The notes under the pieces: model-generated | Databases searched by the model: none | Told to the model about the DNA's origin: nothing | What the model saw: the letters and a program-made list of their open reading frames with translations, nothing else | NCBI RefSeq assembly: GCF_963675165.1 | Contig: NC_087377.1 | Coordinates: forward strand, 12,448,632-12,512,631 | Direction: 5' to 3' | Length of the DNA stretch: 64,000 bases | Source of the DNA: Halichondria panicea | Lineage: Eukaryota > Porifera > Demospongiae > Suberitida > Halichondriidae | Shown: in pieces, positions 1 to 64,000 of the stretch | How positions within the stretch are numbered: the stretch's first letter is position 1 | Layout: every line of letters starts with the position of its first letter | Position numbers and translations under genes: made by a program

Positions 1-68
1 CCTATGGCCGCCCACGCGCGCCTCGGGTAATAAGTGGAGTATGCAGATCTACAATGTACATTATCAAA

Positions 69-287
69 ACCGTATAGCGGGTATATTTCGAGGGTATAAA
101 TTTTCGCGGATGTGCCTTTAGAAAGATTTTTGCGGATTTAATTTTCGTGGAATAGCGCCTTTTTTGCAGCATGCATGCATGCATGGAATATTAAATTCAC
201 GGTTATAAATGTTCGCGGTTCATGCCTAATCCGCGGCGAAAACCACAAACATTTTTATACTCTCGAAATATACCCTCTATACGGTTT
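69..287. repeat. Palindromic MITE, ACCGTATAGCG family, copy 1
   Basis: The left end reads ACCGTATAGCGGGTATATTT and the right end is its near reverse complement, ending in CTATACGGT, so the element can fold on itself. The same ends recur near 8.73, 27.15, 43.51, 45.36, 49.42 and 54.02 kb. No coding capacity is visible, so it is a non-autonomous inverted-repeat element. Confidence 0.75.
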
Positions 288-363
288 GAAATAGTTGTAG
301 GAAACAAGGACACAAACTGTTTTGGAGCATAATTATGGCTTCTACACATTCCTAACAACTTAC

Positions 364-1575
364 CAGGATAGAGTTCAGGAATAGATCGACGTGTCTCTTG
401 AACACTCTCTTACCCAGCGACTTGGCAAACACTTTAAAGCTGTGGGAGAAGAATGAGGGGTGAGGTTGTGTGATGTGTGTGGATGTGCTGTGTGATTGAG
501 GGTGTAATGGGGTATGGGATAAAGGTATGTTGTGTAGATTGGGTATACTTTGTACATGTGCATGTGGTATAAATATCCAACTGTGGACAGAGAGAGAGAG
601 AAAGTGTTAGAGCAACATTGAACACATGCACTCAAGATACCGTATAGCCACAACACATAATACAACACAAATACTGTACAAGCATTGCATGTTCTGTGGA
701 ATGCACTTCTTACAGTGTCAACTTTTGAGGACATTAATCTGTTTAGCGAAGAACTGGTGTCTAAGAAATTTCAACCCATACACTATCCCTAAAGAAACTG
801 GAGAGCTACTTTCATATATCTTACTCATCTCACCAGTTTGAGCAGTGACTCCAGGAGGTTGATGTGTTGAGGGTAGTGTCTGTGTTGTAGTGTCTCAGCA
901 CAGAGGAGGGAGGACACTCGGTCACCACATCCACTCACACCACTCAGCTCTCCAAGCACAATAATAAAACTGGAGAGGGGGGTACAAAATTAGTAAAACT
1001 GCCTCAATTTACATCACACAACACATTCACAACCCTTGGATCCACCACATTTATACCACATGCACATGTACAAAGTACCTTATCAAACACATCTTTGTAC
1101 ATGATCAGTACACCTAATCTACATAACATCAACATACCTTTATCCCATACCCCACTACACCCTCAATCACATAGCATATCCACACATATCACACACCCTC
1201 ACTCTTCTCCCACAGCTCTCCCGGCTTGTGATAGTGTGAGTCCATACATCCTCCCCTCCTCATTTTGGGGGCCAATGAACCACACCGGTACATCTGCTGG
1301 TCTGGGTTGTCATGAATACGATGCACCACGCCAAATACAGCCGGTCCATGATCAATATCAGAGGAGCTGAGGAATGGGGAGGAAGAACAGTAATTGAATT
1401 GCTTCTAATCCCAAAACGTATACTGCATGACTATAATTATACACATACTCAAAATCACCAGCCTCAGGAGTTCCTTTGCCATGCAGTTGATCCTATCTTA
1501 CATAGTCTGCCAGCTCCTCTAGGTTAATTAATTGGTCTTCCAGAGTAATTAACTCTTCATCATCCATTAATAGTC
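364..1575 (-). pseudogene. Fragments of a duplicated HEAT-like gene, copy alpha
   Basis: Read on the minus strand this stretch holds several exon-like blocks shared with other copies in the window. They are an N-terminal block starting MDDEEL near 1510-1575, a block near 1200-1370, a block near 834-955 coding GELSGVSGCGDRVSSLLC and ending in a consensus donor, and a block at 364-439 coding VFAKSLGKRVFKRHVDLF followed by GTAAGT. Exons found in other copies (the TWRVVTQTRG block and the HAVREAAC block) are absent. The N-terminal block has an in-frame stop soon after the start. I take it as a broken copy. The parent protein is not recognised; the helical pattern resembles HEAT repeats. Confidence 0.5.
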
Positions 1576-1989
1576 AATCAAGCAAGCAAGCAACTGCAAT
1601 GAGACAAAACAGAGGATAAAGATCCACTACACAATAAACATCAAGTGAGACAGGGATTTAGCTCTGATAAAGGGTCATGCAATCTATAACCATTATTTGA
1701 TGGACATAAATGATAAAGGGTCATGCAATGTACATAACATTACTGGTTGGCTGGTCTCTGGGAGGAACTCCCTCATAACCACGGAGGCTGACATACACAA
1801 AAAAATGGTAGTGGGCTCATGTAAAGTGTATCTAGAAAGTGAAAGCACTAAGAGAATGCAGTGATGTCATTGTAATGATGTAATAAAACGTCTCATGTTT
1901 CACATGGAGACTAGGTATCACTGGTCAACTATGGACATGGTTCAAACACACTAATATATCGACAACACTTCATGGCAATTGGTAGAAGA

Positions 1990-2345
1990 GCTTCCTCCCC
2001 TCTACGAGTTTTGCATGTATCTGGCGTTCCTCAAGTTAAGGAAGCATCTTGGGGCCTATATATGCTTTTCTTAGTCTATATCAATGATCTACCAGAAAAA
2101 TTAACTTTGAAACTTGTGCAGATGATGCCAAACTAGTTGCCCCCAATAACGTCTTGCAGTGATCATACAATTATACTATTTTCGTTTATCTATGGTCCGT
2201 CCAACGAAGGGAAACCAAGTTTATCCTAGGAGGCTACACCAGAACAACAGACTACAAAACTCGCCTCACTAAACTCAATATGCTCCATGGTTTGAGCTCC
2301 AAGACATTAGTGAAGTGTCTTAAATATACCCGCCAGATAATGTAG
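1990..2345 (+). mobile_element. LINE reverse-transcriptase remnant
   Basis: Broken plus-strand reading frames resemble the non-LTR reverse transcriptase core. One stretch has a GVPQ motif near 2023, then a FLVYINDLPE-like segment near 2070-2095 and a shifted version of the catalytic ADD motif near 2120. A second stretch near 2205-2315 (QRRETKFILGGYTR) matches the region after the polymerase domain. The frames are interrupted by indels and stops and the middle is missing, so this is a dead fragment. Confidence 0.6.
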
Positions 2346-2394
2346 AGCTGAGTACACATCTATGTACTCACCTCCAATCTAGCTCGTAGCTGGT

Positions 2395-2480
2395 CAAGAC
2401 CAATTGCTCCTCTCCGAGATGATCAGTCAGCTCCTTCCATGTTGAGCAACTCTTCATCCATTGGTAAATCACTCCCATTA
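2395..2480 (-). pseudogene. Isolated N-terminal exon copy of the HEAT-like gene
   Basis: The minus strand reads MDEELL and then, after a frameshift, WKELTDHLGEEQLV. This matches the MDDEELLWKTNLEELAD block seen near 1.5, 8.3 and 53.8 kb. It carries no other exon, so it is a solo fragment. From 2480 to about 3120 I see nothing recognisable. Confidence 0.4.
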
Positions 2481-3119
2481 AGCATCCAGCATTGTCATTG
2501 CAACACGTATCTTCAATCTATAGTGGTCCAGGAGAAAATGAGATTAAAGTGGGTAGTATGATTAAATTAACTAATAACGTATTTATTACTAGCACTTATA
2601 CTTTGCAAGTATAAAACTTAAGGTGTGACAAAACAATGGTTAATCACATCAGCACAATGTAACAGGATTGCAAAATAAAACCACAGCCAGCTAGGTTCAT
2701 AATACAGTCAAAGGTTTCTTACTGGGTATGTGTAGTGTAAATTGTTTTCGCGTTAGAATAATGAGCACGTCTTTTCTCCACATACAAAAACAAACAAGTA
2801 ACAATCTTGACAACATCAACAAATATATAGTAAATTATCAGTACAGGCACTAATCATGTGCAGTGCTGTTAGTCAGGAGACTCTATGATGAGGAATTGGT
2901 CAGTTTAGAGGATACACCACTCTTTGACCAGCCAAGTCCATGAGCTACTGAAGGCACACGTAATGAAACCACTCAAAGTAGGCAATGAAATAGCAAATCT
3001 AAGATCCACTCACCACTTTTGGTACAGACTTTAAGAGTGGACAAGTAATAACAAAAAACAGATGGTAAAGATCTGCTAGAGACGATAAACATTAACAATG
3101 ACGACGCATGTCCAGCCTC

Positions 3120-3422
3120 CTCTGTATTTCAGTGAAGCACTGGTGTCTAAGAAATTTCAAACCATACACTAGCTAGCTATCAATCACTAAAGCAACTGGA
3201 GAGCTACTTTCATATCTTGCCTCAATTTACACATTCACAAGCTGTACTCAACACTTAGACACTTGGATCCTTGTGTATACCACATGCACATCTACAAAAG
3301 TAAGTGACCCCTTATCACACACATGATCAGTACACCTAATCTACAACATCAACATACCTTTATCCCATACCCCACTACACCCTCAATCACATAGCATATC
3401 CACACACACCACACACCCTCAT
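3120..3422 (-). repeat. Duplicated intronic segment of the HEAT-like gene copies
   Basis: This non-coding stretch repeats blocks found near 720-1200, 18.31-18.65 and 44.65-44.87 kb, including the phrases CTAAGAAATTTCAAACC and CCTTTATCCCATACCCCACT. These phrases lie between exon fragments in the other copies, so they are former intron sequence. No exon is left here. Confidence 0.45.
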
Positions 3423-3423
3423 C

Positions 3424-3768
3424 TAGTAGAGCCTTGCAGTTCTCTTCTCACTCTTGCAGCTACCAATAGCTAGCGTTCTAGTGCAGAGCTAACTACTTAG
3501 TAGAGTGGCAACACTCCATGGACAAGTTTTGCTACACACTCTTCTGAAAAGGCTGCAATGGCATTCCAAGCAAAAGTAGGCATAACTCGAGAACGAAGCA
3601 TTATATTGCAATCCACTAATTAAAATCCAAGTAAACATGACTAGAAGCCTATAGAAACTCATACTTACAGTTCATTGATCCTTGAGCAGCTATATAGCAG
3701 TCTACACACACAAACACACTACCATATACCTCGCTTGCACATGCGCACCGATGCATAATTATTATACT
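3424..3768 (-). repeat. Dispersed repeat R1, copy 1
   Basis: A block of roughly 350 bp with the landmarks AGCTACCAATAGCTAGCG and, at the other end, CATATACCTCGCTTGCACAT. Further copies lie near 11.0-11.4 kb (same orientation), 15.85-16.2 and 30.9-31.2 kb (opposite), and a diverged one near 54.4-54.8 kb. No reading frame is conserved between copies. It may be a MITE or SINE; I cannot tell which. Confidence 0.65.
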
Positions 3769-3769
3769 C

Positions 3770-4250
3770 CGCCTCAATTTACATGACACAACACATTCAC
3801 AAGCTGTACTCAACAATTGGACACTGTGTTACCCATATCAAACACATCTTTGTACATGATCAGTACACCTAATCTACACAACATCAACATACCTTTATCC
3901 CATACCCCACTACACCCTCAATCACATAGCATACCCACACATATCACACACCCTCACCCCTCACTCTTCTCCCACGGCTCTCCTGGCTTGTGATGGTGTG
4001 AGTCCATACATCCTCCCCTCAGGATCAATACCAGAGGATCTAAGGAAGGAGCAGTAGAATATACTTCATCTGATTTGCTTCTTACGACGCAACATCAAAG
4101 AATATTACACAATCTTTCAAACAACTGTTCAGGTAGTAACATGGTCAAAAGAGCTTTAAGTGCTCAATGTACAACAATATTGATTGCTAAGCAGCAGCTC
4201 ACAAGGTTAGAGAAAGAGATAGAGAAACTTTGAGTGCTGTCAGGAGTGCA
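3770..4250 (-). repeat. Second duplicated segment of the HEAT-like gene region
   Basis: This segment repeats the intronic block with CCTTTATCCCATACCCCACT, then a short exon remnant near 3960-4035, then a block near 4090-4230 (with CAACAATATTGATTGC) that is duplicated near 45.12-45.25 kb. It is non-coding as it stands. From 4250 to about 5290 I see no gene; 4725-4800 resembles the end of the repeat at 52.53-52.92 kb. Confidence 0.4.
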
Positions 4251-5294
4251 TGAATATTCATGCACTCCTAGACTGGTACAGTGCAACAACCAAAGAGAGT
4301 AGAACTTTTGATTTTTTACGTTTTTGTGAATATCTTCTAAACTAAATGTGATTGGAACAATTTGAGTGCAGGTACTGAAAGTTCAACTCTTGGCGCTTCC
4401 ATTGGACCACCACCTGTTACATCATAATACATCATCACTCCAAGATGGCTGCTGCAATATGTGTACATTGAAAATATGTTAGGCATGAAACTATCTTATA
4501 TGTTTGAGTTAAGATCTGAAATTTGTTATGCAAGTACTTCATTACCTTGCGCATCTTTTGAGCTCTTACAGAAGTGCAGGCTACTAGTAAGTTCTGAGAT
4601 ATACAAAGTTTTGTAAATTTCTCTTTGTATTATCACTAAATTAACATGGCAATTCTTCATAATTATATAATACTGATTATGCTCTCTCTCTTTTGCACTC
4701 TGTACTACTATAAATTATATGCATAAAGGCCGTTCTCAAATTGTAGCCTCCTCTGCCAGCAAAATGAGAGCCGCGACTCCTAATCAAGCATATACGGTAT
4801 AGATAGAGTCAAGTGGCCATTATTTGATGTTACTTGTGCATCTATGGGTTCTATGTTGGCTTTAGAGGTATAAATGTGGGAATAATAAAATAATAATAGG
4901 TTTTAATTAACTAATTAGCATGCATAATAGGCTACCAACCCCTACCGATATGAGAATACACACCCTTGTATGTTAACAAGTGAACATGTACATACTTAAG
5001 ACAATATTGACTTCGAAGCTGATTATAGGTAAAGAATGTTAACTAAATACATATAAAGTAAGCCGTCTTACAATCTGGACAAGGGTGTCCACATTTAAAC
5101 ATCACACATAATTACATTGCTTAAACTAGTGATTCTTACCACAGGCAAATATAGGTCAACAGCCATGAGCAGGTAATGTGTTCAAGGGAACTTAATGCAC
5201 AATGCATTATTGCTTCTTAGACTACATTACATCATCTGTAATTGATCTGATTGGCTAAAAACAGTAGATTACATGGAAGCATAATCTACTGGAA

Positions 5295-5390
5295 GAACTT
5301 ATTCTACAGGAAATGGGCGCATATTCTACAGGAAATGGACGCATATTCTACAGGAAATGGACGCATATTCTACAGGAAGTGACAATAATT
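5295..5390. repeat. Short tandem repeat, about 24 bp x 4
   Basis: The phrase ATTCTACAGGAAATGGACGC recurs four times head to tail with a period of about 24 bp, the last unit diverging. The phrase GCATATTCTAC also marks the hairpin at 5962-6067, so the two may be related. Confidence 0.75.
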
Positions 5391-5961
5391 TGCAGGAAGT
5401 TCTCAAAAGTTGAAATGAAATTTTTAGTGAAAGTGACAAGAAGATGACAAAAACATTATAAAAAACACAGAATGCAATAGTTTGTTCAGTCAATATCCAT
5501 TCTTTCCATGTCCACTGTTGCTTTGTATTGCTTTTTCCAGTTGGGCATGGGCAAGGGGGCCAGGAAGCATCAAAAACACTTTAGCAGTTGCTTGACACTT
5601 TCTATTGAGGTTCCATGCCGGTCCAGTCTGCTCTATACCCCCTCCACTCCACCACAGTGCTTCATTCTTCTTGTAGTGTTGCAGAGTCAGTTCTAGCATA
5701 GTTCTATGTTCTTTTTACTTGTCTGTTCTTTCCAGTATCTTCAGGAAGCGTTTCACAAGCTTTACTAAGTTTTACTGTAGTTTTTCGTTGTTTTGAAGCC
5801 GTCTTCTTGTCTTTTTCTGTCAACTGGTGTCTCTCACAGCTCGTCCAGCTCGTCCAGCTCGCACAAATTCAATTTCTGTTGCTACGCACCAAACCTGGCT
5901 TTTTATAACCACGCCTCGCGCATGCGCAATGAAGTCCAAGTTAGATAGACCACACCCACTC

Positions 5962-6067
5962 GTAGAATATGCGTCTTAGTAACCGCCTTGGTTACGGTTA
6001 GATTCCCTCGGCTTTGCGCCTCGGGCTAACCGCAACCGCGGAGGTTACATAGACGCATATTCTACTC
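5962..6067. repeat. Hairpin inverted repeat
   Basis: The left arm begins GTAGAATATGCGTCTTAGTAA and the right arm ends with its near complement, GACGCATATTCTAC, around a GC-rich centre. It probably is a small palindromic MITE. From 6070 to 7160 I see no gene or recognisable element. Confidence 0.65.
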
Positions 6068-7159
6068 TTAGGTGTAGTCTATCCTATACATAGTGACGTG
6101 CATGGTAGTACCACTGACCAATCCAAGTGATGTACCAACTACTGTACAAACATATTCCTGTAATAACCATCCCAGAAAATGGACAAGAACTGTTACAAAG
6201 AATTAACATTTCAGTGCACTAGCCACATGCGTGTGTGAACATACAGTATCTATCTATGTACTATACCGGTAGTATGTGCACAAAATAATTAGCTGTTAGG
6301 GGTTATAATAGTACAAAGTATTATATAATCCAATAATGATGCATTAAGGGAACATTACAGTACGCCATGAAGCTACCCAAGCTGTTTAAAGTCCGAGTAC
6401 AAATTTCCATTCAGATACACAAAGGATATTTATGATCTGATGATGTCAAGTTTTGCTATGGAAACACCAATCAGTGAGTAGCTCCTTGCTACAAGGATTC
6501 CTAGGTGAATTCCAGACACACCCAAACATTCAACAATAAATCCAGAGAACACTTCCTATAGAGCTATAATAAAACATATTCACCTCAATGACATGTGCGT
6601 GGTGGCGTATACCCGCTATATAGAGTACAACATGCAATCTTAGTCTTGATGATGCACTGCTTGCATGCCTTCATAGCTATACGAACACATTCCAAGCTCA
6701 ATAATAAATTAGTCTAGCTAACCAAGAAATAATAATATTATGGGTACAGTATTATGGGTACAGGGTATTTTCCTAGGCCTACAGTTTGAGGTATTGTAAC
6801 AGAACAGTTAATTGAGTAAGCTTATTAAAACACAGACTGTGACAGTCTCACAATGGGCGTATCGCTTAAAAAGGGCGTGGAGGTGCTGTAGAGACACTAG
6901 CTTCAGTAAATATAATTATGGCTGCAGACTATATTCCACAACCATACAATTGTAATAGTACACGTGCATGTACGTAATTACAGGGGGGCATGCTTTGTGA
7001 GAGAGTTTGTGCCAATCAACGCACGGTTTAGGACAGTGTCTTTGATTGTCCTGGGATGTCGTCTGTTATATGGCGGGAGATCGAGAGGGGAAGGGGCTCT
7101 GTTTTACTTGTGCACAGTATTTGTTTGGTTCATGTTCAACTCCACAGGGAAACGACCTG

Positions 7160-7398
7160 TGAGTGTGTGTGTGTGTGTGTGTGTGTGAAGAGGGGGTGAG
7201 TGTTGGGTCATAAAACACTGTACATGGTGATCCAAATCACTAAGCCCAAAATAATACTCCAAAAAAGATCGTACTATACCTGTTCAATCAATGTCTCTGG
7301 CAGCCTCACAGTCTCAGCCAGCTCCCTTCACTTGTGCTTCATTGACCTGATCTGCATCAAGACCTGGTAGGAGCTTTTCCACATCAGCCAGGCTGAGG

Positions 7399-7433
<35 letters not shown>
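7160..7433. repeat. Two GT microsatellites flanking a possible terminal exon
   Basis: Pure GT runs lie at about 7160-7187 and 7399-7433. Between them the minus strand can be read from a CACACAG acceptor as SLADVEKLLPGLDADQVNEA and on to a stop near 7314, which looks like a small terminal exon. No partner exon was found, so I do not call it a gene. Confidence 0.5.
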
Positions 7434-7439
<6 letters not shown>

Positions 7440-7754
7440 TGAAAGTGAAACCAAAACCAGTGAGTTGGACAAACATAAACTGGACAAACATATAGCACTC
7501 ACTATAGTGCAAACTACAAACTAGAACACTGAAGTGCAAACCTTTGTGTTAATTTGAGGTTTAGTGAGTCTATACAGCCTCTAGGCCAACGTGCAGGTTT
7601 GAACTTTTTAGCTTCTTTCGCCTTCATTCGACAACAAAGTTTTAACATCAAAATCTGCCAAATTTAAACTACTACCTTGTTGTGTTGAGGCTATCCATGG
7701 TACAAATGCAGTGCTATCACATCCAGGTGAGTAGACTCAGAATACACATACAGA

Positions 7755-7788
7755 CTGACAGACAGACAGACAGACAGACAGACTAACC
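7755..7788. repeat. GACA tetranucleotide microsatellite
   Basis: A run of GACA units within otherwise unremarkable sequence. From about 7500 to 8260 I see no gene. Confidence 0.7.
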
Positions 7789-8264
7789 GACTACTATAAC
7801 CCGCGTCACGCCTCGGGTTAACAATCCTTTATTTAGATTCAGGGCAGCACTACAAGCCTCCTGTCACTAGAAGAAGCAATAAATGCTATGCACACTTTTA
7901 GTTAAGCCATGAATAATCCTACAGTCTCTATAGAGTGACTCCACATAACAAGGTACCAGTATGGCTCAATTACCCACAGCCTTAAAAGGTAATGGTAAAA
8001 TCGGAAGACATACAGCTGACAGCTTATCAAAGAACACTTTGTGTTTTCCCACTGTCTCCTAATCAGCGGTTCAACATAACCAAATTGGTATTCTCACTAA
8101 CTTCAGTAAACAGATAAAATATGACCTTGGTGAAAGAGCTAATTCTAATTATATTCAACTTAATCGGACAGCAAAAAAATGCAGTGCCACAATTCAAGCA
8201 ATATACATACCATGTAATATTGTTGACTGCATATTCAGATAATCACGGTCGAGTTCCTTTGACA

Positions 8265-8365
8265 GTTGCTTGCTCTTCTACTGAGATGAGTATGATCGGC
8301 CAGTTTCCTCCAGGTTGGTCGTCCAGAGCAACTCTTCATCAAGCATCTAGCACTGAATGTCTATT
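8265..8365 (-). pseudogene. Isolated N-terminal exon copy of the HEAT-like gene
   Basis: The minus strand reads DEELLWTTNLEETGRS, a close relative of the N-terminal block seen near 53.8 kb. The expected ATG is altered and no downstream exon follows. It is a solo fragment. Confidence 0.45.
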
Positions 8366-8727
8366 GCAATATGAATCCTCAATCTAGAATATAATATACT
8401 TGCGAGCAGCGTAATTACTTTGCCAGTGGAAACAAAATGCAGTGCAAGCTTACAATGTTCTGAGCAGCTGTGATTACATCGTTAACTATCGTGAAAGTTA
8501 GATTGTGCAATTCCCTGGCAGTTATCCTACAAAGTGGTAAATTTAAAGCACAACTCTATTACACCGGTTGGACCCATGCAACTTCCTGTATAGCTCTGTT
8601 GTTGAATCACATGTCAATTTGCCGAAAATTTTGTGTATACAGTATACAATTATGAATATACACGACTGTACATAAGTCTACTATTTCCTAAGTATGCATG
8701 TGCATAACACTAACTCATCCTATATAT

Positions 8728-8860
8728 ACCGCGTACAGCGTGAATTTTTGCTGTTTTCGTGGGTTAGCAATCCTACACAAAAATTAATTCCATGAAAATT
8801 GTTTCTTTCATCTGCAAAGATTGAAGGCGTGGCCAGGGAGTGCTTCCGGTAAGCAGTAGG
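8728..8860. repeat. Remnant of the ACCGTATAGCG MITE family
   Basis: It keeps the internal phrase CGTGGGTTAGCAATCCTACA, shared with the intact copies at 43.5 and 54.0 kb, and a decayed left end. The right end is lost. Confidence 0.5.
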
Positions 8861-9020
8861 GGTGCGGCGATTATGCGAGCATAATTTTGGGAATAATAGG
8901 TAGCTTAGAGAATTAAGAATTATGCGGGAATAAACGGTAGGTGGGTACGTGGGAATAATTATGCCACGTGGCTAGCATTCTAAATGAAGCACAATTACCA
9001 TTGTTATTGTACTCTGGCAG

Positions 9021-9211
9021 GACAAACTATGATACAGCTAGCTACTAGTATATATATGGAATCTGAAGAAAATCAAGAGATAGCACATCCAGTAATATCT
9101 CTAGTGCCTATCCCAACACAAGTTACACTGAAACCAGTTCTATTTCCAAGTAGATTGAGTTATATCGATACTGGCACTTCGTTCGGTGATCAGCAAGACA
9201 AGGCTCTTTAG
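9021..9211 (+). CDS. Possible terminal exon of an unidentified plus-strand gene
   Basis: After a consensus acceptor (CTCTGGCAG) an open frame runs for about 63 codons to a TAG, passing through ESEENQEIAHPVISLVPIPT. A canonical AATAAA follows 33 bp later. The exon starts in phase 1, like the receptor exons elsewhere in the window, so it could be a cytoplasmic tail of a lost or distant receptor gene. No upstream exon was recognised. It may also be chance open sequence. Confidence 0.3.
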
Positions 9212-9244
9212 GACTATGTAAAGACTTCACCCATGTTGCAATTT

Positions 9245-9264
9245 AATAAAATATGATTTTTATT
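9245..9264. terminator. Back-to-back poly(A) signals of two convergent genes
   Basis: AATAAA lies on the plus strand at 9245-9250, and TTTATT, which is AATAAA on the minus strand, at 9259-9264. The first would serve the exon ending at 9211, the second the minus-strand receptor whose stop codon is at 9369-9371. Confidence 0.5.
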
Positions 9265-9368
9265 GTGATTTTAATGAAGAATACTAAATTTAGTTTTTTG
9301 GGGCTCAAACACTGACAAAATTTCGCGCTATAATTATACGGTTGTCACAAAAAAGGTTATGTGTAGTG

Positions 9369-12300
9369 TTAAGGCTGTTCAAGTTCCAGTTCTCCCAGTT
9401 CAAGAGTTTTACTCCCCACACCAACAACAAACCGTGCAGAGTATTCTTCCATCTTGATAACAACATCATTTGAAGGAGGCGATGAAGAAATATCTGAATT
9501 ACAAAGGTAACCAGGGTCTGCAAAGTAAGAAATGTAGTTGAATTTTTTGAGTTACTGACTCAAGACAAGCAGACTTACTGTATTTGGAAGAAATCTTCTT
9601 AGCCATAGCTCCAAAGAACTGCCTCGTCTGTACATGTACATCATTATCAGAAGACTCTGATATATTCTCCAAAGCTATGACAAGTTTGGCCACTGCACTG
9701 TTCTTGTTCTTCGGATGCTGATTAAAATGATATTCAACAAGATGCTTAAGATTTGCCTCTTCGTTTTGTTTTAAGTTGAGTTTTTTTTCAAGTCCAAGAA
9801 AATTTAAAAGAATTTTCCAATAGCACGACAGAGGAGTAAGAAGTAGCAGCAGATCGTCTTGAACTTCATCTGACTTAAGCTCTACATACGAGGAAGAAAC
9901 AGCAAATCTTTTATTATAAGTGCAAGCACCAATTAATTATATGCCATTAATACATTAATACATGCAGTTCAAGTTTGTTCACGTTTATATCTCCTAATCC
10001 CATCGCAGCACAAGAATTCTGTACTATACAATGGTTCTGGTGTGGTACTCTAGTTTTGCATTGCTGTTAGATAATCCTCAGTACCTGTATACGTGCATAT
10101 ATTGATCTCTAGTCGCTATGTATGTACAGTATGGCTACAGCAGCATTAAATAGAAACTTAGGTAGTTGAACTATCAAGTAGCTAAGGTAGGTGAACTATC
10201 AAGTAGCTAAGGTGAACTACTATAGTAGCTCTCAGGGCCACCGTAATTCTGTGTTCAAATGACTGGTTTTTGAGCCCCAAGCAGTTGCAAACATCCAAAA
10301 AGGTCATAAAAGCAGTCTTTACTACGCAGAGCCAGGTCAATCAAATCCCCCAGTATGGCATGGGGCAAAAATGTCAGGTCAAATTCCCCCATACGTCCCG
10401 GGGGGGGGGGGGGGGGGGTAGTTGGGCAACACATTGATAGGTGCATTACTGCATGTTTTTGTGATGTCACTATGAAAATACTTGTGGTATGTATTTCCTG
10501 TATTGATACTGGAGGTCTTAGGGCAGCTGGGACATTATTTACAAATTCACTAAAATTCGATAAAATTAGTACCCGTTTATCGTAACATTATGTACTTACA
10601 ATTAAATACTATACACTCACCTTTAGAATCCACACTAGAGCGAGACTGTAACTTTGTTGAGATTTCTAGGTCCTAGAATTATATATATATATGTATTATG
10701 TATAAATTATAGTGATTAATTATATATACATCGATCATTTTGAATTCCAAGCCATCTTATCCCAGCCAAATTATACCCACCCAAATGTATTAGCATGTAC
10801 GGTTTAATGAAGAGTTACAATCACTCAATCACTCCAGATATAATGAAAGCACCGCAGGTGCTGATGCCTCGGTGGAGATGCTAAAGCTACATAACATAAA
10901 GCTACTATACACGTGATAAACAATTTAATTTTGCTGCATGCAAAAACTCACAGAGTGGGTAATGATCGACTATGATTGTTGTTAAAAAATGATCGATGCC
11001 AAAAGTTAAAGTCTAAAATTAATGGCTGCATTAGCAGAGCCTTGCAGCTCTCTTCTCACTCTTGCAGCTACCAATAGCTAGCGTTCTAGTGCAGAGCTAA
11101 CTACTAAGTAGAGTAGCAACACTCGGTAAACAAGTTTGGCTACGTGCTCTTCTGAAAAGGCTGCAATGGCATTCCAAGTAAGCAAAACTAGGCATAACTT
11201 GAGAACGAAGCATTATTTTGCAAATCCACGAATTAAAATCCAAGTAAACATGACTAGAAGCCTATAGAAACTCTTACTTGCACTTGATTCATCCTTGAGC
11301 AGCTGTAGCAGTCTACATGCACACACACACAAACACACTACCATATACCTCGCTTGCGCATGCGCACCGAGGCATAATTATTATATATAGACTGTAATAC
11401 CTTTTATACGCACTAGCTCTTACACAAATGCACATACCTCAGGACCAGCGTTTGAAGATTGAATTTCTCGGTTTTTCCTCGACCTTGGTCCATCTGAACA
11501 GTTATACGTACAACAATGACGATAAATTTATTATAAAATCTACTCTTTACCTTTAGGATTCGGTATAGATTGTTGTGATATAATAACATCAGTGCTACCA
11601 GCATCATCAACAACGTGTTGAGGCGTTGAGAAGCAGCTTTTAATATCATCATTGGTTTCCTCTTCTTCTGCTTCTTCTAAATAGTATGATATAATTATGG
11701 TGCGCACGACGCACACATATATACACACACATGCAGTCAGCTTTACCGTTAGAATCTGGATTGTCTGTCGGGATTTCTTTGTCCTAGAAACATTTATATG
11801 CATCATATAGACATACTTAAATTCCAAGCAATTTAGCATAGCCGAATAGTATAATAAATTTTTTCAAGCAGCAATATCATAAAGCTGACCCTATAGAGGT
11901 ATAGTGACCATGCACACATGTACGTGCATATTCTGTTAGGGACATATTTTGAAAGTTGTGATCTCACTAGCTGTTTAGCACATAATTATGCTGGATGGTA
12001 TTAAGTTGTTGGTTATTAATTTAAGGTTTGTAAATAACTTGCGTAGTTTTCCAAAAACACACGCGAAAAGTAATCTAAGGTATATAATTATGTGGAGAAA
12101 CACCCAAGACTATAATTATACCACAATACATAATAGCTCTCACACAAATTTAAGTGACATAATTATGCAACATACCTCTAAAGAAGCTGAAGTCGTCACG
12201 CCTACAAGTATACCATAAAGCAGATTAATGTTACAGCAATGAAAATTATACACATCGCTCCTTACTTGTAGGTAGTTGCGTAGCAACTTCCACTCTGTCA

Positions 12301-13236
12301 GGCATATTGCTCTGTTCTGCCTTTTTCTTGCATATTTTAGCCAATATTAGTCCCACTACTAATGGTGGTATGAGCAACAAGAAATACAAGTTGCCTGGGG
12401 TATTCAGTTTAGTAGTATCATCGGCTGCATGAAGAAAATGGTTATATAATAAGGTTATATAAAGATCAACCACCATTTAGGGAACACATAATTCAGTTAC
12501 ACTCACAAATATTAGCTATACAGTCAGAAGTAAGCATCGGAACCCAGTGAGAAGACAAATGTGTGTGATTAGTCTCGATGTTAGTATCCAGCTGTAGTTT
12601 ACAAAAAGGTCTCGAACATCCAGGACATATAAACCCATCAATGCACTTGGAGGTCACAGTTGAATTCGTAGCAACGTTTCTGCTATTCAGAAGTGGGTCA
12701 CACTCATCCGAGAACACGGTAATATTGAAGCTAATCGGATCAGAAAATTCACTATAACACGTAAAAGAGCCAGCAAATACCATGGAAACAGGAAAAAAAC
12801 AGGAAATTTCAGTACCGTAAACGCCTGGCTCAATATACAGAACATCGCTATGGCAGTGCTTATCAAAGCCATTCACACGGAGTACTTTGAAGCCAGATGA
12901 GTTAGAAAACTGGCAGGCAACCTTCACAGTAGATATCTCGTTGAGGAGGCGGCATGTGTGGCTGACTGTTCAGGATCAAGAGGATCACATTAATTTGCAG
13001 TTAATGTCACAAACAGAAATTGTATGTGCAGCTATATATAGCTAGATCATGCAGACACATTTACTTATAATTTAACTTATCTTTATAGCAATCTGACACA
13101 CACGATATAGTAGTTAGTTACAAATCTACAGTTGAGACTTACATGATATCTCACTGTTGTTTGAACTACCACCACCCTCGCAGTACAGATCTCCTAAAAC
13201 TGGAAGGGCCAGCCACGCTAAAAGCAGAAATTTCAT
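9369..13236 (-). CDS. Single-pass receptor with cytoplasmic death-domain-like region
   Basis: Ten minus-strand exons join in frame: 13143-13236, 12507-12965, 12266-12424, 12176-12201, 11747-11783, 11551-11676, 11438-11493, 10621-10672, 9579-9881 and 9369-9517. They give 486 residues. Residues 1-15 are a signal peptide (MKFLLLAWLALPVLG). Residues 16-184 form a cysteine-rich, N-glycosylation-rich ectodomain of uncertain fold, perhaps Ig-like. A TM lies near 197-214, followed by KICKKK. An acidic linker includes EAEEEETNDD. Residues 343-437 look like a death domain: W358, then LLNFLGL, a second helix LKHLVEYHF, then VAKLVIALENI. Known death-domain receptors signal to apoptosis or NF-kB through adaptors; that role here is inference. 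All splice sites are GT-AG. Large introns hold repeat R1 and a poly-G run. The death fold is judged by pattern only; CARD or a related fold is possible. Confidence 0.7.
10400..10418. repeat. Poly-G run
   Basis: About 18 consecutive G residues inside an intron of the minus-strand death-domain receptor. Such runs are poorly sequenced, so the length is unreliable. Confidence 0.8.
11021..11390 (-). repeat. Dispersed repeat R1, copy 2
   Basis: Closely similar to 3424-3768, with the same landmarks (AGCTACCAATAGCTAGCG, CATATACCTCGCTTGCGCAT). It lies in the intron between exons 7 and 8 of the death-domain receptor gene. Confidence 0.7.
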
Positions 13237-13412
13237 TTTTCAGTCTGGCCAATATCTTTTGTTCTCGACTAAACAAAAGAGACAACTGTACGGTGGCCCT
13301 GAAGGTCACTCACAAGTTGTGTTCTCAACTTGGTGTTCTACAGTTGAGCTTCGCTAGTTGAGCTTCGCTCTCACCAGAGGGCCTGGTAAACACTGTTTGC
13401 GCGTGGGTGGAT

Positions 13413-13469
13413 TCAATAGTAAATTTGTTAGTAAAACTCTTTGTAATTTATCAATTAACCTTTTGTACT

Positions 13470-13514
<45 letters not shown>

Positions 13515-13568
13515 TAGTAAATTTGTTAGTAAAACTCTTTGTAATTTATCAATTAACCTTTTGTACTA
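13413..13568. repeat. Direct duplication around a poly-T/poly-A junction
   Basis: The same segment of about 55 bp, from AGTAAATTTGTTAGTAAAAC to CCTTTTGTACTA, occurs on both sides of a run of about 22 T followed by about 24 A. An exact direct repeat around a T/A palindrome can come from insertion or from a misassembled homopolymer. Confidence 0.8.
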
Positions 13569-13934
13569 TGGTCACCCACGTGGTTGATTAAACTATTTAG
13601 AGAGAAATCGCCATCACAACTCTAGGCTCATACGAGGAGCACTGATCTTACTGAGATGGCATCAAACAAGTGTCTGGAAGCAAGTAGATTTGCCAGAGCC
13701 GGTCGGTACTGACAGAAAAACGCCTACCACTCTACCACAGTACAAAAGAAGACAAAATCTGACTTTTCAACACTGGAGAGAGCTTGAGCAAGAACAGAAG
13801 TAGAAGCCATCACAACAAAACTAGTCACTAGTCTAGGTCGTAAATGTTGTAAGTAGCTGTGTTATTTTATTAAAACTGCTGTGATTTGTGCAATGACATC
13901 ATTGTAAAATATACAATATACTGACTAATTTACT

Positions 13935-14020
13935 AAGATATCTCGATCCGGCAACTGACGCATGCGCAGACAATGTATAGGTCTTTCTCAATTGAGAGCG
14001 GCCTGGAATCGAGGCTATAA
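13935..14020. repeat. Remnant of the CTCGATCCCAGGC inverted-repeat family
   Basis: Ends resemble the TAGCCTCGA...CCAGGC terminal repeats of the element at 31777-32863, with a shared internal phrase GACGCATGCGCAGACAA. It lies about 70 bp upstream of the receptor pseudogene, in its likely promoter. Confidence 0.45.
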
Positions 14021-14032
14021 ACAGACTAAACA

Positions 14033-14089
14033 AGGAAGTTGTCTAGTCAGCAATCACATTGACTTCTAACTGTCAAGAAATAATTTGAG
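14033..14089 (+). promoter_or_regulatory. Leader block conserved upstream of subfamily X receptors
   Basis: AGGAAGT, an ETS-type core, lies 57 bp before the ATG. A block containing CAATCACATTGA and TGTCAAGAAATAATT follows it directly. The same order occurs at 47707-47777 and 55315-55393, upstream of the other subfamily X genes. Paralogy alone could explain the match; regulation is inference. Confidence 0.45.
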
Positions 14090-15575
14090 ATGACAGTTCT
14101 TCTGATATGCTTTCTGGCTGGCTCCTCCAGCACTGGTAAGACTGACTAGATTCCTTATAAGCTTACATTGCTGCATGCTTTGTAAAGCCCAATATTCAGT
14201 GAGTGTGGAGAAACCATGTCCAATGGAAACAGTCACTTTCACTTGTATCCTTTCCTCCTTGAGTCTCAATGTACCACTAATGCAGCCAGATTGCAGTTGA
14301 TAACACTACTTTAACATCTACTCTGTCTAGAACAGCAGAGAATGGAATCACTGTGTCCTGTATGGGGTTTGTGCCTGTAAGCACTATAGGGTCTTCAACA
14401 GTTCAATTGATTGGTGAGTTGCAATTAGTATCTTGTCTATTGTCTGTATATACACTAAGTTACATAGATCCACCAGGACCACCATCCACCATAAGACACT
14501 CCACTCCGAGTAGCTTAGCCAATGAAGTCAGTGTATCTGTACAATGGGACCCTCCTACTGAGACTGGTGGTAGAGATGACCTCACCTACACAGTGACCAT
14601 CTCACCTCCGGCCCAGCTCTCTGCTACTGTCCTCACATCTACCTCTGTCACTGTGACTGCTCAATACAATGTGGACTACACTGTCAGTGTTGTGGCTACC
14701 AACTGTGCTGGGAGCAGTACAACTGTTGTGTACAACTTTAGGATTGGTGCGTCGACATCGTTTAAACAGCACATGCACTACACTGACTCCCTCTTGTGCA
14801 GGTGGCTGTCCTGTGTTGACTAACCCCCATAAATGGAGCATTTGGACCAACCACCAGCAGATTATCAGGATCCACGGTAACTATCCAGTGTGACGCTGGA
14901 TATGTATCTGCTGTTACAATGGTGATATGTGAGGGTACACTGATGTGGAGTACACACCCTGAGGCTATTGAGTATACATCACTAACCACACCTACTCCCA
15001 CAACTCGTGAGTTAAGTTCTTGATTGTAGGAATTAAATACAAAATATCTATGTTAATCATTACACAACTCCTCCAATAAACTGCACAGCTTCACTATCCC
15101 CACCACCACGGAATGGCACCATCACTATTCCCGGCACACAAGTTACCCTCCATTGTGACGATGAACTGTTCCCTGAGGGAATAATGGCTGCTACCTGTCT
15201 AGCTACAGGAAAGTGGGACGAGGAGATTGTCTGCAGAGGCAAGCGTATTCGAATACACTTGTAATCATGTTCTCTCTTGAACCACCTACAGCTGCTCCTT
15301 GTAATTGTGCCAGCCTATCTGATGGGAGTCGATTTGATGCAGCTGTCTCCATCAGCGTTGTTGTCACGGCAGTTGCGTTCACAATCATTGGATTGTTGAT
15401 GGGACTCTTGATCATGTATTTGCTCATACATAAGAAGGCAGTGTACTCCCCAGCAGCTAAAGGACAAGCTAACGTAGGACCCACTCCACCAGCTGGTCCT
15501 GTTTATGAGGAGGTGTCACCCAAAGAGGAGATTGAACTGAATACTAACCAGGCATATGGACCAGTAGGAGTGTGA
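14090..15575 (+). pseudogene. Subfamily X receptor pseudogene (Ig, FN3, 2 CCP, TM, tail)
   Basis: Exon-by-exon match to the gene at 55.4-56.8 kb: signal exon 14090-14135 (MTVLLICFLAGSSSTG), Ig exon 14200-14413, FN3 exon 14468-14746, CCP exon 14802-15006, second CCP exon 15068-15238, TM/tail exon 15292-15575. Lesions: the Ig exon lost a net 74 bp and now reaches a stop; the first CCP exon has an extra C (AACCCCCAT), shifting frame, and its last cysteine is changed to tyrosine (GAGTAT); the acceptor before the second CCP reads ACACAA instead of ACACAG. FN3, the second CCP, TM and tail remain open, and the tail still ends NQAYGPVGV. It also keeps a GC-AG intron after the second CCP. Transcripts might still be made, but a full receptor cannot. 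Confidence 0.75.
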
Positions 15576-15636
15576 AACATGCGTTAATGTGCATGCTCAT
15601 GACGATTTTAACAACTGTAAACAGCAACATCTGTTC

Positions 15637-15645
15637 ATTAAAAGC
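15637..15645 (+). terminator. Candidate poly(A) signal of subfamily X genes
   Basis: The phrase TTCATTAAAAGCCACTA, with an ATTAAA variant signal, lies about 60 bp past the stop. The same phrase (TTCATTAAAAAGCCACTA) occurs about 95-105 bp past the stops of the genes ending at 49197 and 56802. Confidence 0.4.
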
Positions 15646-15845
15646 CACTACATCTTTTGAAAAAGCTATATTAAACGAGTGGTGCGCTGTGCTATAATGC
15701 CTCTCGCCATGTTTAGCTTCGCTAAAAAAGTAGAGTGTTATAATAATAAGCAAACTAATACTTCTTCTTTATAATAGTTAGACAGTGTCTAAAATCATAT
15801 AATACGATTGTATTAGTTTGCTTTGTATACTGTTATGTTATTACT

Positions 15846-16195
15846 ATGCCTCGGTGAAGCAAGGTATACGGTAGTGTGCATGTGTGTGTGTGTGTCTTGT
15901 GTAGACTGCTACAGCTGCTTAAGGATAAATGGAGTGCAAGTAAGAGTCTATAGGCTTCTGGTAACATTTTCTTGGATTTTGATTCGTGGATTTTCGTTCT
16001 CAAGTTATGCCTGGTTTTGCTTACTGGGAATGCCATTGCAGCCTTTTCAGAAGAGTGCGTAGCAAAACTTGTCCGTGGAGTGTTGCTACTCTACTTAGTA
16101 GTTAGCTCTGCGCTAGAACGCTAGCTATTGGTAGCTGCAAGAGTAAGAAGAGAGCTGCAATTAAGGCTCTACATGCAGCAGCCATTAATTTAGAC
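15846..16195 (+). repeat. Dispersed repeat R1, copy 3
   Basis: Reverse orientation relative to copies 1 and 2, starting near ATGCCTCGGTGAAGCAAGGT and ending past CTAGCTATTGGTAGCTGCAA. From 16196 to 17820 I see no gene; near 17230-17345 a G-rich phrase (GGGTCCGGGGGCATGCTC) looks like decayed transposon sequence. Confidence 0.65.
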
Positions 16196-17828
16196 TTTGT
16201 ACTTTTGACATTTTTTCTAGCAACAATCATGATTTCCCACTCCCTGAGTTTCCCTGTGTATAGCCAGATGCAAAAATGTTTATCATGATAATCATATCAT
16301 GTGTGTACGTATTAGCAATATTAGCTACCCTATTATAAACGGGTACTAATTATATTTTTAGCGAATTTTAGCGAATTTGTAATTAACGCTAAATTAAGTA
16401 CACGCTAATAATAAAACGCAATTAAAAAATTATGAACTCATTAACTTTTTTTTTTCTAATGTACTTTTATATTATAATGTAATGTACTTTTGAGAGTACG
16501 CTATAAGCAAGCTAGCCCTTTTTTCATCTGTATCTGACTCCAAACTTTCCATTCAACCTTAAAACTCATACTTGTATATCTTTTGAGATATATTGTGGTA
16601 ATGAATTTGCTACAAATCCGCCAAAATTAGTACCCTAAAAACAGAGAAAAATCTGAAAATGCTAAAATTACTACCCGTCTATAATAGTAACATTAAGGTA
16701 TAGTAGCTATTAAGGTAGTAGCTTTATATTGACACAGCATCAGCACCCGCGGTACTGTTGTAATTGTTGACAATGAACTACACTGTCATTATAGAAGAAG
16801 GAAACAGAAGTCTATGTGATGGCTTGGTGAACTAGAGCACTGAAGTGCTAACCCTCGGCTACTGACATGAATCTATACAAACCTGAGGAGTGTTACACAA
16901 TACATGCATAATTATTATGTATATTATGTATAAGCATAAAAGCTGGCTAGTAAGCAGCAAGTAACAGGAGCAATAAAATTAAAGGCATGCTGAAACTTTT
17001 GAGAACTGCGTTTTAGTGGTGCATGAGACTTGCACTGTGGACTAGGATCATATCAAAGTCAACACAAAGAAGCCTGGAGTCTTAGAAGTTCTGGGGCTAA
17101 AGAACAAACTATTCTAGCTTTCTACTTTAGGGACCCTGTTCCATTGCTCCTGGTAAAAGATCACTTCAGCTGAAAATACGCACTCAATTAAAGGCTGTTC
17201 ATAATTAATACATGTACACGTGAAAGTGACATCAGGGCTGCATCCAGGATTTTGGGTCAGGGGGGCATATAAAAAGACGCAAAGTCAGTGCATGCCAAAC
17301 TAGGAGGGTCCGGGGGCATGCTCTCCGTAAAAAATTTGATATTTGGGAGCTTATAGATCACTTCTGGCGCAATTTCAGCTCATAATTACGTAGCTATCAT
17401 AAAAATTATAGTACATATATACAGAATATTCCAGATATCATCATTACATGATTGTTGTAAATTATAGTGTTAGGTGCGCAGAATAGCTGTTTAAAACTAA
17501 ACTGACTACCCACCTCAGCTTATATATTATGTCTGTGTCTGGTCCGGCCTATTCCGATTAGCGAGGGTCTACTGTATTAACTTAAAAACAGCCTGTGCGC
17601 CTCCCCATGCACTCTCTATATGCAGTAAACGATATTACCACCTCTGAGGTACTTCTCACACGTAGATCATACAAACTAATTTCTAATATAGGGCTATAAT
17701 TATGCATACATGTATATACAAAGGAATCCTGAATGACACAATATACGACTTACATGCAGTCATCCTATAGGCTCTGAGTTGGTAGCCTAAGTCATGCATA
17801 GCTACGTAGATATTATTCAAAGACTGAC

Positions 17829-18175
17829 ATTGGATTGTGTTGTTTTATTCTCCCTCTGAGGATCATTCTTCCCAGCAGTTGACAGAGTGAGGTGAGACAG
17901 TCCACTCTAGCAGACTGCATCAGGCATTGTCACTGCTCTGTGAGGGGGGGGGGGGAGTACAAGTATAAATAACTGGAGTACATTATCAATGTTGAAAATT
18001 AATTGAAGCAAAGTACACAAACAGAAAGCGTTTTGGAACAAACTTGTATCGATATTGTAAAAAAATGGCTTCTACATGCAGTCATAATAACTCACCAGTC
18101 CATAAAATATGGGGAGTTCAGGAACAGCTCGAGGTGTCTCTTGAACACTCCAGCAACTTGGCAAACACTGGCAAC
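17829..18175 (-). pseudogene. Fragments of the HEAT-like gene, copy beta
   Basis: Two exon-like blocks on the minus strand. The one at 17829-17937 matches the block coding VQSAGVDCLYQLLGRMILRG at 44.2 kb. The one near 18096-18174 matches VFAKSLGKRVFKRH at 364-439 but has lost a few bases and shifts frame. No other exon is present. It lies 2.3 kb downstream of the receptor pseudogene. Confidence 0.45.
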
Positions 18176-18703
18176 TGTGGACACAGAGAGAGAGAAGTGT
18201 TAGGGCAACATTGAATACATGCACTCAAGATACCGTAGTCACAGTACAACACAAAATATTTTGTAATGGTCTATGGAATCCACTTTGAAAGTTTCTTACA
18301 GTGTCAGCTTTTGAGGACATTAGTCTGTTTCAGTGAAGCACCTGTGTCTAAGAAATGTCAACCCATACACTATCACTAAAGCAACTGGAGAGCTACTTTC
18401 ATGTCATCACCCACACTTGGATTAATTGGTCAGTGTGCATGAAAGATACAGGAAGTAGTCACGTTACTCTCCGTATATATCTGATGCACAGTATGCCTAC
18501 GTTCGATACTCTCTCTCTCTATATATACTTTAATTGCCTCAATTTACATCACACAACACATTCACAAGCTGTACTCAACACTTGGACACTTGGATCCTTG
18601 TGTGTCACTAGTGACCACCACATTTATACCACATGCACATCTACGAAAGTATACACACATCTATGTACTGCCCTTTGCAGCTCACTTGGAAGTTTAGGGC
18701 AAA

Positions 18704-18965
18704 TAGTAAATTTCAAAAAACCACTTGAGATAAGTGTAACAGTTTACATAAGTAAACCACAATACTATAGAGCAAGGGACCAAGTTTAAATTTTGGCAGA
18801 TCTTTATGTTTTGTTGTTGTAGTTTTTCACGCTATTTGTTGTAGCTCACGTCAACTCACTTGAAGTTTTGGCAAATAGTATTACTGTAAAATGCAAAAAA
18901 CCACTTGAGGTAAGTGTAACAGTTTACAGCTAAACCACAACTTGGCCAGATCTCTATCTATATAA
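18704..18965. repeat. Short direct duplication, two units
   Basis: Two units of about 100 bp share AAAAAACCACTTGAG, AAGTGTAACAGTTTACA and CCAGATCT in the same order, near 18704-18805 and 18867-18960. No coding potential is evident. Confidence 0.55.
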
Positions 18966-19228
18966 GTACTAAGTTTGGGCTGTAGGAGTAGCTTGATTAC
19001 GACATAAACTGCCTGTTCGTCTAATTGTTGACTGAGAAACAGCCTGCTGCTGAACCATGCAGTCTCCAATTCTCTGCCACAATGACATATGTAGTACGCC
19101 ACTTAACTCCTCTTGATAAGGATTAGTTGTTCATGGTTACCCAACTAGTAGTTTATGCTGAATACTGTACTAGATCTATATGTTATAGTTGTGACACATG
19201 CACGAGTGCCACATGGGATATATTGGTG

Positions 19229-19265
19229 ACTTAGGCCCGAGGGCCGCAGGCCTCGAGGGCCAAGG
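19229..19265. repeat. GC-rich palindrome
   Basis: TTAGGCCCGAGGGCCGCAGG and its right half GCCTCGAGGGCCAAG form an imperfect GC-rich hairpin in AT-rich surroundings. The stretch 18966-21013 otherwise shows no gene; one minus-strand frame near 19650-19720 has a GVPQGA motif that may be a LINE scrap. Confidence 0.45.
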
Positions 19266-21013
19266 CACTATACTGAGCCAATATATCCAATGTGCGCACG
19301 AGTGAGCTGTGTAACAACTGCATTCCTTGTTGCATTCCTTTCGTGTACACATCACTCCTTTTATAGGACAACTACTAGTTTGCAACTACTTGTGGTCGGC
19401 TGTGGAATGCCCCCTACTGTCCATCATCATTACTTCGGCCCTATAGAAACCATAACCGAGGTCCTCTTTCATGCTAATGCAATCAGGCAATAGCCTGCCT
19501 TGAACACTCTAAGTAAACGTCCCGAACTACCCGACCTGACCAGTACTCACCTTGCCGTGGACCAGGCAGGCCACCCTGAAATCCAACTACAAGTTTTTTA
19601 ACTGCATGCAACAACTTTAATATCCGTCATACCCAAGACCCAAATGACCTTCCTTCTACAATCACAGCTCCCTGAGGAACTCCTATGCTCAGAGGAAGTG
19701 GTGCTTTTCGATCGACCTTTACCCAATGGTGACTGAGAGACTGATAACTGGCTGACTGACTGACTAACCTAGAGAAAACTGTGCTAACTGAGGACTGCAC
19801 TAAGGCTGAAGACTGAAAACTAAAGACTAAAGACTGACTATGTAAACAATTCTTCCTGTGCAATTGGGAAAATCCGATACCGAGACACAGGACGAAACCG
19901 AACCATCCATGCACCGATACGTATGTCTGGTCGTATTCGAAATCCGCCAGATCTTTATAGCGTCTAAACCTAGAATGTAAGGACTAAAACTCTGAACTCT
20001 GAACTATAATTATTATGTATTATTGTTATGACCTGTATGGCATGCATTATGTCATGTTCCTTTGTTTAGAATGTACGCCGCTCGTTATTTTGAGATATAC
20101 CCCACTTGGAGTCTGTATCATAGCAACTGGGTGGGGTTTAACTACCATAAACTCCTCATTCCTCATAAACTACCTTGCCTTGATGAGGTCAAACTGATTT
20201 TATACCAGCCAAAGAGAAGCTATAATTATATAGACACTTGTTGGCAATGGCAGAACGGGCTCGCAGGAAGGTTGAAGAAAGGCTGGGGCTCACTGCTTGG
20301 ACATGCGTAGAGCTAGAAGCTTACCACAACTGGCTACAAGCTATACGCACAAGCTTTTCGTTAGTTTTTGAGACTGTTAGCTAGTTGTATCAAGGTGAGG
20401 TACTTTAGGTAGCAAGCATTTTTCATTCCAGTAGGTATGATTATAACACTTACCGTCCACTTAGCTACATTCGAATTTATGGCAACGTAAACCAATCCTT
20501 GGCCTCGTGGCTTCGCTCTCATCCTCGAAGGTTTACTGCTATAAATTCTGATGTAATGGTATAACTTGCCACATTCTCTTTTAAAGTAGAGCTATAAATA
20601 TATAAAGCTATTACAAGCATGCAAGTTCGCATTTCCCATAACCAAACTACTATAGCTATATATACAGTAACACATTGCCATCACTGGAAGCACTGACAAC
20701 GCTGGACTGGTAACACTGCATGCGTGCATGCCATCACAGTGGAATACTACCCAAAAACTGCTATCACAGGTAATACTGGGAAACACTGAACACAATAACA
20801 CTGATAAGCGATGCTTTCAGTATGATTTATATTTTAACTTTGTATATAGAAATTCTCATGCAGGTTAGACTATAGATTTAGAATCTAGCCATGCAATTAG
20901 CAATTTGAGAACGGCGTCACAATTACAGATCTAGATCTATAAACTCATAATTATCTTTATAAGCAAATGAGCTCCTGACTATAGTTATAGACTGTATACA
21001 GCCTGGATCTATA

Positions 21014-23129
21014 ATGAATGTACTCATAATGCAGCTGAAAGTGAATTTACTGTTGATATTCTGCACCAGTGCATACGGAGAGTTGGCGAGTAAGCTCAAA
21101 TAAAGTATTAAGGACAAATACATGCACGCAAAAATCTAAACTATAATTATATGTAATATAGATTGTATACTATAACTGATTAATGCACACAATAGAAATT
21201 GAGGCTCCATTTGTCTACAATGCCTACTTAAACCAGCCGGATAATGGAGTGTTTGTATGTTTGGTAAGAAATGGTGGATCAGCTCGCTGGATAGTAGATG
21301 GACAGCAGGCAGACAGTGTTCCAATACTATCCAGAGAAATTACTGTTACGTATGATCTGAATCAAGTGCCTGGGTACATTACAGCAACCATTACAATTCC
21401 TGCTACTGTTGTTAATTCAAATGGTGTCACCTGCAAATGCAGACGATACACATCTATTGGCTTTGTTGAAGCCTATGAAACAGCTAAGTTTTATGTTCAA
21501 GGTAAATCAGATATATATTCCCGTGCATGATATAGATATTGGTATATAGCTACTAGCTAATACTTCATGAGCTATTCCTCCTATAATATATCACAGGAAT
21601 TCTCCAGATGTCATCAAACTACACAGTAGCACGTTACAATAAATCTCATAACAGAGTGTCTTGGACAGAACCCTTTTCACTAAATATTACTGCTGTCCAG
21701 CAAGATATCTTTGGTTACACAATTTGTACTGACGGTCTGACAGCAATTGAGCAACTACAGTGTATGAACACAACAACAGCAGAGATTATTCTTCCCAAGT
21801 ACTGTGTTGACGTCAATTACTTAACAGTTGGTGCCTGGAATATTGTGGGAGAAAGTAACACAGTTTTATTTGCAGTTGAGCGTGAGACCACAGGTGAAAA
21901 TACTTCACTCTCAGGTAAGTATAAACAGTGCAATGTTTTACACACGCCTGCATGACATGTAAGTTTCACACAATCTACATTCAGAAGCGATTGCTGAAAT
22001 ATCGTTCAGCGGCAACGAAACTGAAATCAACATAATCTTTAATGACTCTGAGGTAAACATATAAATCCTTCATGCATGGTGTCCATAAGATCTCCAAAAA
22101 AATATTTTACAGCTTGAATTGTGTCTTTGTGTATTTCAAGTCACCATTTTTCAACTTACAAGCAACTCAATTGTCTTCAAAGGATTTATATATAGTATCT
22201 ATGAATACTTGACGATAGTGTGTAACCTTCCACACAACGAGACGTTTTTGGCCAATGTTAGCTGTTCTGATAATAAAATTGAGCACTCAAACATTCCTTT
22301 TAGTAAGTTTTCAGATGATGTTGTGCTGCCATAACATAATGACATAATTATAAAAAAAATACTATTTTCAGGTACATACGATATTCAAAACGTAGAAATC
22401 ATTGTGAGAGGAAATAATGTCACTGTCACTTGCTGGTTTGCTAGAGGGACAACTGCTCGTGGCTTTAAGATTGACATTCTGGGCGTTGAAAATCGTTTAG
22501 TGATTTCTATGTTTGTCAGCATAAATGAAACTTGTGTAAAAGGTTGTTCATACAGTGTAGATGTGGAGGTTGGTAATTTCACCACTACTGTTTATAATTG
22601 GGAACAAGATGGTGGTATACGCAGAGTGTACAGTAGAGAGATTGTTATCATAACCCTCAAGTCCAACTCAACAACAGAGAGTACAGTTATTAGAAACATT
22701 ACTGACTTGGACCCCATTACAACAGTACACTGGGGTAATTATACTGTAACTTCAACCATAATCGGTGCAGGTGTTATTGGAGGTTGTTCTGGTGGAGCAG
22801 TTTGCTGCATTATATTCATTACTGTAACATTAGCAGTGTTGTTCAAGAAAAGAAGGAGAAAATCAAAGAAAAGTGAGTAGATTTCCCAAGATAATTACTT
22901 TAATAAGCCATTGCACCATTGCACCACATATACAGCGTTCGAAGTCAGCAACTGTGAAGCATACTCTATTGTATTGAATATGAGAAAAAATGAAGCGTAT
23001 AATGAAATTTGTATTGCCAACCATTCACAAATAATTGCTACGGAGCCACATCTGTATGATGTCATAGAAAATGCTCAAGGATCACCTACACTACCTACAG
23101 AACCTTTGTATGCAGAAATACGTGTATAG
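21014..23129 (+). CDS. Ig/FN3-type receptor with multi-tyrosine tail
   Basis: Seven exons join in frame (21014-21089, 21196-21501, 21597-21914, 21985-22052, 22113-22302, 22372-22872, 22936-23129) to give 550 residues. A signal peptide (MNVLIMQLKVNLLLIFCTSA) is followed by an Ig-like domain (26-127: VFVCLVRNG, W, NGVTCKC), an FN3-like domain (128-233: RVSWTEPF, FGYTIC, NIVGESNT), two small exons of unknown fold, a second immunoglobulin-like stretch (NNVTVTCWF) and a TM near 449-477 followed by KKRRRKSKK. The tail (487-550) holds YSIV (Y496), YNEI (Y508), YDVI (Y527) and YAEI (Y545), candidate SH2-docking sites. All introns are GT-AG; one is phase 0, the rest phase 1. It is not a close paralogue of the sushi receptors. 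The 22113 exon is the least certain. Ligand and function are unknown. Confidence 0.75.
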
Positions 23130-24986
23130 GTAGACAGTTTTATACTGAGAATTTGAATGCATGCACTATAGCTTGTTGACATTTACTTTATTCACTCATG
23201 GCTGCATGACTAACGATAATAGTAGAATACTGAATTTTGTTGAATGCTAAACAAGCTTGTTTTCATATAACTGTAGGATGGTAACCTGATGTATAGGGAC
23301 AATACAAAGACAGCTGGCATCGTGTCATGTGCTTGAAAGCTTGTCACGTACGTGTACACATAAGCCGTTTAAAGATAACTATATATAGCATTCCTATTGT
23401 TAAATTTCGATGCTGATGCATTATGGCATAACAATTGGTGTAACAATTAATCCCATATGCATGCAGGACAATGATGAGCTATAAACTAATACCCACAGTG
23501 TACACAATTTAATGCAGTAGAGCTAGCAATTAAGATGCACTAGCTGCTTCATAATTATATAGCTACAAGTTAGGTACACAGTGAGAGTCGCGACTAACAA
23601 ACAATAGATCATGTTGGCATTTAATTTATCATAATTATGCCTATAATTATATCAAACTCTGGTGACACAAGGGTGCTTGATGCATCTGATAATTGTATGG
23701 AGTCCATGCAGTACTCTTTTTGATCCATCCCAACATACAGATACAAACAACTTTTCGTTGGCTTATAATTATGTAGACTCTCGCTATTCCAGCTCTCTGA
23801 AGTACGGCCACCTCGATACATCGGTCATTTGGTTTGGCACGGATTGCTAGCTTGATCTTTACTGCACAAAACTTGACCTGAAATGCTATTCTGTATACTG
23901 GCCAGTACTGGCTGCCTCAAACTTTGATGGTTTTTTACGTTTATTACGGCCGGATATGATATTTTGGGTATGGTTTGGCAGATAATATTGAATTTACACA
24001 TAGAAAGCAAAATGAGAGCAAAATGATCTGACAGAACTGCAAAATTAGTTATTAGATTCGAGGTAAGGACCGCTTTTTAGCCGCAGCTATATTCTGAAAT
24101 GCGGCCATCTCGCCAAGGGTGGCCAGATTTAATAAGAGTTTACTGTACATGAAAACTTTGTAAGCTATATGGACAACAAACGTAATACATATAATTATAC
24201 AGTCGTAGCGGTAATATCCACGGGTGGCACTCAGCTTACAGTTCAGAAGGGCATGAGGGAGGCAGTGCTTTTAGTAGTCCGTGGCTGTCCCCTTTTCAAC
24301 GTAGGTGAGAGAGAGAGGTGGGAGGGGGCGAGGCTTCGTCATACTAGCTTGTACGTGGTCTTCAGTACAGCATTCATATTCAACTCTACTGGCAGTGTGA
24401 GTGAGTGGATGGAGAGATTGGTTATTGGAATGTTCTATATACCCATTATTTCTTTGTGCCACATCCGTAGTGTACTATATATACTTCATGCTTTTGTCGC
24501 GTTGCATTAGTGACCTTAGAGTACAGTGTATACACACATGCAGCCATTGTGCTTGTGATATAGTCCCTATATTGTGTTCAGCATGTGAACTATTATTGCC
24601 TGCAAATACGAGGTATTGTACCATATACAGAAAGCTTGTGTCAGCAGTGGACAGGTGCACACTAGCCATTGTTCTCAAACTATAAATCACGTGCAGCTAT
24701 TGTACTGTGGTTTCTTTGTTTTGAACTGGCTTAGCGGTTTTTTCTGAATTTTGGCGTTTCAGGCGCGTCACAGCGATGATGTTATGGAACATTTGATTTG
24801 GCGATCTTCAGTAAAATCGACCAAATTGCCAGATTTTCCAGTTATACTGTAGCTATTTTGAATATTGGCTGCAAAAAATTATTACTAATAACTGATTATT
24901 ATAGCTATAGCCCAAAATGGACATGCAAATAAACAATAGCCATAATTATCAGCAGTATTGCCTAATAATATTGTTGATGTGTACAG
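23130..24986. other. No gene recognised
   Basis: AT-rich intergenic sequence after the 550-aa receptor. Open frames here are short and lack splice or domain support. Short phrases near 23.8-24.1 kb (CGGCCACCTCG, GCGGCCATCTCG) suggest decayed inverted-repeat elements. Confidence 0.5.
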
Positions 24987-26426
24987 TTAGATACACACTT
25001 ACCTCTACTTGAACATCAATTGACATTGGCTACTGTGAAAGTAGAAGATCAAAGTGTGCAAGATGACAGCAACATGTACAGTAAGTTTATACTCTGAGTC
25101 ACGACAATTAATAATTGCTGGATCTATAGTATGCATGAAGCTAATAAGAAACTAGACTATTTTGTCTATATTAAAGCTATATATAATTATACAGCAGATC
25201 TATCATAGAGAAGTTGATACTGGATTATGTATTAGTTTTATTGCCCAGCACGAGTAAAACATGCCATATATTGCACTGGAGCAGCATAAATGCAGGCCCT
25301 CGGGCATTATGTCATCCAGTGCAATATATGGCATGTTGCACGAGGGCGCCTTCAATAACTAACTTGTTGCCCAATGACGTCAAACTCTTCTGATTGGTTA
25401 AGTTTTTTCCCTATAAATTGTCATGTGTTTTTGAGTGAATTTTAGTGGATTCATGAATTCCATAATAGGTTTTGTTCCCACAACTAATGAAAAGGTACAC
25501 CCCGCCAACCCATGTAGTGGGAAATGTTATTAATATTATTCACATGCAGCTCCCCGCTGGGACTCTTAATTAGTCCTGTGCTGAGCTCCATTCCTAGCTA
25601 GTGTGTGCATCTAGTGTATGTCACCAAGAGCTTGGAAGCTTTCAAAGGCAGTTTTTTTTGATAGCCTCGAGACCAGGCCGTTCGTTGTCTGAAAGAACGC
25701 CTGGTCAAGTTCCAATGTAGAACTTGTCTAATTGTTCCAGGAATTTTTTGGACCGATAATTGCCCGCAACAACCATATACTTATCCGTGAATATCATTAC
25801 GATGTATGCAGCTAGCTAGTATTGTTGTGTTTACAGTTTCCGATAATCATGTTCACAACCTACTCAAGCCTAACCACTCACTGACTCAGGTAGACGAGTT
25901 CTACATTGGAACTTGACCAGGCGTTCTTTCAGACAACGAACGGCCTGGTCTCGAGGCTAGTTTTTTAAGTGTTGTATTATCGTTTCGGCTCTATATCTAG
26001 TGGCTTTGTGTACGTTCTACAAGGAGAGGCTGTGACTACAGTACAACATATTTAAAGCTGGGCATTGTATGTAGGTAAAATCAAAGCCACTTGGCTTTAG
26101 GTTGGTAAGTAATAATTATTCATTTTTGCCTTAATTAGTAGTAAGCTGGTTTTGAAGCAGCCCATGCATTTAGAAGTCATATCAAGGATTAAAATTAATG
26201 TATAGGTATACATGTCTCTTTGTATTCATTGATAGTTAGTTCATTGTATCGGCACAGTAATTTACGACAGAACTTTGCTACATTTCCCTATCATGTTTGT
26301 GACTGTACTGGAAGTACTCAACGGTACAGCCAGAACTCCTCTCAAGAATTTACTGTCGAAGCTGCTTTTTGCTGCTTGGAGGGTCTCACTAACTATTGCT
26401 ACTACCTTGCTGTGACTGTTCCATAG
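24987..26426 (+). CDS. Two candidate orphan exons
   Basis: A block at 24987-25080 is open after GTGTACAG and ends at GTAAGT in phase 1, coding for example LTLATVKVEDQSVQDDSNMY. A block at 26236-26426 starts after TTGATAG in the matching phase and runs to a stop, passing EGLTNYCYYLAVTVP, which resembles the end of an FN3 domain. The two can be joined in frame, but inverted-repeat elements lie between them and no start exon was found. They may be relics of a receptor between the two neighbouring genes. Confidence 0.22.
25236..25450. repeat. Inverted repeat R3, copy 1
   Basis: ACATGCCATATATTGCACTGG and its reverse complement lie about 45 bp apart, followed by GCACGAGGGCGCCT and CAATGACGTCAAACTC. 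A second copy is at 30437-30605 and a scrap near 30830. Confidence 0.65.
25662..25959. mobile_element. TIR element with arms of about 68 bp
   Basis: The left arm begins TAGCCTCGAGACCAGGCCGT and the right arm is its reverse complement with a single mismatch over about 68 bp. The T-rich flanks are similar but do not give a clean target duplication. The internal 160 bp has no gene. The ends belong to the same TAGCCTCGA family as 31777-32863. Confidence 0.8.
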
Positions 26427-26666
26427 CCATTGGTTAATACATGGAGCTCAGTAGCCAGTTTATAGCAGTACTAGCTAGAAGTATGGGACAGAGGAAATAA
26501 AAGAAAATGTTGACCGAAACACGGATCGTCAATGCTATTTACATTGCGTTTCCCACCCTAATAGATATATATATAAGAAGGGAGAGGGATGGGAAACGAC
26601 TATGGTTTAGGCTAGCATCTATACACTTCAAGCAGCAAATTTTATCAATGTACTTCATTGTTTTAG

Positions 26667-28838
26667 GTGGTGGTATTATTTGTTGCTACAGTTACAGGAC
26701 TAGTGCTTGGTATAGGTATGTACAATTAATTATCATAGTTGTCCTTAATTTACTTGTTACGTATGATGTTTTTTATAGGTCAGGTGGTTGAAATTGCTTC
26801 AGATTTAGACGCAGCCGGTCGTAACTTTTCCTGCACTGGTGAAGTTGTCACATACACTTGTAGCGCTCAAGGAACCACCCTGTTTGTACAGTTTCCACCA
26901 TTACTAAATCAGCAAGCATTCATTAGCAGTGATCCTGTTCCTGATGTTCAGACATTCCCTACTGCTCTGAATGTTATTCTGACCCTGACAAGTGGAATGC
27001 CCAATTTTACTTCAAACCTGCAAATCAGAGTGTCAAGTGATCTGCAGCAGATGAATTTTTCCTGTTCTACGGACATTTCTGGCCCTCAGAACGATTTTGT
27101 ACTAACACTAATTCATGAAGGTAAGTTGTCATGCCGTATATATAGCGGGTAACTTTCGTTGGTGAAAATTTCGTATGAGTGAAATATTTCGTATAGGCTA
27201 AATATTTGTACAGCTCAGAATAGTGACATAGAACCTACGAAAATGTCCACCATACGAAAATATCCCGCTATAATTATATGATTATCCTTTTATATACAGC
27301 ACAAATCGAGCCACCTTCCACTGTGACATTCTCTGGAGACACGACAGTATCATGGACCCCACCTTTGAACCCCCAGTTTGACATTGATTATTATATTGTG
27401 AGAATTTACGTGGATGGAGTGCTGTACACAACTAGGAGCTCTCGTGATAATGGTCTGGACGTTACGTTGCCTTCTGGAGAAATCACTGCTGATGTTCGTA
27501 CTGTTAGCACTTGTGGTAGCATTAGCGCTGCACAACAGTCAGTGGGATCAATCTCAGGAGGATGTGCAAATGAATCAGTCTCTGCTGCAGGTTTGTTTGC
27601 TTCTGAAAAAAAATTATGTTTATGCCCAGCTCACAAAATTGTACGTAATAGTTAGCGCTGAATCAATGCACTCATTTCTTGTACGATAAAATCTATGCTC
27701 TCTCTGTAGCATTTTATGCCGGCTGGATTTTTTGGTTTTTACACTAATTGTTGTTTTCATCATCAAATATACGAACATTTCCACCATACGAAAATAACCT
27801 GCTATAATTATATATACAGTATATCCTTTCATGTACAGCAAAAATTGAACCACTGTGACATTTTCCGGAGACATGACAGTATCATGGATCCCTCCTTTGA
27901 ATCCCCAGTTTGACATTAATTATTATATTGTGAGAATGTACGTGGATGGAGTGTTGTACACGACTAGGAGCTCTCGTGATAATGGTCTGGACGTTAAGTT
28001 ACCATCTGGAGAAATCACTGCTGATGTTCGTACTGTTAGCACTTGTGGCAGCATTAGCGCTGCACAAAAGTCAGTGGGATCAATCTCAGGAGGATGTGTA
28101 AATGAATCAGTCTCTGCTGCAGGTTTTGTTTGCTTCTAAAAAAAAATTATGTCTATGCCCAGCTCACAAACTTGTACGTAATAGTTAGCGCTGAATCAAT
28201 GCACTTATTTCTTGTACGATAAAATCTATGCTCTCTCTGTAGCATTTTATGCCGGCTGGTTTTTACACTAATTAAATTTTTTGTTTTCATCATCAAAAAT
28301 ACAAACATTTCCACCATACGAAAATAACCTGCTATAATTATATATACAGTATATCCTTTCATGTACAGCAAAAATTGAACCACCTCTCACTATGACATTT
28401 TCCGGAGACACGACAGTATCATGGATCCCTCCTTTGAATCCCCAGTTTGACATTAATTATTATATTGTGAGAATTTACGTGGATGGAGTGTTGTACACAA
28501 CTAGGAGCTCTCGTGACAATGGTCTGGACGTTAAGTTACCATCTGGAGAAATCACTGCTGATGTTCGTACTGTTAGCACTTGTGGCAGCATTAGCGCTGC
28601 ACAACAGTCAGTGGGATCAGTCTCAGGAGGATGTGCAAATGGATCAGTCTCTGTTGCAGGTTTGTTTGCTTTTGATATATCTATGCCTAGCTCACAAAAT
28701 TGTACGTAATAGTTAGCACTGAATCAATGCACTCATTTCTTGTACGATAAGAGTATAAAAAATTATGCTCTCTCTGTAGCTGGCTTTTTGGTTAGCACAC
28801 TAATTGTTGTTTTCATCACCATCGCTGTTATCGTATAG
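26667..28838 (+). CDS. FN3-repeat surface protein with C-terminal hydrophobic end
   Basis: Exons recognised: 26667-26715 (hydrophobic, LFVATVTGLVLGI), 26779-27120 (Ig-like: NFSCTGEVVTYTCSAQG ... MNFSCSTD), 27300-27590 (FN3 a), 27839-28122 (FN3 b), 28369-28659 (FN3 c), 28780-28838 (AGFLVSTLIVVFITIAVIV then stop). The start exon was not found. FN3 b lacks 7 bp near its 5' end and runs into a stop, so a working protein needs FN3 a spliced to FN3 c, which keeps frame because all are phase 1. The protein would end directly after the hydrophobic segment with no cytoplasmic tail, preceded by small residues (NGSVSVAG), which fits a GPI-anchor signal; a tail-less TM is the alternative. FN3 units read VSWTPPLNPQFDIDYYIVRI. 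Confidence 0.55.
27300..28838 (+). repeat. Tandem triplication of FN3 exon with flanking intron
   Basis: Units start at 27300, 27839 and 28369 (spacing 539 and 530 bp). Each contains the FN3 exon, then intron with GTACGTAATAGTTAGC, then a copy of the terminal hydrophobic exon. In the first two units that last exon is decayed (GGCTGGATTTTTTGG... near 27720 and 28255) and is followed by a scrap of the ACCGTATAGCG MITE family (CCACCATACGAAAATAACC). Confidence 0.85.
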
Positions 28839-29113
28839 CACTGGCTAATGATCAATTGGAAGACAAAAAAGGTATCGGTCCTAATGGATTTGTAAATGGA
28901 GTTTGTTTTGGGGTGATAGTTTTTAGGTTGCTGTGTTTTTCTCACTGTAGATTTGAGATTTGAGATTTGAGGAGACTCTAAAATACAGTGTGTGTGTGTG
29001 TGTACATTTTAGTTAACATGTATACATTATATACGTACTACAATTTGTATTTATTTATTAAAATTGGTCGTTTAGTGTCTATAATTATGATACTGTCGTT
29101 TAAACTAGAGTAA

Positions 29114-29300
29114 TTAATAATTTAACGTATCATTGATTCGGGGTAGGAGCACCAGAAGAGGTACGCCATAACCTTCTTGTTTTGCGTTCTTGACCTTTGC
29201 ACCGTACTTTTTCATACTAGGAAGGTTGGTCACACTGCATGACCAGGTGAGTACAGCTAAGCTTATTATTAGTGAAACATCAAACAGGACCTCAGAGAAA
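29114..29300 (-). other. Candidate orphan minus-strand exon
   Basis: After CTTCCTAG on the minus strand an open frame reads SMKKYGAKVKNAKQEGYGVP and ends at a stop near 29114. The composition looks coding, but no partner exon is visible. A G-rich block near 29405-29495 (CTCTGGGGGTGGGGGGTGGA) follows. Confidence 0.25.
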
Positions 29301-29773
29301 GGGGACACTTAATTAATATGGACAAATGTTTCCGTCTCAAAATGTCCTGTGCAAAGTATAAAATCTCTAAGGATAACCTCGATCTGTAGATCTGCCATAA
29401 ATATTATTACCTCATGACTGGGCAGTGTGGGTAGATGTGGTTGCCTGTCCTCTGGGGGTGGGGGGTGGACCAGAAATTCCCTCGTAGCCTCCTAGGAGAG
29501 ATCAAGGAGTTAAGTAAAGAGTGGACAAAATTTAATGTCTCAATGCTTGATACAGTGACTCTATAATAAACAGATTGTTGCATGATTGAAGGTTATTTGC
29601 ATGGGCTGGTCAACCTGCATGGCTGTATGAAAGTGTGTGAGTTAGCATGCATGTGGGATAACAGAGAGACACTGTTTTACTGTTTGCACCTTCGTTGAAG
29701 CAAAAAAATGCGTTCAGTCCTCCAAGTTGTCACTTACATGACTGTATGTGCTACAACTAAGAGCTATTTTATG

Positions 29774-29789
29774 TGACGTCAATCACGTG
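29774..29789 (+). promoter_or_regulatory. CRE palindrome next to an E-box
   Basis: TGACGTCA (29774-29781) and CACGTG (29784-29789) lie two bases apart, 36 bp upstream of an ATG at 29825. In animals these bind CREB/ATF and bHLH factors. A related site, TGACGTCA, is inside repeat R3 at about 25374, so repeat origin is possible. Confidence 0.35.
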
Positions 29790-29824
29790 AAAAATGCCCA
29801 AACAACCATATATTAGGGTACAAA

Positions 29825-30110
29825 ATGTCCGATGGTCACGAAGGTGTAGCTGTTCGAAGCGCTCTGGGAACGATGAAGATAATCGAATCCATGCAGCAAT
29901 CAGAGGCAGAAGTGATCACCAAAATAATCCATGTAATTTATGCAAAAGAAAAAAAGTGAGTTTCTGGAAGCTATTTCAAGAGAAGGTGTCACTGATACGA
30001 ACTTGGCTCAACACTGTTTGCGAATGAAAACACAACCTTGCATGGCCAGCGGTATATTCCTCGAGGTCATGAGAAGGGCAGACAAGAAGGAAAACTGCTA
30101 TTTTAATTAA
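29825..30110 (+). CDS. Small unknown protein split by a frameshift at an A7 run
   Basis: An ATG in good context (AAAATGTCC) opens a 44-codon frame (MSDGHEGVAVRSALGTMKII) that stops just after a run of seven A at 29949-29955. Moving one base at that run gives a second open frame of similar look (SEFLEAISREGVTDTN ... MRRADKKENCYFN) to a TAA at 30108. Together they would make about 94 charged, helix-prone residues. Either the A run is miscounted, or this is a pseudogene, or frameshifting occurs. The protein is not recognised. Confidence 0.35.
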
Positions 30111-30436
30111 GGTATAGGAGATATAGCCAAAAAAAAGCTTCTTGTCTAGTAAAGAAGCTGCACAATGAACACTACTAGATTTTAAAGATCATGAATGTTA
30201 TATACTTGTTGATCGATGAACGTATAGTGAGTGCATGCATGTGTATCAAATGCATGTGGATAGGATACTGTATTCGTTCTATTTTTGAGAGACTATAATA
30301 ATAATAATTATGACGAAAAAAATTTTAAAGTACATGTGTATAATTATGGTAGCGAAATAATTATTCAGAGTGGTGCTGTAATTATAGAACCAACACGGTA
30401 TAGGCAATAAAAGGATCACCTCAGAGAAATTGTATG

Positions 30437-30605
30437 CATGTATTAGTTATTGCCCAGCCAGAGTGCAACATGCCATATACATTGCACTGGATGACATAAT
30501 GCTCCAGTTCAATATATGGCATGTTGCACGAGGGCGCCTGCAATAACTAACGTGTTACTCAATGACGTTAAACTCGTCTGACTGGTCTAATAAAAGACAT
30601 GTGTT
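30437..30605. repeat. Inverted repeat R3, copy 2
   Basis: Same arms as copy 1 (ACATGCCATATACATTGCAC and complement), then GCACGAGGGCGCCTGCAATA and CAATGACGTTAAACTC. No gene is seen from 30111 to 30940. Confidence 0.6.
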
Positions 30606-30944
30606 TTGAAGGAATTTAGTGTATTCATTAGTTTTGCTGAATTCCATAGTACATTTTTAGGTTTTCTTCCCACTAATAGGGCTGAAAGTAGTAGCCTATA
30701 AAAGGGACCAAATGAGTTATTGGGTGGGATTGTGGGGCATAAGTCCCAAATGGAGAAATCTACTGCATTTACACACAGTGCAAGTGCATATAATGCAGTG
30801 CAATATTTTTACGGTAGCCATGGGAGTGGTGCAACATGCCATATACTGAGCACTGGATTGCTTTGATCTGGGCAACAAAGCCAATTGCCGCAGTATATAC
30901 ACTGGCATTTCGTAGTTGGAAAAAGAAAATTTCCGCATTTAGTT

Positions 30945-31220
30945 AGAGTTTCTATAATTATAGGCTTCTATAGTCATGTTTACTTGGATTTCAATTCGTG
31001 GATTTGCAAAATAATGCTTCGTTCTCGAGTAATGCCTAGTTTTGCTTACTTGGAATGCCGTTGCAGCCTTTTCAGAAGAGCACGTAGCCAAACTTGTTTA
31101 CCGAGTGTTGCTACTCTACTTAGTAGTTAGCTCTACTATTGCACTAGAACGCTAGCTATTGGTAGCTGCAAGAGTGAGAAGAGAGCTGCAAGGCTCTGCT
31201 GATGCAGCCATTAATTTTAG
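30945..31220 (+). repeat. Dispersed repeat R1, copy 4
   Basis: Shares TGCAGCCTTTTCAGAAGAGC and CTAGCTATTGGTAGCTGCAA with the other copies and has the orientation of the 15.8 kb copy. Its upstream end is shorter. Confidence 0.65.
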
Positions 31221-31776
31221 ACTTGGTTATCGATCGTTTTTAACAACAATCTGGTGGATCATTACCTACTCTTAGAGTTTGCATGCAAAAAATGTTCATC
31301 ATAATGTCAGAGTGTATATAGTAGCTTTATGTTATGTAGCTTTGGCATCTCTACCGAGGCATCAGCATGCATGCACCTGCGGTGCTTTCATTGTATACAT
31401 GCTGTGTACAAGATAGCTGGCTGCTTGCATGCATGTGATGAGATAGCTGCATGCAGCACATTATTGAACTGTATACCTCTAAGATGGCCGATTAGTAGGC
31501 GGCTGTGCTAAGTCGTGATGAAATGCCTCTTAGTGTAACAATCTCAGAGGTACGTACGGCCGATCAACGATAATTATGATAAGTAAAAGACTGCCTTGGC
31601 ACCACAAAAATACGCCTTTTTCATAAAATTAATGGCAAAAAATTGCCGCTTTTTATTTTTAGGATGACCGAGGTGACACTTAACTTATAGTGGCGGCGTA
31701 ATTAGATACATCAACCTACGACAGCTTGTTTTTACGTAAGTTTTATATGCAATATCTATATACTCACCACAGTGCC

Positions 31777-32863
31777 TAGCCTCGATCCCAGGCCGAGTTT
31801 TCGCTTTTATAACGGTTAGGCAACAACTGGGCCTGGTACTAGTTGTCTGCGCATGTGTCAAATTTTCATTGTATATTTGTGGTCGGCAAAAATATTTAAT
31901 AAATCAATAATGGAAATTTGTACACAGAAAATGCACAGAGTGAGTACACAAAAGATGCACATAGGGAGCTGCTTCACAAAGGCCTGGGGAGTTGCCAGTT
32001 GTGCTGCAGCACAATTACAGTGACCCAGGGCAACTTCAGGATGATTGAATGCCTTCAAATTACGTTTCAAAAAGATTTAGCAGGCTGCTGGACTTCTCTG
32101 ATTCTAGGCCCCAACTCGTAACTCATTGCTTGAGAAAACGTAGATTCTCTTGATGTCTCTGAGCTACCCAGCAACGCTCGAATGAGCAGGTCATACTCCA
32201 GTCCTGTGTCTGTGAGTATAGGACAATATTAAAAGAAACCAAAGACGGTTAAACCCTTACCTCAAACTGTCCAGTCTCGTCCGTTAGTATAGCCAAGAGG
32301 AGCACTGTTGGGATAGCTGGATATTAGCCATTGCTCCTGTACAGAGAAGTAGACATTTTAAATACGTGTAGATCTATACATATTAAATTTCTCGGTTATA
32401 GTGTCATTGTCGACGAGCTGATGATGGCAGCACCAAGTTCTCTAGCTCACACTCTTCACTTGATCCACCATATTAATGATGAAACTATAGTCTACCTACA
32501 TTCTTGCCAAACATGAACAAGACTTGATAGCATAGCCGGCCATAGGGCCCACACAAAAATATCTGACCTTAACAAGCTTGACAAAGCTTTATACCTCTTC
32601 CCTTGTTGTTCAGTCTTCAGAATAAGCTTCAGAGAAGAGAGAAGCTTCAGCTAAGAGCCATTCCAATCGATTCCAATAATGATAAAACGGGAACTGACTT
32701 CTAGTACACGATAGTACACGAATATAAATGTCACGAAAGTGAACGAGAATATCCATTTGTCAGAATCTGACAAACGATTGACGCATGCGCAGACAACTAG
32801 TACCAGGCCCAGTTGTTCGCCTAACCGTTATAAAAGCGAAAACTCGGCCTGGGATCGAGGCTA
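31777..32863. mobile_element. MULE-like non-autonomous transposon with 9-bp TSD
   Basis: Terminal inverted repeats of about 86 bp begin TAGCCTCGATCCCAGGCCGA and differ at only a few positions. The element is flanked by a perfect direct repeat CACAGTGCC (31768-31776 and 32864-32872). Long TIRs with a 9-bp target duplication are typical of Mutator-like elements. The 0.9 kb interior has no transposase, so it must be mobilised in trans. Confidence 0.85.
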
Positions 32864-32955
32864 CACAGTGCCAGACATATGTAATCTATCTCAGAACCTT
32901 CCTTTTTCTTGCATGTGTCACAGCCATGCAGCCATAGTCCAGTGTATTACCAAGA

Positions 32956-33040
32956 GTTCATGGTATACTGTATACTCTGCACTTTGTCTGCATAGTCTAT
33001 GCAGACAATGAAAGTGCAGAGTATATACAGTACCATGAAC
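32956..33040. repeat. 85-bp near-perfect hairpin
   Basis: The left arm GTTCATGGTATACTGTATAC and onward pairs with a right arm ending GTACCATGAAC over about 40 bp per arm with small bulges and almost no loop. It could be a tiny MITE or a small-RNA precursor. No poly-T terminator or other RNA-gene signal is seen. Confidence 0.7.
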
Positions 33041-33326
33041 TGTTTTGCCATAGACTAAAAACATTTTAGTAGCTTTATGTTATGTAGCTTTACGCTTTAT
33101 TGCCCTGGTGAGGTTCGTTCATGGTTGAACTGTTGCCTTGTTTAGTATGCACTTTTTTGTAACTACTTTTACAACACTCTCTAGTTTTAAGACATAATTT
33201 ATAGAGATTGTTGGATTATATAAATGTCTGGTTTAGCGCTCTAGTTCTGGACTGTCTATAATAGTAGTCGACTAGATATTGAATGTGTCTAGACTATAAA
33301 TTATGTTGTTATAATGATCTTTAACA

Positions 33327-33982
33327 GGGGCGTAGCTTAATGGTTTCCTAGTTGCCCAGAAACCCCCTTGCTTGCTGAAAAATGGGTGGGGCTGATCATG
33401 TGCTGAAGTTAATATTGACCACAAGTAGATTAATATCCAGTCTGTATTTATTGTGCCTATTAGTTACCTTCTGCAATCCAAGATAAGAGACCAAGATCAT
33501 CCCAGTTCCTCTACTACTGCTCAGAGTCAGACTCCAGACTGTATTTTACAGTGTATACTGCTAATGGCTGGAGACTAGCAAGAGTATGGATTGATATCTA
33601 GCCTGGATTTATTTCAATGCCTATTATTAATACTAGTTTAGCTTCTGCAATCCAAGATAAGAGACCTGATTGTTAGCCCAGTTCCTCTACTGCATGCTCA
33701 GTCTCACCACAATCTGATTCTCAGCTACCAACCTCAGAGCTCATGCTCACTGTCAATGCCAATGGTACTGATCCTGGTAGTACATTTGTACTTACAACTA
33801 TAAAGTTTAGGAGATGAGGCCGAGGAAAACTGAAGTTATCAAAAAATGCAGCCATAAGGGGTGTAACCGGCATAATTAAGGGGCGTGGCACTGGAAGTGG
33901 GCGTGACCTAAAAATGTTCGCGGCGCTATCGCGCCGCCTTATTCCTTCAGAAACCCCTTTAGTAAATGTCTAGCTACGCCCT
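33327..33982. mobile_element. TIR element with CAGGG(G)CGTAGCT ends
   Basis: The left end reads CAGGGGCGTAGCT and the right end TAGCTACGCCCTG. Flanks share ATCTTTA, a 7-8 bp duplication as in hAT-type elements. The interior contains an 80-bp direct repeat (TTCTGCAATCCAAGATAAGA at about 33470 and 33645). No transposase is present. Confidence 0.65.
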
Positions 33983-34049
33983 GAATCTTTATCATTGTTC
34001 TAGTTTAATCTGCACAGTTTAGCATTATTTATTAGATGCAGCAATTGCA

Positions 34050-35937
34050 ATGCAGCTACAAACAGTTATTATTTACAGCACCCAGTTGTTCGTACTGGCT
34101 GCAGGTGAGTGTTGCATGTGTGCATGTGGCATATAGCTATATAAAACTTGATTTAGCTATACATTTATATTTTTGCAGCCACTCTGACATCCACTCCCAC
34201 TGTGTCCTGTCCTGGTGACACTGTCACCTTTACCTGCACTCTACCTGGTAGTCTCATACGATGGAAAGTCACTCCTCCAACGGTTCAAGGAGCTTCGTTT
34301 AGATTGACTTTAATATTCACCGGCAGTGTAAATGTCGCTGTGACTGAGGGTAATCCAGCATTCCGTGGTGTTCTCACTGATTCCAGTGGAGGAATGCTCA
34401 CTGCCACTCTAACCTCACTGTCTGAGGCCTCAACTGTGGAGGGATTTATGGTGGAGTGTGAGGGAGCAAGCTCACAAGAGGGTCCCCTCACTATCACTAT
34501 GGCTGGTGAGTGGCTGGTGGAGTGCATACATGCCATGTACACGTGCATTCTCAGTTTATCAATACACTCATGCACAGATTCACCCTCCCCTCCACTTAAT
34601 CCAAGGGTGTCCTCCTCAGCCCAAAACCAACTCAGCTCCTCTATTATCACTCTGGAGTGGGACCCTCCCTCCTCTACTGGTGGTGTGTCTGTCAGCTATG
34701 TCCTCATCATCTCCCTAAAACCTCTCTCCAAGTCACCAGTCACCGTGGAGACCACCTCAGCACAGATAACTGTCTCCTACAACACTCCCTACAATGTGAC
34801 AATCAGAGCTGTCAACTGTGCTGGAATGAGTGACGATGATGTGATGATGATGATTCTTCCTATTGGTTAGTTTCTATTAGCTGATCTCTTAGTGTATAAT
34901 ATTGTTTGCTACAGTTACCTGCCCCTCCAACCCAACACCTGCAAATAGAGTGACCATCAATGGTGCTCCACCACTGCCTGCACTAGTAGGATCAACACTG
35001 AGCTTCACTTGCAATGGAGAGACAGTACCAGCAACCTGTGAGAATGATGGGCGGTGGTTACCTGATCCTACCAGTTACCTCTGTCCCTCGGGTAAAATTA
35101 TTGGTGAATCACTGTCATGATTGTTACTATATAGCCCCTCCTCTCAGATGTCACCTGTGGCTTTCCTGTCGCACCTTCCAGAGGCAGTGTGGACGTTAAG
35201 GGTCGGACATTGCCCTTTTCGATAGACTCAGTGGTAAACTTATATTGTGACAAAGGACTATTCCCAGCTGGTGATATGTCCAGTACGTGTGAAAATGTGG
35301 GTGGAGTAGGAACTTGGAAGCCGGACACGAACATCACATGCAGAGATATGCCTGGTGAGAATGCCATTGGCTAAACTTGTTGCGTGTATTATTAACATCT
35401 AATTTACGTTTCACCGCAGTCAACTGCTCTCTACCCAAAAAGCCATCCAACGGAACAATAGTGAACTATGAGAGTTTGAATGAGACAGTATCGGAGGGAA
35501 CAGTGCTGACTTACCAGTGTGACAATGGACTCTCACTGACTGGACCCAACACCATCACTTGCACTAATGCTGGTGTCTGGAGTACTGAGCCTGAGGCAAT
35601 CGTGTGTGTACTTGAATGTGAGTAGCGCTTTGTTAACGGTTGATTTCCTTGTTTACCTTCTCCATGCATAGATGATATTTCCGCCACCTTATCCACTGGT
35701 GCTGCTATCGTTATAAGTGTGATCATCACTTTCATTGTGACTCTAGTCACTGGATTCCTCACTGGACTCTTAGTGATGCACCTTTGCTCCCGTAAGAAGG
35801 CAGCTGAAGGACAAGCTAACGTAGGACCCACTGTACCAGCTGGTCCTGTTTATGAGGAGGTGTCACCCAAAATGGAAATTAAACTGAACAGTAACCAAGC
35901 ATATGAACGGTCAACCAGTGTATACGTAGGACTGTGA
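34050..35937 (+). CDS. Subfamily Y receptor: Ig, FN3, three CCP, TM, tyrosine tail
   Basis: Seven exons (34050-34104, 34179-34505, 34578-34865, 34915-35091, 35148-35354, 35420-35617, 35672-35937), all joined in phase 1, give 505 residues. Signal peptide 1-18 (MQLQTVIIYSTQLFVLAA); I chose this ATG by match to the copy at 41082, and an ATG at 34036 is out of frame. Ig-like domain 19-127 (CPGDTVTFTC, W, VECEG); FN3 128-223 (ITLEWDPPSSTGG, YNVTIRAVNCAG); CCP modules 224-282, 283-351 and 352-417, each with four cysteines and a tryptophan; TM about 428-455; tail with CSRKK, Y478 (VYEEV), Y495 and Y502. The C-terminus is SVYVGL, which fits the ITIM consensus and differs from its paralogues. The gene appears intact. 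Sushi modules usually bind proteins or glycans; ligand unknown. Confidence 0.85.
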
Positions 35938-37340
35938 AAGTTTAGCATTAATCCAGTGTCTGCATAATAATTTATAGCTTATCAGTTGTACGCGATGTAT
36001 ATGTGTTATAGAGCCAAGGTTTTATACATCAACTTATGTTTATTCATCGCGTCTGTTGTTTGTAATATTAACACTTGAGAACTGAATGTAAACAATTAGC
36101 ACAAATCAATGTGTACATCTCTGTGCATCAACGATCATGATTTGTGTCAGCAATTAACATAATTCTATGCAATATTTTTTATCGTTATTGTTCTGTTAAA
36201 ATTTGTATTATAGTTTGTATAATTCAGCACATGCAGCAAATTAAATACTGAAAAAGCATGATTTGTTGTATTTGTTAATTGTCTCCATGCACACGACACT
36301 TGCTTATAAATCTTGATTGCAGCAAGGATAGAACACACACATGCACAGAGCACAGTACAGAACCTTTTTCTACTGATACAAAGCTAAGTAACTTCTAGGT
36401 AGATTGTTCTGTTACAGTTCCAGTGGATACTCCACCCTTAGATTGAAGATTCATCTGCATGGGAATTGAATATCCGTACGTTCCAGTTAATTGTCTATAT
36501 GACAAGTTACTCTTTCTGGTTTTGTGATTCTTCTGGCTGAGCTGGAGATGAGGGTATGTCTATCTCATCGGCATATCTTCTTCAGTTTGCGGCGAAGACG
36601 AGACTTGGAATATGATCCGCATGCATGTCTCCTGACTTAGTCGTTCGTCTTTCTATAATTTATAGTCTCACTTCGTAAGTTAGATTTCCTTGTTTCGATA
36701 CAATCACTCCAGGCGTCCATGCATGTGACCGTGAACTTCTCTCTACAGGTACTATAGGAATACAAGTATGAAGAAGCGCTTTATTATACCAGTCCTATTA
36801 TTATATCAGGGGGCATATGATTCAGTATAATTATACAGATGGTCCCAGAGCCACTTTGTAGACTTCAATGTAAAATATCACGTGAATCGCTTCCATTTCC
36901 AATCCTTCTTTCTCTTCTATCTATACTGGTAGTGTATATATAGATCTATAATTTTATGCATGACCACCACATTACCACCATAATTATTATTATTTATCTA
37001 CCACACATGCCATTAAGATTATTATGTTACCTTTTGTTACCTTTATCCCATACCCCACTGCACCATAAACTTCTAGTATACACGTACATCACACACCATA
37101 TTTAAGTTGCAAAATTAATGTTCATCAGTTACAATCTTTACTTTTGACATGCAGGAAAACTCCAGATTGGAACTTTAGAACAACTCTATACACGGTAAAC
37201 ACAACAAGCACAACGTTATAATGTAATACCCACACACAATAAACCCACTGTCTCATGACTGGAGAAAAAGTATCATAGCAATAGGTAAAGATGTTACAAT
37301 TTGCTTTTGGCACTTTACTTGTCTATGTCCTGTTAAAATA
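35938..37340. other. No gene recognised; one repeat remnant
   Basis: Intergenic between two subfamily Y genes. About 36790-36930 contains a scrap of the element at 59977-60505 (GGTCCCAGAGCCACT, CACGTGAATC, CATTTCCAATCC). The rest shows nothing recognisable. Confidence 0.5.
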
Positions 37341-39171
37341 ATGATGGTGAACTTGTTAGTGATCAACTTCAAGTATCTTCTGTTAGTAGTATTGATTAGC
37401 TCTCAGATGGGAGGTATGAATAACAAGCTAGGTGTATTTTGATGTTTGAATGAACCTGTTCCATTTCAACACAGAGGCCTCTCAGACTCTAGTGTCCAAT
37501 ACGAGTGTGGTGTGTCCTGGAGAGAGTATCCACTCTCATCAACCTCAGTGAAGTATCTGTACTGGATGGTAGCAATGTCACCTGTTCTATTTTCGATTCA
37601 AATGGTACTGATGTTGAACTACAGACAATAATGGTTGCTGGTGAGTAGCTGTTATTATCTTTATTATCAATCTAGCACTGCTTATGTTTACACACAGGTA
37701 ATTCAACCTCTCCATTAAACCCAAGAATATCCTCCTCTCTAAATCAACCCAGCTCATCCATTGTCATTCTGGACTGGGACACTCCCTCCTATACTGGTGG
37801 TGTGTCCGCCAGGTATGTCCTCATCATCACCCCAACACCTCTCTCTGGGTCACCAGTCACCGTGGAGACCACCTCAGTACAGATAACCATCTCCTACAAC
37901 ACACCCTACAATGTGACCATCAGAGCTGTCAACTGTGTTGGAATGAGTGAAACTAGAATTGTGAATCTGGGTAAGTTAATAAGAATTTATACATTGTTTA
38001 TATTCCTTCTCTGTAATACAGTGGTGTGCTCCACACCGTCTATACTTCTGCTGGTGTGACCATCACCAACACACCTCCTGTCACTATTGGTGGATCCATG
38101 CTCATTTTCACTTGTAGTGGAGACAATGAAGTGAGAACCTCAACCTGTGGCAGTAGCGGGTGGTCTCCTGACCCTGGGACCTTTGACTGTGGCATCCCAC
38201 AGCCAGTTACAGGTATCACACATGCATGGGCAATTAACTCTCTAAAAGGAATGTTGATCTCATGCATTAGATCCCCAAGTCAGCTGTGGTTCTCCTGCTG
38301 CACTGTCTAGAGGTAGTGTGGATATCAGTGGTGGGACATCACCCTTCTCACTGGGTTCACTGGTTAGCTATCGTTGTGACAAGGGACTATTCCCCCCTGA
38401 TGTGAGGACCAGCACATGCACTGATGTGGGGGGTAGGGGAGAGTGGGTGGACAATCCTGGGAGCTTGAGGTGTAGGGAGAGGCCAGGTAAAACGTAGCTG
38501 TTTAGAGGCAATTTTTTGATTTCCTTCGAAAAAGTTCATTCTATAGACGTGCAATTGTATTAGTTTACGTACACCGCCTTTGTTCCACATTTCTAAGTAT
38601 TCAATGGCAGGCTATTGAGTGCTCGTAATACAAACATATCATTTTCTGACCGTCCATATAGTCAACTGCTCTCTTCCTGCTGAGCCCTGCAACGGTGCTA
38701 TAGTGGACTATGAGAGATTGAACAACACAGTGTTGGAGGGAACAGTGCTGACTTACCAGTGTGACAATGGACTCTCACTGACTGGACTCAACACCATCAC
38801 TTGCACTAATACTAGAGTCTGGAGCACTGAGCCTGAAACAATCATGTGTGTGCCTAGGACTGAAGGTCAGTAATTGTTTGCTATTCCAAAAATACATGCA
38901 GTCATACTATCCCCTCTCACAGTTTCTACTGTCGCTATCAGTGTGGTCATCACTTTCATTGTCACTCTAGTCATTGGATTCCTCACTGGACTCCTAGTGA
39001 TGCATGTTTTCTCTCGTAAGAAGGCAGTATACTTCCCGGCAACTGCATGAAGGACAAGCTAACGTAGGACCCACTGCACTAGTTGGTCCTGTTTATGAGG
39101 AGGTACCAGTATCACCCAAAGAGGAGATTGAACTCAACACAAACCAGGCGTATGGACCGTTAGGACTGTAA
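37341..39171 (+). pseudogene. Subfamily Y receptor pseudogene
   Basis: Exons 37341-37413 (signal), 37475-37640 (Ig), 37698-37970 (FN3), 38022-38212 (CCP1), 38280-38486 (CCP2), 38662-38865 (CCP3), 38923-39171 (TM/tail) match the intact gene at 41.1-43.1 kb. The Ig exon has lost its middle and is 166 nt, so it shifts frame. CCP1 has a 2-bp insertion (TCTATACTTCTG). The tail exon has a 4-bp insertion (ACTGCATGAAGG) giving TGA at 39048-39050, before VYEEV; the remnant tail also carries a 6-bp insertion. FN3, CCP2 and CCP3 stay open, and CCP2 uses a weaker acceptor (CCCCAAG). Because exons are phase 1, skipping the Ig exon would restore frame only as far as CCP1. Most likely non-functional. Confidence 0.8.
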
Positions 39172-40479
39172 AACTCATTCACTATAATATTCAATAGCAT
39201 TATTCAACAAGTTAATTGTGATCATTCTGCCATTTCATAGGCCTATATAATTATAGACTCGCTATAGTTCGTATATATAACCTGGAGATTGTCTCAATTG
39301 CATTCCCTATAATTATAATACATCAGAGGAGGTTATTTTTTGCTGTAAAACTTGCCATTGTTATAACGTGGTGATCAAACTCGACAGTTATTATAATTAT
39401 GGTTCAGTGTGTGGTAGTATGTGCATTACACCCTAACTTTCAGCTATTGTTTTCCTTGCAACTTTCATTATTCAGCATCAGATATAAATGTATATGTATA
39501 TGTAATATGAGAACAATGTAGCACTGCATCTGTTCACACATATTTAAACTGATGTACACATGTATGCTAATTTGCTTTGTACAATAATAAGAGAATATTA
39601 ATTATACAACTGTCCACAAATGTACCTGGAACTGCCCTTGAGCTTGAGACAGTGTGCACTGTTCTGTCCAACTTGCCCAGATTCCTGCAGCAAATATAAA
39701 TCACAGTACATAAAGAAAAACTCAGTGCTAATGCCTCTCACCATTTGCTTCACTCAAGGTATTAAGAGGGTTATATAATTATATATGTTATTATTGTTGT
39801 TTGCAATTGCTGTTGTTGGCTGTTGTGGAGGTGTTGTTGGCGGTCTGTTTGCATGGGGGTACTGATTGTTGTAATGCTCATAGTTTTTTGTTATTATCAC
39901 CAAGAACTTGAAAAGTGGAGCTTATAGAAGGATGTTTACGATTGTACAAAATCAATTGTTATTAATTTTGTTTAAGACAAATGAGACAATGGAGATTTTG
40001 TAATGACTAATTTGCTCTAGAGGCCACATTGCGTTGCAGTCGAATCAGGCATATAGAGAAATCAAATATATGCAGAGTATAGCTTGCTACTTGATCTTGA
40101 TTGTGAACCGTTTGTTTACTTATCAATAATGGTCATGATTGCATTCATCTTTATTGTTAACAGAACAGTATCCTTTATGATCACAACAGCTGGCTAAACA
40201 AACACTAACAGGTTACTCAGCCTGCAGCTATTTACTGAAGTCAGCAATTTAGCAAATGTTTCATTAACGATCTTTACTTTTGGAAAACTTCTTCAGGACA
40301 ACTCTACAGATATAGCAGATATAGGGCTCTGGATATAGGGTATGGTAAACACAAGGTTAATATTAGATCTCTTTTTTCGTACCCACACTGACACAATAAA
40401 TTACCCACTGTCTCATGACTGGAGAAGTATGATCTAGTAAAGATGTCACATTTTGCTTTTATATTTGCCCTGTTAAATA
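39172..40479. other. No gene recognised
   Basis: Intergenic. At about 39790-39865 one frame reads FAIAVVGCCGGVVGGLFAWG then a stop, which could be a decayed TM exon. About 40385-40479 repeats the region upstream of the pseudogene at 37341 (CCACTGTCTCATGACTGGAG), so the promoter was duplicated with it. Confidence 0.45.
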
Positions 40480-40938
40480 ATGGTGAACTTGTTGATCAAG
40501 CATCTTCTGTTAGCAGTGATGATTGGCTCTCAGATAGGAGGTATGAATGCAAAACAAGATATATTGTGTTTCATGTGTGATTGAAGCTGTTCTACTACAG
40601 AGGCCTCATTAGCGTCCAACACGAGTGTGGCGTGTCCTGCATGGAGATGCAGTTCTGCTCACATGCTCTAAGCCTGCCCTGCATTGATATGGCAAGTGGA
40701 TCCTCCAGCGATGTCTGGGTTGATGTCAGTTCAAAGTACATTCTTTATTGGTTCTCAAGTTGGTCGAAGGAGGGACACATTAGGATCAGGAGTGATCATG
40801 CTTGAGGCTGTTCTTGTAAGCAATGATGGTGGAACTCTGACGTCCACCCTAATCAACCTCAGTGAAGTGTCTGTACTGGAAGGAACCAATAATTTTATTA
40901 CCTGTACTATACATTTATATAGATCTAGTTGTGTATAA
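40480..40938 (+). pseudogene. 5' fragment of a subfamily Y receptor
   Basis: A signal exon (40480-40540, MVNLLIKHLLLAVMIGSQIG) is followed by a damaged Ig exon from 40601. That exon has a GCAT insertion after TGTCCT and a second indel before ATATGGCAAGTG; an in-frame TAA lies between. The distal half remains open (LTSTLINLSEVSVLEG) but no donor matching the paralogues is present. A complete gene with its own signal exon begins 144 bp downstream. The 40480 exon could still act as an alternative first exon for that gene, since phases agree. Confidence 0.65.
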
Positions 40939-41081
40939 AATTATGGTTGACTTCTTCAACATTCTGATGTGGTTTTTCTGACTTCCTCAATAGAGGGTGT
41001 GTTAATTCAATCATAGGTGATCAATAAACTTAATTGTTGTTGTTGTACCAGCTAGTTATATATATATATATAGCTCCTGTA

Positions 41082-43067
41082 ATGCAAGTACAGGCAGTTA
41101 TTATCAGCATCCAGCTGTTTAGTCTTGCTGCAGGTAAGTTATATACATAGATCATCATCTATGTGTTCACTGGAACACACAATTTGTTTCAGCCACACTG
41201 ATATCCACTCCCCCTGTGGCCTGTCCTGATGACACTGTCACCTTCACCTGCACTCTGCCTGGTAGTCTCATACGATGGACAGTGACTCCTCCACAAGGCC
41301 AAATGTTCCTTGTCACTTTGAGTACCAGTAACACTGAGGACACACAAGGTAATCCAGCATTCCGTGGTGTTCTCACTGACTCCAGTGGAGGAATGCTCAC
41401 TGCCACTCTCACCTCACTGTCTGAGGCCTCCATTGTAGAAGGAACTATGGTGTTGTGTGAGGGAGCAAGCTCACAAGAGGGTCCTCTTACTATCACTGTG
41501 GCTGGTGAATGGATGATGGAATGTATGTAGAGTTATATCTATAGTCAATACACCTACAGATCCACCCAGCCCTCCACTGAACCCAAGAGTGTCCTCCACT
41601 CAAAACCAACCCAGCTCCTCCATTATCACTCTGGAGTGGGACCCTCCCTCCTCTACTGGTGGTGTGTCCGTCATGTATGTCCTCACCATCTCCACAACAC
41701 CTCTCTCCGAGTCACCAGTCACCGTGGAGACAACCTCTGCACAGATCACTGTCCTATATAACATTCCTTACAATGTAACCATCAGAGCTGTCAACTGTGC
41801 TGGAATGAGTCAAGAAAGTCTAATTGTGGATCTTAGTAAGCCATTCCATGGTCGTAATTATTATAACACATGTATGTATATTGTACTCTTTCTTAGTTTT
41901 GTGCCCCACACCGTCTACTGCTGCTGGTGTGACCATGACCAACACACCTCCTGTCACTATTGGTGGATCCATACTCACCTTCACTTGCGGTGGACCCAAT
42001 GAAGTGATAACCTCAACCTGTGGCAATAACGGGTGGTCTCCTGACCCTGGGACCTTCGACTGTGGCACCCCAGTTACAGGTATCATATACACGGGCAATT
42101 AACTCTCCAAAAGGAATGTTGATCTCATGCATTAGATCCCCCATCAGTCACCTGTGGCTCTCCAGCTGCACCGTCTAGAGCCAGTGTGGACATCAGTGGA
42201 GGGACACCACCCTTCTCACTGGGTTCAGAGGTCACCTTCCACTGTGATGAGGGACTGTTCCCCCCTAATTTGAGGACCAGCACATGCACTGATGTGGGGG
42301 GTAGGGGAGAGTGGGTGGAGAATCCCGGGAGCTTGGTGTGCAGGGAGAGGCCAGGTGAAATGTAGTTGTTTAGAAGCTTGATTTTGCCGTCAAAAAAAGT
42401 TTATGTGACTGCATGATATGTGTACAATTGTACCGCCTTTGTTCCACATTTCTTAGTATTCTGCAATTATGGCAGGTCATTGGGTGCTCATGTTGAGCTG
42501 ATGAGATACAAAGATGTATATTCACAGTTATTTTCTGACCGTCCCTATATAATTATAGCCAACTGCACTGTACCTGCTGAGCCGTGCAACAGTGCTATAG
42601 TGGACTATGAGAGGTTGAACGAGACAGTGTCGGAGGGAACAGTGCTGACTTACCAGTGTGACAATGGATTCTCACTGACTAGACCCAACACCATCACTTG
42701 TACTAATGCTAGAGTCTGGAGCACTGAGCCTGAGGCAATCATGTGTGTAGGTCAGTAATTGTTTGCTATCCCAAAATTAATACAGTCATATCTCACAGTT
42801 TCTACTGTCGCTCCCTTGTTCTCCACTTCTGCAACTGTCGCTATCAGTGTGGTCATCACTTTCATTGTCACTCTAGTCATTGGATTCCTCACTGGACTGC
42901 TAGTGATGTATCTTTTCTTTCGAAAGAAAGCAGTGTACTTCCCAGCAACTGAAGGACAAACTAACACAGCGTCCACTGCACCAGCTGGTCCTGTTTATGA
43001 GGAGGTGTCACCCAAAGAGGAGATTGAACTCAACACAAACCAGGCGTATGGACCATTAGGACTGTGA
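41082..43067 (+). CDS. Subfamily Y receptor: Ig, FN3, three CCP, TM, tyrosine tail
   Basis: Seven phase-1 exons (41082-41133, 41193-41504, 41560-41835, 41897-42079, 42148-42354, 42559-42750, 42799-43067) give 496 residues. Signal peptide 1-17 (MQVQAVIISIQLFSLAA); Ig-like 18-121 (CPDDTVTFTC, W, VLCEG); FN3 122-213 (ITLEWDPPSSTGG); CCP modules 214-274, 275-343 and 344-407; TM about 419-447, flanked by FFRKK; tail with VYFP, VYEEV and QAYGPLGL. No lesion was found. It is closest to the gene at 34.1 kb in the Ig and FN3 exons and to the pseudogene at 37.3 kb in the CCP exons, so its history is mosaic. Donors are GT, including two GTCAGT/GTATCA types. Likely a cell-surface receptor with SH2-type signalling; ligand unknown. 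Confidence 0.85.
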
Positions 43068-43512
43068 AACTTTGTGCACTCTTTATGAATAGCATTCAAC
43101 AAGTTACATTGCAATAATTATCGTTCTGTTGGTATTTTGTTTGTTATAGACATAGACTCAGTGTTTTTGATAGCATATAATTATAACCAGGAGCCCATAT
43201 TAAATAAGAATTCTAGATCGATCTCTTATTTATATGGGCTCCTAGTATAACTTATACACAATTATATATGTAAAACCTATGTATTAGTTAATGTACAGTT
43301 ATAATTATAGAGGGGTTTATAACAGTAAACCTTCCGACCACGAGGGCGTAGCCCAAGTTATAGATCTATGTGGTTTTTCTCTCAATCAGAAAATTGAGTT
43401 CACGTGTTTTTTCTTCACGAACCAAGTGATCGATCAAGCTCAGCATGCGGTTATTAATTATGCTTCGATGTGCGGTAATAATATTATGTGCATTATACCC
43501 TAGCTTTCAGTA

Positions 43513-43742
43513 TACCGTATAGCGCGAAATTTTCGAGGGGCTTAATTTTCGTGGATTTCGTGGGTTAGCAATCCTACACGAAAATTAAGTCCACGAAAAT
43601 CGTTCTTTACCTGCTATAACGTGCAAGATTTAAAGGCGTGGCTTCCGGTAAGCAGTCATTCCGCGAACATTGTGCAACGAAATGGCTTTTAGAGGCCAAT
43701 CCACGAAATATAAGTGCCTCGAAAATTTCGCGCTATACGGTA
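43513..43742. repeat. Palindromic MITE, ACCGTATAGCG family, intact copy
   Basis: TACCGTATAGCGCGAAATTT at the left and its reverse complement at the right, with TA flanks. Nearly identical, in inverse orientation, to 54024-54253, so both moved recently. From 43743 to 44217 I see no gene. Confidence 0.85.
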
Positions 43743-45358
43743 ATTATAAATTGTTATTTGCAACTTTCATAAAATAATAATGGCATTGTTTATATTCAGC
43801 ATCGGATATGTATAATTGAGAACAATGCAAACAATAGCTGCATCTGTTCACATATTTAAACTGATGAACAAAGAGTAAACGTACACATAATTATATTGCT
43901 TCAAATGTAAGAAAAACAACAAGCTATATAATTGTACATTGTATACTGTTCTGTCAGACTTGTCCAGATTCCTGCAGCAAATATGGAACATCAGCATATA
44001 AAGATCTGGCATGAAGTTAGGATATTAATTAAGCAATAATAATGCCATTACGGGGTGGGATTATGGAGGTAGAAAGGAGGAGAGAGTGGCTGAAGGGATC
44101 GAATGTACATAGGTAAAGCCGTCCTAAGCCTAATTAAGCTTAATGAGCAGGGCTTTGAGTTACACGATTGTAATGTTCATATATATAGTAAACGATAGAC
44201 ATTACGCAAAGACTCACATTGGATTAGTTGTTCTATTCTCCCTCTAAGGATCATTCTCCCCAGCAGCTGATAGAGACAGTCCACTCCAGCAGACTGTACC
44301 AGGGCATTGCCACTGCTCTGTGAGGGGCGGGGGGGTACACGTAAATAACTGTATGTAGATCTACATAATCAATATTGAAATAGCTAGGAAACAAGGACAC
44401 AAAGTGTTTCTATGCTATTGAAAGTAATGGCTCCTACACAGTCCTAACAACTCACCAGTCCATATAGAAGATGCAGCTCTAAACACTCCCTCACCCAGCG
44501 ACTTGGGCAGGCAACTGTGGACAGAGAAAGGGAGAGAAAAACATTGAACATACTCGAAAAGAAGTGAGAGAAAGAATTTCAAGCTGGAGAAGGAAACTGA
44601 AGGGGGAGGGGGGAGGGGTATTAATATAATTATTATACTCTGGCCTAAACTTACATCACACAACACATTCACAAGCTGTACTCAACACTTGGATCCTTGT
44701 GTATCACTAGTGACCACCGGGTACACTAACACATGCAACTCTACAAAAGTACTATCACACACATCTTTTGTAAATGATCAGTACACCTGTAATCTACATA
44801 ACATCAACATACCTTTATCCCATACCTCATTACACCCTCAATCACACAGCATATCCACACACATCACACACCCTCACTCTTCTCCACGGCTCTCTGTGAT
44901 AGTGTGAGTCCACACATCCTCCTCTCCTCATGCTGGGGACCAGTGAACCACACGAGTACTGTAACATCTGCTGGTCTGTGTGAGCTGGGTTGTCCATGGA
45001 TACAATGAATCTCCCTAAATACAGCCGTTCCAGGATCAATACCAGAGGAGTTGAGGTAGGGAGAGGATGAACAATAAAATGATTCATCTTTGCATCTTAA
45101 AACACAATCATCTACTATATTACGTTAAACACAATCTTTCAGACAGCTATTGAGGAAGCTTTAAGCACTCAATGCATGTACAACAATATTGATTGCCTAG
45201 CAGCAGCTTACAATTAAGGTTAGAGAAAGAGATGGAGAAACTTTGAGTGAAGTACAAAGTGGAGATAAGACAAGGAATGTAGTGGTCACCCACAACTTGG
45301 TATCTGTTACAGAACACAAAGGATTCAAAAGGTGATACACTCCATACTAGTAACTAGC

Positions 45359-45567
45359 TACCGTATAGCGGGTAAGTTTCGTGGGGTAAAAAATTCGTTC
45401 AACTCGAGAAAAGGTGGTTTCCGTGAATAAAAATTTCGTTTAGTATTGTGGCTGCACGGCATTCCTACGTTCCAATAAGCCGCACCTACGTTAAAATTTC
45501 GTGGAGGTCAGCCTGCCCACAAAAATAACGAATATTTTACCCCACGAAAATTATCCGCTATACGGTA
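45359..45567. repeat. Palindromic MITE, ACCGTATAGCG family
   Basis: TACCGTATAGCGGGTAAGTT at the left; CCGCTATACGGTA at the right. It lies inside the gamma fragments of the HEAT-like gene. Confidence 0.8.
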
Positions 45568-45835
45568 TAACAGGATTGCAAAATACAACCGCAGCCAGTT
45601 AGGTCCCTTAATACAGTACAGCTATCTTCAAAGGTTTTTAATGTTTCTTAAAGGGGCTTTCATACTTGTAGTGTTGTTTTCACACGATCAGCTGGTGTAC
45701 CTCAAATTAAAGCCGTGTGTAGTTAGCTAGCTGCAACATACAATCAAGCTTAGCTTTTGCTCGCTTTTATTCGACAACAAAGCTTTAACATAAAATCACC
45801 AGTCGTCCCACGTAGGGTTTCAGACAATCCTTCAC

Positions 45836-45838
<3 letters not shown>

Positions 45839-45905
<67 letters not shown>
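45839..45905. repeat. GT microsatellite
   Basis: About 33 GT units, inside former intron sequence. Similar GT runs occupy the same place in copies delta (51.9 kb) and epsilon (58.63 kb), so the run predates the duplications. Confidence 0.85.
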
Positions 45906-45908
<3 letters not shown>

Positions 45909-46568
45909 CGTGATAACTTTGGATTCTAAGCACACCGTCCATGAGGCACTCAAAGTAATCGCACACCCAATCAAAAAATACACTTTAATGGCCAAAGACT
46001 TTTCCCTGCATGCAAAAATCCCATCACCCACTCACCACTTTGTGGATGTACTGCTCAACCAGCTGCACTACCCTGGTCTGTGTGACCACCCTCCAGGTCT
46101 CCTGAGAGTAGAGCCTTACACCCTCAGCCACATATTACCTGAGAGGAAGGGAGAGATAGTGAAATACAGTGGAACAATGAACAAATAACCTTCAAAGAAA
46201 AGGGACACTGTAATAATAAGGAAAATGCTTTCGTGTCGTAAATATCAATAAACAATAGACGTACGAAATCAGTCAACCAATATGCACATTTTGTACTTTG
46301 TAGTGTTGTTTTCACACGATCAGCTGGTGTAACTCAAATTAAAAGCCATGTGTAGTTAGCTAGCTGCAACATACAATCAAATATAAGGTGAGTAGATTTG
46401 GTTATAATATAATAATAGGTGCCTTACATGTGTAATAAATATATAGGTGTCGTACTAAGAGAGAGGATGAACAATATGAGAAGGCTATTTATTATGCTAA
46501 CATAATTATTATGGAAAAAATATATAGGTTCTATAATAACAGGTCTATATATAAGTTGCATTTAGCGT

Positions 46569-47395
46569 GTACACTGTATGGTGATGTCGGTATGTACACT
46601 GTAGTGATGTCGGTGTGTACGATGTTGGTGTATATACACTGTATAGTGATGTTGGTGTGTACACTGTATAGTGATGTTAGTGGGTACACTGTATGGTGAT
46701 GTTAGTGTGTACACTGTATATGGTGATGTTAGTGTGTACACTGTGTGGTGATGTTGGTGTGTGTACACTGTGTGGTGATGTTAGTGGGTACACTGTATGG
46801 TGATGTTAGTGTGTACACTGTATGGTGATGTTAGTGTGTACACTGTATGGTGATGTTAGTGTGTACACTGTATATGGTGATGTTAGTGTGTACACTGTAT
46901 GGTGATGTTAGTGTGTACACTGTATGGTGATGTTAGTGTGTGTACACTGTATGGTGATGTTTGGTGTGTGTACACTGTATATGGTGATGTTAGTGTGTAC
47001 ACTGTATATGGTGATGTTAGTGTGTACACTGTATGGTGATGTTAGTGTGTGTACACTGTATATGGTGATGTTAGTGTGTACACTGTATATGGTGATGTTA
47101 GTGTGTACATGCACTGTATGGTGATGTTTGGTGTGTGTACACTGTATGGTGATGTTTGGTGTGTGTACACTGTATGGTGATGTTTGGTGTGTGTACACTG
47201 TATGGTGATGTTTGGTGTGTGTACACTGTATGGTGATGTTTGGTGTGTGTACACTGTATGGTGATGTTTGGTGTGTGTACACTGTATGGTGATGTTTGGT
47301 GTGTGTACACTGTATGGTGATGTTTGGTGTGTGTATACTGTATTTGTGATGTTTGGTGTGTGTACACTGTATGGTGATGTTGGTGTGCGTACACA
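46569..47395. repeat. Minisatellite, 24-28 bp unit
   Basis: More than 30 head-to-tail units of GTGTGTACACTGTATGGTGA plus TGTTA or TGTTTG. The left two thirds mix 24- and 26-bp variants; the right third is homogeneous with 28-bp units ending GTTTGGTG. The unit has a palindromic core, GTGTACAC. Open frames on both strands here are by-products of the repeat. Confidence 0.95.
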
Positions 47396-47777
47396 ACGAG
47401 GTGTTTAAGCAAACTAGATACTTTCATGGACTGTTTTAACTGCTTGAGACAGTGGTTGAGGTTGAAATTTGTAGGCGATCTTCAAAGGCGATAAAAAACA
47501 CTGATATAATCTTATATAGATTCACAGTCATTCCCCATAATGATGTTATAATTAAGTCAAAAAGTTATTGTATCTGTTTTTACAGCTGTGTGCGTGCAAT
47601 GAAGCTCAAAGCACGGGATAAATGCTCTATGAGCATCTTGTTATGATTATATTGTCTACGAAAACTGGAAGCGTAATTAAAAGAAGCTATGAATAAATTA
47701 TCATAAAGGAAGTAAACAAGGCGGTTGTGTAGTAACAATCACATTGAAACCTTATCACTGTCAAGAAATAATTAGAG

Positions 47778-49197
47778 ATGACACTAATAGAGATAGAGCT
47801 CATTAGAGTTCTTCTGATTTGCTTTCTGGCTGGCTTCAGCACTGGTAAGACTGACTATTCAATTTCCTTACATTGCTGCATGTCGATTATAGATTTCCTT
47901 ACATTGCTGCATGTTTCATAAAGCACAATATTCAGTGAGTGTGGAGAGACCATGTCCAATGGAAACAGTCACTTTCACCTGCACTGCTGCTGGAGATTCC
48001 TTGGTATGGGTACTGTCAGATGTAACTCACACAATCACTATCCGCTCCACCTCTGGTCTCAATGTACCCAATGTTGTATCAGGTTACACTGTGACACTGA
48101 TTGCATTCAACGACACTACATTAACATCTACTCTGTCAAGAACAGCAGAGAATGGGATCACTGTGTCTTTAACAACTATAGGATCTTCAACGATCCTATT
48201 GGTGGGTGAGTTATTGCAGTTAGTGTCTCGTCTATTGTCTGTATACAATAAGTTACATAGATCCACCAGGACCCCTGTCCACCATCAGACACTCCATTCT
48301 GAGTAGCTCAGCCTTTGGAGTTAGTGTATCTGTACAGTGGGACTCTCCTATTGAGACTGGTGGTAGAGATGACCTCACCTACATAGTGACCATATCACCT
48401 CTGGCCCAGCTCTCTGCTACTGTCCTCACATCCACCTCTGCCACTGTGACTGCTCAATACAATGTGGACTACACTGTCAGTGTTGTGGCTACCAACTGTG
48501 CTGGAAACAGTACAACTGCTGACTACAACTTCAGAGTAGGTGAGTATATATATTTTTTGCACACAGTATCAATTGATCCTCTTAGGCAGCTGTCCTGTGC
48601 TGACCAACCCCATAAATGTAGCCTTTGGACCAACCACCAGCAGATTACCAGGATCAACAGTAATCATCCAGTGTGATGCTGGGTATGTGTCTGCTGTTAC
48701 AATGGTGACATGTGAGGGCAGTACACTGATGTGGAGTCCAGACCCTGACACTATTGAGTGTACATTACTAACCACACCTACTCTCACAACTCGTGAGTTA
48801 AGCTCTTGGCTGTATATAGTTATATAGATATTAATTCTATTACACAGCTCCTCCAATAAACTGCACGGCTCCACTATCCCCACCACTTGAACCACCTACA
48901 GCTGCTCCATGTAATTGTGATTGTAATTGCGCCAGCCTATCTGATGGCAGTCGATTTGATGCAGCTGTCTCCATCAGTGTGGTTGTCACGGCAATTGTAT
49001 TCACGATAATAGGATTATTTGTGGGACTCTTGATAATGAATTTGTTCGTGCATAAAAAGAATGTGTACTCCCCGTCACCTAAAGAGCAAGCTAATGTAGG
49101 ACCCACTGCACCAGCTGGTCCTGTTTATGAGGAGGTGTCACCTAAAGAGGAGATTGAACTGAACACTAACCAGGCGTACGGACCAGTGAGACTGTGA
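47778..49197 (+). CDS. Subfamily X receptor: Ig, FN3, one CCP, TM, tyrosine tail
   Basis: Five phase-1 exons (47778-47844, 47936-48205, 48261-48539, 48586-48792, 48848-49197) give 390 residues. Signal peptide about 1-22 (MTLIEIELIRVLLICFLAGF); Ig-like 23-112; FN3 113-205 (ATNCAGNST); CCP 206-274 (GSTVIIQCDAGY, VTCEG); stalk from 275; TM about 315-342; tail with Y348, Y368 (VYEEV) and Y385 (QAYGPVRL). The Ig exon lacks 21 nt present in the paralogue at 55.4 kb, which removes the second Ig cysteine (ITVS then LTTIGSS). The second CCP is gone and its first residues run straight into a stalk with CNCDCNC. The frame is open throughout, so the gene can be expressed, but the Ig fold may be altered. 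Confidence 0.82.
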
Positions 49198-49421
49198 AAC
49201 TTATGGTAATTTTCATCAACAGTTAATGTACATGTAAACAATTAATATATAGCACTACATCCGTTCAACTATACTTAAGTAAGCAATAACGTTGTTCATT
49301 AAAAAGCCACTAAACATGTTTTGTATGAAGTTATATAACTAGAGCACTAAAGTGCAAACCCTCGGCTGGTGACATGATTATAAAGAAACCAAATAAAAAG
49401 TATGCAGTGCATGTAGTGATG

Positions 49422-49635
49422 TACCATAATAATAGCGGGTAATTTTCGGGGGGCAAAATACTCGTGGTTCAGCAATATTGAGACTTTTCGTGGGTAATAT
49501 TTTCGTGGTTGCTGCTTGGATTGTAGGTAAAGGTAGGCGAGGTCGCTTCATTCGTGGGTAAAATATTCGTGGTCAGACCTCCAACCACGAAAACCACAAA
49601 TATTTTGCCCCACGAAAATTACCCGCTATACGGTA
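49422..49635. repeat. Palindromic MITE, ACCGTATAGCG family
   Basis: Left end AATAGCGGGTAATTTTCGGG, right end CGAAAATTACCCGCTATACG, internally rich in ATTCGTGG phrases. It lies just downstream of a receptor gene. Confidence 0.75.
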
Positions 49636-50732
49636 TGACTGGGCTGTCTAGCACAGCAACTCAGGAGACTGGAGGCTTCTATAGAAACCGTGATAAAAGC
49701 AAGCATAAAGTAAAAGCTGTGAACGCTATGTCAAACCACCTTCAAAGACAATCTCAACTAAAACAGCCAATATGTAGTCTATAGCTAACGTCTTATATGC
49801 ATACACGTACAAAGGAATCCTGAATGACACTATCTATGATTTTACAGTTGTCTTATAGGCTTTGAGTTGTTGGCCTAAGTCATGTAGCTACGTATATAGA
49901 TATTATTTAAAGACTCACATTGGATTGTGTTCTATTCTCCCTCTAAGGATCATTCTCCCCAGCAGCTGACAGAGTGAGATGAGACAGTCCACTCCAGCAG
50001 ACTGCACCACCAGGCATTGTCACTGCTCTGTGAGGGGGGGGGGGTACTTGTAATAAATGGAGTATGTAGATCTCATTATTTATTGAATAGCTTAAATGTA
50101 GGAAACAAGGACAGAGCAACATTGAACACACTCAAATAAGTTAGATACATGCATGTATAGTCACAGTACAATTACACAAATACAAGAAAATGTTATGTGT
50201 GGAATATACTTCGAAACTTTCTTACAGTACGTGCCAGCTTTTGAGGAAATTTAGGTGATTTAGCTGGCTAAGAAATTTCAACCCACACTATCGATAGTAC
50301 AACATACATCACTAAAGTAAATTTATAGACTTAGAGAGCATAATTATATGGTCACCAGAGGACATCCGACATGTGTGCACAAATAATTACAAGTGCTAGT
50401 GTATTTTTTGGATGACGCAATGACATCAATGCACTGAACTTATAGTGATTCGTGCACGCATGTCGGACCTTCTCTGGGGTCATACTGAATGACACAATGA
50501 GTATCCATTTATCACCCATCTCACCAGTTTGAGCAGTGTCTCCAGGAGGTTGGTGTGTTGAGGGTAGTGTCTGTGTTGTAGTGTCTCAGCACAGAGGGGG
50601 AGGAGGGAGGACACTCGGTCATCACACCCACTTACACCACTCAGCTCTCCAAACAGGACAATGAAACTGGAGGGGGTGTACAAGATTAAAACTGCTATTA
50701 CGTATAATTATTACACTCTGCAGTGCCATTAA

Positions 50733-51635
50733 CCCTTTCCCGGCTTTAATTAAAAAAACAAAATACAGAATAAATACATATTTTTCTTTAAAAATACATA
50801 TCTCATGAACAATGCATTGAAATCACTTGCAACTATTTCCTACAGGTAGCCCAGATCCTGGGGGTACCATGACATCATCATCGTTACCTAGCAACTGACC
50901 ACCCCCCACTAATTAACGATTTTTTACACATTTCACAATTATGAACATAAAGAATATTGTATGAAGGCATGAAGTAACTAAAAACACTAAGTAAGTGTTC
51001 TCAATGTTCTCACGGTGACATGGTTCAATCAGGATCAGCAGAAACTTCTCTGCGAGGTCGTATCGGCAGACGCTCTTTTCCCGGGAAATGTTTTCTTCAC
51101 CTACACACAGGTTTACAAGTTCAATGGTGGCTCATGATGTCCACTTGTGTACTAACTAGACTAAGCATACCATACTGAAGCTATCCAGACTACATATGAT
51201 ACTCCATATATAGTTACTTACAAGGTCCAGGACTTTGGTTCATGCTCAGGAGCTTCTTCCTCCGGCTCTTCAGGCTCTATGTTTATAGCTTGACCTCTGA
51301 GAAGTAGTTTCCTCTCTTGGTATGATCCCAGTCACTGTCCTCTTACTCAACAAGGCCATAAGTATCATTATTCTCACTGTCTAGCTGCCCTAGAACCTCG
51401 CTGAGGTTGTACTACAAAGATCTTGTAGCCATTATCAAACGGTCACTTTTCCTTTGACAGTACTGCACAAAGTGTACCTCAAGGCAAGATATTAAAGATA
51501 CCATGTGAAAGAGCAGCCCAATGCGCATGTGCTGGTACCTACAGCGTGCGCATAGCTCCAACACAGCGCCCACAACAATTTTTTGAAAATTATCACTACC
51601 GCTGCCGTCATATGACGGCTAAAGCCGGGAAAGGG
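50733..51635. mobile_element. PiggyBac-like non-autonomous element with TTAA target sites
   Basis: The element begins CCCTTTCCCGGCTTTA and ends TAAAGCCGGGAAAGGG, and is flanked by TTAA on both sides (50729-50732 and 51636-51639). TTAA duplication with CCC-starting ends is the mark of piggyBac-type transposons. The 0.9 kb interior has no transposase frame. Confidence 0.85.
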
Positions 51636-51893
51636 TTAATGCCTCTATTTACATCGAACAACAACATTCATAAGCTCACTTGAGGATTCTCTTGTGACAC
51701 ATTTATCTGCCACAACATCTACAAAAACACGTAGTTTACCCTTATCACAAACACCTTGCAATTTGTACATGTACATAATTATAAGCTAGCATACCTTTAT
51801 CCCATACCCCACTACACCATAAAGCTCCACACATCGTCATGGAAACACTACACTCACCAGTCGTCTCTCGTACGGTTTCAGACAATCCTTGTT

Positions 51894-51898
<5 letters not shown>

Positions 51899-51952
<54 letters not shown>
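51899..51952. repeat. GT microsatellite
   Basis: About 26 GT units followed by GTATGTGGGTGGGTGGG, directly before (minus strand) the VNKDCLKPYERRL exon, where it replaces a normal pyrimidine tract. Confidence 0.85.
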
Positions 51953-51957
<5 letters not shown>

Positions 51958-52529
51958 GGTGGGTGGGTGTGTGGGGTTGAATTGTTGAGCTGTAATGTGT
52001 AAACATAATTACGTGTGCTACTGAACACATGATACCAGACTTTAGGGGATATAGGTTACACAGGCACCATTATCACATGACCACCCACCCACCTTAGTGC
52101 CCAGCTCTGCAGTACAGATGCAGGCTGCCTCTCTCACTGCATGGTTGGCCGCCTGGCTCTGGGAGATGTGGAACTCCACCTGCACAAACACAAATCAACA
52201 TCACAACAAGATCGAGACTGTTGCAATAACATACTACGATGCATAGCATTGTTCTACTTAATAACTATAATTATATTGAAAATTGTGAGCTAACCTACTA
52301 CTAATTAAACGATTGCACTTGTCAGAATCGATTAAAATACAGCTATTTGACTCGCCAAAAAGTGTCGTTTTAACTAAACACACCTTCCATGGAAACAATC
52401 TACCATACAGCCGGTCACACATTCGTAGTTGAGCAATATTTAGTCAGTTTGTGGGATGCATTTTTGTGGCTCTGAGATATGTAAGCCTACCTGCACAGAC
52501 ACATCACCTTAACAATCAAGATACCGTAT

Positions 52530-52920
52530 AATTATGCTCGATCAGAGGCCGCTCTTGTATAGTAGCCTCCCTTGCTAGCAAAATGTAACATTTAGTAGCC
52601 GCTCTCAAATAGTAGCCTCAGTGAACTTTGACTCTAGCATTTCTGCACGTGGTAGCCAAAAAATTATTGATACTAGCAGCTAGCTATATGTACGTAGCTA
52701 CTAGGTACAGGTAGCAGCTTGTTAGTGCTTCACAAAGACTTTCTCATGGCAGAGTTCAAGTTTATGCAGTTGAAAAGAACTTTTGATGACAAACTAAGGT
52801 TGTTGAATTAATAAACGCTGCTCTTAAATAAACAGTGGCCTCTCTCGAATTGTAGCCTCGACTCCTCTTCCAGCAAAATGAAACATTTAGTAGCCGCGGC
52901 TCCTGATCAAGTATAATTAT
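52530..52920. repeat. Inverted-repeat element with TAGTAGCC phrases
   Basis: Ends carry GCTCGATCAGAGGCCGCTCT and, inverted, GCGGCTCCTGATCAAG. Internal phrases AGCAAAATG and ACATTTAGTAGCCGC occur twice. A related end lies near 4725-4800. It lies in the first intron of HEAT-like copy delta. Confidence 0.5.
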
Positions 52921-54023
52921 AATCATGGTACCTTAACTTAGCTATTGCAATAATGATAGAGATCTCAACTAACCAATTTGTGCTGCTGGATTTGGCTAGC
53001 TCGTCCACATTTGTGTTCCAATCACCCACTCACCACTTTGTGGATGTTCTGCTCTACCAGCTGCACTCCCCTGGTCTGTGTGACCACCCTCCAGGTCTTC
53101 TGAATGTAGAGCCTCACACCCTCAGCCACATAGTACCTGATCAGGGGAGGGAGAGATAGTGAAATACACTGGAACAATAAACAAAGAACCTTTAGAGAAA
53201 AGGGACACTGGTAATAACAAGGACAGTGCTTCCGTCCCTACTTAAACTATATAACCTCCGAACAAAAGGAAAACCTCTCTATCAAAGTGCCGTAAATATC
53301 AATAAACATAATAAACAAATAGACAATACGTAAAATAATGGTAAGCATCAATCAACCAATATGCACATTTTGTACTAGGGTGGGTAGATTTGGTAAAGGC
53401 TTCAGAATGGATAAGCAACAATCACACTGCATGAGCCCAAACAGACGGTAAAGACCTACTATACAATAAATATTAAGGGAGACAACAATTAATGGTCGTA
53501 GCTCTGATAACTGTGGTGCGTATGTGTGTGTGGGGGTGGGGGGGGGGGTTAGTACTAACTCAGTCAATAGATGCAAACGGAATAGCAAACTTAAAAATGA
53601 ATACAAGAATGATTTATGCATGCAGGTAAATCTTTCTGGGCATCTACGTATACTCTACTGTGGTTGCTTACGTAGATGTACGTATGTATGTTAGAATGAA
53701 TAGCTTGTATACAGTCCCACTTTATACTCATTACCACTATATAGATCTACCACATGCCAATATCTAATTAATGTACTGACTGCATAGCCTCACAGATAAT
53801 CAGGAGTTCCTTTGCCAGTTGCTCCTCTCCGATCTTACTATGGTCTGCCAACTCCCTCCAGGTTGGTCTTCCAGAGCAACTCTTCGTCATCCATTAGCCA
53901 ATCATTTCAGCCAAGCAGCTGAAAGGGTAAAGATCCACTATACAATAAACATCAAGTGAGACAAGTGTACTAGCTCTGATAAAGGATCATACAATGATCT
54001 ACAACCATTATTTGATGGACATA

Positions 54024-54253
54024 TACCGTATAGCGCGAAATTTTCGAGGCACTTATATTTCGTGGATTAGCCTCTAAAAGCTATTTCGTTGCACAATGTT
54101 CGCGGAATGACTGCTTACCGGAAGCCACGCCTTTAAATCTTGCACGTTATAGCAGGTAAAGAACGATGATCGTGGACTTAATTTTCGTGTAGGATTGCTA
54201 ACCCACGAAATCCACGAAAATTAAGCCCCTCGAAAATTTCGCGCTATACGGTA
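54024..54253. repeat. Palindromic MITE, ACCGTATAGCG family, intact copy
   Basis: Near-identical to 43513-43742 in opposite orientation, with TA flanks. Both ends read TACCGTATAGCGCGAAATTT. Confidence 0.85.
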
Positions 54254-54439
54254 TATATAATTACTGATATTATTTATCTAATTCAAGATGCTGTATTTCT
54301 GAGCACAATTGCACAGCATGCTTCGAAAACCATGAGAAAAAAATACCAAAAAAATATAAATTTTAATAAGGCATGTAAGGCCACCCACCGGAGTACTTGT
54401 TTGGTTGTGTATTATTCATGTCTACAAAAACAGGAAGTG

Positions 54440-54800
54440 TAATTATGCCTCGAGGCGTAGCCGCACGAGGGATACGGTAAAGCTGACTGTGCATGTGTGT
54501 GTGTCTGTGTGTGTGTGTATTCCAGCAGTAACTGCTCAACGGTTGCAATGCGACGAAAACTAACAGCTTCTATAGGCTTCTAGCCACGTTCTCTTGGATT
54601 TTGATTCGTGGATTAGCAAACTAAAGCTTCTTTCTCTAGTTATGGCTAGTTTGACTCACATTGAAGGCTGTTGCAGTCTCTTCAGAATCTTTCATAGCAT
54701 CATCTGTTCGCACAAACTTTCTATTCAACATATGAGTTAGCCTTGAACTAAAGCGCTAGCTTTTTGTTAGCTACAAGACTCAAAAAATATCTGTTAAAGC
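54440..54800 (+). repeat. Dispersed repeat R1, diverged copy 5
   Basis: Shares GCCTCG...ACGGTA at its start and TTTTGATTCGTGGATTAGC, CGCTAGCTTTTTGTTAGCT further on, but is clearly diverged from copies 1-4. From 54800 to 55310 I see no gene. Confidence 0.45.
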
Positions 54801-55393
54801 AGCTAGCTAGCAGTAGCCATTTGTGAAAATTGATCTCTTTGGACACACCCTTTAATTATTGCTGTGGATGTAATGCGCATGCGCGCTCATTCCCCATGTG
54901 TGAGAAAATAATATCCAAGATCCATATCCAGATCCTCCTGGCAGAATCATCTTTGTCTTGAGGGCTAGGGCCTGGTAAGCCATAAAACACTACCATATAA
55001 CAATATTAATATAGATAACAATATGCATGTACAGGTCTTTTCTTCTTAGATATTATATACACTGAACTACAGATCCTGGAAGAATCAATTTTCTTCTTTC
55101 TTGAGGTCCTGGTAAGCCACATAATACAACAATAGATGCATGTAAATAAGTGTTTTCTTCTCAGTGACTTTATATAGATAAGCTAACTTTAGATAACATT
55201 CTAATACTTTTGAGCGAAAGCAAAAACATGGCGAGAGGCATTAGCACAGCGCCAGCTTGAACACTAGTTAAAAGAAGCTATGATATCATAGATAATAGAG
55301 ACTATGATAAATAAAGGAAGTGAACAAAGAGAAGTTGTCTAGTCAGCAATCACATTGAAATGCAACCTTCTAACTGTCAAGAAATAATTCAAG

Positions 55394-56802
55394 ATGTCAC
55401 TAATAGAGCTCATTGGAGTTCTTCTGATTTGCTTTCTGGCTGGCTTCAGCACTGGTAAGAACTGAGTATTCAATTATAGATTTCCTTACATTGCTGCATT
55501 TTTCGTAAAGCCCAATATTCAGTGAGTGTGGAGAGACCATGTCCAATGGAAACAGTCACTTTCACCTGCACTGCTAATGGAGATTTCTTAAGATGGGAAT
55601 CGTCAGATGTTTCTTTCATCACTATTCGCTCCACCTCTGGTCTCAATGTAGCCAATGTTGTATCAGGTTACACCGTGACACTAATTGCATTCAACGACAC
55701 TACGTTAACGTCTACTCTGTCAAGAACAGCAGAGAATGGGATCACTGTGTCCTGCGTGGGCCCACTGCCTACTCTAACCACTATAGGATCTTCGACAATC
55801 CAATTGGTTGGTGAGTTGCAGTTAGTGTCTCGTCTATTGTCTGCATACACTAAGTTACATAGATCCACCAGGACCACCTTCCACTATCAGACACTCCATT
55901 CTGAGCAGCTCATCCAATGAAGTCAGTGTATCTGTACAGTGGGACCCTCCTACTGAGACTGGTGGTAGAGAAGACCTCACCTACACAGTGACTGTCTCAC
56001 CTCTGGCCCAGCTCTCTGCTACTGTCCTCACATCCACCTCTGTCACTGTGACTGCTCAATACAATATGGACTACACTGTCAGTGTTATGGCTACCAACTG
56101 TGCTGGGAACAGTACAACTGCTGACTACAACTTCAGAGTAGGTGAGTATATATATTTTTTGCACAGTATCAATTGATCCTCTTAGGCGGTTGTCCTGTGC
56201 TGACCAACCCCATAAATGTAGCCTTTGGACCAACCACCAGCAGATTACCAGGATCAACAGTAACCATCCAGTGTGATGCTGGGTATGTGTCTGCTGTTAC
56301 AATGGTGACATGTGAGGGTACACTGATGTGGAGTCCAGACCCTGAGGCTATTGAGTGTACATCACTAACCACACCCACTCCCACAACTCGTAAGTTTAAG
56401 CTCTTGGTTGTATATATAGTAATGGATATTCTTATACAATTCTATTACACAGCCCCTCCAATAAACTGCACGGCTTCACTATCCCCACCACTTGAACCAA
56501 CTACAGCTGCTCCATGTAATTGTAATTGTAATTGCGCCAGCCTATCTGAAGGGAGTCGATTTGATGCAGCTGTCTCCATCAGCGTAGTTGTCACGGCAAT
56601 TGTGTTCACAATAATAGGATTATTTGTGGGACTCTTGATAATGTATTTGTTCATGCATAAGAAGAATGTGTACTCCCCGTCAGCTAAAGAGCAAGCTAAC
56701 GTAGGACCCACTGCACCAGCTGGTCCTGTTTATGAGGAGGTGTCACCCAAAGAGGAGATTGAACTGAATACTAACCAAGCGTACGGACCTGTAGGACTGT
56801 AA
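55394..56802 (+). CDS. Subfamily X receptor: Ig, FN3, one CCP, TM, tyrosine tail
   Basis: Five phase-1 exons (55394-55454, 55523-55810, 55863-56141, 56186-56389, 56453-56802) give 393 residues. Signal peptide about 1-20 (MSLIELIGVLLICFLAGFST); Ig-like 21-116 with both cysteines (CPMETVTFTC and ITVSCVGP) and W; FN3 117-209 (VSVQWDPPTETGG); CCP 210-277 (four cysteines, LMWSPDPEAIEC); cysteine stalk CNCNCNC; TM about 318-345; tail Y351, Y371 (VYEEV), Y388 (QAYGPVGL). No lesion seen; this is the best reference for subfamily X. As in the gene at 47.8 kb the second CCP is missing, and the codons for LEPTT before the stalk match the end of an intron in its two-CCP relatives. A conserved leader precedes the ATG and an ATTAAA follows the stop. 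Confidence 0.87.
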
Positions 56803-57344
56803 AAACTCTCATCAACAGTGTAGATATAATATACATGTAAACAATTAATATAGCACTATACATCCGTTTATCAACAACTTAAGAACAATGTAAACAATAA
56901 CATTGTTCATTAAAAAGCCACTACCGTACTTATTTGATTTAAAGCACCCCTCCAAATATGCATCACCCAATTTTCTGACCTCTAAAAGTATTGACTGCTG
57001 CGTTGTTATGTCGCGTCCTAAATAGAGGTCAAACAATAGCCTCGATTCCAGGCTGCAAGAAACAATGTAATTTAAGAGGCCCTCCAAATATGCGACACCA
57101 GGACTTTAACATAATTTTCAACCTCCAAAAGAAACGACCTCTGGCTGTTTAGTTGTGAACGCTGTGTCAAACCGTCAACTTTTGTTTGGAAAAAACTCCT
57201 CCTAATCTCATTATTAGGCTTCCTCCGATTTAGCAACATGTAAAATTAACTGATATTAAATAGCCTCTCCAACTTTCTATAATTATATATGCAGCACATG
57301 CGTGATTACCACCTCTGAGCACTTCTCACACGTAGATCATACTG

Positions 57345-58815
57345 TATAAGGTGTCAACTTTCGAAGACATTTCTCGGTTTCAGCGAAGCATAACAAATTT
57401 CAACCCACACACTATCCACTAAAGTAACTGGAGAGCTACTTCATATCTTAATCATCTCACTAGTTTCAGCAGTGACTCCAGGAGGTTGAGGTGTTGAGGG
57501 TAGTGTCTGTGTTGTAGTGTCTCAGCACAGAGGGGGAGGAGGGAGGACACTCAGTTACCACATCCACTCACACCACTCAGCTCTCCAAACAGGACAATGA
57601 AACTGGAGGGGGGGGGTACAAGATTAGATTTGGTTAAAACTGCTATTCCGCATACCTCTGCAATTAATTCCTCTATTTACTACACAACACCTTCATAAGC
57701 TCACTTGAGGATTCTCTTGTATACACATTTTATCTACCACAACATCTACAAAAGCACGTACTCAGGTTAATTGGTTAAGGCCGTTTCACAAATACAGGCC
57801 ATAAATGAGGGTGCATTGCTGTCTATTCATTGTCATTGTGTAATGGTTTCATTGTGTACCTTTTTATTCGGGATTCATATTAGATACGTAAAATGGATCA
57901 GGATGATAACACCATTGCCATGGTTACTGCCTTGTTGTGTACATTAACTTGCTATTTACTTAAACCAAAGAACGCTGTCTCCAATAATCACCTTCATGGT
58001 TCAATCTTAGTATCAAAAGAAAGCTCTTACTACAGTGCAATAGAAACCAAGTGGATATTTAGGGCTGCTACCACGTATTTTGTACAATAGCATACAAATC
58101 ATAAATTTTCACACTTTTTGAGCATTTTTCAATAAAGTTGCTATAATCAGAGCTAAAATGAGCTCACACCAAATATCCACTTTGTTTCTAGTAAACCTCA
58201 CTAAAAGCTTTCTTTTGATATCAATATTGCCTTCTACAACTTGGTATTGGAGGCAGCATTTTCAAAATAATTGTTAAGGTAAGTCATATTTGGTCACAGT
58301 TAACGCACATATCAAGATAGTAACCATGGTAATAATGTTATCAGATAAAAGGTATTCCTGTTTACAATACATTTTGTGAAAAATAATGTGTAATTGACAA
58401 CATTTTTTTACAAAAAATGGTAGTTCTTTATAGTACACTTTTTCTTCAATTTCAATAAAAAACGGCCTTAACCTACCTGAGTACCCTTATCACAAATACC
58501 TTCGTCAAGCTAGCATACCTTTATCCCATACCCCACTATACCATAAAGCTCTACACATCGTCATGGAAACACTACAACAGTACACTCACCAGTCGTCTCT
58601 CGTACGATTTCAGACACTCCTTGTTCACCTGTGTGTGTGTGTGCGCGTGCATGCGTGATAAGGATCTCAACTAACAATTTGTGCTGCAGAAATATCATGG
58701 ATTTGGCTAGCTTGTCCATATTTGTTTTCCAAGCACGAAAACTCACCACTTTGTGGATGTGCTGCTCTACCAGCTGCACTCCCCTGGTCTGTGTGACCAC
58801 CCTCCAGGTCTCCTG
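57345..58815 (-). pseudogene. Fragments of the HEAT-like gene, copy epsilon
   Basis: Minus-strand blocks: about 58745-58815 (TWRVVTQTRGVQLVEQHIHK, 5' part lost), 58588-58630 (decayed VNKECLKSYERRL with a GT run before it), about 57466-57600 (a GELSGVSGCGD...-type block). Other exons are absent and a TIR element splits the region. It follows directly downstream of an intact receptor. Confidence 0.5.
57765..58490. mobile_element. TIR element with nested long hairpin
   Basis: Ends read GTACTCAGGTTAATTGGTTA and, inverted, TTAACCTACCTGAGTAC, followed inward by AAGGCCGTTT on both sides. Inside, TCAAAAGAAAGCTCTTACTA near 58012 pairs with AAAGCTTTCTTTTGATAT near 58205, giving a second hairpin. A 65-codon open frame inside (57893-58090) has no homologue in the window and is taken as chance. 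Confidence 0.65.
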
Positions 58816-58859
58816 AGGGGGAGGGAGAGATAGTGAAATACAATGGAACAATAACGAAG

Positions 58860-59967
58860 GACCCTACAAATTTCCTATGCAAAATAATTCCGAGCGAAGC
58901 AAGGCTCTAATCAGATTCATTTTGGTGGTGGTAGCTAGCTAGTGGACACATTCATTAGAACTATAGTGGCTTAATTTGGTTGCTGCAGACGTACGGTTAA
59001 TTGACTTCAAAGTTAATTGGACTAGTTACAATCTGCAAGGACAATTAACCTCTCAATCCCATAGACACCAACAAAACAGTGTCTAACTCAATGGGTGACT
59101 CATTTAGATAAAACGCGTGTGCAAGCTCTCTTTTTGTGTTTAGAAACCGTGACTATGATGAAAGTAAGCATAAAGAAAAAGGTGTGTCAAACCTTGGAAG
59201 AAACTCCACACATTCACACTCTTAGCAGTGGCGTAGCCAGGGGGTGGAAAAGGAGGCTAATGCCCCCCTTTCTGGATCTCTACTACTTAGCTCAGATTAG
59301 TGTATCTGATTATCTAGCTGAGCACGTACCCCTTTTCTTCTGAATCTTGCTGCTGTTAGCTAGTAGCCCACCACCACTGACGATCTTGCACCTCTGATAG
59401 CTTGGATGGCCGAGCGTAGGAGGGAGAAGGGTAAGCGACACCTTACCCAGCATAGGGTGAAGGTGGCGGCGGTGGGTGTTAATTTTTTAACTGCAATAAT
59501 ACTTCATGTAAAGGTTAAAGGGTGGGATACAAAGCATAACAGGAAAAATAATTACTATGCGGAGCGGAGCTGAGTTCAGTTGAATTTGAATCCTGGCATA
59601 GCCAGGTCCATAGTATATAGTCTCGCACCAGCCCCGATTAAAAATTGGGTCTGGAGAACTTCCTATCAACGAGTTGTGCAAGGCTTTAAGTGGGTGATAG
59701 TAAATAGTGGTCACAAATATCATGTTGATGATGACCACAGTGTGGTTGCAATAATGTGAAAACCACAGTTCTGCACATAAATTATGTAATTGAGAGTCCT
59801 CGGTTCTCAGTGCTCAAATCAGGATGGATCTACATATGCAAGAAGGAGAGAGGCTATTAACACTAATTGGCTACTGAAACTTTCTTATATAATTGAAATA
59901 TAGTGCATGATTTTACTACAAAACATTTGGCGCCCATTAAAAATTATGATTGGTAAGACTTTGGCTT
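58860..59967. other. No gene recognised
   Basis: Intergenic. The phrase GGCGTAGCCAGGGGGTGG near 59231 is typical of transposon ends, and CGTGACTATGATGAAAGTAAG near 59147 repeats sequence near 49.69 kb. Nothing else is recognisable. Confidence 0.5.
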
Positions 59968-59976
59968 GGTAAGACC

Positions 59977-60505
59977 ATAGATAGAGTAGAGAGGGATTGG
60001 AAACGGAAGTGATTCACGTGATGTTTTACAATGAAGTCTACGTAGTGGCTCTGGGACCATCCGTGTATCTCCTCATAACTCCCGCAAAAGCCCGGGAAAC
60101 TTATTGTGTCAAGCATACATCTCAGAGCTACCCCCATTACTGAATCACATGCCCCCTGATAGTAGGTATCAATTGGAAACAAAGAAAATATTATCTCGAT
60201 TGTCGTGAAGTAGCTAGAGGTACACAGAGCGCTTTTTCATGCTTGTGTTCCTATAGTGCCTTTGATATAGCTAAGGCGTTGTAACTAAATAGTGTCCTGT
60301 GTCCCAAATGGCCTCAAGTATTAGAGAAAGTTAATGTTTAGCAGCAGAACTGCTCGTGGACTTTTTTACAGAGAGCAACACAATTCTAATAAATTATTCA
60401 TGTTTAGCCCTCGCGTTAAAAAGTAAGCCTCGATTAAAACCGCGGAGATACACAGATGGTACTTCGAGGGTACTTCCGTTTCCAATCCCTCTTTACTCTA
60501 TCTAT
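59977..60505. mobile_element. Non-autonomous TIR element with 9-bp TSD
   Basis: Ends read ATAGATAGAGTAGAGAGGGA and, inverted, TCCCTCTTTACTCTATCTAT, about 34 bp with few mismatches. A perfect 9-bp duplication GGTAAGACC flanks the element (59968-59976 and 60506-60514). It is MULE-like by target-site size; no transposase. A truncated relative lies near 36.8-36.9 kb. Confidence 0.82.
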
Positions 60506-60864
60506 GGTAAGACCTAACCCTATAACCACTAAAAATCATGTGGTCAATTAAAATGTTTTTTCCAATTACTGAATTCTGTATTGTGGTACCGTAGTTTATG
60601 TAATTAATTACAGCGCCAGTCTAATTGTTGGCCATAATTATACTACCATAATAATTATGTTTTATCATAGATAGAACTATCTATGGGTTTCAGTCTCACA
60701 AAAATAATTATGGCACTGTAATTACATCATATCTCTGTCAGAAGGAACCCCAACCCCGCTGAGTCGGCACTTTAATCGCATTCCTGAGCATTCTTGAGTG
60801 TTTATCTTTCTTGTATAATACGTCTCCTGGTCTAGTCTATGAATCATCTGAGTAGTTCATTGCC

Positions 60865-60932
60865 AGACTACCTCGATTCCAGGCTGCGAAGAGAAAGGCT
60901 TTCTCTTCGCGGCATGGAATTGAGGCTATTGC
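60865..60932. repeat. Hairpin of the CCTCGATTCCAGGC family
   Basis: CCTCGATTCCAGGCTGCGAA and AAAG pair with CTTTCTCTTCGCGGCATGGA and onward, almost without a loop. The sequence just downstream (TAGCTTCGATCCCAGGCCGC) is another end of the same family. From 60935 to 61510 no gene is seen. Confidence 0.65.
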
Positions 60933-61510
60933 TACACTGCACCGTACCTAGCTTCGATCCCAGGCCGCTCTTCCTCGAAGAGGCCTTGTGAAGGAGTCTA
61001 CACCGTGCAATGGCTACTTGCAGGAGACTGGGAACCACTTGACCTTAGCTAAGGTGGATTTATCCAAACTTCTCTTGCAGACTGCTTCAAGTCTAGTTTT
61101 TGTGTCTGTAAGTTTAAAACATATTTTGCAGGGGTCAAATATTTGCCAATTTTAGAGATATAATCAAAAGTCTTGCTCTTGTACTAGCCTCGATATCGTG
61201 TGCGGCTTGTTCTCGAGGTCACCGCACAGCTTGGCTTTGATATTATTATCTCTGCTTCTGAGCAAAATTGGCGAAAATAAAATTTGACCCACCCCTGAAA
61301 AATAGCCATAAATCCTCATTCACACCTCTAGTTTTCTCGGCATGTAGTCCAGTGGAGGCATGGCCCGGCAAGGAGGCCTCAGTTGTAGTGAAGAGATTGT
61401 CTGCATGCTAGTTGGGCGGAGTCCAACCCTCTACGTAGTTGGTAGTTGGGCGTGGCTCGACCGTCCCCTCCCGTCAGGGGACGCTCTATATAGCGCTTCT
61501 TATGTCAAGT

Positions 61511-62330
61511 TAGATGGGCGTGCCCGTCCCCAGCCATAAAATGGGGGGACGGGTTTCAGTCCTTGTTCTGCCATGCAGCACCAATCAGATTGCAGACTGC
61601 TTACGTAATACATTTCAGCACCAATCAGATTGTATACATGTAGTTCTTACGTAATGCATTCCTTGGCTTAGATAAATAGAACTTTTTATTTGGGCAGGAA
61701 ATGCTGCATCCACAGTGTGGGTTTTAATGCAGGTCCTGTATACTATATAGACATGAACAAAAGACAAGAAAGTAGAAAAATAATGGCTTAGTTGCAGTTG
61801 CATGGAGAACAGTTTGTGTATATACTGTTCTTGAATGCTGGTACTGTTTTTGTTTTCTTGAGTTCTTGAGGAAGCGCATTGTACTTGAGAGCTCCTTGAA
61901 AACTCGGTGGATGGTCTTGGAAGGTGGAGGTTATCTTGTCCACGAGTTGTTACTTGTGCTTGTCTGCTACTGTGTTCAGAGTTCTTTGTGAATAGTTCTT
62001 GCAAGTACTTAGGTGCAGTTTTAATGATGCTGCGGTGGACTTGTACCAGCATAAGCTCTTCTCGACGCTGTTCTAGAGTAGTCCATCGCTACGCAGCGGT
62101 GAACTTGGAATGACCCTCATGCCATAATTCTGGATGCTCTCAACTTGATCTTTGAGCTTGCTGCTTGCTTGCTTCCCAGCTCCTCCCCTTCTCTGCAGCA
62201 AGCTGAGCTCTGTGGTTAGAGGCGCGGTTAATATTAACTCATAGTTAGTACGGGAACATCAGAAGGAATGCTGATAAGGCTGAAACCCGTCCCCCCCTTT
62301 TTATGGCTGGGGACGGGCACGCCCATCTAG
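61511..62330. mobile_element. TIR-bounded element containing LINE sequence
   Basis: The left arm TAGATGGGCGTGCCCGTCCC and the right arm, its complement ending GGGCACGCCCATCTA, pair over about 50 bp; both go on to GACGGGTTTCAG. No clean target duplication is seen. The element ends 85 bp before the start codon of the last receptor. Confidence 0.65.
61640..62165 (-). mobile_element. LINE reverse-transcriptase C-terminal remnant
   Basis: The minus strand, with two frameshifts, reads VESIQNYGMRVIPSSPLRS, then LEQRREELMLVQVHRSIIKT, APKYLQELFT, and after a shift QGALKYNALPQELKKTKTVP. This is the usual order at the C-terminal end of non-LTR retrotransposon polyproteins. It is not functional and lies inside the inverted-repeat element. 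Confidence 0.6.
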
Positions 62331-62414
62331 ATTAAAGTATAGTACAAGTCAAGTCTGAGTGTATTTATACAAAATACCTTCAAGTTACAGTGTAACTTCG
62401 CAAGAGGAGATCTC

Positions 62415-64000
62415 ATGGCTGTTAAGATATGGCATTCTTTTGTCTTCAAAATATTGGTGTATGCTGGTAAGCTAATCTAGTCTCTCTAGACAGTGAATTA
62501 ATAAGTATTCCACTCTCACAGTTATAATACAATGGTTGGTTGCAGGTATACGCTTGGTGCTTGGTGGTCTGACTCGTGACTACACTGAAACCCCCTGTGC
62601 TGGTGATATGATCTCCCTCACTTGTACAGTGCCTGGGGCTTTACTGGAATGGGACGTGCCTGAACCAACGAGGGACATACAACTTGATGCTGGATCTGTA
62701 GTCCCATTCCAACGAAATCAGTACACAATTAACACAGCTGTGTTGACGTTGAATTCCACCAGTTCAATGTTCTCCTCCAGTTTGAGTTTCCCTGCAACGG
62801 ACGGGATCACTATTGGTTGTTTTCCTCTAACAGAGCCAATGATGAGGAACGAACTCACCATACTGACAGCAAGTAAGGTTCTGGGTTCTGTAGAGACATT
62901 ATGACAGGACTATGAACCTTTTCTCTACAGCTGCTCCTTTACAACCGAATGGATTCAGTAACTCAATTTTGAGTACTTTAGCAAACAAAGTTAATGTTTC
63001 TGTTCGTTGGGATCCTCCTAATGGCAGAAATGATATCACCTACACAGTGACTATCTCACCTCCGGCCCAGCTCTCTGCAACTGTCACCTCTGTCACTGTG
63101 ACTGCTCAGTATAATGTGGACTACACTGTCAGTGTTGTGGCTACCAATTGTGCTGGGAACAGTACGGCAGCTGAGTACAACTTTAGGATTGGTGAGTTTT
63201 ATTTTTGACACACAGTGTCAACTCCTCCTCAGGCAATTACTGTCCTGTGTTGACCAACCCCATGAATGGAGTGTTTGGACCAACCACCAACAGTTTGCCA
63301 GGATCCACGATAACCATCCAGTGTGATGCTGGGTATGTGTCTACTGTTACAATGGTGACATGTGAGGGTACACTCATGTGGAGTCCAGACCCTGAGGCTA
63401 TTGAGTGTACATCACTAACCACACATACTCCCACAACTCGTGAGTTAAGCTTGTGGCTGTGTATGGATATATTAATTTTATTTTGTGTTAATTTTTCACA
63501 CAGTCCCCCCTCAAATGAATTGCACAGCTTCACTACCCCCACCACGAAATGGCACCATCAGTGGTCATTCAGTACCAGCTATTCCTGGTACACGAGTGGC
63601 CTTTCAGTGTGACGATGGACTGTTCCCTGAGGGAATAATGACTGTCACCTGTCTAGCTACAGGAGAGTGGGACAGGAACACGGGGGAAATTGTCTGCAGA
63701 GGCAAGCGTATTTATTACTTGCATACACTTGTAATCATAATTATTCTCTCCTGAACCAACTACAGCTGCTCTTTGTAATTGCGCCAGCCTATCTGATAGG
63801 AGTCAATTTGATGCAGCTGTCTCCATCAGTGTGGTTGTCACGGCAGCTCTATTCACAGTCATTGGATTGTTGATGGGACTCTTGATAATGTATTTGCTCA
63901 TGCGTAAGAAGGCAGCGTACTCCCCGTCAGCTGAAGGTCAAGCTAATGTAGGACACACTGTACCAGCTGGTCCTGTTTATGAGGAGGTGTCACCCAAAGA
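62415..64000 (+). CDS. Subfamily X receptor with two CCP domains (cut by window end)
   Basis: Exons 62415-62466 (MAVKIWHSFVFKILVYAG), 62546-62872 (Ig-like: CAGDMISLTC, W, ITIGC), 62931-63191 (FN3: VSVRWDPPNG), 63233-63439 (CCP1), 63504-63701 (CCP2: FQCDDGLFPEG, CLATGEWD), 63766 to the window end (stalk, TM, tail to GPVYEEVSPK). All joins are phase 1. The intron after CCP2 starts GCAAGC, a GC-AG intron, as in the pseudogene at 14.1 kb. The signal and Ig exons differ strongly from the other X genes while FN3, CCP1 and the tail are close to them, so the 5' part may have been exchanged. The stalk has the short CNC form. No lesion is seen; the last codons lie outside the window. Confidence 0.8.

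Follow-up and report, generated by a model that had tools for sequence, protein, structure and literature searches.

The window analysed here, a 64-kb stretch of DNA, carries eight copies of a receptor gene, all on the + strand. Seven are marked by VYEEV tail exons (at 15501, 35848, 39091, 42993, 49123, 56728 and 63975, the last of which is cut off by the window end) and one is a 5' fragment. This bears out an earlier note on the DNA, which had counted at least eight copies, five open and three broken. The open ones lie at 34-36, 41-43, 47.8-49.2, 55.4-56.8 and 62.5-64 kb, the broken ones at 14.1 kb, 37.3 kb and 40.48-40.94 kb (the fragment). Our exon models also agree with the domain order proposed there, namely an Ig-like and an FN3 domain, between one and three sushi domains, a transmembrane (TM) segment and a tail; a signal peptide (SP) precedes them and the exon borders are phase-1. 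Three of the open copies could be read as spliced proteins that begin with a signal peptide (503, 369 and 390 residues).

The intact type-A copy of 503 residues (41082..43067) consists of SP 41082-41133, Ig 41193-41504, FN3 41557-41835, three sushi exons (41897-42079, 42136-42354 and 42553-42750) and TM/tail 42799-43067. The other open type-A copy (34050..35937) has Ig 34179-34505, FN3 34578-34865, sushi 34915-35091 (or 35103), 35148-35354 and 35420-35617, and TM/tail 35672-35937 with an altered second tyrosine motif; its SP-like exon (34050-34103) is placed by a 72% match at 34050. In the broken type-A copy (37344..39171), SP 37344-37413, FN3 37698-37970, sushi 38271-38486 and 38662-38865 and tail 39091-39171 can be recognised, while the Ig is not open and the TM match contains one TGA. 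Type B is represented by an intact copy of 390 residues (55394..56802; SP 55394-55454, Ig 55523-55810, FN3 55872-56141, sushi 56186-56389, TM/tail 56453-56802) and by an open one of 369 residues (47778..49197; SP 47778-47844, Ig 47936-48205, FN3 48270-48539, sushi 48586-48792, TM/tail 48902-49197) whose Ig is without the second cysteine. The last copy (62546..64000), also of type B and with a third type of Ig, is open but cut by the window end: its Ig runs to 62872, followed by FN3 62931-63191, sushi 63233-63439, another sushi from 63504 and TM/tail from 63766, and a search for its signal-peptide exon found none. The remaining two are the broken copy at 14090..15575 (SP 14090-14135, an Ig spread over two frames, FN3 14477-14746, sushi, TM/tail 15292-15575) and the 5' fragment at 40480..40935, which comprises SP 40480-40540 and Ig remains and lacks its own FN3 and tail. 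At 21-23 kb lies a second receptor type, which shows no such expansion (four matches, two of them close and one being itself), and an Rfam scan of the 64-kb window gave no match at the gathering score.

In a Pfam search with six of the predicted proteins, Sushi/CCP (PF00084) was found above the cut-off in all six and FN3 (PF00041) matched all six at E ≤ 0.0012, three of them above the curated cut-off, whereas no Ig family matched any of the six at E ≤ 0.1. The profile check suggested in the earlier note has thus confirmed the FN3 and sushi domains, but not a Pfam Ig family, and hence the label "Ig-like" rests on the fold model. The AlphaFold2 model of the type-B Ig, which is moderately confident, matches V-type Ig domains and displays the features of the V-set: an Ig beta-sandwich, a B-F disulfide, a C-strand Trp and C'-C'' strands. 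The model of the type-A Ig, which is 30-31% identical to that of type B, was too poor for a fold search (pLDDT 47). A sequence search of the PDB with the Ig yielded no significant match (lowest E 0.063); of its 26 weak matches, all but one are named antibody or heavy chains and the other is a lectin. The head appears to be V-type in type B, where modelling worked.

The window is one part of a 3.7-Mb cluster on a single contig (C1, 11.2-14.9 Mb) with at least 195 TM/tail loci. When the tail was searched against its own genome, the 150 matches listed (150 of 281 candidates were scored) all had E ≤ 3.3e-14 and lay on one contig, which excludes chance. The window is a piece of a large tandem family of predicted type I membrane receptors, and the genes and gene remnants of the cluster number about two hundred or more in all. 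The clustering described earlier for the window thus extends far beyond it, and the proposed gain and loss of copies is supported as well. An inflation of the copy number by assembly duplication or uncollapsed haplotypes has some evidence in its favour, as one mismatch and four gap columns over 4.8 kb are the whole difference between loci L081 and L082, which lie 717.6 kb from each other, and four neighbouring loci are repeated at an offset of 1,426,755-1,426,758 bases. Such near-identical blocks may be either very recent copies or assembly duplicates. However, many loci plainly differ in identity from one another and the block offsets examined touch only a minority of the 195, and we consider this explanation of the copy number very improbable.

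Among the tails compared, the core VYEEV..YGP hardly varies. The comparison drew on 41 modelled last exons, of which 32 distinct full tails were used (two without [V/I]YEEV, two too short, one cut and four DNA-identical ones were left out), in a sample that favours conserved tails because 30 loci had been chosen as the best tail matches. The tail has two YxxV/L motifs, usually 13 residues apart. A tail with VYEEV and QAYGPxGL had been described as common to the copies of the window; it is indeed nearly invariant, but in the 39-kb copy the motifs are set two residues further apart (spacing 15), the 35.8-kb copy departs from the common form and ends in NQAYERSTSVYVGL, and the 5' fragment is tail-less. 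An ITIM has the form [S/I/V/L]xYxx[I/V/L] and a canonical ITAM the form Yxx[L/I]-x6-8(12)-Yxx[L/I]. The tail is not a canonical ITIM, as position -2 is P in GPVYEEV and Q in NQAYGP, and it is not a canonical ITAM either, given the spacing of 13 (15 in the 39-kb copy) and the V at +3 of the first motif. SH2 domains are present in the same genome.

Of all parts of the receptor, the Ig exon shows the lowest conservation. Among type-B Ig exons (21 found, 15 within the length limits and used, 13 for entropy), variation falls into the BC-C-C'-C'' and FG segments in a V-domain-like manner, the segments having been delimited only after the entropies were known. This agrees with the idea of variable ectodomains on a fixed tail put forward in the earlier note, with the V-domain-like pattern seen in the one Ig type examined. 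Sliding pN/pS over 13 type-B Ig exons lies at 0.8-1.15 between BC and C''D, and the FG windows give 0.52-0.72; with a peak of only 1.15, it does not establish positive selection on the type-B Ig. When dN/dS is taken over whole exons, the Ig (0.49) does not exceed sushi 1 (0.61; L082 excluded). A contrast between the 5' and 3' parts is mild (85-95% versus 95-100%) or absent in the profiled type-B pairs. Type-A genes are mosaic. Locus L034 was dismissed as an example of head swapping, as its upstream region has no recognisable Ig or FN3, and it looks like a 5'-truncated copy.

In vertebrates, the KIR/LILR clusters resemble the sponge cluster in their variable Ig heads, conserved tyrosine tails and rapid birth and loss, but they have neither FN3 nor sushi domains and follow canonical ITIM/ITAM logic. 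To our knowledge, the Alr proteins of Hydractinia have no sushi domains. A literature search, which reached few subscription journals and no bioRxiv preprints and in which the comparison papers were covered in part (PMC6208332, PMC8242945, PMC11999971, PMC12065747, PMC12909245, PMC5450542), led to no recognised description of the Ig-FN3-sushi-TM-tail order. The earlier statement that no named family with this order was known therefore holds for the literature covered, but the fester co-receptors (FcoR) of Botryllus are a close functional parallel and, by analogy, appear to be the closest known systems together with Hydractinia Alr. Botryllus schlosseri FcoR proteins consist of a V-Ig, a sushi, two C2 Ig domains, a TM and a tyrosine tail, and are encoded by 53 loci (PMC12065747). 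According to the sections covered, the FcoR/fester genes of the fuhc locus are likewise clustered multigene type I receptors, share with the sponge family a signal peptide, a variable-type Ig, sushi, a TM and YxxI/L/V tail motifs, and differ in gene content between haplotypes (PMC12065747). However, the tunicate proteins (520-610 residues) have one sushi, two C2 Ig domains and no FN3, and their tails are long and varied in ITIM/hemITAM content, whereas the sponge tail is short and uniform (PMC12065747). As FN3, together with one to three sushi domains, takes the place of the C2 domains in the sponge family, its identification as FcoR was rejected. The 41 Alr genes of Hydractinia symbiolongicarpus also form one complex with V-set-like heads, and candidate receptors among them carry tyrosine motifs, but this family, compared by its description, is cnidarian and smaller (PMC11999971, PMC12065747). 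Sponge SRCR and Ig/FN3/sushi receptors share the domain vocabulary and some respond to MAMPs or LPS; in the portions covered, the transcriptome surveys do not describe this domain order, a common tail or a single-chromosome cluster (PMC6208332, PMC8242945).

Overall, the interpretation of the earlier note is partly supported. We think that these genes probably encode receptors that serve immune or self/non-self recognition, their recognition parts being diversified and their tail a constant docking site for SH2 proteins. An intact copy would present a diversified Ig-like head on a stalk of FN3 and sushi domains (one to three of the latter), with one TM helix and a short tail. Most likely, the heads would bind many different ligands, which may be the surfaces of microbes or molecules carried by other sponge cells. 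Once the receptors cluster, a Src-family kinase would phosphorylate the tail tyrosines and SH2 proteins would dock on them. Because varied heads share one SH2-docking tail, many specificities would feed one output.

Two narrower forms of this reading differ in the ligand. As an expanded innate repertoire, the receptors would detect microbes, which is quite possible, short of even chances: Halichondria genes regulated by LPS include sushi- and Ig-domain genes, and in Aplysina aerophoba MAMPs raise the expression of sushi and FnIII genes and lower that of an FnIII+sushi gene (PMC6208332, PMC8242945, as far as covered), but these genes may not belong to the cluster family. Alternatively, the cluster would be a sponge allorecognition (histocompatibility) complex whose heads bind polymorphic conspecific partners and set fusion or rejection, which we regard as a doubtful possibility. 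Architecture and clustering like those of FcoR/fester and Alr suggest it by analogy, and self grafts of Amphimedon queenslandica fuse whereas non-self grafts do not. However, with at least 195 loci the cluster is far larger than Alr (41 genes) or FcoR (53), several of the copies are broken or truncated, and a term search of the text available for the Amphimedon graft paper found no Ig, sushi, FN3 or receptor words. Only tentatively might the cluster be pictured as a histocompatibility-like sponge complex of about 200 V-domain receptor loci, in which diversified V heads are joined to a homogenised sushi-TM-tail cassette. It is unlikely that these are ordinary adhesion, gamete or cytokine-type receptors amplified by happenstance. 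Adhesion proteins commonly use Ig, FN3 and sushi modules, the genome has many Sushi matches elsewhere, and pN/pS does not establish positive selection; but the near-invariant tail with V-loop variation in the head, as well as the mosaic type-A genes, fit many specificities with one output better.

If the tentative picture of a histocompatibility-like complex is correct, the strategy of many variable Ig heads and one tyrosine tail existed in sponges or was independently invented by them. The cluster bears on whether such receptors are ancient or arose repeatedly. Receptors for self/non-self recognition in sponges have not been established so far, and the mapped 3.7-Mb cluster offers a concrete locus for graft and microbial challenge experiments. 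As for the host itself, a silicatein-type exon (QEDCGASYAFASIGALEG), which we take to be a demosponge marker, lies near 656 kb on C2, and the host is therefore most likely a demosponge.

In the DNA read at 34-36 kb and 62.5-64 kb of the window, the Ig-like, FN3, sushi and TM+tail parts each occupy their own exon, with AG/GT borders and phase 1 kept. The window holds seven exons for the VYEEV tail, all on the plus strand and followed by repeated blocks of 150-300 nt. An exon finder that used splice scores, an obligatory phase 1-1 and similarity to the window exons showed that the copies in the window follow the order Ig-FN3-sushi(1-3)-TM/tail, bearing out the related plus-strand copies described in the earlier note, and recovered it, whole or in part, in the loci fetched from the genome. 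Locus L077 has two tails in its 4.8 kb and L080 has one tail, both without Ig or FN3; L079, on contig C7, contains Ig and FN3 in pieces only, and several of the 3.1-kb loci are truncated or cut upstream. Open readings of 503 (41082-43067), 390 (55394-56802) and 369 residues (47778-49197) lie in the window, and L069, L083 and L076 beyond it give 502, 508 and 498 residues, respectively. The profile search suggested earlier gave a divided answer, as Pfam matched FN3 and sushi in all six proteins but Ig in none of the six. The signal peptide MTLIEI..LIRVLLICFLAGFST is common within type B, one of the two main forms of the gene; one type-A group has MQVQAVIISIQLFSLAA and another MVNLLV..LLLVV. Cys6 of the Ig-like domain (e.g. 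at 55540) and the single Cys of the FN3 domain recur in the compared copies with no obvious intradomain partner; a bond between the two, or across chains, may exist.

The window (C1:12448632-12512631) belongs to a genome of 131.5 Mb in 39 contigs. The 150 matches listed for the tail query, scored out of 281 candidates, are all on C1 at 11.27-14.93 Mb (E <= 3.3e-14); two TM queries, one per type, and a third query with a divergent TM/tail returned at least 150 matches each. Merging positions no more than 400 bases apart yields at least 195 TM/tail loci on C1 between 11.249 and 14.928 Mb (148 plus, 47 minus; median gap 6.7 kb), a lower bound for TM/tail exons and not a number of working genes. 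The tail query or the divergent query matched 170 of these, and a TM query found the one further copy on C7. The Ig queries matched 131 (type B) and 147 places (type A), nearly all on C1, some being shared or split. The anatomy and scale of the family are firmly established, and the clustering noticed in the window extends over megabases. Some stretches are nearly identical: L081 matches L082, which lies 717.6 kb away, over 4.8 kb except for 1 mismatch and 4 gap columns; four adjacent loci are repeated at an offset of 1,426,755-1,426,758 bases, and a set of three at 11.996-12.004 Mb has a second copy 567.3-567.5 kb further on. Either segmental duplication took place very recently or these blocks are duplicates from the assembly.

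Among 10 type-B genes having all four exons (45 pairs), mean amino acid identity was 0.77 in Ig, 0.85 in FN3, 0.84 in sushi 1 and 0.87 in TM/tail, and Ig was less identical than FN3 in 35, sushi 1 in 35 and TM/tail in 40 pairs. In the same genes dS peaked in Ig (0.34 versus 0.19, 0.15 and 0.29 in FN3, sushi 1 and TM/tail), and dN/dS was 0.49, 0.46, 0.61 and 0.26 in Ig, FN3, sushi 1 and TM/tail. Since sushi 1 exceeds Ig in dN/dS, the whole Ig exon is not the least constrained. The tail windows VYEEVSPKEEIELNTNQAYGP have pN/pS of 0.02-0.04 in 19 type-B tails. As dS is higher in the head, protein-level constraint alone is insufficient for the pattern. In type A, Ig identity averages 0.52 (4 genes) and shows no correlation with the other exons (6 pairs). 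In pairs of L069, L070 and L081, nucleotide identity is 91-99% for the stretch, with its introns, that runs from inside the first sushi region to the tail; it is about 75-84% in FN3 and about 43-73% in Ig, and the pairwise profiles show no alignment upstream of the gene. The contrast between gene halves is smaller in type-B pairs: the 56-kb window copy compared with L017 and L021 gives 85-95% in Ig + FN3 and 94-100%, mostly 95-100%, downstream; the 48-kb and 56-kb copies are 85-98% identical with no clear step, and L024 and L025 92-100% across the gene. A likely cause of the type-A pattern is that the 3' half has undergone conversion or has spread.

The shared tail with VYEEV and a second tyrosine motif was confirmed: 39 of the 41 last exons that were modelled have 13 residues between YEEV and the next Tyr, and in the other two the motif is absent or lost to a cut; the 39-kb copy, outside these 41, has 15. 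The second YxxPhi is kept in 31 of 32 distinct full tails, a sample biased by 30 loci fetched for best tail matches. The sole exception is the 35.8-kb window copy, copy 2 (35840-35937), where the motif is changed to NQAYERSTSVYVGL and signalling may be altered. Neither canonical ITIM nor canonical ITAM fits YEEV + YGP(V/L). The Src-family SH2 optimum is YEEI, to which YEEV is near, and the genome contains 71 SH2 matches at E <= 0.001. We therefore favor a scheme in which a Src-family kinase would phosphorylate the tail tyrosines and SH2 proteins would dock on them, with an activating or inhibitory output.

A recognition role for these receptors appears somewhat probable, and it may serve allorecognition or microbe sensing. 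The family resembles Botryllus FcoR and Hydractinia Alr in outline of working. FcoR (PMC12065747) joins a signal peptide and a variable-type Ig to sushi, two C2 Ig domains, a TM and a tail whose motifs are ITIM, hemITAM or the core YxxI/L/V, and has 53 loci, mostly discussed as in the fuhc locus, with one haplotype on chromosome 9. The domain order of the sponge family rules out that it is FcoR. Alr comprises 41 genes with V-set and I-set domains (PMC11999971, PMC12065747). Sponge genes with FN3, sushi or Ig domains, not known to be the present family, respond to MAMPs or LPS (PMC6208332, PMC8242945).

Other genes and elements accompany the array. A different receptor-like gene at 21180-23126 has a TM, a tail with four YxxV/I motifs (AYSIV, AYNEI, LYDVI, LYAEI) and, by eye, one stretch that looks Ig-like and one that looks FN3-like, for which Pfam gave no match; its one close relative in the genome is at C1:13345027 (98%). 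At 26739-28706, an Ig-like looking exon precedes three near-identical exons, FN3-like by eye, 86-93% alike and spaced by about 535 bases; two tested pieces had no Pfam match. An open frame at 61618-62088 on the minus strand, without a Pfam match, looks like the C-terminal region of a reverse transcriptase from a non-LTR retrotransposon. A minisatellite at 46560-47420, reading CTLYGDV/YMVMLV, lies upstream of copy 5, and because a similar one lies upstream of the gene in L072 (near 2624-2714), it may have been copied along with the receptor gene. Elsewhere, further dense groups of sushi domains occur on C4 (0.2-3.5 Mb), C9 (5.62-5.68 Mb) and C2 (6.45-6.48 Mb), and a Peptidase_C1 match on C2 near 656 kb points to a siliceous sponge, most likely a demosponge, as host, for it contains CGASYAF, the active-site version typical of silicatein.
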